A stretch of 64,000 nucleotides of DNA, from contig OY727095.1 in the NCBI GenBank assembly GCA_963402885.1, positions 23,131,001 through 23,195,000 of the forward strand, given 5' to 3'. This document shows positions 1-64,000 of the stretch, piece by piece. Below the pieces are notes generated by a model that was given only the letters and a program-made list of their open reading frames with translations, made no database searches and was not told the origin of the DNA. How positions within the stretch are numbered: the first letter of the stretch is position 1; each line of letters opens with the position of its first letter. The position numbers and the translations under genes are program-made. The DNA comes from Antedon bifida. Taxonomy: Eukaryota; Echinodermata; Crinoidea; Comatulida; Antedonidae.

Positions 1-614
1 TTTAATATAAAGAAAATGTAATCATCTATCAAATAAGACCATTTAAAAAATATTCTGACAAAAACTTAGTTAGTTACAGGTAAAAAAGTGTACTTTTACT
101 TATGTGAACAGCGCCCTTAATCTTTATTTTCCCAAAAATACCACATTTTATGTGGTTTCAGAAACTGAACTGGTTATAACTTTTTTTTATAGATTTGTTT
201 TACAGTTACTTGTAATTTACATACCACCTCTACCATTTACTACAGCTACTTCATTTACTTCAAGTAAATACATACAATTTAAATATACTAGAGGGTGAGC
301 TCGCTCCCCCTCTAGGAAGTGTAGACGATGGTTCTCGGAATGATAATGTTCTTCTTTTACGTTTTCTGTCGGTTACCATTATTGAAAATGCTTGACATTC
401 GTAAAACTAAACTATTCTGTTTCACAGTGTCTTAGATGATTAATAACATTTTAAAGTATAGTCTTTATTATTTGGTAGGGTCCTTATAGGGCGGAGGTGG
501 GGAGGCGGAGTTCATTTGACTCGAGGGAGGGGCTTATTCGAGGGATATATGTTAAATGTTTTAGTTTTAATAATATGGTAACATTTATAATCAAATGAAA
601 TCCTCTATCTAATA
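1..614. other. AT-rich sequence without a recognised gene
   Basis: Open frames here are short and have no recognisable motif. The only local structure is a G-rich patch near 480-530 that resembles the G-run of the adjacent tandem repeat. Confidence 0.5.
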
Positions 615-986
615 GATATGAAAAGTGGTAAAAAAGAATAACAAATGCTTGGTAAATTGTAGATAACAATGCGATGAATTCTACTACAAATAGTATAATT
701 GTGTTATTATAAATGTGGATGGGATGGACGTTTATTAGATAGTTGGTTTTGGGGGGGTGTGGGGGACGGTGATTATTATTCAAAGTGATGTTTTATTGGA
801 GATATGAAAAGTGGTAAAAAAGAATAACAAATGCTTGGTAAATTGTAGATAACAATGCGATGAATTCTACTACAAATAGTATAATTGTGTTATTATAAAT
901 GTGGATGGGATGGACGTTTATTAGATAGTTGGTTTTGGGGGGGTGTGGGGACGGTGATTATTATTCAAAGTGATGTTTTATTGGAG
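615..986. repeat. 186-bp tandem duplication, two copies
   Basis: Copy 1 is 615-800 and copy 2 is 801-986, head to tail. By eye they differ essentially only in one G of a G-run (five versus four G before ACGGTG). Such similarity implies a recent duplication or recent homogenisation. I see no coding capacity in the unit. Confidence 0.9.
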
Positions 987-2147
987 AGGCGTTTATTCAA
1001 ATAAATATCATCCTAATAAGTATTAATATATACGTTCCTAAAATAAACAAAAAACTAAAATGGCTATGACTAATGGCCAACTTAAGCTCCAGTCCTACTA
1101 TAGTATCTGTTTTTTTCTTCCGTCTTCCAAAGGGACACTGTATTGATTGATGGAAAGTGCCTGTTTCCAGTCACCTTTAGGGTCAAATCTATTATTTTAA
1201 CTGCTCCCTTGTGTATAAAAGAGAGAAAATAGTTGAAACCAAGTTGCTGCATAGTGAACTTATCATAAACCCGGAAATAACTTGACCGCCAAGAATTGAA
1301 ATTGAGTAGAAAATCTACTGTTGAAATCATAAATGTTGTTAAAAAACTCTTTATAATATCTTGCTAAGATAGAAATATGGAAAAATAGCGTCGAACTGCA
1401 CATTAATGTTATCAAATCTACGTTTCGCGGTACATCTGAGATAGATAAGGTAGGTATCCAAGGCGGAGATTTGTACCGAAGTTTTTGCATTGTGCTCGCC
1501 TATGTTAGGTAGAATCATAACCATACTTTATGAGGGCGCTATTTATGTAACGCTACGCGCGATGAAAAAGTGTGTCCCATTACTGCACACGCAAGAGCGT
1601 ACTATTTCGCTGCGCCAATGGGATTGTATAGGCGTATTGATATAGAGTTTTGTTGATGTTATGAGGCCTTGTTGCCCAGCAGAAAATAATCAGAACGATC
1701 ATTATGATAGTTGTGGTCGGCGAGTGCAGACCCGACTCGTTTTGGCCTAGCCATTTTTTAATGACATCTTGTTAAAAAACGGTAACTATTTCAGATATTT
1801 AACACACATTTGATGACTATTTATAAAAAAACTAACCTGAATATAATGTCAAGGCCTAGAAATATATCTATGACTATTAACCTACTTAAAAACATCATAG
1901 CCATCATGATTGATGTAGGCACAGACCATGTAAAGTGGCCCAACAAAATGGGGTTCATTTTTGGTCGGGTGAAATATCGTCCACATCGAGGCAATTTTGT
2001 GATAAATAAAAGTTGCCTGCAAGTATATTGTATTAATATTAATATTATTTTGTGATATGATTATGCTAGTAATGTATGCTAGACTTTTATAGAAATAGTA
2101 AATAATATTTCCTACTTAAATTATGTTTTTATACTATATTTGTAAAG
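987..2147. other. Sequence without a recognised gene
   Basis: Short open frames occur on both strands (for example 1082-1330 minus and 1810-2055 plus). None has a recognisable domain, a strong splice context or low-complexity coding bias, so no gene is called. Confidence 0.4.
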
Positions 2148-2251
2148 ACACCCCTACAAAAAGTGGTCCGATCCAAATGTGTACAGGCTTAATAAGTTTG
2201 CGCGTGCGCGCTGTACTACTGTGGACGGTTCCATTGTACATGTAGGGGTGT
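2148..2251. repeat. Short inverted-repeat element (MITE-like), copy 1
   Basis: The 104-bp interval begins ACACCCCTAC and ends with the inverse, GTAGGGGTGT. A diverged copy lies at about 3535-3619. The two also share the inner words GATCCAA, ACTGT and GTTCCATT, and an AT-rich downstream flank containing ATGTGCAAAT. The direct pair brackets the candidate exon at 2814-3081. It could be a small non-autonomous DNA element or part of a larger dispersed repeat. Confidence 0.5.
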
Positions 2252-2813
2252 GTTTTGTTTATGTGCAAATAAATATTTAAATCAAATATATTTTGATTAC
2301 TTTGAATATAAAATAAAATAATTATTAATTTAATATTGTTTCTTGTGTTTTTATTATCTTAATTTACTGATCATATCAACTTTTAATTTTGAGAATACCA
2401 ATCTTTTTTACATTATTGTATCACTGATTTAGTCACAACTTTGTAAGTATTTATATATTATTATGTTTTTATTTTAACTTATATTTCTTTTATCATTTTT
2501 TAGATTTTAAATTACTATTTATTTCTTTAAAAAAACATTTTATAATATACACACATGGATTGTAGTACTAGCTACTGCAGGCCTAAATATAAGCACTTTA
2601 TTTTTAAACAATGTGCATGAATTCTACTATTGTACTAACTATATATTTATAATAATCCTATATAAATCATAGGACTAATTTGTATATCAAGAATTATCTG
2701 GTCATAGCAAAAGATAAAAATATAATATATTCTATACATGGACTGTAATTACTTTCCATACATAATTTTATTTTAAAACATCAATCAAATATACTGCTTT
2801 TTTTCCTCTACAG

Positions 2814-3081
2814 TTGGTTGAAATGGAACCTTTTCAGTCACAAAAGGATCCACTAATGACATCAGTTGGTGCATTGCATCAACTGACTCCTGAGCTTGTG
2901 ACAAATGGTATCATTTGTGAAATATTGATTTCCATGAAATCACAACCTGGTCCAAAAGAAAGTTGGAAAGATGTTGCTACTGTTTTTTCGAATATGTATG
3001 GAAATACATATGCAGTTGATACTATTCGTAATAACATGAACTCTGTAAAACTGAAAACACAAAATCTAAAAAAAAAAAACG
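2814..3081 (+). CDS. Candidate internal coding exon, unknown product (SANT/Myb-like feel)
   Basis: An open frame of about 89 codons starts right after a strong acceptor (polypyrimidine tract ending CTCTACAG at 2813). It runs to a possible donor, AACG followed by GTATGC at 3082. The product is hydrophilic, with a C-terminal helix-rich part containing ESWKDVATVF and a lysine-rich end (NLKKKN). The tryptophan and basic spacing is reminiscent of SANT/Myb-like DNA-binding domains found in transposon-derived genes, but I cannot assign a family. If the donor is not used, the frame ends at 3098. An AATAAA-rich stretch near 3370-3382 could be the polyadenylation signal of this transcript. I see no convincing partner exon. 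It may be an isolated exon of a gene fragment. Confidence 0.4.
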
Positions 3082-3534
3082 GTATGCTGATAAACTAGCA
3101 AAGTTATATATTACATATTACTGTACCTGTATGTTGTTATTTGTATGTAAATGTTTAATGATTGAGCTACGCCTGCTGAGGTTATATTTTGAAAGGGAAT
3201 TATAAGATACGAAAGATTTAATGTTGTAAATACTATATGAATGAGTTTGAAGTTTATATTGAGACAAGGTTTTTGAAGAAAAAGAAAGGGAAAACAGTCA
3301 TTTAAAAAAAATGGAATTTTGCTCTCAAATGGATCTTAAATCTGCAGTTTGGTTTTCTTGTGATCCTGAAATAAAATAAAGATATATCATTTTATTATTT
3401 ATGTACATAATTCAGTGGTGCATGTAAATCTCAAACCTGGTTATTTTCAAATCTTATTATTGTGGAGTTTACATGTCAAATTAGTTTCATTAAATAAATT
3501 GAAATGTTGTTAATTAAATGTATTGCCATTTTGC

Positions 3535-3619
3535 CACCCCTATAAATGAATAGTATGATCCAACTCTTTGTATGTTCACTGTAGTATATTGAATTGTTCC
3601 ATTATGTTTATAGGGATGA
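3535..3619. repeat. Short inverted-repeat element, diverged copy 2
   Basis: It begins CACCCCTATAAA and ends TTTATAGGGATG, with internal words shared with the 2148-2251 copy in the same order and orientation. It is more AT-rich and more decayed than copy 1. Confidence 0.4.
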
Positions 3620-3679
3620 CTTATTAATGTGCAAATATTTAAATAAACAACAGATACAGCAGCCATTTTGAATCTGGTG

Positions 3680-4180
3680 GTCATCTTTTAAATTTGATTG
3701 CTTAAATTTATTTATTTTCCATTTTGAACGGCCATCTTGGATTTTGGTTGAATGTAATGTTGAATACAATATCTTCTATGATTCACATTAATCACAGTAA
3801 AATTATGTGGGCCATTTTGGATTTTGGTGGCCATTTTGAATTTTGGCAGCCATTTTGAATGCTGATATTCTCTTACATTGTGGCCATTTTGAATGCATCA
3901 TTATTTTTTTCCAATGTAGTGGTCAGAAATGTAATTCACCAAGTAAAATTGTGAAAACTGTCGGCCATTTTGAATTTTGGCAGCCATTTTGGATTATGGC
4001 GGCCATTTTGAATGCTAATATTCTCTCGCATTGTGGCCATTTTTAATGCATCATTAATTTTCCCCGATGTAGTGGTCAGAAATGTGATTCACCAAGTAAA
4101 ATTCACTCGTAAAATTGTGTCGCTGTCGGCCATTTTGAATTTTGGCAGCCATTTTGGATTATGGCGGCCATTTTCATATA
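3680..4180. repeat. GGCCATTTTG-rich tandem repeat block
   Basis: The words GGCCATTTTGAAT, GCAGCCATTTTG and GCGGCCATTTT recur many times. A higher-order unit of about 153-165 bp is visible: AATGCTGATATTCTCT near 3859 reappears as AATGCTAATATTCTCT near 4011, and GTAGTGGTCAGAAATGT near 3917 reappears near 4070. The short frames over this block (3843-4046 and 4012-4197) are by-products of the repeat and are not called as genes. Confidence 0.8.
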
Positions 4181-5049
4181 GACTGTCGGGTATCTAGAAT
4201 ACATCATACTTTCAGGTTTTTAAAAACACTTTTAAGAGTTAACAAAATCAGTTACATTAGTTACAGTATAATACATCATTAATGTAGTGTTATAACATAG
4301 GCCCCATCTATGCATATTAAAAAGCCGGACACAATTTTTTGTACTATAAATGCGTTACAAAAGGTGCCGATTTTGGCGCCTTGAAAAAGCCCGTAACTTC
4401 ACTTCTCGTTATTCTATATAGCTCTATGACATGTCATTTTAAAGCATTTTTTGAGCTCTTTAATATGAAATAATAAAAAAATGCATTTATATAATTTTAA
4501 ATTTTCATGATTCTACCTATGTCAGAATTAACCATAATTTATATATAGACTAGCTGCTACTATACTACCTAGCCTATGCCTACTACTCACTAGCTAGATA
4601 GGGTCAGGCCTACCACTGTACTAGCTAGCTAGCTAGGCTAATCAATGCGATAAGTTTCAATTTTCTAGGCCAATCATCGTAAGATTAGCCAGTATTCTCA
4701 GATTTCAACTTCAGGGCAAAAACTGATATTCACCTGTACTGTATACGCGGACAAAACGTACATCCTTGGGCCTAGGCGTTAAAGTGAAAAAGGTCAGCTA
4801 AGGCTAGAGATAATAAAAACGGATATATGCGATAGCCTAGTAACAACAATAATACATATTTAGCGACATACCATATATTTGTATCTAGTTTTGGCCAATC
4901 TGTAACAAAAACCAATTCCATCGTTTAATTTTAACTGCCGAGACCACACACACACACACACAACAAATAAACGCTGACTGACGAGAGTCAGTACCAGAAA
5001 AAAAAAACATAGAATAAACTATGACACGCCATCAGTGACAAACGTGATG
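4181..5049. other. Non-coding stretch with TAGGCCTA words and a (CA)n run
   Basis: The stretch 4540-4700 is packed with CTAGCTAG and TAGGCCTA-type words. A short CA dinucleotide microsatellite lies at about 4946-4961. No coding signal is seen. Confidence 0.5.
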
Positions 5050-5880
5050 ATGATGATTACTGCCTTTCCGCTGAAAAGTCTGCCGACATTTCCGCTTGGG
5101 CTGCTCCGTAAATCTCTTTTACCAGATTCTTCCAGTCTGATCTTTCATTGGCTAGTTCTTTAAGTTGTTTAATGTCTTTCTTGGTTTTCAATTTGTCCGG
5201 GATACTTGATGTTTCTGTTCTGCTTATAAAGGGTGAGTAGGTCGTTGCTGAGAGCTATTGGTAGGGTGGTTCTCGGTCTTCCTCGAAATTTTATATTGGT
5301 AGTGTTGCTGAAATAATAGGTTATTGCTGTCTGTGAAATGTGTCAAGTTTATGTGCTTCTTCTTTTGTGAGTCCCCATTACATGTTTCAGAGTTGTAGAG
5401 TAATATACTTTTAACTAGTAAGTTGTACAGCTTGATACGTATTTTTAATTTGATTTTAACTTTTCGAAACAAAATCTACATCATCAGCATATGATATCTC
5501 TTGAGATATTTCTGTTTGGTTAATTGTTCTGATTCCTCATAGGGCAGACTCAAGGTAAACAGTGAATAAGACCGGGCTTAAGCTATCTCCTTGAGGGGTG
5601 CCGATGTTGGTTTGGAATATTGGCTGTTCTTTGCCCCTTTTATTTTTAGATTTAGTCCGGTTTCACTCAGCAGAAATCTAACGATCCTAAGTTCATCTTC
5701 GTCTATAATATGTTTGAGTATGTCGAGAAGTTTGTTTCTATCCACGTTGTCGAAGGCGCTTGACATATCTATACAAACTACCTTGACAAACGTATACGTT
5801 TGAAATAAAAACCAAACTCTAAACGTCGTTTTCTGTTTTTCTATGTCTGTGAAGGCAAGTAAGTGAAGGACTTGCATCGG
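5050..5880 (-). pseudogene. Non-LTR retrotransposon (LINE) reverse transcriptase remnant
   Basis: Read on the minus strand, the frame 5877-5578 carries the RT motif CIDMSSAFDNVDRNKLL (palm aspartate) and a following DEDELRIVRFLLSETGL. After a frame change come GTPQGDSLSPVLF (about 5600-5562) and the catalytic box YADD (5491-5480). A further frame change leads to the thumb-like LYNLLVKSILLYNSETC (5472-5224). The order matches the C-terminal half of a LINE RT, with at least two frameshifts. The 3' side reaches ATCATCATCATCA near 5040, the kind of short microsatellite tail some LINE clades have. The copy is 5'-truncated: endonuclease and N-terminal RT are missing. It abuts the Penelope-like element. 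The clade is not assigned. Confidence 0.8.
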
Positions 5881-5907
5881 CCTTGGTTAATTATGAAAAA
5901 TTTGAAA

Positions 5908-5920
5908 GAACATTAATGAT
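5908..5920. repeat. 13-bp target-site duplication, left copy
   Basis: GAACATTAATGAT occurs here and again, identically, at 7192-7204, directly bounding the Penelope-like element between them. Confidence 0.75.
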
Positions 5921-7191
5921 AAAATATAATAGTTAATTATATCTCTATTTTATTTACCTGACGTTTCGCCAACTATCAGTTGGCTTTCTCAAAGTGTAGT
6001 GACACGTATGTCACAATTGACCTCTAGATGACGGGGTCAACACATTGGTCCACACTTGACTGAGTTTGTAACCGCCCTCATCTCTATTGGGGGTCTTCTT
6101 CCTGATCCAGATGGATTCCTTAACCCAGCGTCTTAATCTGACCGATTCCCTGTCAACTACTTTCAAATTCTCCCAATCAATGGCGTGATTTGTCTGCGCA
6201 GCATGGTCAGTGATTGCTGACTTGTTGATTTCTGTTTGCGATTGTTTGCGTTGTGATCGTGTGTACGCTCGTTCCGAGACCAAATCAACGTTCTTTTGAT
6301 GTTCTTTTAGTCGAGTGCCCAATTTTCGTCCTGTCTCACCGATATACGATCTGTTGCAACCAGCACAGGGGATCTTGTATACGCAATCTGTAATACTGAG
6401 GGATGGTACCTTATCTTTTGGATGTACAAGCTGCTTTCGGATGGTGTCCAAAGGTCTAACTGCGGTGGCAACACCTGCTTTTCTGAAATGTCGTTGCACA
6501 ACCTCCGTTACTCCTTTTACATACGGAATGACTACCATCGTTTTGTCCATCGTTCGGCTTGTCCAATTCTGCCCTAGGTTTGTTGTCTTTAGTTGTGTTC
6601 ATGTCGGTTTGTACTTTTTTGAAAGTCCACTTAGGATAACCACATTGTGCTAGAGCATCTTTGATGTGACGTTCTTCTTTGTTTTTCTCTCAGTTATGAG
6701 TTTTTCTTTTCTGTCGAAAAGTGTTCTCACAACTTACAATTTGTGGTTTAGAGCGTGATGTGCATTGAAATTGAGGTATTGGTCTGTGTTTGATTTCTTT
6801 CTGTAAACCGTTAACTTTAACGAACCATCCTCCTTTCTATGGACCAGTGAGTCTAGAAACGGAAGTTTCCCTTCATTTTCTTCTTCATATGTAAACTTGA
6901 TGTTGTTAGTGGTATCTACATTGTTTAAATGTTTTATGATTTCCAGTGTGTCATCCACGTATCTGACTCACAAATTAGGTTTAAGATCTGGAGGTGGCGT
7001 ACTAATAGCTTTCTTTTCTAGCTATTCCATATATAGGTTTGCTACAATCGGTGACACTGGACTGCTCCGAATTTCTGGTAATATATCTGACCTTGGAAAG
7101 TAAAATATGTCGTTGTTAATACGAACCGTAATAACTCTACAATGTCTTGAACATTCAGCATTGTGCGGTTTTTCAAATCCTTTTTTTTAAT
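5921..7191 (-). mobile_element. Penelope-like retroelement, 5'-truncated and broken
   Basis: On the minus strand the RT part includes RTMLNVQDIVELL (about 7170-7130), SPVSPIVANLYME (about 7070-7030) and the catalytic RYVDDT (about 6965-6947). [14 protein letters not shown] and [12 protein letters not shown] follow in the frame 6958-6734. Downstream, 6550-6011 is a 179-residue open frame with a GIY-YIG endonuclease: CVYKIPCAGCNRSYIGETG and RLKEH. RT followed by GIY-YIG is diagnostic of Penelope-like elements. A TGA sits four codons upstream of YVDD and frames change between RT and endonuclease, so the copy is dead. Most of the N-terminal RT is missing. A 13-bp target duplication bounds it. The 3' end (plus 5940-6000) holds the hairpin GCCAACTGATAGTTGGC followed by GAAACGTC, typical of the terminal repeat of these elements. 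Confidence 0.92.
5955..5992 (-). ncRNA. Hammerhead-ribozyme-like hairpin at the Penelope 3' end
   Basis: The minus strand reads CTTTGAGAAA, then the 7-bp stem GCCAACT/AGTTGGC with a GAT loop, then GAAACGTC. Penelope-like elements are known to carry hammerhead motifs whose core is CUGANGA, stem II, GAAA. Stem II and GAAAC are present. The CUGANGA box is degenerate (CTTTGAGA), so cleavage is unlikely in this copy. Confidence 0.45.
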
Positions 7192-7204
7192 GAACATTAA
7201 TGAT
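7192..7204. repeat. 13-bp target-site duplication, right copy
   Basis: It is identical to 5908-5920 (GAACATTAATGAT). Confidence 0.75.
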
Positions 7205-7269
7205 CTTAAGATAAAAAATTAATTCGGACACTTATCGCAAAATAAGAAATCATACCGAAAATAAAAGAA

Positions 7270-7815
7270 AGAGAGCATCGAAAGACACAATGGCTGTAAT
7301 GTCACAGCTACTTTATGGGAGTAAATCAATTAAACAGTCACCGCACAAAGTTGCATCATACTTTAAATCGTCTATACATTTTGGTAGTAGTCTAAGGCAA
7401 ATTCGATGATTGCAATGATTACGCGTAAATTACTTTCTCATACAAAGGACCAAGATATGTTTCTTCCTCTAATACCCTTGTTAGGCCTATATGGTTTCCC
7501 AACTTGAAGAAAGACATTATCAAACTTTAACAAGTTCAAAATAGAGCCATTAAGTCAGAATTGCAACAGCTATCTGCTGATGAAAGGCTACACGGATTCC
7601 CTACCATACAACCGATTATAGAAGAGACCGCTGTAATATATGTTCGAGACATATATGTCCGCCAAAAAACAGGAGGTCACTTCCTCAGAGGCCACTAAAC
7701 ACTATACTAAAAGCCAAGCACAACACCAAAACAAGAGACACTTTTTTACACTAGAATCAGAGATAGTGGAACGCATTACCACATATATTATAGACAGTAC
7801 CACTATAAACACTAT
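7270..7815 (+). pseudogene. LINE reverse transcriptase C-terminal remnant
   Basis: Plus-strand translation across several frames gives RPIWFPNLKKDIIKL (about 7480-7530), QVQNRAIKSELQQLS (about 7535-7580), then PTIQPIIEE, KTGGHFLRG and TRIRDSGTHYH. This is the typical C-terminal end of Jockey/CR1-type RTs: a surviving VRPVW-type motif, then the VQNRA helix. Stops and frame changes are frequent. No RT catalytic core is left. The frame 7640-7825 is only one of the shifted pieces. Confidence 0.6.
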
Positions 7816-8181
7816 AACACATTAACATATCCAAGAGAGGAGGCAGTCAATACGAGTATTATCTCATTTGCCTCCTGATTCACTTAAGGAAAGAACCAAT
7901 ATACTGTAATTTGATTTGGCCTGGCGGAATTAACGAGCAAGTTTCTTAACACATAAAAGAACACGACAATTATGGATTAAGATCGTTTTTAAAGAGTCCA
8001 CATGTAAAGAGAAATTGTATATGCTTAGTAATTTGTTAAGAGATGTGGTTCGATCAAGCCAATTAAAATGTACAAGTAGTGTGCGTGAAAAAACAACATT
8101 GCGTTTATATTGGAACATATAACTAAACAAGAACATGATGATTATATGATTCTCAGAAACGAACTGAAAGTGAGTATTTTT
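7816..8181. other. No recognised feature
   Basis: AT-rich sequence between the LINE remnant and the small Helitron-like element. I see nothing in it. Confidence 0.4.
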
Positions 8182-8333
8182 AGTCGCGTGCAACGCGACT
8201 CTACAGCTTACTATGTCGGTCGGTTGGTCGGTCGGTCGGTTGGTTGGTCGGTCGGTCGGTCGGTCGGTCGGTCGGTCGGTTGGTCGGTAAACACTAACTT
8301 GAGCACGCGACTGCAGCCATGTATATGGCCTTG
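8182..8333 (+). mobile_element. Tiny Helitron-like (HINE-type) element with GGTC core
   Basis: The left end is the near-perfect palindrome AGTCGCGT-GCA-ACGCGACT (8182-8200). The right side carries the inverse arm CACGCGACT (8304-8312), followed by the hairpin GCCAT-GTAT-ATGGC (8316-8329) and CTTG|T. The core 8214-8288 is a GGTC/GGTT tetranucleotide array. A palindromic left end whose arm recurs inside the right end just before a terminal hairpin, together with a GTCY-type microsatellite core, is the known layout of non-autonomous Helentron/Helitron2-type elements. At about 152 bp it has no coding capacity. Confidence 0.65.
8214..8288 (+). repeat. (GGTC)n/(GGTT)n microsatellite
   Basis: About 18 tetranucleotide units, mostly GGTC with interspersed GGTT, form the core of the surrounding small element. 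Confidence 0.95.
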
Positions 8334-9500
8334 TTTTATGCTGGATAGGATGGATTAAACAATCAGGAACGGTAAGATGGTTAAGCTTAGGCCTAATTTG
8401 TTATCAAATAATAAAATTGCACTAAAAGAAAAGGAGAAGCACAAACTTATTTAATTTTTAAAACCCAATTATGATTTCTTAATCATTAAGTGCTGAGTTA
8501 TAAACTAGAATATTGCACTGTAAATCATGCAGAACAGAAATAAATCCTAAGAACGCTGGGTGGTCTAAACATTGCTTAATTTCAACGTAGGGTTACAATT
8601 ATTCATATAAAAAATCATTCATTAGGCTAAAGGAAGAGGTGTTGCTTTATATTTGGAGAATGGTGTAGGCATATCAGGGACCAGTTGAAGACAGGTATGG
8701 GTAAAGATTTATATGGAGGAAAAGTATATACTTTTAGATTGTGTATGTAGTGAAATCAAAACAACTAAAAGTTATGTGAGACGTTGACGAAATATTTCAG
8801 TCAAGGAGATACAGGATGTTTTGTGATTGGAAACTTCAATTCAACTATGGCGAGATTAATTTGAAGCCTAAGCACTTTTTAAGGCAGGATTATTGATGCT
8901 GCTTTTGAAATCTTAGATTGTCATTAGTGATGTTTCTGTCTACCCACCTACTGACTTCTTTGATTAATGATACCGTTTTGTGTCATTTGACGTCCAGTAT
9001 TTGTTCACTAACATTCTGCTTTCAAAGACTAGTGACATTATTCTAGATAGAGTTTATAATAAGAATATATCACTACTCTCTTAACATAAATACGCTACCA
9101 GTAAGTAAACTAATTAGAGAGAAATTAATATGATTGCTACAGTATAAACAAATTGATGGTGTATCTGGCAATGGGATTGCATCTTGGATCCGTTTTATGA
9201 CTGAGTTAGAACATTTAACTATATTGTAACACTTCACAATTTGCTTGATGAGAAGTTGCCAGTTAAATTTAGCATTAAAGTTATCCTAAAATATTAATAA
9301 TTGACAGTTGTTGTTTTGTGCTATATAGTGTTAGAACTTATTGTACAGTAACTGTTTAAGTAGTTGCGTGGTGTAAAGTATTCTTTGAATATTCTGTGAT
9401 TGTGTTTACTTAGTTTTTTTATGTATGTTTTTTGGTCGCACCTTCACATGCCAGGTGGCACTGATACAAGTTCAGTACCATGATTACATTATTTTATTAT
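8334..9500. other. No recognised gene; possible eroded LINE endonuclease
   Basis: Around 8820-8850 the plus strand can be read as VIGNFNST, weakly resembling the GDFN box of LINE endonucleases. The context is too eroded to call. The rest is AT-rich and featureless. Confidence 0.3.
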
Positions 9501-9502
9501 TA

Positions 9503-10537
9503 CACTGTAAAAAATAATTCGGATTTTACACCATATTTTCGTGTAAATTTGTTTCCTCCTTGGAGTAAACTCCTTTTCCTTCAATTTGGGTGTAAGTTTT
9601 TAAGATTGTGAGTACCTCACAGTGGGAAACTATAATATTCCCTTCTTTTGAGGTAATCTAATAAAGTTACACATTCGGCATGGGTAAAGTCCGACGGTTA
9701 CACTACGAAAGGGGTAAACTTTCTCCGGAAGTTTCCCCCAAATGCGCGAGAATTGTATTACCCTGGATTCACAAGTAAGTGCGGAAAGCATGTGATATGA
9801 CGACTGTCGCGTGGAACAAGTGCATATTTTTAATAATTATTTTTATTTTGCATATAAGACCTATTTTTGCCTGATGACTTTTACATTGCTTATCCTAGAT
9901 TTCCGTATGATTACATTGTTTTTATTGTTATTTATTATTATTGTATGCCTAAATGTAGCCGACATGATCTAGCCCAGTTGTTAGTTGATTATCTTTGACG
10001 GTTCAAGTAATTTAATTGAAGAATGTTTAAACAAATGGCAAGCTCACTTTACTGCAGACCACGTTATTTCTGTGTTTTTCTATATTAATATCATTAAAAA
10101 TAAAAGATTTTAAAATAATATTTTAGAATAGAATAGTACATGGTAGGCCATATTTAATAAACATTTTTGTTCTGTAAATTTATGTTTAATTTTGATCAAT
10201 AAAAAATCATGTGATTTCTTCTTTTTTTTAATTTTGTTTCTGTTTTTGAGGAAAACCAACTTAAACCGACATTTTGGTGTAACCAGATTACCCAAAATAG
10301 TTGGTTGCTACTTTGCTGCCACCAAAAACTGGTGTAAAAAAACATTTCATTAAAAGTTGGGTATTGTAACCCGAAATACCCGGGTAAACTTAGTTTTCCC
10401 TGGCCAAGGAAACATCAACTTTCCCAATTTTTGGTAACATTTCCCATAGGGGGAAATCAGAGTTTACTCCACTAATTGGTGGCAGCCTGGTAGCACCCAC
10501 TTTTAGGGGAAAACTAAGCATATATTTTTTTACAGTG
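9503..10537. mobile_element. Terminal-inverted-repeat DNA element with TA target site
   Basis: The left end CACTGTAAAAAATA (9503) is matched by TATTTTTTTACAGTG at the right end (10537), and both outer flanks are TA (9501-9502 and 10538-10539). Inside each arm, words such as GGTAA, GTAAAC and GGGTA recur in both orientations, giving sub-terminal repeats. The 1.03-kb body has no sizeable open frame, so this is non-autonomous. A TA duplication suggests Tc1/mariner-like or a similarly TA-specific family. The superfamily is not assigned. Confidence 0.75.
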
Positions 10538-10539
10538 TA

Positions 10540-10869
10540 TAAAACTAAGACAAATAGATTCGCAAACTCATTTGTTCCGTCTATCGCAAGGTAGATAGAT
10601 AATAGGCATTTTTGATTTTGTTGATGATATGACTATGACTTGATATTGATGTAGGCCTAGATAACTTAAGGATAGAATTTAGTTTTTGTAATATTGTGGA
10701 CGAATAAAGTTTTCTTATCTTAATGAACAATTCCTGTCTATATCCAGATTTCGTGTAAGGTAGTAATTTACAAGCATTTGAATAAAGTAAGTCAACAATA
10801 AACATACCATAATTCAATTTAACTACACATTATATAGTTAGGTTATTCCTGTATAAATGTCGCATCTAC
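10540..10869. other. No recognised feature
   Basis: AT-rich spacer between the TA-flanked element and the candidate first exon. Nothing is recognised. Confidence 0.35.
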
Positions 10870-11229
10870 CATCATAAGTGTTTCCAAATAAAAGTTGAAA
10901 GTCTACACAAGACACATAGTCATTGCTGCAGCTCTACTGATTAATTCAACCAATCAGAACACAGAGATTTGACAGACTTTCGCGCGTGCTGCTGTGTGTG
11001 TGTACTCTGGTGTCTCTCGACTCTACATCATCATTCTGCATCCATGCTCTCTCTCCCCATGCTCTGTGTGTGAGAGCGGGCTCAAGTCGTCGATAAATGA
11101 TGAAGAAAAAAAGTGTGGATGTGAAAAAAAACCCTCTCATCCACCACAGACCCATGTCTGCGTGATTGGATAACACAAGTCAAGCGCACTGTGAGGTGAA
11201 CTACCTAGACTAGGCCTAGGATCAGAAGG
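10870..11229 (+). promoter_or_regulatory. Candidate promoter and 5' untranslated first exon
   Basis: Between AT-rich flanks lies a stretch of more balanced composition with CpG and CT/GT-rich runs (10975-11180). It ends at a strong splice donor, AGAAG followed by GTAAGTGA at 11230. A TATATAG word occurs near 10834. This is how a non-coding first exon of a plus-strand gene would look. No downstream coding exon is recognised in the window, so it stays a candidate. Confidence 0.3.
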
Positions 11230-11470
11230 TAAGTGATTTTATATAAAAATACTTACTAGCTAGCTATAACTAGGATGGCCTAGGGCTAGGCCTACCCTCC
11301 TTAGTTAGGAGGAGGCTAGGCCAGGCCCTTCTAGCTTGGCTAGGCCTAGCTAGGGCCTGTGTAACGCCAAAATTAAGTGAAATTGCCAAATTAGGTTCGC
11401 GTGGTCTGTATCACGCAAGGCTAGGTCACCTAATTCTGCAGCACGTTTCTGGCGCGGCGAGCTAATCGTG

Positions 11471-13105
11471 TTATTAGGTGATGATTTAGAATTAAAATGA
11501 TCACATATTGTTATTGTAAAATCAATAGGCCTAGTATTTATTTCTTTCTGTACATATTTTGTGTGTCAATTATCTCAAAAAGTTGAATGGCAATGATCAC
11601 AAGAATTTCACAATGTCTTTCAAATACTTTAAGAACTTAGTCCTAATAAGCTTTTCAGCGCGATCACTCATCCGTGATGTCATTTATACGCCATTTTGTG
11701 AAATCACATTAATATCAATCATATCTCCAATTCATTATCACATTAATGAAATTCACTACATGTAAACTTCAGGTCAAGGGTAAAAATATTATCAAATAAA
11801 AACGCACGCGCACGTAGGGGCATGCACGTTAAATTCGCATGTTAAAAATTTAAAAAGCTAAAAATTAAGTTTTGATCAATTTAGAGCATGAATTAGGCCA
11901 TTTGCGTGTTTAAAAAAATTACTGCGCAAAAAAAAAAGGTTTTTGCGCACGCGATTCTTAGAAAGCCTAAAAAATAAAATTTGATGTATAAATCACATTC
12001 TACTCACAGTCCTTAGTACATTCACCAAATTTGAGTCCATTCCGACTTAAAATAACGCTATACGAGCAGGTTAAAAATGACAAAATGCGCACATTAATTG
12101 CACAATAGTGCTGAAAATGGTTAAAAATAAGGCATTTTTAAAATAAAAATAATTCTTCAGAATGCACGGTGACCCCCAATTTTTTTAACTAATTCTGTTA
12201 GTCATTGAGTTGTAGATATGAATTCTTGTACACATTTGGCGTACAAAATGATGTGACGTCATCAAATGGCCACTTGAATTTAAAAATTAGGATTTTTTAT
12301 CCTTTTTTGTAGGTTATCATATTCAACAGAGTGCATCTCGGTTATTCATCTTGCTTTTCGCTCAAATTTCAGTATGTGCTTGCTAAATTAATTAACTTTA
12401 TCATGTATATTTTGATGACGTAATCACGACTAAAAACTTGAATGACGTAGGTCGTGTAATTCCACCTGCAGCGTATATTTGAATATCTCACAGCTCTTCA
12501 GAATTAAAGTTGACCTTGGTGATTATAATTTATTATGAAAGCTGATGAAATGTGGATATGAAGTTATAGAAAAATTAAGCCTATCAGATGTTGTGACGTT
12601 ATGATATGGCCAGTTGAAGTTAAAAAGTAGTTTTTTCATTTCTTTATTCAAAGTTATACAAATTTCAAAGAGCGCGCACCTCCCTTCTACGTGCCAAATT
12701 TTCTTCTAAGTCTTATATTTATTTGTTCAACTCATTATCTTTCGATATTGTTATCCATAAGTTTATTTTGATAATGTCATCATACCAAAAAATTAGAACA
12801 TGATGTGTGTCCGTAATTTCACCATATACTGAACATAATGTATATGGCATATAATAGGAACAACTCAACACTATAACAGTACAGTACAGTTTCGTTCCTC
12901 CCACTGATGCTAGTCGCATCTCTAGCATCCAAATATATGCTGGGTCCGACTGTTGAAGGGCTTCCTTGACTGGGTTAGCTTCTTAGCTTGACTAGGATCG
13001 CACTGAAGGAGATTGCTTAATTTAATCCAGGGGTCACAATAGTGTGGTTTTCGGGCTTGTGCAAAGAGCATTCGTATAAGCGTATAATAGGATGGCATAC
13101 AGTAC
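11471..13105 (+). mobile_element. Large Helitron-like element, copy A, 3' end lost and internally inserted
   Basis: The left end TTATTAGGTGATGATTT, followed by the partly inverted AAAATGATCAC and TTGTTATTG, matches the left end of the element at 38574. The body shares in order GTCAATTATCT, GCTTTTCAGCG.GATCACTCATCCGTGA, GGATGTTGTGACGTTA-type words and CATATAATAGGATGG. Relative to the 38.6-kb copy it holds an insertion of roughly 180 bp around 12890-13070. It lacks the terminal hairpin and CTAG end, being replaced from about 13106 by other sequence. Non-coding. Confidence 0.65.
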
Positions 13106-13188
13106 AGAAAGAAATTACTGCTTCGTAGCTACGCGTAGCCTTTCGTAGCCTACGCGTAGGTAGATCGTAGGTCATTGTTCTCTCTGAA

Positions 13189-13380
13189 CGTAGCCTACGA
13201 TGTATTGTTCGTAGCCTAAGATGTATTGTTCGTAGCCTAAGATGTATTGTTCGTAGCCTACGATGTATTGTTCGTAGCCTACGATGTATTGTTCGTAGCC
13301 TACAATGTATTGTTCTTAGCCTACGATGTATTGTTCTTAGCCTACGATGTATTGTTCGTAGCCTACTACGTTGTATTGTT
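13189..13380. repeat. 21-bp minisatellite, nine units
   Basis: Units of the form CGTAGCCTACGATG followed by TATTGTT repeat nine times. There are point variants (AAGATG, ACAATG, CTTAGCC), and the last unit has three extra bases. The preceding 13125-13165 is rich in related CGTAGCCTACGCGTAG words. The array sits exactly where the Helitron-like element is cut off. Confidence 0.95.
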
Positions 13381-13599
13381 ATGATAATTATCTACGCGTC
13401 GAGGTGTAGGATATTCTGGTAAGACAAAAAAAGTTATAGACTAGTTAAAAAAGTTCCTCCTTATATTAGTTTAAATTTTTCAAAATTTAAATTAATTAAA
13501 AAAGACTTTTGTATGGTATTGTATTATTTAAAATTATTATTATTTTACAATACACAATCAAAAACATTTTTATTTTAATAAAATTACTATACACTGTAC

Positions 13600-15338
13600 C
13601 TTGTAATCTTCACAGTATGGTTTTTTAGTAAGCATAATCTGCCACAAATCAAGGTATGACTTATCCTGTAAGTTTATTTGGATTAACAGTTTCATGTCAC
13701 TCCATTCATGTAATGCCTTCAACTTGTTATATCCCTGTCTGTATAAAATAATTATATTGGAAAAATAAAACATAAAATGATTAGAAAAAAAATGTGGATT
13801 AAGATGGACTTTCTGAAGAAAGTGGACTTTTTTTTGTCTTGCTCCTACTGCCTTTTAAGAGAAAGAACTTTAGAGAACAACAAATTAATTCAATTAATAT
13901 TCAATAATGTAATGTTCTGTTACCTTTCTAGTATATCTTCAAAATGATGAAGAAGGTATTCTACTTCACCACGACCATATTGAAGTAATTCTCGCTGATT
14001 TTTCGGCCAACTGTCATGGTTGAATATGTTAAATGCTGAGAGTGCTTTCTGTGGTGTTGTGTCATTGCCTACAACTTCATCATCTGGATCATTAAGAACA
14101 TTCTTAAACCTGTCTCTCATGTCCCTACAACTTGACAGGCCTGCTTAATCGAAGCAGTTAACCGCACATCAATCTCTAATCCAGTACCTTTCAGTTTAAT
14201 GCCCTGTATAATTAAGAAACATTGGTAAACATAGAACTTGGCAGAGAGTTTTAGGTAAAATACATGTCACTGAATTTATAATTAATTTTAATAATATTTA
14301 ATAAGTACTAATTACCTGAAACTGTACTTCTTCTTTGTCAATTGTTGCATTTTGAAGATACCCACCAATCTTTGGGCTGTCCTCAAAAGCTTCAATGCTC
14401 AAAATACACCTTAACCAGGGAATAATTTCGCCAGTGTAGCATAGCAAAAAGCTATACAAAACAACCTTATTGCTACACATTTCTACAATTGTGTAGCAAA
14501 AAATATAATACAAAACTATGTTTCTCGACTCAAAAATCAGTTTGATTAGCAATATTGCTAAACAAAATTTTATAAATTAAATTTTTTCCTGTTAACTGAG
14601 CCTTTGCCATTGGTAGTATCAGATCATTGCGCTGAAGTGTCAGTCTAAGCTGCTGGATCAGTAAACATGTCTGCCAGGAAGTGACTGAAAGCGGCAAACA
14701 TAATTGTTTCCATTTATTTTATCTATTTGAGAAGAAAATATTCATAATTTAAAAATGTGATCCATATGTGCATGGATTGCCCCATATTGACCAGCATCTG
14801 TCATTACATAAGGTGATTTAGTGAAGGATGTGAGTGATCTTGTAACAATGGCAATCCATCTTGTACCCTTGACATTTCCTGGATTCACCACAGTTATTCC
14901 AAGTTCTCTGCCAATTTGTCTAAGCTCCCTTTTGGATTTAGGGCTGAAATGATAGGTCTTCCACACCAAGTACAGTAAGTCATACACTTTCGTCACCATT
15001 GGCTGTTTTTTCAGCCCAGACAGTAATGCCAACTCAAGTTTGTTGATGATATTATTAACATTGCATTATAAATAAATGAGTGAAGGCTTGGACATAAAAG
15101 CTCATCATTGATTTAACAAAATATTTTTTAATATATGAAGATTTAATTCAATACCTGTGAGGCAAACAGTGCATTGGTATAATGTGTTCTCCTGCGCTCT
15201 CCCCGAGATGTACAATTACTCAACCTCTCTTTCCAAGATTAACACTTGCACCATCTGCTCCAAAGCCTACTACTTTCGACTTCCATCTTTCACCACAGCC
15301 TGTGTTGTTGAATATGTTCTCCACTTTAGAAAAAATCC
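13600..15338 (-). pseudogene. Intron-containing hAT transposase-derived gene (ZNF862-like), broken
   Basis: Six exon-like blocks are read on the minus strand. (1) 15338-15155: VVGFGADGAS ... IPMHCLPH, donor CACAG|GTAT, acceptor TTTTGCAG. (2) About 15047-14742: LELALLSGLK ... GTRWIAIVTR. (3) About 14720-14585: HFLADMF, then after a frame slip LTLQRNDLILPMAKA. (4) About 14400-14316: EAFEDSPKIGGYLQ, donor CAG|GTAATT. (5) 14203-13924: LTASIKQACQVV, then DMRDRFKNV, donor AAG|GTAACA. (6) 13738-13600: LHEWSDMKLLI and LDLWQIML, donor AAG|GTACAG. DGAS, CHR/LELA and TRW are hallmarks of this hAT group. Lesions are a TGA at 15222-15220, one-base slips in blocks 3 and 5, and no AG at the expected block 2 acceptor. 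The C-terminal dimerisation domain is missing. Confidence 0.8.
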
Positions 15339-15849
15339 CTGCAAAATTAACAGGTGTATATTTTTAAAATAAAGTTTGTACAGTGCTAATAGTATTTATA
15401 CTTTAAAAAAAAAAAAGTAAATAAATAATATCTGTTCCTGGGCTCCTCTGATCTTGTCACTGTGTGTAGAGAGGTCTAGGATAGTAATCACTCAGCCTTT
15501 TAAATCTTATATACAGGCCCATTACTGTGTAGAGTGTAGGCCTACCCTAGTTAGTAAAACAAGTAGAGTAGGCCTAGGCTAGGCCTAGATTAATATTATT
15601 TATAATACTGTTTTGTGATTTGCTATCCAGGCCTAGGCTGAAGAATTTAATTAAACAAAACGCTTCCTTAATTCTTTTATTCCGTACTCAATTAGACATT
15701 TTAATAACCGTTGTTAAGTCGTCGAATTTTGTTGCTATGTAATTTTATTGTATTAACCTTTTAACTATGAATGACCTGGTTTAATGTTTTTAAAGTAATA
15801 TATATGTATTATTTTTACAAAAACGTCACAATTTGAATTTGTAGGGAAG
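15339..15849. other. No recognised gene; TAGGCCTA cluster
   Basis: The stretch 15530-15640 is rich in TAGGCCTA words. Nothing coding is seen. Confidence 0.4.
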
Positions 15850-17075
15850 GGGTCTTTAATTGAGCACCCATCATCTTCGTACGCAATTCTTCACTCGGCT
15901 CCTCACTAAAACACCCTCCTTCAACAAAATCATTCAATTGTCTCTCTGCCACCTCAACAAACCCTTTCATCAACTCTCGCAACATTCTCCGTCATCTCAT
16001 CAGTCCTGTCACTTTCTCTCAATTTCATCCAAATTTCATTATCTTCATTCATTTTGAAAGCATGAAAAATTGAAACTGGCGTACTTAATAATAAACTGCT
16101 GTCCTCGGACCATAACTTAAATGAATTTAACATAGCTTGAACATACTTGAAGAAATCAACATATTGTGTATCACTTAAAAGTAACCAAAATGGACCAGTA
16201 ACTGAAAAATAAATTAATCCTAATGCTCTAATTAATGACATAATTTCACAATTTATACAGTCGTGCAAAACACTTTCTACTTTCAAATTCAAATTATCTT
16301 TAAAATTAGTAATAAAATCAATGATCATGATGATGAAAATAAATAGTATCAACACCTTCAAAAAAATTATTAAATCGATTCATTCTAAATGAAGAAACTA
16401 AAGACTAATACCCTTTTTAAAACAATAACCCTCCCACTCTGGTCTTGCCCCATTCTTTTGATCCCCACGTGGCCCTAAAATATCACAACCAGTTCTAATC
16501 AATGTCGAAGTAGCAGATTCCCCTGCAGATTGAAACCTTGCAAACTTCCCCAAACAATCCTTACCCAACCTTGTACCTAATTGTTTAATTAAAGAACATT
16601 CAAAGGTTTTTAAAATTAAATCTGACTTGTTGGACAAACCCAACAAAAAATGTGCATTACAAAACAAGTATTTTAAATCATCAACACTATCACCACAAAC
16701 ATCATTCCTATATTCACTCAATAACTTATTACATTTCTTATTCACACTCGCTCTGTCATTCATCGTCGCTCTCAACTTGCTCAGCATCTGTCTCTTCAAA
16801 TTCTCTCTCTCATTCTCATCCTCCAAATATGTCAAATCATCCAAGAACTGCATCACACACTCTAATAGAGTAACAGAATCATCACTGGCAATTGATGAGA
16901 ACCCACCTGATAATATTTTTCCATTATTAAATAGGTCCCAACTCTCACATTCCTTCATGCTCTCCTTCAATTACAATTCACACAAAACTTGATCAATAAT
17001 ATTATTTGCTGTTGAAGCACACTAGGGTACATTTTTCAAATTAACATTAAATAAATCAGTTTCCACTCCTGCCAT
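15850..17075 (-). pseudogene. Uncharacterised element-borne protein family (TMNDRA/GPRGD/ALGL motifs), copy 1
   Basis: A minus-strand frame can be followed from an ATG at 17075 (MAGVETDLF) through two stops into 16970-16398. That part has TMNDRASVNKKCNKLLSEYR, a CNAHFLLGL box and GCDILGPRGDQKNGARPEW. After a frame change, 16361-15954 has LNLKVESVLHD, ALGLIYFSVTGPFWLLL and SDTQYVDFFKYV. The same motif order occurs in the 51-52.3 kb copy. I recognise this as a repeat-borne family found widely in echinoderm and cnidarian gene sets without an assigned function. A transposase or recombinase role is a guess. This copy is split by stops and a frameshift and lacks the family's C-terminal end. Confidence 0.7.
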
Positions 17076-17149
17076 TATGTATTATATATAGTAAATTTAC
17101 TCGAGTAAACAGGTCATTCCCTGTATAGACCAGGAAGAGTTCACGCAAA

Positions 17150-18560
17150 ATCTCTTTTGAGCACCCCCGCTCACAGGGGGGCTTGTAAATTCGAGAACTC
17201 GGGCGAACCGTCTTAGACGACCCCCCACCTGCCCGTCACTTGGGGGACGGACATACCTATCGCGTCATCGGAGACGAGCGAACGCACCCGGACGTCTGCC
17301 ACTCCTTTGGCTGGCGTCAAATTTTCCGTTCCTGCCTCGTGCAGGTCGGGGATATTTATTATTAGTCGGTGTGGTGGTTGAGTACTGGTGGTTGAGTTGG
17401 TCTGGACGCCCCCGATCGTCAGCAACTAGCCCAACGTTTCTGCGGGAATCTTGCACGTGTTTCCCGACGGGCCTCCCTCTCGCGCGCCCACTTGTCTTCT
17501 CTTTGAGAGAAGCTCCCAAAGAACAAGTCTTTGGCGGCAAATGATTCAGAAGATGTGAATCTGTGGTACTGCGTCGGTGCGATGTCCGTCCCCTGTAGGA
17601 ATTTGACACGGCGGCCGACGTTACAGAAATGAACGCTTGCTGGTCAGCGATTAAGCCTGTTATCTGCTGCAACAAAGCAATGACCTCTTCGTCATGCTCC
17701 CTTGGATGTTCCGGGTCCGCCAGGAATGATAACAAATAGCCGGAAATGGATGTCACACGTAGTGTCTCGCGCGAGAAGCGTCTCCTCTGTTTTAGCGGCT
17801 TTCAGGGCCAGGTAGTTGGTTTTACCGGCTTCCATGCCCTGGTCTTCTCGGACCCGGTCCTTGGCTGCACGCCCGGCGCTATGATATATTTATCAAACTG
17901 CACTTGCGGCAACGGAAAGGCGAAGAATGTACGGTGCAAGCTTACATGTCGTATCGCGTGCAAACGTATCTAAGCGATCGACCAGCTTCGGGTCAAGCGG
18001 AACCACCGAACATGTGGTAATCTTCCTAAGTGGAGTACGTAAGCCACTTATTTGAAGGCGTCGGCTTTGGTTCGCAGAGCGCCTGTAAGCCCTCCGTCCG
18101 AGAGCGTGAGCATAGTGCGGTCACTTGAATTGCCTTCCTCAAATGAAGGTCCCTCAGAATAAGGTAGTGGTGTCTAAGGAGGAGGCACCAGGTAATACGG
18201 AATGGGAGGACGTTGAGGTGGGGCTAACGCAGGCTTGTCCTTAGGTATCCACCGCTGCTGCAATGGCTTGCAAGATCTGTAGGGTCCGGGATCGCAGAGG
18301 CTGCAGCAGGAACAGACGCGGCGCTGAAAATGGCCTCATTCGCGAGAGGAATGGGAGCCGCAGGCTCTCCCTCGGTCGAAAAAAGAAGAAATCTTCTCTT
18401 CAAAACTTCATGTCTTGTCGATATGACGATACGAAAAGAAATGATGACGGTATTACGTGGGAGTGGTCCCACGAGAGGGCACTAAAGCGGACTGTCCAAT
18501 TTATCATTGAGGTGATCTACTGCAAAATTCTTCTTTTCGTAATTGTTTCGCACTTCATGG
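17150..18560 (-). pseudogene. GC-rich gag-like relic, possibly DIRS-type retrotransposon
   Basis: Base composition jumps to GC-rich here, unlike both flanks. The minus frame 17756-17265 (163 codons) contains HDEEVIALLQQITGLIADQ, then basic, proline/arginine/glycine-rich sequence. In a neighbouring frame the words AAKDLFFGSFSQRED appear. Further downstream, about 17230-17150, QVGGRLRRFARVLEFTS resembles the VGGRL...F...TSD start of DIRS reverse transcriptases. Upstream pieces (18472-18224 and about 18000-17760) are also open but shifted. No RT catalytic box or tyrosine recombinase is present. The assignment is tentative: frames are mixed and the similarity is judged by eye. Confidence 0.35.
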
Positions 18561-19148
18561 AAAAGAGCTAATGTCAGGTTTATCCAGGTAAGCGGCACTC
18601 GTAGACTACCAACACCATTTCTGGTTTGTGTAATTTAAAGAAGGTAATGGTGCTCCTGGTGGCTGCATGAATGTGGACCGGTTGATGCCTAAGGCATTGC
18701 ATCTATCACCTTTGACAAACAAACAATATAGGAAACCATCAGGTCTAGACATTTTTGTATAATTTTCAATACATTTTTTTCAACTCAATTTAAAGGATGT
18801 AATTATCACTTAAATATAGTCCATAATATAATTAATTGTTTTTTTTGTTAGTCAAATTGAAAAAAAAGCAGCTAGCGAATGAAATAAACATTGCTGTATT
18901 ATTGTTTGTTTGCAACCAGGTTTAAAATTATTTATACTCTGCAATATTATTGAAACAAATTATAAAACACAGAACAACAAAAAGACAACTTCAGTTAGAA
19001 TTTTAAAAATACATTTCTTTATTTCAATTTTAAAAAGTTACAATTCTAGTTATTGTTTTGTTAACAATTATTAAAATACTAATACCTTGTTTTAGTAGTG
19101 ATAATCAATTAGTACAACTAATTATTAAAACAATCTTGCCTAAACTAA
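18561..19148. other. AT-rich sequence up to the LTR element
   Basis: No gene is recognised. It ends in the target site CTAA (19145-19148) of the LTR retrotransposon. Confidence 0.4.
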
Positions 19149-19741
19149 TGTAATGTAACGATATTCACTTATAATTGAGAAATCAACCTTTGTATCAGAA
19201 TCCAATTGAGTTCACAAACTTGACCCAGGAAGTCCAGAGGAGAGTTTGTCCAGATGTTTTAAAGACCATTAGTTTATAATAAGAATCCCTAAAGAAAACA
19301 CTTAGTTTAACATTTGACCTTTCCCATCGTTAAACCAGGAGAGATTGACACTATTTAAGTACAGATTTGACAGTGTCATCCATCATTGAAATACCTTATT
19401 ATACCGTTAATCACTCCCACTTAAACACCCCTGGACCAACTTAGAACCAATCGTTACCCTCACAGATTACGTAGTGACATATGTAAATGAACCGAAGCCG
19501 ATATACTCCCAAGTTTCAGAAGAGCCCAAACACACCTTACAGCCACTTTACAGAGCGCACACCTTACAGCCACTTTACAGAGCGCACACCTTACAGCCAG
19601 CATCACTAATCCTCTGTTCCTTAGTCAGTTAGTTATTCAGTTATTGTATCAAGTATATTCTGAATAAATAATATATGTTACGACAGCAAAGCGAGTAAAG
19701 AGTCTTCCTTACAAAGTACCTCATAACAACATTATATTACA
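19149..19741 (+). repeat. 5' LTR
   Basis: It begins TGTAATGTAACG and ends ATTATATTACA. A 27-bp direct repeat (CACACCTTACAGCC ... CAGAGCG) lies at 19531-19557 and 19558-19584, with a partial third copy to 19599. AATAAA at 19663-19668 is the likely polyadenylation signal. It drives transcription of the element as U3-R-U5; exact R borders cannot be read. Confidence 0.96.
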
Positions 19742-19756
19742 TGGTGGAAGACCCAA
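19742..19756 (+). other. Primer-binding site
   Basis: TGGTGGAAGACCCAA directly follows the left LTR. TGG pairs with the CCA end of a tRNA. The tRNA species is not identified. Confidence 0.75.
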
Positions 19757-20523
19757 ATTTTACAAGGGACAGAGCGAGGAAACCAAAATTTACAAGAAAA
19801 TTAACATAAAGACAAGAAGCAGAAAATAAAAGCAAGAGATAATTTCTTGAAACAGATAGAGAGAGACGAAGACGAAGAAAACCAGCCACCAGTCAGATAA
19901 TTGTTTGATAGGAGAAAACCGAAAATTACACGAAGACAAGCAGAGTTTTTTTTCAATTAAGCATTTAACTGAAACGAGACAAGCAGAATTTTTTTCAAGA
20001 CATCATTTTAACTGGATCAAGAGAAGCAGAATTTTTTTTCAAGACAGCATTTTAACTGGATCAAGAGAAGCAGAATTTTTTAATTTCGTATAACCGTTTG
20101 ATGAAGATAAAGAAGATAATCAAGGAAGACACAAGAAGACTCAAGACGGAAAACAGAAGCAAGCGGACAAGAACGTTTCGTTTGGACACTTTCAAGTTTT
20201 TTTTAGAACGTTTTTTTTAACATTTACTTTTTTTAATTTTGAACTTCGAGCATTTGAACATTGACGAACACCTTTCGCATTTTTTGAGTTCGTTGTTTGA
20301 AAATTTGAACATTGATGAGCACTTTTAACATTTCTTTAATTCGTTGTTTGAACATTTGAACATTGTTGAACACTTTTTTGCATTCGTTTTAATTGGATCC
20401 GAAGCATTGGGGTAAGTCAAAGCCATTTTGATTTTTTGATTTGTAACCTTGATTGAGGAGTGCGAGTTTATATATATATACACTAAATTGTTTTTGAAAT
20501 TTTGATTAATAAAATTATAAAGT
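19757..20523 (+). other. 5' leader of the LTR retrotransposon
   Basis: About 770 bases without a long frame. They contain a repeated segment at about 19960-20080 in which AAGCAGAATTTTTTTTCAAG and TTTTAACTGGATC recur, and a T-rich part with repeated GAACATT words. It probably holds packaging signals (inference). Confidence 0.5.
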
Positions 20524-21477
20524 ATGGTTGACGTTGATAACGAAGTAATTGTAAATGAGCCCGCCCATCCTCATCCCGTGCCCCATTTAAGACAAACGGA
20601 TTTTCTGCCCAAAAGATATGATGGTTCCATCACCGATCACGATCAATGTAGTGCACACTACTTATCATTCACCGATTACCTCGAAGCCCACACTTTAGAA
20701 AACCCTGCAAACAATGCCCAACTACTTAATGTCATAAGTATATTCAAACGTAGCCTTCAAGGCCAAGCTAGACTGTGGATAGAAGGAAAGCAGTTCGATT
20801 CCCTAGAATCCTTAAAAACCCAATTCATTAACAGGTTCAGTAAGAACAAATCAATCTATGCTCACATAAGAGAATACGATACTATTACTTATAATACCGG
20901 CGACAACGCCGAAAAACACTTAACCAAAATCAAACAAGCCGCAGACAGAATTGGTTACGCTGACCAGCAGATCAAAAATAAATTTATTTCGACCCTTCCA
21001 CCAAAATGCAGAGCAGCAGTTGCCATGTCCACCCCAATCGATGCCACTATTGATAATATCGTAAATAGCGCACAAAACTACTTTGACCTTTCCGTCGATG
21101 ATCCCACACGGGAAGTTTCATTCAACATCAAACAGGAAACAGATAATAGTCTCGAATCGCTCCAACATGAGATCAATTCTCTCAAGTTAGATATGGCCAC
21201 AACAAAACGATCTCTTAATGATGATACTCGACGCTCACGTTCCCCCACCCGAAATTATATCCCAAGAAGAAACCGAAGCCCAAGTCCCTATAAACCCCGA
21301 TTCCAGACCCCAAGATATACTAATAGACAACCTCCCCCAACCTGTTATTACTGCGGGAAATCAGGCCACATAGCAAGGCACTGCCGACAACAAAACCGCT
21401 CATACGGAAATTATCCCCCGCCATACCCATACCAACAGTCAAACAATTATTACCCTAGCCACCAGCAGGATTTTTAA
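20524..21477 (+). CDS. gag: Gag polyprotein of the Ty3/Gypsy element
   Basis: A 317-residue frame begins at an ATG (context AAAGTATGG) and ends with TAA at 21475-21477. The N-terminal two thirds resemble retrotransposon capsid (for example ARLWIEGKQFDSLESLKTQF, followed by a helix-rich part). A basic arginine/serine/proline-rich stretch follows at about residues 230-270. A single CCHC zinc knuckle, CYYCGKSGHIARHC, is at about residues 274-287, and the tail is rich in tyrosine, proline and glutamine. Gag forms the cytoplasmic particle and binds the RNA. The stop codon is embedded in a T-run where the -1 pol frame is open, so Gag-Pol is probably made by frameshifting. Confidence 0.95.
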   Translation: MVDVDNEVIVNEPAHPHPVPHLRQTDFLPKRYDGSITDHDQCSAHYLSFTDYLEAHTLENPANNAQLLNVISIFKRSLQGQARLWIEGKQFDSLESLKTQFINRFSKNKSIYAHIREYDTITYNTGDNAEKHLTKIKQAADRIGYADQQIKNKFISTLPPKCRAAVAMSTPIDATIDNIVNSAQNYFDLSVDDPTREVSFNIKQETDNSLESLQHEINSLKLDMATTKRSLNDDTRRSRSPTRNYIPRRNRSPSPYKPRFQTPRYTNRQPPPTCYYCGKSGHIARHCRQQNRSYGNYPPPYPYQQSNNYYPSHQQDF

Positions 21478-21484
21478 AAAGGGG
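21468..21484 (+). promoter_or_regulatory. Candidate -1 ribosomal frameshift site at the gag stop
   Basis: Gag reads GAT TTT TAA, followed by AAAAGGGG. Slipping back one base on TTT (T_TTT_TAA) gives TTT TTA AAA AGG GGA, which continues without a stop into pol. It is not the textbook X_XXY_YYZ heptamer, because the second slip codon is the stop itself. Confidence 0.6.
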
Positions 21485-24400
21485 ACTAGATGCCGCCTAT
21501 AATCTGGCCCCCCAAACTAAAAACGACAATTTTAAGGCAAAATACTTAGGAAATTCAGATAAGATTGACTTGTTACTTAACGACAGAAATTACGTTAAAG
21601 GAAATTTACCAGATGGTAGAAATGTTTTAACTTTATTTGACAGTGGTTCAACTAGAACTATAATCTCACAATCTTACGTTAATTCCTCACGTTATTTATC
21701 GCGTCTAAAGCCAGTTAAAGTGAACACAACTAAATTTCGATTAGGTAACGGTGACTTCTTATATGCCAACCACTTAGTGCAATTTGAATTATTTATCCAA
21801 GGACACAAATTTAAAATTTCAGCATTAATCGTTAAAAATTTGACAGGTATTGACCTGATACTTGGAACCGAAACATTGTCTGAACTCGACGGTGCTTTAA
21901 ATTTTAAAGAAAATACATTTCGCATTAGACCAAAGATTTTTAGCTTTCGTCCAGTACACAAGATTTTTCTTAAACCCGGTGATACTAAAACAGTTAAATT
22001 AAAAGGAAGGGTTCCCGCCTTTGTACGCAATTCCGATGTTGTTCTACATGCAACTACCCACATTTCAAAACTTTGTCCATCAGATATGTTAGTAAAATTA
22101 CATAGAGGAGAAACCAACATTGATATCACTAACAACACAAACAGAAACGTATCCCTTAATACACATCAACCTATCGCGAGCCTTCATTTAACCAACCTTG
22201 TAACAGTTACTAATGACCTACCAATTGATAGAATAAGGTTAACCAATGACAACGCAAACAAGTACCCACACTTAGAACGTACAGACCCATTGCTATCTTT
22301 CACCGAGGAAGAAATAATCAGAAAACAAGTTGATTTAACAGACAGCGTTTTAACAAATAGAGAAAAAGAGGATTTGTATAAAACATTACAACAAAACAGA
22401 AACGCATTTTCACTATATGGTGAACTATCTAGCTGCCCAAACTTCAAAGCCGACATACACCTCTCTAATGATGAACCATTTTTTATTCGACCATACTTCG
22501 CGACAGACAAAGACAAACATGTTATTGAGGCCGAATTGAACAAATTAGTCAAACTAGGAATCTTAGCAGTAGGACACCAATCGTATACTTCCCCTGTCCT
22601 TCTTGTTTCAAAGAAAAATTCAAAGGATAAAAGAGTTGTCACAGACTTTCGCTATCTAAATTCCAGGATAAAACGTATTAATCACCCATTCCCCTTATTA
22701 GCCGAAACTTTGAAAACAATAGGTAACGCTAATGCACAGATTCTTAGCGTAATTGACTTGAAATCAGCGTTTCACTGTGTACCATTAGCCGAACATGCCC
22801 AACAATATACAGGTATAGCTTCATATCACGGTGGAAAGCATTATTACTATAAGAGATTAGCACAAGGATTAAACGTTTCGCCAGGTATATTTCAAGCAAA
22901 GATTGACGAAATTTTAAATGAAATCCCAAATTCTAGAGAATTCTGTATCGCCCATCATGATGATATTATTTTATTTAGCCAAGACAAATTTGCTCATAAG
23001 CAGCACCTTGTTTCCGTTTTACAAGCCCTACAATCAAATGGTTTTAGAATTTGTCCAAAGAAATGTAAGTTATTTAAGAATAAAGTGCAATATATGGGAC
23101 ACACCATCCTGATTAATTCTTCAGGACACGCATGTATCACACCATTAGGCGACAGGTGTGCAGCTATCCGAAATTTGCCAGTCCCACGAACCCATAAAGA
23201 AACTAAACGATTTATTGGTGCAGTAAATTATGTATCCCATTTTTTCCCTCAAATACAATCAATTTTACGTCCGTTACATACACTCGCAAGTAAACGCCGA
23301 AAATTTGTTTGGTCTACTGAACACCAGAAAGCATTTGACGAAATTAAACAATTAATGGTTAAACCACCTACTCTTCAAATGCCTAGAAAAGAAGGTAGAT
23401 TTACGCTATATAGCGACACTTCAAGAACCGCAACAGGTTCATATTTAACACAAACAGTAAACGGCAAAGAACACATAATAGGTTATTATTCCAAAATCTT
23501 ACCACAAGCCTGTCAACGATATAGCGTCACAGAATTAGAATTATTCGGACTTTACATTAATGTTTCAGCATTTCGACACTTACTAAAGGGTTGCGAATTT
23601 GATGCATTCGTAGACCACTCAGCAATTGTACAAATTTGGAATTCAAAAGATCAGCCATGTACACCCCGTTTACAGAAACTAATATTACGATTGTCCGGAT
23701 ACATTTTCCAAATTGGTTATAAGAAAGGAACTGAATTAGTTTTAGCAGATTTTCTCTCCCGAGCCCCTCGTGACGACGATTCCGAAATTGATCAAGTTGT
23801 ACCCATTGCATTTAATATTACAGAGACTGAATCTCTTAACCCGACTACAAACACATCTACTAGTAGCAGACCAGTAACAAGGTCTTATGCTAAGAAAATG
23901 GGAATAAATATACCTGACCTACATAAATCCAAACCAGTACAAACGCCTGTCATTAATCAAAATCCAGTGACAACAAACACGCGACCTACACCTCAACCTA
24001 CCGCTACACCACAGATAATCACGAGACAACAAACAAACACAAATCGATCACCACCTATCGTAACGCCACCCCCAATACGCAATGTAAACATTCGACAACC
24101 TCCAGAGGAAAGACTAGTAGACAAAAATAATAATAAGCAAAGCAAAGATACTACACATCGAAATGTACCAGTTGAATTGTATACATCGCCCAAACCACTA
24201 GTACCCAACATAACTGAATTTAAATCAGCACACATCCCAAAACAACAAGACTTAGATAGATTAATGGATGTTATTCAAAGAAAGATAATTAGAGATTATA
24301 ACCTCCCAGTAGATGTTAAACAATTACGTGTTGAACAAGAAACTTCACCATTTTTTAAGCCAGTTTACGATTATTTAGCTCATGATATCCTTCCAGCTGA

Positions 24401-26174
24401 TAAGAAAGCAGCTCGTGCAGTTCAGAATAAGTCAGAGCAGTACATATTGTGCAACGGTTTACTATTCCGTTTATTTTTCCAAGATAAAGGTGGAGAATTT
24501 GTATTGCAATTAGCTGTTCCTGAAAACTTAGCCGAGACTATCATTTCTCAGTATCACGACAATTTGTTAAGTAGCCACCAAGGTACGATGCGTACTTACC
24601 TCACTATTAGGAAATTATTTTACATGCCCCTTATGTTCGAGAAAGTCAACAATTATACTCAAGCGTGTCTTAGATGTCAACAATTTCGTCCCAAAACCGA
24701 TAAATTACGTCCTTTACACGATCGAATACCAGCAACTTACCGTCCTTTTCATACACTTAGTCTAGATTTCAAGAGTATGCCAACATCACCTTCAGGTTTT
24801 AAACATATTATGGTAGTATGTGATGAAATTACTAGATTTTTGATTTGTGTACCTTTGAAATCCATTGATGCCGAAACAATTTGTGAAGCACTAATTCAAA
24901 AGGTAATCAGTATTTTTGGACCCCCATCTCGTCTTATTTCAGATGCAGCAACCTCCCTTACAGGAAAATTATTAACACTCTTATGTAACACCCTTAACAT
25001 TGATAGGAAAATCATCAGCGTCCATAATCACGGTAGTTTACAAGTTGAACGTCATATCCGCACCGTATCGGACCTGTTAAAGGTCAACCTTAACCAATTC
25101 GGAACAGATTGGGTTAGATTTGTATCAACAACATGTTATGCTTATAACTCGTTTTCATCCCCACATCTAGGAAACCACTCCCCTTACGAATTAGTTTTTG
25201 GCCGCCAACCTCCAAGTTTGACCTCATTAGCATTTAACCCCGTTTCAGGATTGTCTCATTCCTATGAAGAATACTTTGAACACCTCAAGAAGAAATTTCA
25301 AAACATTTCACAGACAATGCTACAATTACAGCGAACACAACAAAACGTCCAAAACTCGAAAATTTCCCAACGCTTAGAGAAAAGTCCAATTTACTCAGTA
25401 GGACAACTCGTATATCTATACAAGCCAACATCATCATCACTAACGGCAAATTCAAAGAAAATCGCCGCAGAATGGGTTGGACCATTAGTAATTCATGAAG
25501 TACTAGACAGAACACACTACATCCTAGCAACGATTAAAGGAGAAATACTTCGCGACGTATTCAATTATAACAGACTGAAACCTTGTTTTATGAGAACGCC
25601 TAAAGAACGCAAAAATTTCACACATCTCCAAAAACTTAAGCAATTGTTGAATGAACCCACTGATAATAACGAGAAAATTCAGAATACCATTAATGTAGTA
25701 AATGACGAAACCAATGTTGAATTTGTCGACGAACATGATAGGACACCCACCCAATTGCAATCAGATACCTTTACACACCCAACTAAAGTAGAACCCCTTA
25801 ACTTGCAACCCTACATTGACTGTGTAGAGAATAACATGGGATTAGCAGCCCCATTCCAAATGAAAGAAGAACAAATTAAGGAACAAACTAATTTAATTAT
25901 GACAGCACCTAATGATTCAAATATGACATTAAACCGTGGTAGATTTAAAGCAGGACATTTCCAAGTTTTAGTTTCGTATTCTAAACCGACTTCAGCCAAA
26001 CGCAACACTGATAAAACAAAACACGAATCTAATGTTCGAAAATTTTGGTGGAATATCGACAGATATAACGATACAGATAAATTGATTAAAGAGATTATTA
26101 ATGATAAACAGATACCGATAAGTGGATCGCCAAAACGATTCATAAAACGTTTGTATAATGCAACAAGTTACTGA
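21474..26174 (+). CDS. pol: Pol polyprotein: protease, RT, RNase H, integrase
   Basis: The frame is open from the gag stop to 26174. An internal TTG at 21570 is not a needed start, and expression is best explained by -1 frameshifting. Numbering from 21570: protease active site LFDSGSTRTIIS near residue 24; RT with VTDFRYLNSRIK and LKSAFHCVPLA; catalytic box HHDD at 462-465 in place of the usual YxDD; RNase H with YSDTSRTATGS near 613, TELELFGLY, FVDHSA near 683 and VLADFLSRAP; integrase zinc finger H-x6-H ... CLRC near 996-1036; catalytic triad D1066, D1125, E1160; GPY/F-like module WVGPLVIHEV near 1303. About 170 further residues follow without a recognised domain, ending in a basic stretch. 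No internal stop or frameshift was found, so it looks functional. Confidence 0.96.
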   Translation, partial: LKRGLDAAYNLAPQTKNDNFKAKYLGNSDKIDLLLNDRNYVKGNLPDGRNVLTLFDSGSTRTIISQSYVNSSRYLSRLKPVKVNTTKFRLGNGDFLYANHLVQFELFIQGHKFKISALIVKNLTGIDLILGTETLSELDGALNFKENTFRIRPKIFSFRPVHKIFLKPGDTKTVKLKGRVPAFVRNSDVVLHATTHISKLCPSDMLVKLHRGETNIDITNNTNRNVSLNTHQPIASLHLTNLVTVTNDLPIDRIRLTNDNANKYPHLERTDPLLSFTEEEIIRKQVDLTDSVLTNREKEDLYKTLQQNRNAFSLYGELSSCPNFKADIHLSNDEPFFIRPYFATDKDKHVIEAELNKLVKLGILAVGHQSYTSPVLLVSKKNSKDKRVVTDFRYLNSRIKRINHPFPLLAETLKTIGNANAQILSVIDLKSAFHCVPLAEHAQQYTGIASYHGGKHYYYKRLAQGLNVSPGIFQAKIDEILNEIPNSREFCIAHHDDIILFSQDKFAHKQHLVSVLQALQSNGFRICPKKCKLFKNKVQYMGHTILINSSGHACITPLGDRCAAIRNLPVPRTHKETKRFIGAVNYVSHFFPQIQSILRPLHTLASKRRKFVWSTEHQKAFDEIKQLMVKPPTLQMPRKEGRFTLYSDTSRTATGSYLTQTVNGKEHIIGYYSKILPQACQRYSVTELELFGLYINVSAFRHLLKGCEFDAFVDHSAIVQIWNSKDQPCTPRLQKLILRLSGYIFQIGYKKGTELVLADFLSRAPRDDDSEIDQVVPIAFNITETESLNPTTNTSTSSRPVTRSYAKKMGINIPDLHKSKPVQTPVINQNPVTTNTRPTPQPTATPQIITRQQTNTNRSPPIVTPPPIRNVNIRQPPEERLVDKNNNKQSKDTTHRNVPVELYTSPKPLVPNITEFKSAHIPKQQDLDRLMDVIQRKIIRDYNLPVDVKQLRVEQETSPFFKPVYDYLAHDILPADKKAARAVQNKSEQYILCNGLLFRLFFQDKGGEFVLQLAVPENLAETIISQYHDNLLSSHQGTMRTYLTIRKLFYMPLMFEKVNNYTQACLRCQQFRPKTDKLRPLHDRIPATYRPFHTLSLDFKSMPTSPSGFKHIMVVCDEITRFLICVPLKSIDAETICEALIQKVISIFGPPSRLISDAATSLTGKLLTLLCNTLNIDRKIISVHNHGSLQVERHIRTVSDLLKVNLNQFGTDWVRFVSTTCYAYNSFSSPHLGNHSPYELVFGRQPPSLTSLAFNPVSGLSHSYEEYFEHLKKKFQNISQTMLQLQRTQQNVQNSKISQRLEKSPIYSVGQLVYLYKPTSSSLTANSKKIAAEWVGPLVIHEVLDRTHYILATIKGEILRDVFNYNRLKPCFMRTPKERKNFTHLQKLKQLLNEPTDNNEKIQNTINVVNDETNVEFVDEHDRTPTQLQSDTFTHPTKVEPLNLQPYIDCVENNMGLAAPFQMKEEQIKEQTNLIMTAPNDSNMTLNRGRFKAGHFQVLVSYSKPTSAKRNTDKTKHESNVRKFWWNIDRYNDTDKLIKEIINDKQIPISGSPKRFIKRLYNATSY

Positions 26175-27262
26175 TTTAATTTTTTGCGAGAATTTTTTTT
26201 AATTACGACATTTGCTAAATTAATGATAGCATAGTCTACGTATTTGATAAGATTTGTTTAGTAACGATGTGATTTCAGTCAAAAGTGGATTGAATTTATG
26301 ATTAAGTATTGATTTTGTAACGAGTTTGATAATGATTAATTTTGAATTTTGATGATCGATATATTGAGATATTGAAAAGAACGACAATCATTTTGTAACA
26401 AATATTTTGTTTAACCTTTGAGTCGTTAATCTCAAGCATTAATTAATTAATTTATATACAAGAACAGGAGATTTTCTTAGTACTTTTAATTGTATTTTTT
26501 GACATTAAGTACAAAAGTCGAATTTGTCGACCGATTGAAATCGTAATTACCTGTGAATATAAATGCTTAAATCGATAAAGTTGTGATAATAACGATATAT
26601 TGTGGATAAGTTTGTGTCAACTGGACACACATTTGTTTATTTTAAAGTTTTAAGTGATTAAGTTTGATATTTTGATTTTAGGCTAATCAGCCACAGTTTT
26701 CTTCAGTTTTATGTTTTAATTTGATTGATTTATGTTTGAAGGCCATTAATTAGAACGCGATGAGTTGTCGCACGATTTGTTGTATGTTCAATGTAACATA
26801 CTATTTTTAAGTTTTGTATTTTTAATTTGACCGATTTTGTTTACGCGAATCTCGTTATTATAGATTAGAGTGATAATTAACAAGAGTTGCCTTCTTGACC
26901 GATGTTCTTTAGGGAAACCCAACCGTTGTGATGTCTTTATTTCGGTAATCCGAGTGTAGCATGCCTCCAAAGCAACGGACCCACAATTATGTCGATCTTG
27001 AAGAAAACTTTTGTTCTTTATACATTTTTTTTTCCAAATTTTTATATAAATTCCGGAAATTTTATACAAAATTCAGTTTTAATTTCATTTTTTTTAAGAG
27101 AGAGAAGAGAGAGAGAGTGAAAGTGATACGGTTACACTTCAGAGTCAATGGTTTTGGCTAACTCAATTTTTGCTTATATGTATAATCATGTTTTTTTTCC
27201 TTTTATATAACTTTAATTTTGCATGCCACTATTATAACCATTTTTATATTTTAAATAGATTA
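26175..27262 (+). other. 3' untranslated part of the LTR retrotransposon
   Basis: 1.1 kb of AT-rich sequence with stops in all frames and GAGA runs near 27100-27120. No envelope or accessory frame. Confidence 0.6.
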
Positions 27263-27289
27263 GAAAAAAAAAACAGGGAAACAGAGGGA
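27263..27289 (+). other. Polypurine tract
   Basis: An A/G-rich run with one C in its A-stretch, ending AACAGGGAAACAGAGGGA, directly precedes the right LTR. It is the expected plus-strand primer. Confidence 0.85.
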
Positions 27290-27882
27290 TGTAATGTAAC
27301 GATATTCACTTATAATTGAGAAATCAACCTTTGTATCAGAATCCAATTGAGTTCACAAACTTGACCCAGGAAGTCCAGAGGAGAGTTTGTCCAGATGTTT
27401 TAAAGACCATTAGTTTATAATAAGAATCCCTAAAGAAAACACTTAGTTTAACATTTGACCTTTCCCATCGTTAAACCAGGAGAGATTGACACTATTTAAG
27501 TACAGATTTGACAGTGTCATCCATCATTGAAATACCTTATTATACCGTTAATCACTCCCACTTAAACACCCCTGGACCAACTTAGAACCAATCGTTACCC
27601 TCACAGATTACGTAGTGACATATGTAAATGAACCGAAGCCGATATACTCCCAAGTTTCAGAAGAGCCCAAACACACCTTACAGCCACTTTACAGAGCGCA
27701 CACCTTACAGCCACTTTACAGAGCGCACACCTTACAGCCAGCATCACTAATCCTCTGTTCCTTAGTCAGTTAGTTATTCAGTTATTGTATCAAGTATATT
27801 CTGAATAAATAATATATGTTACGACAGCAAAGCGAGTAAAGAGTCTTCCTTACAAAGTACCTCATAACAACATTATATTACA
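27290..27882 (+). repeat. 3' LTR
   Basis: 593 bp in register with the left LTR throughout and apparently identical, including the 27-bp internal repeat (27672-27740) and the AATAAA at 27804-27809. It is followed by CTAA (27883-27886). Confidence 0.96.
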
Positions 27883-28013
27883 CTAACCTAACCTACGCAA
27901 AAAAAAAATCATGCTCAATTAAATAATAATGGCTTCTATCCGATTTTGTCTTAGGCAAATTAATTACTGCATTGTTGATTAGCCTTCGCCATTTGTTCTG
28001 ATAAAGTGGCTCT

Positions 28014-28712
28014 TTATTTTTCCATCACCTTTTCAACCTAAAAAGTATAAAAACAAAAAAATTGTCACATGTTAAGACGATTAAATAATACATTGTTAAT
28101 TTATAATTAATATCAACATTTTTAAAAAAATAATTGAAAAATTTATAATTTGGGTTTAAATATTTAGATCTATAATTTAATATTTGCCAACTAAAAGCAA
28201 ACAGTAAAACCTACCTTCTCCCAAGAATATCCTTCGTCTTCTTTCACTACAAAAATGCTAATAAAAAATCTTTATCCTAACCCCCCTTAATTTTGACTGG
28301 CCTTCCCTTCCCCTTTTTGATATCTGATGCAAGTGATTTTAAATCTTCGTTATCTGTATAAAAAAATAATTATTATGATTAGTAATGTATTATATATTAT
28401 ATCATTCGATTAAATTACAGATTTTTATATTTATTATTCGTCAAACCACCAACAATATGGGGATAGCCAAGCTCTTAGCTAGGCCTAAATCGCAGAGCAG
28501 AATACGCCCACCCGATAACAATTGAAACACTACGCGAAAAGAAGCGAAACTGCAATGCAGGCTGTAGGCCTAGATTTCAAGTATCTATTTTACACTACCA
28601 GTACCAGGCTGTTAATTCTCCTCAGATACTCAGTATCTAATACATTTAATTTAAAATAAATTAATTTAAATTATTTACCCATTTCTTCTCGAACTTCTTT
28701 CAAATCTGCCAT
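28014..28712 (-). CDS. Candidate four-exon small gene, 53 residues
   Basis: Exons, minus strand: 28712-28679 (ATG start MADLKEVREEM, donor G|GTAAAT); 28353-28282 (acceptor TATACAG; ends in a G-run before GTTAGG); 28246-28215 (acceptor TTTGTAG; KEDEGYSWEK; donor AAG|GTAGGT); 28037-28014 (acceptor TTTTTTAG; VEKVMEK then TAA). The exons total 162 bases and join in one frame with GT-AG borders throughout. The product is very hydrophilic and highly charged. Its middle holds KKGKGRPVKIKG, an AT-hook-like basic cluster, so a nuclear role is conceivable. I do not recognise the family. Exon sizes of 72 and 32 bases and the weak G-run donor leave real doubt. It could be a fragment of a larger gene. Confidence 0.4.
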
Positions 28713-28959
28713 TTTAAAATTATAATTTTGCTCGCTCGATACAAATTGTAAACCGAAAATTTCATACGGTGACGTCATTCAAAAGGAACCTTCCATTATT
28801 ATCGAGGGTTGATTCTATTATTACTATGAACTAAATTATTTTTAGGCCACTTCAACATGTGCGCTTATCGACTACAGTATTTTGATTTTTTCATTCCCTT
28901 GACATAAATGGTGGAATCATGAATTTTTAAGGAAAATTCCGCTCAATACACCAGTTTAA

Positions 28960-29400
28960 AAATGTAGATCGCTTGGCGGCCATAGGAAATACATTAATAA
29001 ACAATGTTTTATCGAATAAAATAATGATTTCGCTTCAATTTATTAACGAATTCGATTTTTTATTATCATGCACAATGGGTCAAAATACAACTTTTCTCAT
29101 GAAAAATGATATTTTAGACTTATAAACCTTTCCATACCAGTCTTTTTACACATCGAGTTAAAGCTTATTAAAAATCTGATAACATACAAAAGAAATCACT
29201 CCGCTAGCTCTGACGGCCATCAAGCGATCGTGTTTTGAAAACAGGTTAGGGGTTTTCCGAAGATTTTATCGCGCGAAAATTCGCTGGTTTGCGTTTTAGA
29301 CTAATTTTGAAATGATGTTTTCGCTGGAAATACTTGATCATTTTTAATAAATAACACATGTAAGTGAACAATAAAACACACTCTTTCAATACATTTAATT
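28960..29400 (+). repeat. Dispersed repeat, copy 1 (inverted partner at 46.0-46.4 kb)
   Basis: Words such as GCGATCGTGTTTTGAAAAC, TCTGATAACATACAA, AATGTTTTATCGA and AAAATGTAGATCGC appear here. They reappear in the same order on the opposite strand at about 46010-46400, with clear divergence. Non-coding, class unknown. Confidence 0.55.
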
Positions 29401-29988
29401 TTTATTAAAATACAATCAAGATTAGTATAGTAATGTTAACATCAAAGTCATATCACTTTATAGAATTTCATGAATTTTTCAAAACATATAGCGCGTTCAT
29501 TGGGATACCTAGTGTAATATTAATATTTAACAGGGCTCGAAATTTACTTTTTTAACCACTAGCAAACCATTGCAAGTTGTAAAAAATTTCACTAGCAAAA
29601 TGAGCATCGCAACTAGCAAGTAAGACATTTTTTAACACAAAGAAAGAAATGACTAATACCAGCAAATATCGACAATTTTGTATTATTTATTATGGAAAAA
29701 AGACAACAATTGAATTAAACACATAACTATATCAATAATATACTGTATTTTGTTCAGAAATATTATCTACTGTACCCTGACTGTACTCAATATACAACAT
29801 TATTGATTTTTCGATATATACTGTGTACAGTATAGTAAACTATTAAAATGTGTTGATAGTTAACGATATTAAAAAAACGATATTCTGAGAGAAATTTATT
29901 ACAGCACTAGCAAATGTCTACTATTTGTCTTTTGTGTATTTAAAAAGACAACTGATCCACTTTACATTTTATTTGATCATACTACAGC
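29401..29988. other. No gene; possible isolated hAT-type terminus
   Basis: CAGGGCTCGAAATTTAC at 29531 looks like a hAT-type left end, and the words CTAGCAAA recur inside. No matching right end was found, so no element is called. Confidence 0.3.
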
Positions 29989-29991
29989 TAA

Positions 29992-31038
29992 GGCCCTGTT
30001 CAGACCCATGGCGTTAGACCGTTTTAGCGTACGACGCTAAAAGAATGTGTGTCTGAACAGTTGGGGATTAGCGTACAACGCGTTGTACAACGGTTGTAGC
30101 GTTGTAGTAGAAAACGGTTGATAGTACCGTTTTAGCGTACGACGCTACTGTAAGTCAACGTTTTATCCAATCAGAACGTTTCCTGTTATGACGCGAAACA
30201 AGGTTTGACCTAGGCTGACATCTTGTATCGTCAATGTGTGAGAGATGGATTTCAACAACAAAAAGGCCAGAATAATTAAGGCCTAACTAGGCTACAAATA
30301 CAACTGTTAAAAAAAACTAGGCTACAAACTACATGTATCAATTGATTACCATTATATTTTCTAACAAATGAAATAAATAAATGCACCTTGTATTTAAACA
30401 TAGTGACTACGATCCCGTCCCCTTTTAGGCCTAGCTAAGAGTCATTCACGAATTTCATTCAAGCTAAAAACTAGCGTGGTGGGACATCAAGTCACTCATT
30501 CATATATACAAGGCAGACTAGACTGGACAAGTTTAATGCTGAAAACCCCCTAACTTCTAAAAAATTAAGCAAACAAACAAAGGGAGCTGTGTCATTTTTA
30601 TTAGCAAGTTAAGGGTTTTTTAACTGACTGGTTAACACAATCTCCATCTTCATCATTAAGAGGCCTGCTTTATTTTCGTAACACAAGAGCCTGGGGAAAA
30701 TGTTTTTTTTACTACAAAATAAAACAATAGAAACAGAAATTTGGCTTTACTATATTTGTCTTAAATAAATGCTGAGGTATGTTTTATTTACGGCAAATTT
30801 TGTCATAATTGTAGGGCTGAGATCTAGGCCTATATACAGTGGAAATAATGATGAAAACACGTGGGTAAGAGCACATAAATATGCAACTAGAACCAACCTG
30901 AATGACGCACTTCCGTTGTAACGATAATTGTACGCTATGGGTCTGAACACCTCATTTTTTTCTCTGCGGTTTGTAATGTGACCTTGCTAGTAACGTTGTA
31001 CGCTAAAACGGTCTAACGCCATGGGTCTGAACATAGCC
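29992..31038. mobile_element. Non-autonomous PIF/Harbinger-like element
   Basis: The left end GGCCCTGTTCAGACCCATGG (29992) continues GCGTTAGACCGTTTTAGCGTAC. The right end (about 30998-31038) is its inverse with two mismatches near the tip. The element is flanked by TAA on both sides (29989-29991 and 31039-31041). A GGC...TGTTCAGAC tip with a 3-bp TAA duplication is typical of PIF/Harbinger. Further inverted copies of the GTACGCTAAAACGG word occur inside the left arm. At 1047 bp there is no transposase; the short frames inside are not convincing. Confidence 0.85.
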
Positions 31039-31041
31039 TAA

Positions 31042-31281
31042 GTGTGTTGTTACCTTTCTAACAAAGACTGTAATTCAGAAAAAAGGGGTATTTTTATACA
31101 ATGGAATGTCGTGTCAACTATATTTTGTCTTTATAATAAGAGAAATTCAGAGAGAAATGATCTATATAATTTACTAGTCAACTTATTTTGTCTTATTATC
31201 TGTGGGAAAAAAGCCAAAGCAGAACTATATTTTTAATTTAAAACATTTAATTTGTCAAGATATTGTATGTAGGCCCTAATA
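31042..31281. other. No recognised feature
   Basis: AT-rich gap between the Harbinger-like element and the hAT relic. Confidence 0.4.
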
Positions 31282-32949
31282 TTAAGGATGGTTTACTGCC
31301 ATCACCCATATGGCTTTGTATAGGGTCTTCTTCCTTTCTGCCCTGAGAGCCATCCATCTAACAGCTGGCCTGGCATCCCAATTTTGAAATTGTGATTTAC
31401 CAACTTCCATTGACATTCTCATCAATTGGTCAAGTGTGCTTGTTTCAAGGCAGGATCTCCAATCACTCTTTATTCTTTTCATGCAACTGAAACCTCTCTC
31501 ACAGCATGATGTTGAGAGAGGGTAGGCAGATGTCAGATGAATAATCTTTAAAATATGACTATATTCATGCAACTCTTTATCCTCCAAAGAAATTCTTTGC
31601 CACATTCTGAGATGATGAAGATCTTTGAGATGTGGGTTTCTTTGCACCTGTAATTTAACATCATGCCATTGGCTGATGGCTTCATCCATTTCTACACCAG
31701 CATATCACAAAAATGTTCAGAAGAGGTGCTTACCAATTCATCCCCAAAATGAACTAGTTGTTCATTTTCTGGCCAGTTTCTTGGATAGAATACTTCACAC
31801 GCTGTAAACAATAACTCTGAATGACAGTCATTGAATCTTGTGTTGATGCACTGGATCACTTTTGTGATTATCTCACGTTTTTGTTCTGTCAATGAAGCAG
31901 AATTTACCTTGTGCAGTAAAGTTTCAATCTGCGGGCCATGCAGTGAATGCTGATCATCCAGCAGGGCTGAGCGAACCCACTTGCCCGACGCCCGGGACAA
32001 GTGTTTTTTACGGTCGGACAACCACATTTGACGTATCCTCTTGTCCCAGAAATTTTTTGAAATTCAGGAAATTAAAACTAAGACTAAGAGCACAGAAAAC
32101 CATGTGCCAACACTTAGCCATGTGCATTAACAAAAATAGCAAGCTTCTTCAAAGCACACTAAACCCAGTGCATTTAATACATCACTGATTGGTCAATGAC
32201 CTGAGTCACATCATTATAGATTGCACGATTTTCTATTTGGGGAGGTAATTAAAACATTTTTGGACCATGCAGTGGTTGAGACATAGGTTAACTGAGTAAT
32301 TAAAAAATGCCGAGTTAAAAAGAACCCCCGTAATTAATGGACTCTACCAGGTATTGTTGATCAAAAATACCATGCAACAACATGGAGGCTGTACACACGC
32401 GAGGAGGTGGTAGGCCCAGTATTTTCATTTTTCTCTGTACATCGTGCATGGAACGGACAATTGATAAAGTGGTTTCATAGGGAAAATGAATGGAGAATGG
32501 TCTTTTCATTATGGCCAAATACATGGCTGAATTAAAAAATTTCTCCATTTTTTCATATGCAAGTTCATCTAGTTTTTGCCAACCTTTTTCTAAAGGAGGC
32601 AGTTTATGTTTCCGTATCTTTTCTGCAGCACTTTGTGATGCAACAGCTGCTTTGTGGGTTTTAGTCTTCTGATGATACAGGACACTATCTTTCTTCACAT
32701 TTTTTGTCCACATACTACACCATACTTTTTCTACAATATCTTGCCGATTTTCAGAAGTGGCATAACATAACCAATCTGCAGCATGCAGTTGATTTATCCA
32801 ACCCTTCACTGTCAACACATGAGCTGTATGTGGTTTGATGGTTTTCTTTGATGCAGTGCTTGGGCCTTTCTTTGGAATGAAATGAGGAAGAACATCGGGT
32901 TCAGAATCAGGTTGATCAGAAGTATCATTGATATCTATTGTGTCACTGT
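31282..32949 (-). pseudogene. hAT transposase-derived gene (ZNF862-like), second copy, broken
   Basis: The N-terminal exon 32949-32315 is open after acceptor TTCCTTAG. It has HFIPKKG, then a degenerate zinc-finger-like region (WCSMWTKN ... YHQKTKTHKAA), then KRPFSIHFPYETTLSIV. The C-terminal part (about 31960-31282) has NTRFNDCH, FYPRNWPENEQLVHFG and, after a one-base slip near 31690, the hAT dimerisation core YPLSTSCCERGFSCMKRIKS. The middle (the DGAS/TRW region) is missing and is replaced by about 350 bases starting with CAGGGCTGAGCG at 31962, which resembles a hAT-type transposon tip. Domestication is unlikely given the deletion and frameshift. Confidence 0.75.
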
Positions 32950-33054
32950 CTAAGGAAACGAGGGAGAGAGATATAAGAATACGACTGGTAACATTACATT
33001 ACAATAAAGCTATTTGATTATTGTTGACAAACCTATTGACTATCAAATTACAAA

Positions 33055-33385
33055 ACCTCATTGATATAAAAACACCACTTTGGAAGTTATAGGTACGTTT
33101 ATGAGGTAGCTTACAAAATGGAGAAGTAACATACACAGGCCGATAGTTTAAAAAATTAGATTTATCAAGGGATTTGTGAACAGGATAAACTATAGCCTCC
33201 TTCCACTCAGGGGGAATACAGCAAAGTTTAAGAGAAATAGTAAAGAATTTGGCAAGAAAAGTGATTAAATTTAATAATAAAATTACTTAAAGAATCAGGG
33301 CCAGGGGTTTTGGAGTTACTAAGATTCGTGGAAGCAGAAAGAACATCATTAATGAAAATATCTATAAAGTCATGCAATGGAGGAG
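33055..33385 (-). pseudogene. LINE reverse transcriptase fragment
   Basis: The minus-strand translation gives SNSKTPGPDSLSNFIIK, a stop, then PPEWKEAIVYPVHKSLDKSN and FLNYRPVYVTSPFCKLPHK. This is the TPGPDG ... W..A.V.P..K ... NYRPI order of LINE RT finger/palm motifs. There is one frame change and a stop. Only about 110 codons remain. Confidence 0.75.
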
Positions 33386-33978
33386 GCACACATGACTGAG
33401 GGATGGAAAAAGGAGAATCAGACGAACATTGGGCACAGCTGTTCCAGAAATATGAATTAAGTGTAGCACCCCCAACGTTTCATAGCGTTTTATGGAGTAG
33501 CGATTCCGAAAACATATTGTATACAAACCACACGAGGAACCCGGAAGCAATCAAGCATAAACGACTGTATTTTAATAGCCAATAAAAACAAATAAAGACC
33601 GCGAACGTCAGAAAAATAATGAATATTCATTAGAACAACCCTGGATAAAGGTGAAAAACATGTTGTCGTCGTTTTATCACGTGGATTTTAAGAGGTAATG
33701 TAATTGAAAGTTAACCAAAATTGTACACCCAACGCCAGTTTTTTTCTCAAGTGATACATTTAAAAAGTAGGTATAAATGTTGTTTTCCATATCAGTTTAA
33801 AAATAATTTTTTCTGTTGAATTCTTTGATTTAGTTGGATACTTTAGTTATCCTTGAATGTTTTAACAAGGTTCGTATTCATATAGCCTGGCTGAATTTTT
33901 TCCCATGCTAGCTCATAATAGGCTATGCCCAGGCCCCTTGCGTGGTTAAAACCAGCTGTGTAAGACTAATAGTAATGG
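33386..33978. other. No recognised feature
   Basis: AT-rich. The short open frames in 33362-33585 show no motif. Confidence 0.4.
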
Positions 33979-34440
33979 CTGTTTATTTTTAACACGTAAA
34001 CATGTCTATTCGGGGGCCTGAGTGACAGTTGACCTGTTATAAAGCTGATTAATTACTTGTTCCTGGTCCTAATTAAAAATTAGACCTAGTCTAGGCCTAA
34101 GCTTTTTTAATAATCATTCATATTGGGAGAGGTGTACAGAGTAGGCCAGGCTACAGGCCTAGCTAGGCCTATACTATATATAGGCTAGGCTACCATCAGC
34201 AGGTTATAAAGGCCTAGCAGCCTACCTAGCATGTCTTAGTCAAAGATCTGTAATATATTAATAGAAAGAAGCTATAGAGTACTGTGACATTAGATATTTA
34301 ATAATAAATGCATATTTCTTTCATATTTGTATTGTATATTTGTTATTTTGATATGCAATCACAATCTAAATCAGTAAATAACATCAATTTCCGTTATCAA
34401 TCAATAATTATTAATATATAAACCAAATTAAAATAAATAA
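33979..34440. repeat. 462-bp tandem duplication, copy A (uninterrupted)
   Basis: It begins CTGTTTATTTTTAACACG and repeats from 34441 with few changes. It contains the site GGCTACCATCAGC at about 34187, which in copy B is occupied by a 3.0-kb insertion. Confidence 0.9.
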
Positions 34441-34889
34441 CTGTTTATTTTTAACACGTAAACATGTCTATTCGGGGGCCTGAGTGACAGTTGACCTGTT
34501 ATAAAGCTGATTAATTACTTGTTCCTGGTCCTAATTAAAAATTAGGCCTAGCCTAGGCCTAAGCTATTTTAATAATCATTCATATTGGGAGGGGAGTACA
34601 GAGTAGGCCAGGCTACAGGCCTAGCTTGGCCTATACTATATATAGGCTAGGCTACATGGGTGCTGGTCAACCCGTACCCATGCCAACTCGTACCCAACTT
34701 GGCTAACCCGTACCCAAATAATTGGTCAACTCGTACCCACTTTGGCTAACCCGTACCCAAACCAACCCGTACCCATGCCAACTCGTACCTAAATATTTGG
34801 CTTACTCGTACCCAAGTATTTGGCTTACCCGTACCCATTTTTGGCTTACTCGTACCCATTATTTGGCATACTCGTACCCAATTTGAATA

Positions 34890-35820
34890 ATTACTTGTAA
34901 TAATTTGATCGGCGCAAAACTAGTGGTATGCTTTTGCCGTATGAATATTTTTATATTTAAATTGTTTTTTTATTTTACAGGTCTCGGTGAAATGTGTGCT
35001 AATAAAAATGACCATTGATTTGATTGTAAACTTCGTTTAATTAGGCATATATTTGTAACATTTATTTAAATGTAGTATTATAGTTTTATAAACGTATGTC
35101 TCGGCCAAAAACTAATCGGTCAACTCGGCCACAATAAAGTATGGAACGCAAAAAGTCCTTAATATTCTTATGATTAAATTACTATCCACGCTTTAAAAAA
35201 AATGAAGAAATAAGAAAAATACTCATATAAAAAATGATCTCATTGCCGATATGAATAGAAGTACCCGCGTGTTACAAAAACACGTGCAAGTACCACATTT
35301 TAGTAAATCGAAGACGTAGGTCTACGTTCCACCATTCGGCCATAGAAAAAATAATCATACATATCATTTTTGTCCATGATTTGCGTTTAATAAAAAGGGG
35401 AATTCCCCGGTCAGCGAAAACACGTAGCAGTTGTAGATATCGAAATAGCTGCCAAAGGCGCAGGGAGGCGCAGCTATGAATTGGTTTCAGATATTGTCGC
35501 CTAATCAAATGCATACACTGAAGAAATCTACGCGTGATTCAACCATGGAGTCAACATTATTTTATACCTCAAATGATTCAACCAAACAATCTTAATACAC
35601 CTAATGAATGTCCTCGCATATCGGACAGGTTTATTGAATTTTGACGCACGAACGAACATACGCGCCCACGTACGTGCATCATCATTATTGGGCCTACAAT
35701 TTGTTCCTATTTATTATCCAAATGTTCATTGTAATCATTAGTAATAGTATGAATGCTTATTAATCAATTGTTTGTTATGCGCAATTTGAACAATTTTCGC
35801 AATTTGAAATTTTATTAAAT
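34890..35820. other. Left interior of the 3.0-kb element
   Basis: No clear gene. A minus frame at 35514-35272 (RVFADRGIPLF, RLRFTKM) faintly resembles the N-terminus of Harbinger nucleases but is not supported by any catalytic motif. Confidence 0.3.
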
Positions 35821-35824
35821 GTAA

Positions 35825-36929
35825 ATATCAATACTGGAATTATTTACACAGATATATCAGATCATTATCCTATCACAAAATCTGAGAATCGTAAAAAAAA
35901 TACAAAACAGTCATTTATTTTAAAACGCACTTATTTCCACCAGCAAGTCGAATCCTTTAAGGAAGACTTGGCAAATGAAAACTGGCAACCTGTCCCTAAG
36001 CACAGAAGATGCAAACATTGCATATTCAACATTTGCTCACAACTTCAAACATTTAATTGATTGACTTTCCTTTGAAAAAAATTAAGGCAAAAGCAAATAA
36101 AGATCGATCTCCATGGATCACCGAGGCAATAGCAAAGTCAATAACAACTAAGGGCAGGTTGTATAGTTCATACAGAAAAAATCCCACTCCTTCAAACATA
36201 CTGAAATATACTAAATACAGAAACAAACTTACAGCACTTATTAAGAAACGAAAAGAAGAATACTACTTTACTCAATTTGAAAATAAAAAAAGTAAAAATA
36301 CCAAAAAGACATGGAAAACGATTAACACTATAATGGGAAGGACAAAAACACGACAACTACCACCAACAATAAATCATGACTCTAAGCAATTCAACACCCC
36401 CTCAGAAAAAGCAAATGCGTTTAATACTTATTTTACAAGCATTGGAGAAACATTGGCAAAACGAATTTCACAAGAACCACAAATAACAGAATCATCCTCG
36501 TATTTAACAGGAAACTATGTTAATTCTATGTTGCTAAGACCTGTTACTGAGGATGAAATTAAAACTCTCCTCGAAAATTTGGAAACTAATAAAACACCTG
36601 GGCACGATGACATTGGAGCACTATATCTAAAACCATACTCAAATTATCTTAAACGACCGATTACTCATTTGATCAACATATCACTCGCTACCGGTTGTTT
36701 TCCGGACGAACTTAAAATTGCAAAAACAATACCTATCTTCAAGAACGGAGATAAATCAGAAATTACCAATTACCGTCCCATATCTATACTGCCATGTCTT
36801 TTGAAGGTTTATGAACGAGTTGTTAGCAATCAAACTATTTCATTCCTAAACAAGAACAATGTACTTAATAAATCACAATATGGTTTCCGACAACAACATT
36901 CTACACATCCGTCATTGTATACTAGATAA
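35825..36929 (+). pseudogene. LINE endonuclease-RT fragment carried inside the 3.0-kb element
   Basis: It starts with the endonuclease end TDISDHYPI (about 35849-35876), then a linker with frame changes near 36000. The long frame 36057-36929 follows: DRSPWITEAI, KTWKTINTIMGR, FNTYFTSIGE, then RT motifs NKTPGHDDIGALYL, IPIFKNGDKSEITNYRPISI and NKSQYGFRQQHST. It ends before the catalytic YADD box. Jockey/CR1-like by motif style. 5' and 3' parts are missing, and its flanks are the surrounding element. Confidence 0.88.
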
Positions 36930-38035
36930 ACTACTACTAAATGCGCATAGCAGCAATGAGGCTGGTATCCACTTAAATAGTTTCGTGATTTTAAAATACG
37001 AGTGACGACTACTTAAAAATGTATTAAATATTTTCGAAATGTTAAAACAGTTTAATATTTTCCAAAACTTGCAAAACAAAACAACAAAAACCATTAGTTT
37101 TAAAACGATTTTCAAAAAGCACATTACTTCATTATCTGTAAAATAAAATGAAAATACAAATTATGTATAAAAGATATTCATGTTTACTTTTAATAATTCA
37201 AGTTTTCATCATCACAAACTAGTGGGTATTTCAATTTTCGTGTACTACTATTCGTAGTAAATAATAGATTAATAATAACTATTTATAAATGAAAAAAAAT
37301 AGAATGCAGCACAGCCGACCACTGACATCTTCCATGTAAAACAGCGCCCTCAAGTATTAACTTGACCAAATACGACGTACCCAAATACGATGAAAGCTGT
37401 GCTTTTTTCGTACGAGTGTGTACATATTATTATACTTTTTAGGTCAATAGTTTTTGCCATTATAATATCGAACATATGATTGGTATGTAAAAATGTAATA
37501 AAACTGGGTTTAAATGTAATATAAATATACTTTAAATAGCATTAAACTTGGGTACGGGCCAGCCAATGATGGGTACGGGTGAGCCAAAATTTTGGGTACG
37601 AGTAAGCCAAAATTTGGGTACGAGTTGGTTGGTACGAGTTGGCATGGGTACGGGTTGACCTGTATTCGGCTACATCATCAGCAGGTTAAATGGCTAGCAG
37701 CCTACCTAGCATGTCTTAGTCAAAGATCTGTAATATATTAATAGAAAGAAGCTATAGAGTACTGTGACATTAGATATTTAATTATAAATGCATATTTCTT
37801 TCATATTTGTATTGTATATTTATTATTTTGATATGCAATCACAATCTAAATCAGTAAATAACATCAATTTCCGTTATCAATAATATATAAACCAAATTAA
37901 AATAAAATAACTTCCAAAAAATTCAATTCAATTACAATTCATATACCATTTGTTAAATACCATTCATACAGTATACTGTACATAATATATGCAATACTGT
38001 AACAATTAACTGAGAAATAGCAAACTATTCCTCAA

Positions 38036-38455
38036 CTTTTCTGCACTTAGTTACCGGCCTAGTTACTTCATGCTGGATCTCGGGTGAAATAAACGTCAGA
38101 TGTGACTTCATGATTTCCCACAAAACTCTTTCCGTGGTACTGCTGTTGAGGAATTTATTTTTCCTAAATACCTCGTTCATTTTTGTACATAGAGGTCCAG
38201 TTTCAAATCTCTTGGTTCATAGTAGTTCGCTATATAAAATATATAAAAGAAATATGGCATTAATTTTTATAGTATTGCATGTTTTAGACATAATTTTAAA
38301 GGTGTATAATGTAGGACTGACCAAGTCTTTGACCTCTTGTTCTTTTAGATTTATTCTGTGGCCAGTCTCTGCAATCTTACTATGCTGTTTTGTGACACTG
38401 AGAGTTCATTTCTTAAATGCTCAAGATTCTCTTCTAAAGACTGGATTTTAATCAT
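38036..38455 (-). CDS. Possible two-exon small coding fragment, unknown
   Basis: The minus frame 38164-38036 encodes MNEVFRKNKFLN ... ERVLWEIMKSHLTFISPE and ends KCRKVEE then TAG. Upstream, about 38455-38380, reads SLEENLEHLRNELSVSQNSI with heptad-like leucines (coiled coil), followed by GTAAGA, a plausible donor. The joining acceptor is not clear. No family is recognised. The pair lies just right of the tandem duplication. Confidence 0.25.
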
Positions 38456-38573
38456 TGTTGCATGTCGAATATTATAACATATTGACACCTGAAAAAATAG
38501 TTGATTGAGGAAATATTTAATAAAGGAAAGAGGTATATTTATGAATTACTGTAACAATTTTTTGTTTCGACAG

Positions 38574-39465
38574 TTATTAGGTGATCATTTAGAATAAAAT
38601 GATCACCTATTGTTATTGTATGAAATCTTTTTTTTTTCTTTCTGTACAGATTTTGTGTGTCAATTATCTGAAAAAGTTAAATGTCAATAATCACAAAAAT
38701 TTCAGAATATCTTTAAAATAATTTAATTTAGTCATAGTTAGCTTTTCAGCGTGATCACTCATCCGTGACGTCATTTATACGCCATTTTGTGAAATCACAT
38801 TATCAATCATATCTCCATAACTCTTTATCACATATCAATAAAATTCACTATACGTAAAATTCAGCGTAAAAACTTGAATAATGTAGGTCGTGTAATTTCA
38901 ACTTCGCCGTAAATTTGAATATCTTACAACTCTTCAGAATTGAAGGTTACCTTGATGATTATAATTTATTATGAAAGCTGATGAAATGTAGATATGAATT
39001 TATATAAAAATCAAGCCTATCGGATGTTGTGACGTTAACATATGGCCAGATGAAGTTAAAAAGTAGTTTTTTCATCTTTTTCGTCAAATACAAATTTCAA
39101 AGAGCGCATACAGCGCTTCTACGCGCCAGATTCTCTTCCAATTCTTATATTTATTTGCTCAATTCATTATCTTTCGAAATTGTCATCTTCGAGTTTATTT
39201 TGATAATTCCATCATACCAAAAAAGTAGAACATGATGTGTGTCCCGTAATTTCACCTATGCTACACTGTATATAGATATACAGTATATACTGTACATATT
39301 GTATATGGCATATAATGGGCACAACTCAGCACTATAAGCATATAATAGGATGGTATACATCAACATTTTTTGATCGTATGTTAATGTATGTGCAAAAAAA
39401 TAATTTCAGTAAAAGGATAAAAATGATCACCTATAATTCGTCAAAGTGACGAATTAAATTCTAGT
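38574..39465 (+). mobile_element. Helitron-like non-autonomous element, copy B (both ends present)
   Basis: Left end TTATTAGGTGATCATTT with its inverse AAATGATCACCT forming a hairpin (38579-38608), then TTGTTATTG. Near the right end the arm recurs as AATGATCACCTATAA (39422-39436). It is followed directly by the hairpin AATTCGTCA-AAG-TGACGAATT (39435-39455) and CTAG|T (39461-39465). Hairpin plus CTAG termination ten bases downstream is the Helitron 3' signature. The repeated arm is the asymmetric inverted repeat of Helentron-type elements. The 892-bp body is non-coding. Confidence 0.8.
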
Positions 39466-41085
39466 TTTATACTAACATTGTTCTTTAATATGGAAGTACA
39501 AACACACATTTCATTGTTTGGAGTGTGTATTAACTTTCTAAAGAGGTGGTTATGATTATTTACCTACCCTGTTTAATTCAATGTCTACCAGGTATGGCCT
39601 AACAACGCTGTGCGATATTATTTTGCTTCTTTTTTTTCACTGCCATGGTCTACAAAAGACTTGTAGTCATGATTGTAGGCCTTGAGATATCTACAGGCTT
39701 GAGGAACATTGTTGGTTCTGATGTTATCTTGATTACAAAAACAATAGATGCAACTGTACTTTCCTTTAAAAATAAATCAATTTTTAAATCTACAGTACTT
39801 CAGTTTTGTGTCCAAACAAATACAAACAAGAGAGCTAATAGCCAAAATATTAAACCATTATTATACAAATGTATTAATATTAAGGCCTAGCCTAGGCTGT
39901 AGGACTGTCACTCAGTCACACCAGCTAGCCTAAAAATGCACCAGGAAAGCAATAATTATTATTATAAACACATGCCATTAATTATTTGGTAACAGTTATA
40001 ATGATTAAATTTAGGATTAGGGTAATTAAAGGTTTAACTATTACGAATTTTCTATGTTTGGGCCTAGCTTCATTCTAGGCCCACATTACTGTCACGGTCA
40101 TCGCCAAACCGTTTTCTCGCCGATAACAATAACAATGTATAAAGGGGTTGCAAAATATGCGAGTTTTACTAAAAACTGAACCAGGCTATACAGTACCGGA
40201 CAGAATTATTGCAGATTTTGAACGCATTCAACGCATTGTTAAAGTGTTGACAATGCGTTGAAACTGCGTTGTCCGTTGGCGTTGAAAGTGTTAAGTTTGT
40301 TAAACTGTTAATTCAACCAACACAATGTGTTGCGTTGAGTTTGTGTTGAAATAACAATCGTATGGTATTTACAGATTACCAGTGTGTATTAGTAGTAGTA
40401 GTAATAGTATAAAATACAGTATTACAAATAATGAAGAAAACAAACATAATGTGTATTTTTCCGCGGAAACCTAGCTTAACAATAAATTACACTAGGCTAG
40501 GCCTACTACTAACGTCGTAACGATTAGGCCTGTGTATATGAGCTGCGTCTGCCCTCGCATCTACAGTAGTGGTCATGTCCTCAATTACTGTGTGCCTATA
40601 TTAAAACTGGAGTAGTAAATACCCAAGTTAAGGCGGCGGTGAATCATGGAGGCTAGGCCACATCGTAATTAATTATTTCCAAACTAAAAACTTCGCAGTA
40701 CTACATTTCCCAATTGATTGTAAAAACAAAAAACGCCCGTCGTCGTGGAAGGCAACAATACACCAACATAATTTTACAATCCATGATCGTGTCTTTTTCA
40801 CGCATGCTTTTCGTGACGTATGAGGGAACGACCTGATCGAAAGGTGAAGAGTTCATTCATTATAAAATAACGCGTAATTAAAAGAAAAAAATCGTTTAGT
40901 TTTATTATCCCTAAAATTATCATATATTATATTATAAATTAATTAATTATTGTGATGCCTAATGTAACCCATGCAGAGAAAAGCGTTAAATAGAATGACT
41001 AATCTAATGCATGACAATAGGCAATGTTAGGCGTTTTCTTTAAAATCAAAACCTTATTGTTTCTTATAATAATACAATTGTATGA
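39466..41085. other. Sequence without a recognised gene
   Basis: Contains a short AGT microsatellite (about 40389-40404), a cluster of GCGTTGAAA and CGTTGT words at 40220-40340, TAGGCCTA words and a slightly CpG-richer patch at 40620-40860. Frames at 39645-39933 have no motif. Confidence 0.4.
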
Positions 41086-41548
41086 ATGGGATGGGAGTTT
41101 TTGCGAGAGATTTTTGTGGACACATTCGAAATAAATTTCATGATGAAAACACCTTACACTACTAGATCCAGAATTATACATTTACGCGACCATGGTAACA
41201 CTGTCAAACAGATACAGGAAACGCTCAACGATGATGGCATAAAGGTACACGACACAACGATTCGGCGAATTTTGGAACAATTTAATAGCAATTCGACGAT
41301 TGCCGATAAAGCTCGCACTGGCCGACCCAGTCAATTTAGAGAGGAACACTTGGCAATTATAAACAACGAAATGAATGCCAACTCAGAATTGAATTCAAGT
41401 AAACTGCGGGATATATTGCAAGAGAAAACAGGCTGTAAATTTTCAGACAGATCCGTAAGACGACGACGTAGGAGACTGGGATGGGTTTGCGAAGGTGCAA
41501 GATATTGCCAATTAATAAGAGCAAAGAATCGCATTGATCGATTTGACA
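41086..41548 (+). pseudogene. Tc1-like transposase, N-terminal DNA-binding part only
   Basis: The 158-codon frame has two helix-turn-helix units (TRSRIIHLRDHGNTVKQIQE ... VHDTTIRRIL; then ADKARTGRPSQ with the GRP linker; then LNSSKLRDILQEKTG ... SVRRRRRRLGWV). It ends with GARYCQLIRAKN, the usual bridge to the catalytic DD34E domain. The catalytic domain is absent: at about 41548 the sequence switches into the opposite-strand BEN exon. The first residues (MGWEF...) may not be native. Confidence 0.8.
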
Positions 41549-43090
41549 TTCTTTCCATCTGATATCCATTTCTGCAACAGGGGCTGGAGCTAAGTTAAAC
41601 ACTTCAGTCTTAATGTAGTCCAGTCGCGTCGAGTCGAGCAGCGCTGTTTTGTCCTGATGTGTTGCAATTGCGTCTTTCTTCCTCGGTAAAGTAGTATTCA
41701 GTCAATAGTCGTGCCATCTTTAGTCGATCGTCAGTAAAGCTAAGTAGTCGTCGTCGTAAGTCCTGTGGTATTTGATGTGGGTCAGTGTTCAATGGTGGTT
41801 GGTGTTGTGCTGCTTGTGGCTGTTGCTGTCTGATGGTAGTTTGTTGTTGAAGTGTTGCCATAATGTCAGATACCTGATGCAGTGTTGCGATTTCGTTTGT
41901 TTTCTGGTCCAGTAGTTCTCATAGCTGTTTGTTTTCGTCCTTTATGTCTTTTAGTTGGTCTTCCGCACGTCCCAGTCTAAGTTCAAGTCGGTCTTGGCGA
42001 CGCTCCATCTCATTCTCATCATTTCATCTGTCACTCGCAAATGTCATTTCCTTGTCGTAGTCGTTGGTCAGTTCGTCTAGTGTCTGGTCTGCATTGTGGA
42101 GGTCGATGTTGTCGGTGTCATAGATCATGAATCGGTTCTCAAATTCTTCTTCGTCAGAGTCAGCAGTTGGTGGTAGCGGCGGATGAGTTACTTCTATAAC
42201 TGTCGCAGCCTACATAAAATATAAACAAAAGAAACTTCATTAATCGACCTGCAAAAATTACGTAATTAATAAGGGACACATGTAGAGTTATGGTTTTGTT
42301 TTTTTTTTTGGTTTTCAAGGTATTAAAGATGTATTGTTTCTGGTATGTTATCTACATTATCGCCATCACCATTGTCGCCATCATCACCATTGTCACCATC
42401 ACCATCAATACCATAGTCGAAATCACCATCAACACCATCGTCATCTTTGTCAACTCGTTCGTCGTCTGCCTCTGTCATAAATTCGTATGGGATCGTTTCC
42501 CCCGTTTCTGCTTTTACCTGTATCAGAAAAAAATATTTAGTTTAAACATTTGCCATACATTTAAAAAACAATACATTGGTTGGGTCAAGTATTTTAACTA
42601 ACAATAAATTTAACAATATCATTTTTTAATTTAAAACGGGCAACAATATCATTTTTGGAAATATGTAAAACAATTTAATTAAAAGGCGACCTATTCCTTA
42701 ACATTTTTTAAAGAGATGATCGCCGTTTGAACTAAAATATCATAAAGCCAAACAAAAAAATGAATGTCGATTACTCACCTCTGATGCAAATATATCATTA
42801 AACTTAACAGCAACTGCTGGTCCTCTCAATCCTGATGCTAGTACTCATTGGACCAGGTCTCCTCTTTGTAACTTTTTACGGTCGCCTGTCTCCGGAAAGT
42901 TTTCGCGGTTGATCTTACATTGTCGTTTCTTTATTGGAAGTCTTACGTACTGTAATTTGACGTGGCTTACAGAATTAAAGCCAGTCCAGGATACTACAAC
43001 GGCGTCGGGATAAACTCCCTTAACAGTTCCTCGTAACCAAATACCGGAATCTGGGTCAATAGCTTGTATAGCTTGTCCGCGTTTAAACAT
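41548..43090 (-). pseudogene. Tudor-like/BEN-domain gene with acidic middle, interrupted by TGA codons
   Basis: Exon 1 (43090-42779; ATG start MFKRGQAIQAIDPDSGIWLR, then GTVKGVYPDAVVVSWTGF, donor CAGAG|GTGAGT) looks like a Tudor/SH3-type barrel. Exon 2 (42517 to about 42356; acceptor CTGATACAG) is strongly acidic, with repeated DGD/NGDDGD. Exon 3 (42209 to about 41548; acceptor TTTTATGTAG) has an acidic start (SDEEEFENRF), a coiled coil (ERRQDRLELRLGRAEDQLKD) and glutamine-rich sequence. It ends in a BEN-like domain (LLTEYYFTEEERRNCNTSG ... ARLDAT, then DYIKTEVF after a slip near 41620). In-frame TGAs are at 42847-42845, 42026-42024 and 41921-41919. The last BEN residues are cut by the Tc1-like fragment. 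BEN proteins bind DNA and chromatin; the role here is inferred. Probably a recently dead gene. Confidence 0.65.
42356..42450. repeat. Degenerate CCATCA/CACCAT hexamer repeat
   Basis: On the plus strand this is a CCATCACCATTGTC-type array. On the minus strand it encodes the aspartate/glycine-rich middle of the BEN gene, so it may be coding-repeat expansion. Confidence 0.7.
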
Positions 43091-43335
43091 TTTGTAACAG
43101 TAATATAATATAATTCGATAATGATCAGCAGCAACTAAGATTGGAATGGTGGAAACATTGAGTATTGCTAAGGTTTTTATACTTATTTCCATGAATTGAA
43201 ATATTTATATTGTTTTTTTACAATAACTGTTGTTTATGTGCGGGAGATTATTTCGACAATATCGTCGTTTATTTATTAATTTATAGTAAAGAAACAATAA
43301 AATATTTATTTTTTAATTGAACATACACTTTTTTT

Positions 43336-44386
43336 GGTTATCCGCACTTGGCGGATAACCCTTTGTTATTGTCACGATCTTTTTCTTTTTCTATATTCTT
43401 CTTTCTTTCCACGAATTTTGTTCGCAGCGTATCTCTAATTCTGATCAACATAAGATTGCATAACTTTGTCATAAGATTGACCTGTAGCTGTAGATGTGCA
43501 AGAAACTTCGTTATATGACGTTAAAGTCGCGCAGCTTAAGTTATGCGCGATTTTATAAATTTCAATGATTGATCATAGATTATAAACCAAAAGTCATTTT
43601 GTATTGACACTTGGTGAAAATTTAAGTCATATCAAGGGCAAACTTTCTATGGATTAAAAATGGCATGTTTCACAAGAAGTTTTTAAATTTAATATGTAAG
43701 CAGATATGTTGTAGATATGAATTCATGCAGAATCTTTACCCCTCGGATGTTATGACGTCATCGTATGGCCACACGAATGTAAAATATAGGATTTTTTACT
43801 CTTTCATTATATTGCTCATCACATTAAATAGAGCGCATCTCGCTTTTCATACGTATTCCATTTCCACAGATATTTTAATACTCTCTAGGTCAATCAACTA
43901 TCTTTCGCATGAGTTAAAAATATTTTAATTTTTATGACGTCATGTATAAAAATGTAAATAACGTGGGTCCCCTATTTTCATCTTTACAGTAAATTTCAAT
44001 CTGTTATGGCTCGTCAGAATAAAAAGTGATAATCATGATTAAAACGTTTTCTGGAAGCTATTGGATTGTAGATACGAATTTATGTGAATATTTTGCCAAT
44101 CAGATGTTTTGACGTCATCATATGGCCAGTTGAATTCAAAAAGTCATATTTTCATCTCTTGCGTAAAAGTTCATTGCGTTTAAACGAGAGCGCATCTCTC
44201 TTTTACGTGCCCAAAATTCTTTAAATTTGTATTAATGTAATTATTTAGATAATTATCTTCTAAAATTGTTATCTTTATATGTCAATTTGATGACGTCATC
44301 GTGTTAATAATTGGATTTAAAAGATGGGTCTCGTAATTTCGTCTATGGTACACTGTAATATGCTGTATTGACGAGTTCAAATATAG
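43336..44386 (+). mobile_element. Helitron-like non-autonomous element, copy C, right end eroded
   Basis: Left palindrome GGTTATCCGC-acttg-GCGGATAACC (43336-43360), then TTTGTTATTGT. The body has two related halves, each with GGATGTTATGACGTCATCGT or GATGTTTTGACGTCATCAT and ATGGCCA. The right end keeps only GACGAGTTCAAATATAGT, the outer half of the terminal hairpin and an ATAG end, compared with the 50.7-kb copy. Non-coding. Confidence 0.75.
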
Positions 44387-44559
44387 TTAATCGTTTGGTT
44401 TTATATAAAATGTTTTTACTACATAAAAACTCACGATAGCGAAATTTAATTTGGCGTTCGCGAAATAATGGTTTGTAAACAAAAATTATATGTTCCCGCG
44501 ACTCTGGGAGCCTCGTCTGCTAACACTGAGGGCGCTTGACTTTTTCTGATATCTTAACA

Positions 44560-47500
44560 CTAGTTGAAACAGCTGTGTGGGTAAATCAAATCAAAAATGG
44601 GCAGAAATTGCATGAGGGAATTACTGGGAGTGCCGTTGGTGGATATTGAAGACACTTTTTTGTTGGACGGTATAATTACCATTGATAACACTAACAGCGA
44701 TCTGGAAACGGTTGGTGGAAGAACGGTAACTTCCGTCTGGTGTTGCGGTGGCTGTTGTTGATTTGGTGGAGGGTGACGACTTCCGGTGACGAGGGCTGAG
44801 CAGGTTGTGATGGCTTCCGTGTGGTGGTTGTAGCGATGGTGGTGGTTGCGAGGTGACTGCATTCAATATTTTCTCCAGCATTGTTTCCATAATTTGCTGC
44901 TTTTGAGTTAGCTGGTCAATTTTTCATGCAATACTTTGCAGTCAGTGCAATTTTGACCTGTTAAAGAGATATAATATATATGATAATAATTGGTTAGTAT
45001 AGATATATTGTCACTTTTTAGGAGGGGTGGGAGGAGTATCAGTCTTCATCTTAATTAGATTCTAATTTTACTGGTGACACAAACAATCTTAAATACTGCG
45101 TTACAAATGAGTCATAGTATTACTATTACAACAATCTAATTTGACTATTTTTTTGCTTTAAATTACAGTTTTTTCAAGTAAATATTTGTTTTCCCATCAA
45201 ATTTTTGGTCAAAGTGGATAACTATTATGTGAAATTAAAATGGCATGCAAAAACAAAATTTAAACATTTTTTTTCAGGGGAACAATACAATCATCCTTAA
45301 AAATTATAAAAATGTACGTTTTTTGTAGGAAGGGGTCAAGTTGTATTTTCTCCACAACAAGATAAAAGTGCATGTATGCATTTGAAAAACAAAAGAAAAA
45401 ATAAACTTACGGCGAATGCCCATCTCTTTGTTAGGGAAATCGTGGATGATACTGTAATCATTGCTGCTACTAGAAGTTGCGTCTGGTGCAGATGTATCAG
45501 TGTCAGCACATGTAGCGTATTGTGTAGCATCTGGGTTTTTTTAGCGGTGCTGCATTATCATCTAAAAAAAAAAGCCCTCATTAAATACAATGTAAAAAAT
45601 ATATTACAATAGGAATTATTAGTTTTAGTTTATACGTACTCAGATGATGAAACATATCTCTGTTAAAATAAACTTAGTTAAACATTATATAGCAGTTACT
45701 TCCTGTGTATATAATAATGGGATATCCATATAATGAAACATTAATATAATAATAATAATAAATATAGTTAGAAATATGTGTATATCGATAGAAAAAATAT
45801 ACTGTCTGTATATATAATGAAACATATTTCTGTTTAAAAAACCTTAGTTAAAAATATAATTACTAGGTATCCCAATGAAAGCGCACAGAGGGGTATAACT
45901 TTTGAATAAGTAATATGACTTTGATGGTAAATAAATCGTATGTACTCTTAATTAATACTTACAAAATTTATATTGTTTGAAAGTACTTGTTTTACAATTA
46001 AAATTAATGGAGTAGTTGCCGAGAAAATGCGATTTTAAAACGGTACTAAAATCCTGTTGAGCCGATTTCCGCGCGTTGAAAACCTCATCGGAAAATCCCA
46101 TACAGTTTTCAAAACACGATCGCATTGAAGCTAGCTATTTTTGTTGTATGTTATCAGGCTTTAAATGAGCTTTAATTTGATATGAAAATCGTCTTCTATA
46201 AATGTGTTTTTCGTAACGAAAAGTTTGAATCACTGTTTATGGAAAAATATTATGGATTTTGGTATTAAATTATAGCTAAATCTACATTAAAATCGATAAA
46301 ACATAGATTACATTGTTACAAACGTATTGTGCATGGTAATTGTGCGAACTACATTTTAAAATGGTGCATGAGGCATAAATCCCGTTTTAAAATTTTAAAG
46401 ATTCAACCATTATAATCCGGTGAATATTGTAGTGTAGTGTAGCAACATCAGATTCAGATTCTTCACCAAGTTTGACTGAACTGAAAGATGCATTACTTAT
46501 TGGCTAGCTAGATAGTAGCCTACTCTACAGCTAGAGGGGCCTGTGGCTAGGCCTAGAAGCATCTAACAAAATAATTACAAATTTATTTTCAATAGCATAA
46601 TAGTTCAATCTGTAAGAAATAACTATATAGCGAACTTCAAAACAGATCTGCCTAGGCCTAGCTACTAGTTCTATACAGATGGACAGACCGAAATCTCAAT
46701 GAATTTCATTCTGTACATAATTACAAATTTCCACAAAATAAACTTCAAATAACATTATAATTGCATGATAATCAATAAATACTTGATCGACCTAAAAGAC
46801 ATATAGAGAAATATCAGGAACTCGCACATCAAGTACTGTAAGGAGAAACTTAACGATAAAAAATGTAATTAAATAAAAACGTTTTGTTTGTTTGAAAAAT
46901 ATGTTAAGTTAAGATTCAATATTGAAAAAACACCTACCACGTTTCGCACGGTAATTAATTCGGCGATGCTAACCTTCAATGTCGTTATTTGTACGGACAA
47001 CTTGTTGGTAGACGACCCAGTCACGAGGTGTAAACATGGTTCCGTAGATCCAGGTTGTTCGGTAGTAATCCATCAACTGTGTGCTGGAACGTCAACAATC
47101 TCATCCTCGATGTACATGTACACTTCAAAATGTTCAACAGGAACAACAGGCAGTATCATCAGGTGGCGAACAATCATGTGAGTGTCAGGATCCGTCCGGT
47201 ATGCGCGTTGTAAGCCCAAATCTTGGACCTTTCGAAAAATGGCCTGCAATTATAAATTTAAAAAAAAAAGCTGGAAGATTAGATTTCTGTAATACAGGCA
47301 ATGAAAATCCTAGACGACCTGCAATTATAACAAGAAAAGTGTTATTTTGCTGCAAATTTAATTTTCTCTTTAATCACAGAGACAGCCTGCAATTATGTGT
47401 TATTTTCCTGCAAATAGATTTCTCTGTTAAAAAAAAATGTTCGTTAAAATTTAATTTTCGTATCACTTACTTGTGTGAAATGAAAAAGGTAACCAGTTGG

Positions 47501-48830
47501 GCGCACTCTGGGAAAAACTGTCCTAAGAAATTGCCACAAAGATGACTTGTAGTCTGCAACTATCTTCCTTGCGCTCACCATTGATCTAAGTACTGTGTTG
47601 TAATCCACTACCCTCTTCACACACATAACGGCGAAGAGCAGGGGACCTGTTTCTGCGCTGCCCCAGACTTCATAAACGCATTTATCGAAAAGAGTTGGTA
47701 AAACGTATCTTTTACCACTTTGAAAGCGCCATCAATGTACCTGTAATGACACAAAAAAAAATTTTGCCTTACAAGATTTCAGAGACAAGAACACCTGTAA
47801 TGAAAAAAAAAAAATGTTAGCTGAATGAAAGGATTCATTTGACGTTACTTGCCAAACTTTCGACCTTTGCTTTGGATGTCTTAGCGCAGAAAACCAGGGA
47901 GGATGTGTTCCTCGTCCAATTCAAAAGCAAGATGGTTTGGTCGAGTAAGTTTCCTCTTTAAATTCACCTGCCGAGCAAGGTTACAGGGTTTTGGTAGCGA
48001 TGGATGTAGGGCGACATTTCCAACTCCTATATCCTCACGCAAGATCTGTAACGAAATTTTCATATTTATAAAAAAAAATGCAAAATTTGTAATACAACAC
48101 AGGAGTTTAATTCAACGATTTTAGCACGGAGCGCATAAGAAGGTATATGATATTTGTTGAAGCAATGTAAAAAGCATGGCACGCGAGGGAGGATGTGTGT
48201 GTATTTGTTTAGGATTTGTATCTGCAGTTTAAAATTATGAAATTATTATATATTAAAATTTAGTTAATTACCTTCTCTGCCATCTCAGCTGCTGAATCAA
48301 ACGGATTATCAACTGCCTGAGTCTTCAGGTCGCGTCTTATCAGTGCTACCTTTTTTCACCCTAAAAACATGAACATTGCGGTGCGGTGGTTCTAACAAAA
48401 AACATTGGGGTGGTTTTAATCCAAAGACATTGCATATTATTAATCCAGATATTCTATATTAAATTAATTTTTTTTTTAACGCATCTTGAGCACTCTTGTG
48501 TGGTATAGTTACAATTATTAGTTACAATTTGCGATAATTAATTGAAATCGGTCATTGAAATTTAACATTATATAAATAAATGAACATCAGATATATACAA
48601 ATAATAATTGAGTAATGTATTGTTTGTAGATTTGCATGACGAAAATGATTAAGATGTTAACTTTTGGTTAATCGTTACCTGGAATCATGTCGTAGACATG
48701 GTCCTGTGACCCACGAATATATCCCCCATTACGTTCCGTTACTATCGCTTTGCATGTCACGTTTTTATTACGAACTAAACATCTCCAAGTCACTGTTGCA
48801 CAACCTTTTTGGTGTACTAATAACCGATGC
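44560..48830 (-). pseudogene. FLYWCH-MULE transposase gene with introns, broken
   Basis: Exons on the minus strand: 48830-48679 (FLYWCH-type finger: TWRCLVRNKNVTCKAIV ... GSQDH, donor CCAG|GTAACG); 48360-48272 (LIRRDLKTQAVDNPFDSAAE, donor AAG|GTAATT); 48045-47849 (GNVALHPSLPKP, FELDEEHILPGFL, then TAA); 47740-47471 (RYIDGAFKVVKDTFYQLFSI, the MULE catalytic start with Asp, then after a one-base slip VPLLFAVM and GYLFHFTQ, donor GTAAGT); 47243-46938 (AIFRKVQDLGLQRAY, DYYRTTWIYG, RTNNDIEG then TAG at 46971-46969 where Trp is expected); 45561-45411 (acidic/serine-rich, donor GTAAGT); 44950 to about 44560 (coiled coil IDQLTQKQQIMETMLEKIL, then a proline/serine/glutamine-rich tail). GT-AG signals are preserved while the frame is not. 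Confidence 0.8.
45950..46440 (-). repeat. Dispersed repeat, copy 2, inverted relative to 28.96-29.4 kb
   Basis: It lies inside the MULE gene intron. Shared words with copy 1, read on the minus strand, include CGATCGTGTTTTGAAAAC and CCTGATAACATACAA. Confidence 0.55.
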
Positions 48831-49131
48831 TATCAGCCAACGTGTAATATAATTATTGAAAACATGTATACATAAATGAACATAACAGATCCAATACATT
48901 TAAAAATATGTATACTGTACGTATAAAAATATTATTATTTTGGCCTATCCATGACATGACAGATCCGAATCTGTAAATATAACAATATTAGTTAAGTAAT
49001 TTGCGGCGATAATGTAATTGAATTAGGTAATCTCTGTACAAATTAAACAGATTCAAAACATAAAAACACTAATTGAGGCATGTCATCACAAAATCGGCAT
49101 AGTGTCGGAAATAATAATTTTTTAGATTTTT

Positions 49132-50725
49132 AGTTATCCGCTTGGTATACCAAGCGGATAACTCCTTGTTATTGTATGAGATCAACAGTTTTTTTCTGTA
49201 TTATGCTTCTTTCCATCCTTCCTTTTTGTGGATCGCGTTTCTCTAAAATGTGTAAACATAACATTTCATAACTTTGACAACATATGGGCATTTATGTGAA
49301 GTTGTGCACCTCCTATTTTTGAATGACGTCATAGTTGCGCAACGTGACTTACGCGCAATTTTATGAATTTCAATGATTGATCATAGATTAAAAACCAAAA
49401 GTCATTTAGTATTGACACTTTGACAAAATTTAAGTCATATCAGGGGCAAACTTTCTACGGATTAAAAATGGCATGTTTCACAAGAAGTTACGCGCGTACG
49501 CGCATTTAAAATTTCAAAATGCGCAAAATTAATTTCTAATCAACTTTTTATGCGTTTCTTGTCATTTTGAGCATGTCAAAAATTCCCACGGGCGCGCAAT
49601 TTTTTACGCACGCGGTGCGCATGTAGCGTTAAAAATATATTTTTTTCTCTTGAATTATATTTTTCAAGCCTTTCCTAGTAATTTTAAAAACAATTTAGAC
49701 CTTTTCCAGTTTAAATAACGCCACACGAACACGTTGAATTAGACAATTCGTGCGCGTTTTTTATGAAAAAGCTTTAAAAATCGTCAAAATAATGTCTTTT
49801 TTTAAACAGTCATAGTTTCTAAAGTAAACCGTGAACCGTTTATTTTTATTACAAAATCTAGAAGTTGATGAGTTGTAGATATCGGATCATGCATCGATAA
49901 GGCTAAAAAAACATTTTGACGTCATCGTATGGCCACACGAATGTAAAATATAGGATTTTTGTCTCTTTCGTTATTGCTCATCACATTCAATGGAGCGCAT
50001 CACGCTTAACAGTAATCCTTTTTCTCCTACATTTATATATTGTCTAGGTCAATCAACTTTCTTTAGCATGAGATAAAAATATTTTAATTTTTATGACGTC
50101 ATCATGCCTAAAAATTTTAATTACGTGGGTCATTAATTTCATCTTTACAGTAAATTTTAATCTGTAATAGCTCGTAAGAATAAAATGTGATAATCACGAT
50201 TAAAACGTTTTCTGGAAGCTATTGGATTGTAGATACGAATTCATGTAAACATTTCGCCAATCGGATGTTGTGACGTCATATGGCCAGTTGAATAAAAAAA
50301 GTCGTATTTTCATATTTTGCGTAATAGTTCATCACATTTAAAAGGGTGCGCATCTATATTTTACGTATTCAAATTTCTTCTATACGTTAATATGTTGTTC
50401 CTGAGATAATTTCCTTCTGAAATTGCTATCTAAGTGTTTCATTTTGATACCGTCGCCATGTTAAAAATTGGAATAACTGGCGGGTCCTGTAATTTCACCT
50501 ATTCTACACTGTATGTAATATGTATACAGATTATACTGTTTGCATGTATATACTATATGACACAAAATTGACAGAATTCAGCACTAACAGCATATCATAT
50601 TCTTCAGTTCTTGTCATAATGCCATAATCTTTATCTGTGTGCAATATTCCAACGTATGACATGCACGTGGCGTTTGTCGTGGTGCGGATAACTAACTCGT
50701 CAAAGTGACGAGTTTCATGTCTAGT
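49132..50725 (+). mobile_element. Helitron-like non-autonomous element, copy D, both ends intact
   Basis: The left end is a perfect 32-bp palindrome, AGTTATCCGCTTGGTA plus its inverse (49132-49163), then TTGTTATTG. The right end has the arm GCGGATAACT (50684-50693). The hairpin ACTCGTCA-AAG-TGACGAGT follows directly (50695-50713), then TTCATGT and CTAG|T (50721-50725). The body shares the TGACGTCATCGTATGGCCACA and ATGGCCAGTTGAAT modules with copies A-C. At 1.59 kb it has no helicase or Rep frame. Confidence 0.85.
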
Positions 50726-51014
50726 TATATATTTGTAATCTATTATTTAGTAGGCCTGTTAGTATTAGGCTGGGCCTAGGCGTTTTAGCCTTGGTAGGCC
50801 TAGGATTGTTTGGTCATTTGTTGACATGTAAAATCCATATAATAGTCCAGGAGTATTAGGCTTTGAGGTAATAATTCTTTCTCTCCGTCTTTCTTTTGGT
50901 CTTTCGCTGCATCCTTGGTTGCTTACAAATGATTTTGTCCTTTTCTGCCCTTGATGTTCCTGTTAAAAAGTTTTCCCTCACCTTATTCAGTTTGAACATG
51001 GTCTTGGCAGATAC
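50726..51014. other. No gene; TAGGCCTA cluster
   Basis: 50750-50820 holds several TAGGCCTA words. Nothing else is recognised. Confidence 0.4.
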
Positions 51015-52260
51015 TTAGGCTGTAGATGCTGACGTACGAGACAATTGCTTTCTGACATCCCATACTGCAAATACTCTTTCCCCAGATATGTTATCGCTTG
51101 AACACGAACGTGCTTCAGTGCACAGGGCTTCAGATGGCTGATGATACTTGCCTTCAGAAAAATGATCTTTCAGTTGACACTTCATGACATCTAAAATTTC
51201 TGCAATGAGGACTTCCATAATATCAGAAGTTGCATTATCGCTAGAATGAGAGGCACAGAGCTTATGATATTTTATGTCCTTTTTAACAGGTGAATTGAAC
51301 ACTGTCAAGTCTTGACCACGAACAGTTGTATTGGTGTCAAAATTCTCCATATTGCTTATGGCTGTACAAAAGACATCATTTATTTCTAATATGGTATGCC
51401 CTTCCCCTAGCCATCGCATCCATGGCCCGGTAATGTATTCATCTATAAGCCCCAATGCCCTTATGCCTGACATAATACATTGATGGGCTAGTGCATTGTT
51501 GACTACAAAGTGTAAGCCATTCCGGGGCTTCATCATTTTACTGGATATGATCTGCATGACATATGCAAAAGTCCAGCATTAACAAAGAAAATGTTAAATC
51601 GGTTACCAACCCACCTAGGAAATAATGTTGAATTCTCACCACTCCCAAACCCCTTGCTTCTTAGATCTTTGGCAGTCCAGATGAGCTACAATGAAATAGA
51701 AGATCTACTGCATGAAGCAAAGCCTGCGTTTTGCTTTCACCTCTGTTTGTGTAAGGCATTTTTTCTTTATCAGTATCTACTGTATGTTCAGTGTCAGTTC
51801 GTTTTCCTTAATTTTTTTTCTGTTTGTCTGTGTATGGTGTCAAGGGGGTGCATGGCACATCGAAATGAATTGATATTATGTCCCGCCAGTTCTTCCAATT
51901 GTTCGTTACACATCTATCCGTCATTGTGTTTGAAAAATTGTGTAAATCTACATTGACTTCTTTTATCATATCATCAATACAATTGATATAATCCATGGCA
52001 GTCCCCCCTGCTGTTCCTTCAATCCCCAGTTCTCATTCGTTGCTAATTGTATCTCCACAAGATGATGTCTCGTCTTCGTTGTCCCATCATATTTCAGAGT
52101 TAAATCTTTTGCTTCTTTCAATTCGCATCGCATGTGCTGCTTAGCAATTGCTTTCATTTCTGATGCCACTCTTTGTTGTGTGTTTTTGAGGGCAATGCAC
52201 CTTCTAGTTGTCAGGGTGTTACCGTTTAATTCGTTGTATGGCAGGACCAACACTACCCTC
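51015..52260 (-). pseudogene. Uncharacterised element-borne protein family, copy 2
   Basis: The minus strand, across frames, gives LTLKYDGTTKTRHHLVEIQL and WGLKEQQGG (52253-51990), MDYINCIDDMIKE ... NTMTDRCVTN (51996-51808), WVGNRFNIFFVNAGLLH (about 51620-51560), then GIRALGLIDEYITGPWMRWL, MEVLIAEILDVMKCQL and NISGERVFAVWDVR (51557-51015). Compared with the 16-17 kb copy, DR/N, NRFN-FF, and RALGL...TGP are shared in order. Here the N-terminal DGT box and the C-terminal SERxF-type box also survive. Several frameshifts; dead. The function of the family is not known to me. Confidence 0.7.
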
Positions 52261-52768
52261 TGCTACCCCTAGTTCCTGTAAATACATGGACGCTTCTTTT
52301 ATAACATAATTTATTTTAGATCCCTCTCTGGTTGAAATAACAGTTGTTTCTTGATCTTGTAATTCGCATTTGTCGTTTTCTAAAACTGATATTGTTTTCT
52401 TTTCATCATTGACTGTGGTTAAGGACGATTTCAGTTGTTGAGTTAGAACAGCGGTGTTTATCTGAGGGATTTTCTGACCCGGTTTTTAGTACTTAACTTC
52501 TTCAGTTGATTCAGAAAATATAATTAACAAACACAGTAAATTATGACTGGTTTTATCTTGTTTTCTACAACACTTACTTATTAGTGATACTGTAGTATTG
52601 AACACTTAAACTATTTAAATTTAAACTTTTTTTTGTGTCACTTGGCTCATCCTCAGTGTGTGGTATAAAATGTTAGATAGTGCAATTCTAATTAGTCCAC
52701 TAATAGAGGTAGAAAAAAATGCTTTAGAAAGAATATGTGGGAGCATGGTGGGAGAAAGAAAAACAACA
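52261..52768. other. Probable N-terminal remains of the family copy 2
   Basis: The minus strand near 52440-52330 can be read as a charged, coiled-coil-like piece (NDKCELQDQETTV). It ends at the left border of the CGTATACG element. Not separable with confidence. Confidence 0.3.
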
Positions 52769-55700
52769 CCCTTTGCAAAAAAGCCGTATACGAACGTATA
52801 CGATTTACATACGTTTCGTATATGTTTCGTATAGGAAGTCCATTTCGTATACGAAACGTATACGTCAATTCGGAAGTTCCTGCCCGCATAATAAACATAT
52901 ACGAACCGTATACGATCATTTATAAACAATTTCCTAATTATACGATCCGTATACGATCCGTATACGATACGAGTACGCGTGTATACAAACTGCATCATAT
53001 TACCAAGGGAAAAGGGACTGTCCCTCTTTTTACAAGACGACGATAGCATACGTTTACGCATGGTTTACGATGGCAGGAGCATCTTGACTTCAATAATTAA
53101 TGTACAATTTGTTTGTTTTTTTTAGTCGGTATATGTACATTAAATTCCCTATGATGATTTAGTTCATAGTTTTCGCTAATGAAAAAAATTGGTGGTGTAT
53201 TTTACAAGACGTTATTTTTCTATCAAGCATAAAAACCCACCCAGGCTGTTCCGTCTTGTTTATCCCCTCTGCTATTTCTTTACCTTTGGTACGTTCCATT
53301 AATAAGTGAATCATACAAAATGTGCTGTTATTAATTTGAAAGTGCTTTAATTAATATTAATGTACTTGGAAATAAATAAATAAATATTAAATTGGACCCG
53401 CAGTATATTAAATTTAAAACGACTAAGTAAAATCCATAAATTACGATGTAATAAAAATGTAGAATACATGTGGCTCCCTATTATATATATGGAATGATCC
53501 AAATAAATTCGCCCAAAACGTGCCTGGTGTGTGTGCTGCATTGCATGCATCACATGGATGGATCAGATTTCATTCATTTTCAATCATCATTGTTGTTATC
53601 AAACGGAATTTTTTTTGCTACGGGTTTTAACTCGCCATAAAAAAATAAAAAATGGGATGTAGGCCTAGTTACAGTAGGCCAAAGTAGATAGTAAATTCGA
53701 TGACTTCTAGCTAGCTAGGCTATAGGCATATTGTAATTGTATAGATTAGTAACTAGCTACTGTAGCAGCTCTAGTAAACTAAGAGTAACTAGGCCTGGGA
53801 AAAATACGCCAAGGAAAAGAGTCTGTGGTACACTCATTGTGAAAATAAGCTAGCTAGCTTTCCCCCATATATTAGATTTGGTTATATTGGTTGTATTATT
53901 ATAATAACCTACTCTAGCTAGTAGAAAATCAACAACGGTGAAATAAAAATATGACGCATTATGGATATCATCGTTGCAGAGTTAGGGGGTGCCAACAAAA
54001 CATTCAACAGCCAAAAATACAAAAGAAGAAGCTCCGACGCTAGCATTTTACTAATTTAGGCATCAGAACTAATTGCTGTAAATTTACTAGAGTTGTCACT
54101 GATAAATACAATTTAACATATCCTACATGTAACTTAAAAAATCCAAATGATAAATTATACGCAAACGTAGTAAAACCAGGTAAATGTTAAATACTTATTT
54201 TACATCTCCCTGGTAAAAAGGTACCCCACGCCCCCATTTTTATGCCTCCATCATTGACAGGCCAAGCGGTATTTAATTATATTTTTATTTATTTAATTCG
54301 TAAATTAAAAAAAAAAATCGTTAATATAAATAAGTGAACCTTTGTAACTTTTTGTTGCATATGCGCGGGCGCGAGATACTATTTAATAAGATAGGCTTTA
54401 TTCATATCATATGTGTTGGAGTGGTAAACAACTATGAGGCCTAGTTGCGAGGATACCGCCTCGTAACTACGTATTAACGTTTAGACGTTTTACTATAATA
54501 TTGAATATGTGTTACTTAAAAAAGGATGTAATAAATTGTGTACAATATTAGTAGCTAATAGTTTTTTTGTGCCCCCTCTGTACACACGGCTGCTGGATAT
54601 TTGTTATCATTTTAATTAGTGTAGTACGAGTCTAACTCCAAATAAAGAGAATTCAAAGTTTTGATTTTTTTTCAAGAATCTGATAAACATGACTCATCTT
54701 TTTACATAATATACAGCATCAGCATGTACAATCTAATTTAATTGTCACACAATTGAATTAACAAAGGACAAGGATTTAAAATAAACTGTTACAAATAAAC
54801 AATTATGAATGAAATAGTTGGGGGTATTGTTGGGTCCATGGGAAATCAACAATGTTTAGTAGACTTATTTAATTTGTTATTTACAGTTGAGGGTGGTTAT
54901 TTTTTAAAGACATGTTTTATGATTTCTTAATCACCAAGCAGAAATACCGCTGAGATAAATGAAAGCAATTCAATCTGTTCGCTTAACCGGGAAAAAATTG
55001 AAATTCGATATAATTGTATTACTATAACCACTAATTTTGTTTTTAATTTTTTTTAATTCAACTTCATATTCAAAATCCGATTGTATTCATCGTTAAATAA
55101 TTATTATTATATAATATTAATGTACATATCAACACATCCCACTTCTGTTTTGGATCATGGTTTTCCTCTTCGGCATTATTTGCCAAATTATTGTTACTCC
55201 ATCTCCATGCTATACTACAACACATGTCGCGGAATAATATCGCTTAACATAAACGATGTAATTTGACCACCCAAAGCTCGCACGTGGTGTGACGAATTGA
55301 GAAGATCAACGACGCGACGTACCCGATGATATGCATGATTGGCCACCAGAGAGCCGAGTCGACCACGAGTTGCAACTGTAGGCAACCGAGCGACGCTCGG
55401 TCGTCGTCGGCGGCTGAACTTACTGACCTCTGTCTATTTTATAAAGGAAAACTGCAAACAACATCGTGAAAATGGCCCCTTGTCTTGTCCTTTCTAGGCC
55501 TACCTAATAGTAGTATACCTGTTTAGCGTATTTTATTGACTTGCGAAAAACGTTGTTTGAATTCTATCGGTAGCCTAGGCTATCTAATAAATAGAAATAA
55601 ATATGGTCTAATTATGTCCTAGCTCCTATATTACTAATACTACTACTAGACTAGTGGCTGGTGCTAGCTAGGCCAGAGAGCCAGCCTACGTACGTATTTG

Positions 55701-55986
55701 TTGTAATGACAATTTAAGTGTTTTATTTAGCTCTATTTTACTCATTACTACTATTATAATTTATAAAATGGCCTAGTTTGTTCGTATATGATTCGTATAC
55801 GTCCCGTATACGATATTCTTATCATCAATAAACAACGTATACGTTACGTATGCTAAACGTATACGACGCCAACTCTTTGTGGAGCAACAGAGTGGAAATA
55901 ATGTAAACAGTGAAATCGTATACGATCCGTATACGTCGTATACGTTTTCAGCGTATACGGATCGTATACGGCTTTTTTGCAAAGGG
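52769..55986. mobile_element. 3.2-kb inverted-repeat element with CGTATACG palindrome arrays, copy 1
   Basis: Left tip CCCTTTGCAAAAAAGCCG (52769) followed by TATACG, with the exact inverse at the right tip (ending 55986). Both arms are packed with the palindrome CGTATACG and near variants: about ten in 52786-52985 and about ten in 55785-55970. Flanks are CA on both sides, too short to prove a duplication. The interior (53.05-55.75 kb) is AT-rich with TAGGCCTA clusters and no credible transposase. The superfamily is unassigned. The arrays would suit transposase binding sites. Confidence 0.8.
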
Positions 55987-55989
55987 CAA

Positions 55990-57405
55990 TGTCTAAAATA
56001 ACTAATTAAGACCTTGAATAATAAAATAACATCACACAGCTTAAAAAAAATGATTATAGAAATCAATACCGCTGTTTGTAATATCAGATATATTGCTGGG
56101 GATCTAACTAAATTGTAATTTTGAAGGTTTTTTTTCTCATTCTCTGTTGTTAATATCCTTTTCTTCTTATCCATCCACATTTTTTTGTACCTCTCTTTCT
56201 CTTTGTCTGGGAGTGAACTAAATTCCTTATACAGGGACCCATATGCCTTTTCCTTTAGCTGCTTTCTTTTAATATTTGCATTTAAAGCAAAGCTGCATTA
56301 CATTCAACCTTTGTAGTAGTTGGTGTTTTTGGTATAAATGGATTTGTTTTTGTCTTGATAAGACTAATCATTCTTTTTTTTTTACTAAAATGTTGCTTCT
56401 CAAGTGTTTGCTCCTTATTAACATTGTGTAATAAATCTTCAAGGGAGAGGGCATACAGCTGAACATCCACAAGTTCTCCTGTACTTATGCACTCAAAAAC
56501 ATATGCATAGGATAAAACATTGTATTGCCGTTGATGTGCTTCCCTTATTGTATTCAGTACTTTTTTCCCTTTTCTTAGCAGTTGCTCAGATACTAGAACA
56601 TTATACACCTTATATTGATCTTCCTTTAGTCTGACCTGGTAGGTTTTTACTAACTTTTCGAATGTATGAATGTATTTGCTTTGTTAATGTATCTTGTGAC
56701 CAACGTTTGCCGCATTTACTGGCAGGCACTGCTCCAATTAAAATGAATGACATCCCTTCAAATATACCAGTGTTATTCGCACTTGTGTCTTTAAAGGGGT
56801 TTTGAATAGCTTGAATCATGTTGATTATTTTATGATTTGAAGCTATTTCATCAGCTGTAGTTGGTTTCAAATTGAAGCCAGAATTCATCATATATCTGCG
56901 GGTGAAATAACCTCTATACCTTCTGTATTTGACATGCAGCAACATGCTGCTTCGAACACAGCAACATGCTGCTTAACGAACAAAGTAAACTCATTACTTG
57001 CAACAGATGACGATATGTCATACGCATACATGGTTGAAAGAATTGACAACTGAGGATCTACCTTATGTTTTCCGCCATGACGAGTGGTATGTTGAAATTA
57101 ATGCCTACTATGGCAATAATTAAGGTTTTCCCCACCTTCAGCTTGAAATCTGCAAAGTGGTATATCAAGGTTTTCTAGAAAATACCGAGCATAATCCACA
57201 AATTTGATCATATAGGGCGTCAAACATTTCCAGGTGAATCTGCTACAGAATACTTGATAAAAGCACTCTGCATGTTCTTTGTACTTTGCTTTCGTCTCAT
57301 CTGTAAACCCAAAATGTAATCTTCTGGATGTATAGAACCTTCGGGTGTACCTGGAAGTGGCTCATTTTTCAAGTCTGCGTACATGTTAAATACAAAGTCT
57401 CCCAA
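55990..57405 (-). pseudogene. BRCT-containing relic of unknown family
   Basis: Minus strand, in order: DFVFNMYADLKNEPLPGTPE (57405-57220); then in shifted frames FLENLDIPLCRFQAEGGENL and TRHGGKHKVDPQLSI (about 57185-57035); GIFEGMSFILIGAVPASK ... DTLTKQIHSYI (56945-56610) and, after a slip, VYNVLVSEQL ... NVLSYAYVFECISTGELVD (56608-56450). The last two form a BRCT fold signature: a hydrophobic first strand with Gly, a helix, then the Trp/Tyr-V-x-x-C-I-x-x-G-x-x-V end. A lysine-rich HMG-like tail follows (SLYKEFSSLPDKEKERYKKM, about 56240-56180). Stops and slips mark it as dead. BRCT domains mediate phosphoprotein and DNA-end binding. Whether this came from a host gene or an element is unclear. 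Confidence 0.55.
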
Positions 57406-57471
57406 ATCAAACTGACAACATCATACTGTGTAATTACTTTCACATCATCAGAAAAGAAATGCTTATATACC

Positions 57472-57501
57472 TATAATAATAATAATAATAATAATATAAT
57501 A
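57472..57501. repeat. (ATA)n microsatellite
   Basis: Runs of AAT/ATA units directly precede the second copy of the CGTATACG element. Confidence 0.9.
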
Positions 57502-57510
57502 GGAGGACTA

Positions 57511-59575
57511 CCCTTTGCAAAAAAACCGTATACGAACGTATACGATTTACATACGTTTCGTATATGTTTCGTATAGGAAGTCCATTTCGTATACAAAACG
57601 CATAATAAACATATACGAACCGTATATGATCACTTATAAACAATTTCCTAATTATACGATCCGTATACGATACGACGCATGTATATAAACTGCATCGTAT
57701 TACCAAGCGAAAAGGGACTGTCCCTCTTTTTACAAGACGACGATAGCATACGTTTACAATGGCAGGAGCATCTTGACTTCAGTAGTCTGGGCTCCAGACG
57801 GAGTTTTGTAAAAATATAAATATTTTTGCACATATGGCGTTTCATACGTGTATTACTTGAGTTTGGATACTCCGTCTGGGGAAACACGCATAAGTCACGT
57901 GGTTTGACACCAAGAATTCTTGGTGCATAAATTATCCAGTTGACTAGTTTCAGCCGCATGCCATTGGCTACTCACTCGTACGTCGTTTTAATATTCATAT
58001 TTCAGACTTTCAAAGACTCAACATCTAAGACGATGCGCATGCGCTATGTTACGTTTAGAATGTGTACTTGGTTGGGTCCTGAAGGCTAGAAATGATTTTA
58101 TATGCCTAGTAGTCTGGTAAACATTTGATGAGATTTTTCCCAAGAACATGATAACTCGTCTTGATATGATAGGCTAGCTTCTCCGCCAAATCAAACTTTG
58201 AATGGATCATTTATTATGCGGGGAAAATTTGATTTAATTCCCACCCAGACCCTGTCCTGTTCTGTGTGGTGGTGTAGCCCTGTGTTGTGTGCCGGTCGGT
58301 AGTGGTATGTACCTTATTGGCGTTTTATTTGGCAGGTCATACGTACGAGTTGAGTAGCCCTACAAAGGAGGCCTAGGCCAGGACTAAACAATTAATAAAC
58401 AAAACAACTTGGCAACACGATTTTATATTTCAACAGTTGTTCAGTCTCGATCGTACATTCAGCACTGTACGTACGTACTCGATCTTTTTCATTTTGAAAC
58501 AAAATGATCATTGGTTGATTCGAAATCCATATTTACATACCGCCCGCCCCATATAGCCAAATACGGTATGATAACCTACGTCATTCTTATCGGATGTTTG
58601 CGGTCTGCAAATCGATTTCTATACGTGTTTCACAAGTCTGTATTTTCAGACAAAAATCGCGGTCGAAATAAAAACAAATAAATAAAAAAAAAAAGACAAT
58701 AAATACAGACTTGGGGCAAGTCTATGACTTCAGTAATTAGTGTACAGTTTGGGTTTTTTCAGTTGGTATATGTACATTAAATTCCCTATGATGATTTAGT
58801 TCATAGTTTTCTCTAATGAAATAAATTGGTGCTGTATTTTACAAGACGTTATTTTTCTATCAAGCATAAAAACCCACCCAGGCTGTTCGTCTTCTTTACC
58901 TTTGGTACGTTCCATTAATAAGTGAATCATACAAAATGTGCTGTTATTAATTTGAAAGTGCTTTAATTAATATTAATGTACTTGGAAATAAATAAATATT
59001 AAATTGGGCCCGCAGTATATTAAATTTAAAACGAGTAAGTAAAATCCATAAATTACGATGTAATAAAAATGTAGAATACATGTGGCTCCCTATTATATAT
59101 ATGGAATGATCCAAATAAATTCGCCCAAAACGTGCCTGTGTTGTGTGTGCTGCATGCATGCATCACATGGATGGACCAGATTTCATTCATTTTCAATCAT
59201 CATTGTTGTTGTCCAACAGGATTTTGTTTGCTACGGGTTTTAACTCGCCATAAAAAAAAAAAAAAATGGGATGTAGGCCTAGTTACAGTAGGCCAAAGTA
59301 GATAGTAAATTCGATGACTTCTAGCTAGCTAAGCTATAGGCATATTGTAATTGTATAGATCGAACATGCAGTAACTAGCTACTGCAGCAGCTCTAGTAAA
59401 CTAAGAGTAACTAGGCCTGGGAAAAATACGCCAAGGAAAAGAGTCTGTGGTACACTCATTGTGAAAATAAGCTAGCTAGCTTTCCCCTATATGTTAGATT
59501 TGGTTATATTGTATTATTTTAATAAACTACTCTAGCTAGTAGTAAATCAACAACGGTGAAATGGAAATATGATGC
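57511..59575 (+). mobile_element. CGTATACG element, copy 2 (left part only, with insertion)
   Basis: It starts CCCTTTGCAAAAAAACCG and follows copy 1 (52769 to about 53960) closely, including the CGTATACG array, the AAAGGGACTGTCCCTC word, the ATTAATATTAATGTACTTGG stretch and the TAGGCCTA cluster. Homology stops at about 59575. The right arm with the inverse tip is absent. A 942-bp insertion interrupts it at 57783-58724. Confidence 0.82.
57783..58724. mobile_element. hAT-like non-autonomous element nested in copy 2
   Basis: Tips TAGTCTGGGCTCCAGAC (left) and the inverse of TAGACTTGCCCCAAGTC (right) match at about 13 of 19 positions. GACTTCAG is duplicated on both sides (57775-57782 and 58726-58733). 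The equivalent place in copy 1 (about 53085-53095) is uninterrupted. No coding frame. Confidence 0.7.
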
Positions 59576-61393
59576 AAATATATTTGTTTGTCTCTTACGG
59601 TAAAAGTTTCAATTTATATAAGCGCCCAGTGAGGCAGAACGAAGGCTGTGAAATGAGGCCAGATTACAAGTGCAGCTACGGCGATATGACACTGTGTTAC
59701 AGAATAGGAAATTCGTGAAATGGTCAATCTTCCGACGACTCGTTATCATTAACCATATCAATTACTTTTGTAAAATTATACTTATCTGATGTAATTTTAG
59801 TCGGTCTTCCCATTTATAAAGTCAATTTTATATGAAAATTCATCAAAACAGTGAAAAATTAGATATGTTTGCACTTTACGTTTGCCAATTTTTGCACGGA
59901 CTTGGGGAAAGCCTTCAAAATCAATAAAGCGTAACGTATACATTCCTGCTGAGCGAGGAGAGCGAGACGATGATACACGTGCTCTCTCGCCCCATGCCTG
60001 GCATCGTCACGTGATAAGCAGATACAGTATACAATACCAAACTGGTCAGGTCGAGTATACCCCGTCTATAATCACAACAAGAACGATGTACAGTATTTGA
60101 TTGAAGGTCGACTCGACCTACCGGAATGGTATAGATAATATAGCTCGAATGAGAGAGTTGGAATATTTGTTTACATATGTATTGCTAATTTTAACAAGTG
60201 TAGCCTATATTAAAAGGCCTGGTACGATCTGTACTATTCGAGGTATAAAAATAGTATATAATTTATGACTCCGCAATCTGTACTAAATTTTGTATTTCAT
60301 TAAATGTCAAATAAATATGCTACTACTGTTATTATTACACTTTAGGCCTAGCTTAGAAAATCTACAAAAAATGTATTTCACAATGATCGGGTGGTTGTCG
60401 TTTGACAGGGGGAGAGAGATGTAAATTAGTTGACAAACACAACGTACACGAGTTTGGAATCCACTGATGACGTGACTTTGTGAATATCTCATGAATATTA
60501 ATGAGCTTCCCTAAGCTGCTGGAAAACAGACTTTCCATGAATTTACCCTAAAATGTATATGAAATTTAATTTTTTTAATTTCTCATTATTACTTCTTCAT
60601 TTTGACATGTCTATATTGTTATAATATTTTTTATTTAATAAATAAACGATATTTAAAAGCAATTTTAAACCCAGAATCCTTCTTTAAAGCAAGACATCTC
60701 TGTTTGAAAGACAATTTATTTCTGCTGGTAGTATGAATAGATACATAATGTAATACACAGTAGCTGTACAAATAAAAAAGTATGTATTTGACATACTAGG
60801 CCTACTACTACTGAACTGATTTAGATGTTTTATGACCTTAAGCAAGACCTATATATGACTCAAAATATGCTAAAGTGTTATAAAACTGTAACACAGAGGT
60901 CAATTTTTCATCTTTAACCTTTTTTTTTTATAACCTGAAATTGTTGAGTAAAAAGATATCTTTCAGGTAATACTAAAAAAAAGATAAGTCACTGAACATG
61001 AACTTCAAAAAATGTATTTTAATTTCATTGGTGTAGCAATTGCGTGTGTTAGTTTTGACAGACAAAATTTAGTTGTTTTTCTTGAACAAATAATAAAATT
61101 ATCATAACTATGTCTTATAATTTATTTAATTATGTATAATATACTACATTTCAAAGTATAAATGCGGAAAAAAAATTCTCAATAATCACATAAAAGTGTT
61201 TTTGTCTTTAAAAAATTAGCATGCAATTGGTAAAAATTTATTATGCTGTTTTAATTGTACTTTAATCACTGTAAATCCTCTGGTTATTAACTATTCTTGA
61301 TAGAATTGCAGAAAGTCATAATGGCAAAATGTTTTATGAGGAAAAATAATATCAAATGGCATATCTTTGAAAATAATGACATTATTTGAGGTG
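59576..61393. other. AT-rich sequence without recognised features
   Basis: Several short frames but no motif, splice structure or repeat that I can assign. 60540-61380 is especially AT-rich. Confidence 0.45.
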
Positions 61394-62713
61394 TGTCACA
61401 CAGCCGCAATTACGGCTCTTTCGGACATGTAATTGCTGGTAACCAACGATGAACAACGGTAAATAGCCACAACTGTACACATATAAATGTAAAAAGTAAA
61501 ATTTAATAATAATCTTTGACAACCAATTCTTTCTTTTATAATTCAAACCCCCCAAAAAAAAAACCCACAAAAAAAAACCCAACCAATTCTCAAACAATGA
61601 TACCGTATTCCTATTCCCCACAACCTTTATGCAATTCCCCAAATTTCCCAATCCTTCCAAACAAAATATCAACAATCTTCTTATTTTTTAAATAAATCCC
61701 CGAAACCCCCCTTTCACATACAATAATATCACAAGATGAATAATTAAACAATAATAAATGTCCACAATATCGTTCCTTCTTGCCTTCTCTCCTACGCTGA
61801 CACAAAACCAAATTAGAAAGATAAAAGTTAAAACGATTCTGCAACTAAACAACTCCCACGCCTCTGCTCCCGTTCTGCTGGTATTATCAATTATAATTCT
61901 TCCTATTTTCTGACATATAAATAAATCAAATATAACGTTAAAATGTTTCTTGATGTCGTTCTGCACTGCAATCCGCTCCCCGACCAATTATTTCTTTCTC
62001 CTTTTCCACGTAAAATAATATCAGTATCAATCCAGTTACTCTTCAATATTTCCAAACAATTCTTTACATGCAACAACTTCTGCTGTTTCCAACAGTTATT
62101 TCTTCCGTCAATTTACATTCACAATTTCAATTAATCCTCAGTAATCTCAACAATTAACAGTTCTACATTTAAGTACAGCCTTATAGTATTACTTCCAACT
62201 CACAATTTATTAACTTCATGTATATCACTTTATGTCCTTTCTGCTTCAGCTCTATATCACCATAATTATCTCCAACTCACAATTTATTAACTTCATGTAT
62301 ATCTCTTTATTTCCTTTCTGCTTCAGCTCTATTTCACCATAATTCAATTACTTCTTCTCCTGCACGTCTTAGTTTCTCATATCAATATTCACCTATCCCG
62401 TTCTGGCTTAACATAACATAGCCCTCCTTCTCTGTCTCCTCTCAATTTCCATCTACCTCAAAATTCCCTCAATTTTCCACATATCACCACCTTATCCTTC
62501 TCCACCAATCAGCAACTCACACACTAACTTACTCTTATACCTCTCCTCCAATCAGCAAACACCACACAATCCTTCTCTGCAACACAAAAACTCTGCTCCA
62601 CTGGCTTCACACAATAGCTTCCTAAAACAAAAGAAAGGTTCAAATAGTGAAAACAAAAGGAAAAGTAAGAATGACTTGCAAAATATATACACAACTTTAT
62701 GTCACTTGTGACA
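61394..62713 (-). repeat. 3' LTR of the second Gypsy-group element
   Basis: On the minus strand it begins TGTCACAAGTGACATAAAG (62713) just after the purine-rich TTTTAGAGGGGAGTAAA, and ends GGCTGTGTGACA (61394). Tips are therefore TGTCACA...TGTGACA, about 1.32 kb. Inside is a 77-bp tandem pair at 62194-62270 and 62271-62347 (few differences). The plus strand is C-rich and rich in CTCC words. The partner LTR lies outside the window. Confidence 0.75.
62194..62347. repeat. 77-bp tandem pair inside the LTR
   Basis: TCCAACTCACAATTTATTAA starts each unit, and the units differ at only a few positions (TATATCACTT versus TATATCTCTT, GTCC versus TTCC). Confidence 0.9.
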
Positions 62714-62715
62714 TT

Positions 62716-62731
62716 TACTCCCCTCTAAAAG
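62716..62731 (-). other. Polypurine tract of the second element
   Basis: The minus strand reads AGAGGGGAGTAAA immediately before the LTR start. It is slightly offset by TAAA. Confidence 0.6.
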
Positions 62732-62773
62732 AATAATGTATCAACATTTTCTCCATACCGTGACGGGTCCTAT

Positions 62774-64000
62774 TTACACTCGACTTAAATAATCAGCTCC
62801 TACATTTTCACTGCCTTTAATCGCCTCTATTCGGAACTTGTACGGTTGTAGAGCCAGGGCCCATCTCATAATTCGCCCATTGGACAATTTCGCTCTGTGC
62901 ATAAACACAAGCGGCTGGTGATCAGTTTCCAACGTGAAGTTTCGTCCATATAAATAAGACTCAAATTTTCGTACACTCCATACAATGGCTAAGCATTCTT
63001 TTTCCATCACTGAATATGCTTTTTCTCGAGGAAGCAGTTTCTTGCTAGCGTACGCCACGGGAAACTTCACGTCACCATACTGCTGCATTAGAACCGCTCC
63101 CACTCCATATTCGGACGCATCTGTTCTCAAAATAAAATCTTTGTTTAAATTAGGAAGGCATAAAATTGGAGTACTGTTTAATTTTTCCTTAAGTTTAACA
63201 AACGCACTTTCCTGGGCCTTCTCCCAACATATTCGGTTAGGTTCCCGATTCTTCGTTTTGTCGGTTAATGGACAAGCAATCACAGAGTAATTAGGAATGA
63301 ACTTTCTATAGTAGTTGGTCATCCCAAGGAATGACCGGAGTTGTTTCTTTGTTTCTGGTTGTTTGGCTGACAAGATGCTTTGTATCTTCTCCACTCGAGG
63401 TTGAACATGTCCTTTCCCTACCACATGGCCAAGAAACTCGATTGTTTCATAACCAATGAAACATTTGCTTGGTCGAGCAGTTAGATTGGCCCTGCGGAGA
63501 CGTCCAAACAATTCAGACAAACATTTCATATGTTGATCCCAAGAAGCTGTGTGAATTAGAATGTCATCAATATAATTAAGTGTATAATCCATTCCTTTGA
63601 GTAATTTTCTCATGATACGACTGAAAGTAGCCGGTGCATTGACTAAGCCGAACGGCATGACATTAAATTGAAACAAACCATCTGGTGTTAGAAAGGCTGT
63701 TAAAGGTTTTGACGCTTCATCCATGGGAACTTGCCAATACCCTTTACTTAAATCTATCTTAGTAAAATAATGATCATGGGCCAACTTTGTGAACAGTTCC
63801 TCTTGGTCCGGAATCGGTTCGGCGTCAAAAACTGTAACCTGATTAAGTTTTCGAAAGTCCACGCAGAATCGATTTGACCCATCCGGTTTCTTTACCAATA
63901 CTATTGGAGAGGCAAACGGTGCCCCTGAAGGCTCCACTACACCCAGATTTAACATCATATTTACCTCATCCTTAATGGTACCTCGCAACGCATGTGGAAG
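62774..64000 (-). CDS. pol: Pol C-terminus (RT-RNase H) of a Gmr1-like Gypsy-group element, cut by the window edge
   Basis: A minus frame is open from the window edge to TAA at 62776-62774. RT: LNLGVVEPSGAPFASPIVLV, RFCVDFRKLN, YFTKIDLSKGYWQVP, FNVMPFGLVNAPATF, catalytic YIDDILI (about 63566-63546), FLGHVVGKG and FLGMTNYYRKFIP. RNase H: LRTDASEYGVGAVLMQ, KECLAIVW, ETDHQPLVF. The protein stops right after the RNase H tether ADYLSRV, only 60 bases before the LTR, so no integrase follows. In ordinary Ty3/Gypsy elements integrase comes after RNase H. In deuterostome Gmr1-like elements it precedes RT, and the polyprotein ends here. That order fits better than an integrase deletion, because the end is clean and the frame undamaged. 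The upstream part is outside the window. Confidence 0.9.
   Translation of the reverse strand, partial: LPHALRGTIKDEVNMMLNLGVVEPSGAPFASPIVLVKKPDGSNRFCVDFRKLNQVTVFDAEPIPDQEELFTKLAHDHYFTKIDLSKGYWQVPMDEASKPLTAFLTPDGLFQFNVMPFGLVNAPATFSRIMRKLLKGMDYTLNYIDDILIHTASWDQHMKCLSELFGRLRRANLTARPSKCFIGYETIEFLGHVVGKGHVQPRVEKIQSILSAKQPETKKQLRSFLGMTNYYRKFIPNYSVIACPLTDKTKNREPNRICWEKAQESAFVKLKEKLNSTPILCLPNLNKDFILRTDASEYGVGAVLMQQYGDVKFPVAYASKKLLPREKAYSVMEKECLAIVWSVRKFESYLYGRNFTLETDHQPLVFMHRAKLSNGRIMRWALALQPYKFRIEAIKGSENVGADYLSRV

Follow-up and report, generated by a model that had tools for sequence, protein, structure and literature searches.

Transposons of an abundant family in the crinoid Antedon bifida carry a palindrome at the left end and repeat part of it in an arm just before the right terminal hairpin, and the two repeats agree in type wherever both were recovered. 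The copies are very probably non-autonomous rolling-circle transposons of the Helitron2/Helentron kind and resemble HINEs; a first-pass annotation had called them Helitron-like, which our analysis supports and sharpens. The pairing of palindrome and arm is a published defining feature of Helitron2/Helentron elements. Judged from their sequences, the two types of copy look like two diverged subfamilies that have retained matched ends, with no demonstrated exchange between them.

We analyzed a window of 64,000 nucleotides, in which all four copies proposed in the first-pass annotation were recovered, each on the plus strand, and their anatomy was observed directly. Copy B (type 1, 38577..39464) was found by a structural scan and measures 888 bp, compared with 1592 bp for a full-length type-1 copy elsewhere in the genome. 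Its left palindrome, a 5' ATIR with its own hairpin, lies at 38578-38609 (TAGGTGATCATTT/AAATGATCACCTA; scan and fold). The right arm, or 3' ATIR, lies at 39421-39433 (AAATGATCACCTA; sequence and scan) and is followed by the terminal hairpin at 39434-39456 (TAATTCGTCA-AAG-TGACGAATTA) and then by AATTCTAG, with the CTAG ending at 39464 before a T. Type 2 is further divided by the outermost base pair of the repeat, AGTT or GGTT. Copy D (type 2, AGTT subtype, 49131..50724) has both ends, with the left palindrome at 49132-49163 (AGTTATCCGCTTGGTA/TACCAAGCGGATAACT; scan and fold), the right arm at 50684-50693 (GCGGATAACT; sequence and scan) and the terminal hairpin at 50694-50714 (AACTCGTCA-AAG-TGACGAGTT), followed by TCATGTCTAG and a T, the CTAG ending at 50724. 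Copy C (type 2, GGTT subtype, 43336..44386) has a left palindrome at 43336-43360 (GGTTATCCGC/GCGGATAACC; fold) and is without the right arm and the 5' half of the hairpin. Its terminus after this deletion, TGACGAGTTCAAATATAG (44369-44386), is one base from the TGACGAGTTCAAATCTAG of its relatives and was missed by plain local alignment of the D tail against C; the right part of C has 96% relatives genome-wide. Copy A (type 1, 11473..12876) has a decayed left palindrome, and its 3' limit is the last aligned stretch, 12840-12876; it has no recognizable right end. The right hairpin and CTAG ascribed to all four copies were confirmed in B and D but not in A, and C keeps the last 18 nt of its right end.

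The structural scan required a left palindrome, half of which recurs immediately upstream of a second hairpin, and covered both strands. Applied blind to the window, it returned exactly B (38578-39456) and D (49132-50714), the two copies in which the arm had been proposed to match the copy's own palindrome, and it returned no structure in 10 dinucleotide shuffles of the window. Looser scans also picked up an element of unrelated sequence (8182-8329), a spurious right end within B, clustered CGTATACG matches at 52.8-57.6 kb and one further match at 34.1-34.6 kb, with 0 or 1 match on shuffles. Folding of the palindromes compared with shuffles gave z scores of -7.5 for B, -6.4 for C, -12.1 for D and -2.2 for the decayed palindrome of A. 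The unrelated element (8182..8335, plus strand, 3' limit uncertain) has the same plan, with a palindrome at 8182-8200 (fold z of -3.7), an arm at 8305-8312 and a hairpin at 8316-8329, the right end folding weakly (z of -1.2). A TCGG/TTGG microsatellite follows its palindrome.

The short palindromic or hairpin inverted repeat at the 5' end, and its recurrence in a subterminal position immediately upstream of the 3' hairpin, correspond to the ATIR or subTIR by which published accounts define Helitron2/Helentron elements and HINEs (PMC3627910, PMC4067079, PMC2374699; also PMC5148889). As in HINEs, coding capacity is absent from B and D, neither of which contains a stop-to-stop open reading frame of at least 110 aa. 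According to PMC3627910 and PMC5148889, canonical Helitron1 also has a 3' hairpin and a CTRR 3' end, here CTAG at B, D and 4157 genomic matches (CTAGT being part of the search pattern). In contrast to Helitron1, the family bears inverted repeats at its ends, forms a hairpin at the 5' end and is without the 5' TC, its 5' ends reading T-TAGG or T-RGTT.

In the Helitron2 elements described by Bao and Jurka (2013, PMC3627910), the 5' ATIR likewise forms a hairpin with its downstream neighbor, the 3' ATIR lies directly upstream of the 3' hairpin, compensatory changes distinguish the related elements CQu 1N1 and 1N2, and RepHel is in the opposite orientation in some elements; our family differs in its 3' CTAG, and it yielded no autonomous element bearing both ends. 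Palindromic subTIRs, a 3' stem-loop, a preference for TT insertion sites, T-rich boundaries and noncoding HINEs are shared with the Helentron/HINE and DINE-1 elements reported by Thomas (2014, PMC4067079) and Yang and Barbash (2008, PMC2374699). According to these reports, families are defined by their subTIR, hairpin stems show compensatory changes between species, and three DINE-1 subtypes with different subTIRs coexist in the genome of D. willistoni. The Antedon family differs in its CTAG, in its mixed, mutually nested arrays and in that an endonuclease domain of the partner is not shown. In Cg_HINE of the Pacific oyster (PMC7492417), too, the subTIR, its inverted repeat and the 3' stem-loop show element-specific differences, but there are central satellite-like arrays where our family bears an internal duplication that is about 340 bp long and diverged. 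The FoHelis of Fusarium, as reported in PMC5148889, have hairpins at both termini, two subgroups with different ATIRs, and self-insertion composites with several 5' termini; they differ from our family in end sequences and hosts.

The first-pass annotation had proposed that palindrome and arm were replaced as a pair within a shared body. The bodies can indeed be aligned across types (63-69% identity among the window copies by blastn) but group by type, with 82-84% identity between A and B and 76-79% between C and D. By MAFFT, full-length type 1 was 63% identical to D and 60% to the C type. In this alignment, read without a shuffled baseline, identity between the types was 38-63% per 100 columns over the first 600 alignment columns, 53-81% in the middle of the element and 33-39% in the 100 columns preceding the hairpin. 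Identities were taken from blastn and MAFFT; another aligner, which gives 75% on shuffled sequence, was dropped, and for the left end of B we disregarded one MAFFT alignment, which had misplaced it. Common to both types are a TTGTTATTG-like motif after the palindrome, the hairpin core and CTAG. The types differ along the whole element, and paired replacement is not supported as stated. The idea that the two palindromes are homologous and drifted apart gradually was rejected as a candidate, the arms aligning no better than shuffles (4009 of 5000 scored at least as well); consequently, the arms are informative about neither drift nor replacement.

Genome-wide, a pattern search including CTAGT found 4157 family right ends, with none for the reversed-pattern control. 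Exact patterns of arm and stem identified 1616 concordant type-1 and 2102 concordant type-2 ends (controls, 0), and the crossed combinations gave 0 and 0; some 440 right ends, a number obtained roughly by subtracting counts of unlike patterns from the 4157, fall outside both exact arm patterns and could hold crossed or third arms. We followed 56 right ends leftward, all lying within 14.1 Mb of the start of a single contig, with the intervening DNA read for 28 of them. A left palindrome was found for 41, and the other 15 had none in the stretch examined; one listed type-1 tail (L041) had neither a recognizable arm nor a left end. Direct observation of the 41 pairs showed agreement of left and right types in every case (21/21 for type 1 and 20/20 for type 2; Fisher, 3.7e-12), as the proposal that the two ends change together had predicted. 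These pairs represent two clades and one subtype split, not 41 independent changes, and plain descent therefore explains most of the association.

In type 2, palindrome and arm also had the same outermost base in 20 of 20 pairs (17 A-T and 3 G-C; p of 9e-4). In a second sample, the nearest left end given by the finder was mismatched at this base in 5 of 27 pairs; reading of these five revealed an inner GGTT palindrome that the finder had overlooked. The type-2 arm matches the palindrome over its outer ~10 nt only; this outer part varies little, the inner part widely. Many inner variants are still self-complementary (AACT/AGTT, AACC/GGTT and TTGG/CCAA); others (ACTTG, TTGGTAGA and TTAGTA) are not. 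Some right tails look mosaic, and these remain within type 2: in L023 an ATAACT arm is joined to a CAAATCTAG tail, and in L049 an ATAACCA arm is joined to a TCATG tail. A scan of viral contigs for the family right end gave no match.

Upstream of TAGG, the left flank of type 1 reads T-[TA]-[AT]-T, and that of type 2 has one extra T before RGTT, with one C per set; a second T follows CTAG in 29 of 30 cases. Judged from the flanks, these bases are consistent with insertion between two Ts and are close to the reported targets of FoHelis (between TNAT and T; PMC5148889) and Helentrons (TT; PMC4067079). Nesting was observed directly: copies lie in one another's T-runs or are inserted behind one another's right ends, and at 140 places a type-1 left end is followed by a type-2 left end no more than a few tens of bases away. 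At five places an AGTT left end precedes an inner GGTT element, and at two of these (L025 and L028) an ACT-type right end also lies beyond. Re-mobilized hybrids were considered for these places and rejected, the sequences being those of nested insertion. A prediction of stacked left ends also failed: for the array at 9946162-9963653 of contig C1, with 12 right ends, about 11 were expected at the 5' edge and 2 were found, both type 1 (9955851-9965079 left out). The shortfall is partly explained because new copies also sit directly behind right ends.

A search for the autonomous partner yielded 39 PF14214 matches in the genome, which represent RepHel-type genes of differing layout: on contig C12, a 606-aa open reading frame with the Rep domain accompanies a separate PIF1 frame, and elsewhere frames reach 3003-3182 aa (11 of 39), one of which carries OTU and DUF6570. 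The C12 gene, with Helitron_like_N and PIF1 matches, adjoins a stack of family left ends in the opposite orientation, the innermost of which is followed by ~300 bp matching the family 5' end at 79%. This location makes it a candidate partner, not a proven one; C12 gave left ends only, the right end not being reached, and no RepHel element with both family ends was recovered. There was no AP endonuclease domain in the five C12 frames scanned and no family left end in the 3.3 kb upstream of a ~3150-aa OTU/Helitron_like_N frame (C8:19816895).

On this reading, the left palindrome is a self-folded asymmetric (subterminal) inverted repeat of the 5' end, and the right arm is its 3' partner, located directly ahead of the terminator hairpin. 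The genome has two main subfamilies, which differ in their matched repeat pairs and share the hairpin core, the post-palindrome motif and the T-rich site; they would be moved by RepHel supplied in trans. Selection or the copying process may keep the repeats alike, both being needed in one transposition, where they might serve one protein as duplicate binding sites or act by mutual pairing.

The matched ends could reflect one sequence-specific RepHel per end type, with palindrome and arm as twin protein-binding sites and two autonomous partners; we consider this a little less likely than not. RepHel genes of differing layout are present, and the type of the ends goes with the entire body, a pattern that separate lineages should show. 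However, no RepHel is linked to either type at both ends, and the likeness of hairpin core, post-palindrome motif and flanking T pattern in both types would suit one shared protein as well. It is also possible, and we hold it in some doubt, that the repeats pair on single-stranded DNA, so that the word drifts if all three of its copies change together and one RepHel could serve both types. Bao and Jurka suggest in PMC3627910 that the 5' hairpin is opened by the 3' ATIR, which would also signal where replication ends. The common core and target, the concordance of the outermost base and the restriction of the type-2 arm to the little-varying outer ~10 nt, beside an inner part that is varied and often self-complementary, are in keeping with pairing; yet a protein site maintained at both ends would yield the same pattern, some inner variants are not self-complementary, and no more than two or three independent changes can be seen.

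A swap of palindrome and arm as a cassette between elements of the same body, by end-swapping, hairpin synthesis or template switching, seems improbable: cross-type nesting at 140 places offers the opportunity and some tails look mosaic, but there were no crossed pairs among 41 and no crossed arm and stem by exact pattern, the type differences span the whole element, and the mosaics stay within type 2. Chance palindromes or an assembly artifact found no support and are almost certainly not the explanation, given thousands of copies, reversed-pattern controls of zero and no structure in the shuffles.

Returning to two subfamilies with matched ends, we know of no experimental test of how Helitron2/Helentron ends are recognized. 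A self-matching code, in which one RepHel moves both types and mobility requires that palindrome and arm can pair, is rather unlikely in our estimation. If it were true, the word would drift freely while the ends would have to match, and the footprint expected is that of two diverged words coexisting and nesting without a crossed element. One genome here holds at least 1616 and at least 2102 exact right ends of two subfamilies with a common core and target and a different paired word, and, beside 140 stacks of type-1 and type-2 left ends, no crossed pair was seen among 41. Such a family brings the question of protein recognition or end-to-end pairing within reach of a test.

The first-pass annotation had described a Helitron-like family, read here as very probably non-autonomous and Helitron2/Helentron-like (HINE-like), in four copies in the window, A, B, C and D (at approximately 11471, 38574, 43336 and 49132). 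The left palindromes were of two types, and B and D each had a right arm matching the copy's own palindrome. This observation was confirmed by reading the sequence and by a blind scan, which sought palindromes with one half repeated directly upstream of a second hairpin, 120 to 4000 bp away. B and D were all that the scan returned from both strands of the window, and 10 dinucleotide shuffles gave no match. Looser limits added a false right end inside B, one match at 34.1 to 34.6 kb, matches inside a CGTATACG-rich repeat at 52.8 to 57.6 kb and an element with the same plan and another palindrome at 8182 to 8329 (shuffles, 0 or 1). The latter, HINE-like and approximately 150 bp long (8182 to 8335), has a TCGG/TTGG microsatellite at its core, and its palindrome and arm form a third pair, unrelated to the other two. 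Folding backed its palindrome and those of B, C and D; the palindrome of A is decayed, and the 8182 element has a weak right hairpin. The final 18 nt of the right end are retained in C.

Other features of the window were also recorded. Identical 300-bp direct repeats (19148 to 19447 and 27289 to 27588) flank long open reading frames (ORFs) of 318 and 1571 amino acids, the former carrying a zinc knuckle, and together look like what we take to be a young Ty3/Gypsy-type LTR retrotransposon. An ORF at 41086 to 41559, with Tc3-type and homeodomain-like HTH matches slightly under the Pfam cut-offs, is likely a transposase fragment. A 21-bp unit, CGTAGCCTACGATGTATTGTT, forms a tandem array at 13168 to 13398, downstream of copy A, and CGTATACG palindromes are abundant in repeats at 52768 to 59511, with two copies approximately 4.7 to 5.6 kb apart.

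The assembly holding the window (315.6 Mb, 27 contigs) contains 4157 occurrences of the right-end pattern CGTCAAAGTGACG-N4..16-CTAGT (control, 0). By exact patterns, the type-1 arm (that of B; A and B are type 1, with left end TAGG) stood with the type-1 stem 1616 times, and the type-2 arm (that of D; C and D are type 2, with left ends GGTT and AGTT) with the type-2 stem 2102 times. Neither crossed combination, type-2 arm with type-1 stem or type-1 arm with type-2 stem, occurred in the genome by these patterns; the counts leave out roughly 440 right ends outside both arm patterns, a rough figure because the patterns differ.

Left ends were sampled from right ends at the head of one contig, C1, where 56 of 100 places listed were followed: 28 of 30 loci (without L052 and L053) and 28 further places. 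Upstream DNA of 1.38 to 1.9 kb (1.45 to 1.8 kb in 35 cases) was examined for 55, the left end of L055 lying inside its own locus. For 41 right ends a left palindrome was located; none was found for the other 15 (6 + 9) in the stretch examined. Left palindrome and right arm covaried, as the first-pass annotation had proposed, with type 1 joined to type 1 in 21/21 cases and type 2 to type 2 in 20/20 (Fisher P = 3.7e-12, which overstates the evidence because copies share descent). At most, two or three coordinated changes that are independent of one another can be seen. In type 2, agreement also held between the outermost palindrome base (A or G) and the arm's final base (T or C), in 20/20 cases (17 versus 3). 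The 28 loci had no other right end within the intervening body; for the 28 further places, arms came from genome-wide pattern listings and pairing was made without the sequence of that body. For three stacked cases (L068, L085 and L112), the innermost left end was the one scored.

A second sample consisted of elements selected for their resemblance to copy C, which biases it towards C-type bodies. In this sample and the window, an end finder paired 27 elements, 25 of them genome pairs, of which 20 were in full agreement and 5 combined an AGTT left end with a CC right end. On reading the sequence, all five held an inner second palindrome, GGTT, missed by the finder, so that the nearest left end agrees in 25/25.

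The further proposal that palindrome and arm had been exchanged inside an otherwise common body was not borne out. Identity by blastn was 82 to 84% between A and B, 76 to 79% between C and D and 63 to 69% across types. Full-length copies are near equal in length (type 1, 1592 bp, from L029/L059; D, 1593 bp; a C-type copy, 1591 bp), and in alignments made without a shuffled background the type-1 copy shared 63% identity with D and 60% with the C-type copy. In blocks of 100 columns, identity was 38 to 63% as far as column 600, 33 to 39% in the block preceding the hairpin and 53 to 81% in between; over the final 28 aligned columns it was 82 to 86%. By these comparisons, types 1 and 2 appear to be old subfamilies of a single family.

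Behind a right end we observed a fresh left end close after CTAGT, the resumed body of an older copy or unrelated DNA (loci L009, L023, L025, L027 and L114). Among these five loci, the older body resumes at element position 60 to 91, directly beyond its T-run. Stacked left ends are spaced approximately 50 to 75 bp apart, and a type-1 left end is followed by a type-2 left end in such stacks at 140 places. Copies therefore insert in each other's T-run and behind each other's right ends, across types. In L025 and L028, AGTT-left, GGTT-left, CC-right and ACT-right ends follow one another like matched brackets; one large array did not conform to what pure nesting predicts. Mixed right-end arrays of several subtypes were seen at C1:9946162-9963653, L023 and L114.

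The flank before type 1 reads T-[TA]-[AT]-T and then TAGG, with both outer T's in 20/20 and a single C, at the second place; type 2 is preceded by the same pattern with one extra T ahead of RGTT (T's in 24/24, one C). T follows CTAG in 30/30, being part of the search pattern, and a second T in 29/30. These flanks fit insertion between T and T. The outer 10 nt or so of the palindrome, repeated by the arm, vary little between copies; the inner palindrome differs among copies with similar bodies, many variants being self-complementary and others not. The left ends of L009 to L028 have strongly variable palindrome centres, many self-complementary, as if the hairpin tip had been rewritten.

A RepHel protein would be the candidate mobilising protein. 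The genome contains 39 PF14214 matches, of which 11 lie in ORFs of 3003 to 3182 amino acids; in the one long ORF scanned, matches to OTU and DUF6570 precede the Rep domain, and OTU is reported for Helentrons (PMC4067079). No family left end was present in the 3.3 kb ahead of this ORF. On contig C12, seven stacked left ends of both types (L118 2533 to 3201; C12:16125733-16126400; four from the finder, three from reading the sequence) adjoin RepHel-type ORFs in opposite orientation (Helitron_like_N, 186 bits; PIF1, 174 bits), and the sequence from the innermost left end onward matches the family at 79% over approximately 300 bp. Reversed RepHel is reported in Helitron2 elements (PMC3627910). The right end was not reached, and these ORFs are therefore only a candidate partner.

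Similar systems are described in the literature. In Helitron2, the 5' ATIR makes the 5' hairpin and the 3' ATIR lies immediately upstream of the 3' hairpin, two related elements show compensatory changes, and pairing of both ATIRs at the end of replication has been proposed (Bao and Jurka, PMC3627910). For Helentrons and HINEs, Thomas and others (PMC4067079) report subTIRs that are palindromic, TT targets, and the grouping of elements into families by identical subTIRs. Related DINE-1s differ in their subTIRs, with three in D. willistoni alone, and compensatory stem changes were inferred for them (Yang and Barbash, PMC2374699). Oyster Cg_HINEs (PMC7492417) and Fusarium FoHelis (PMC5148889) resemble the present family in having repeats that differ between related elements. 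Paired ends are therefore expected behaviour of the class. The architecture is known, and in the open-access literature, searched with no query aimed at the family or species, the family was not matched to a named one. What it provides is a large natural experiment, with two words, common signals and frequent contact, and no crossed pair among those seen.
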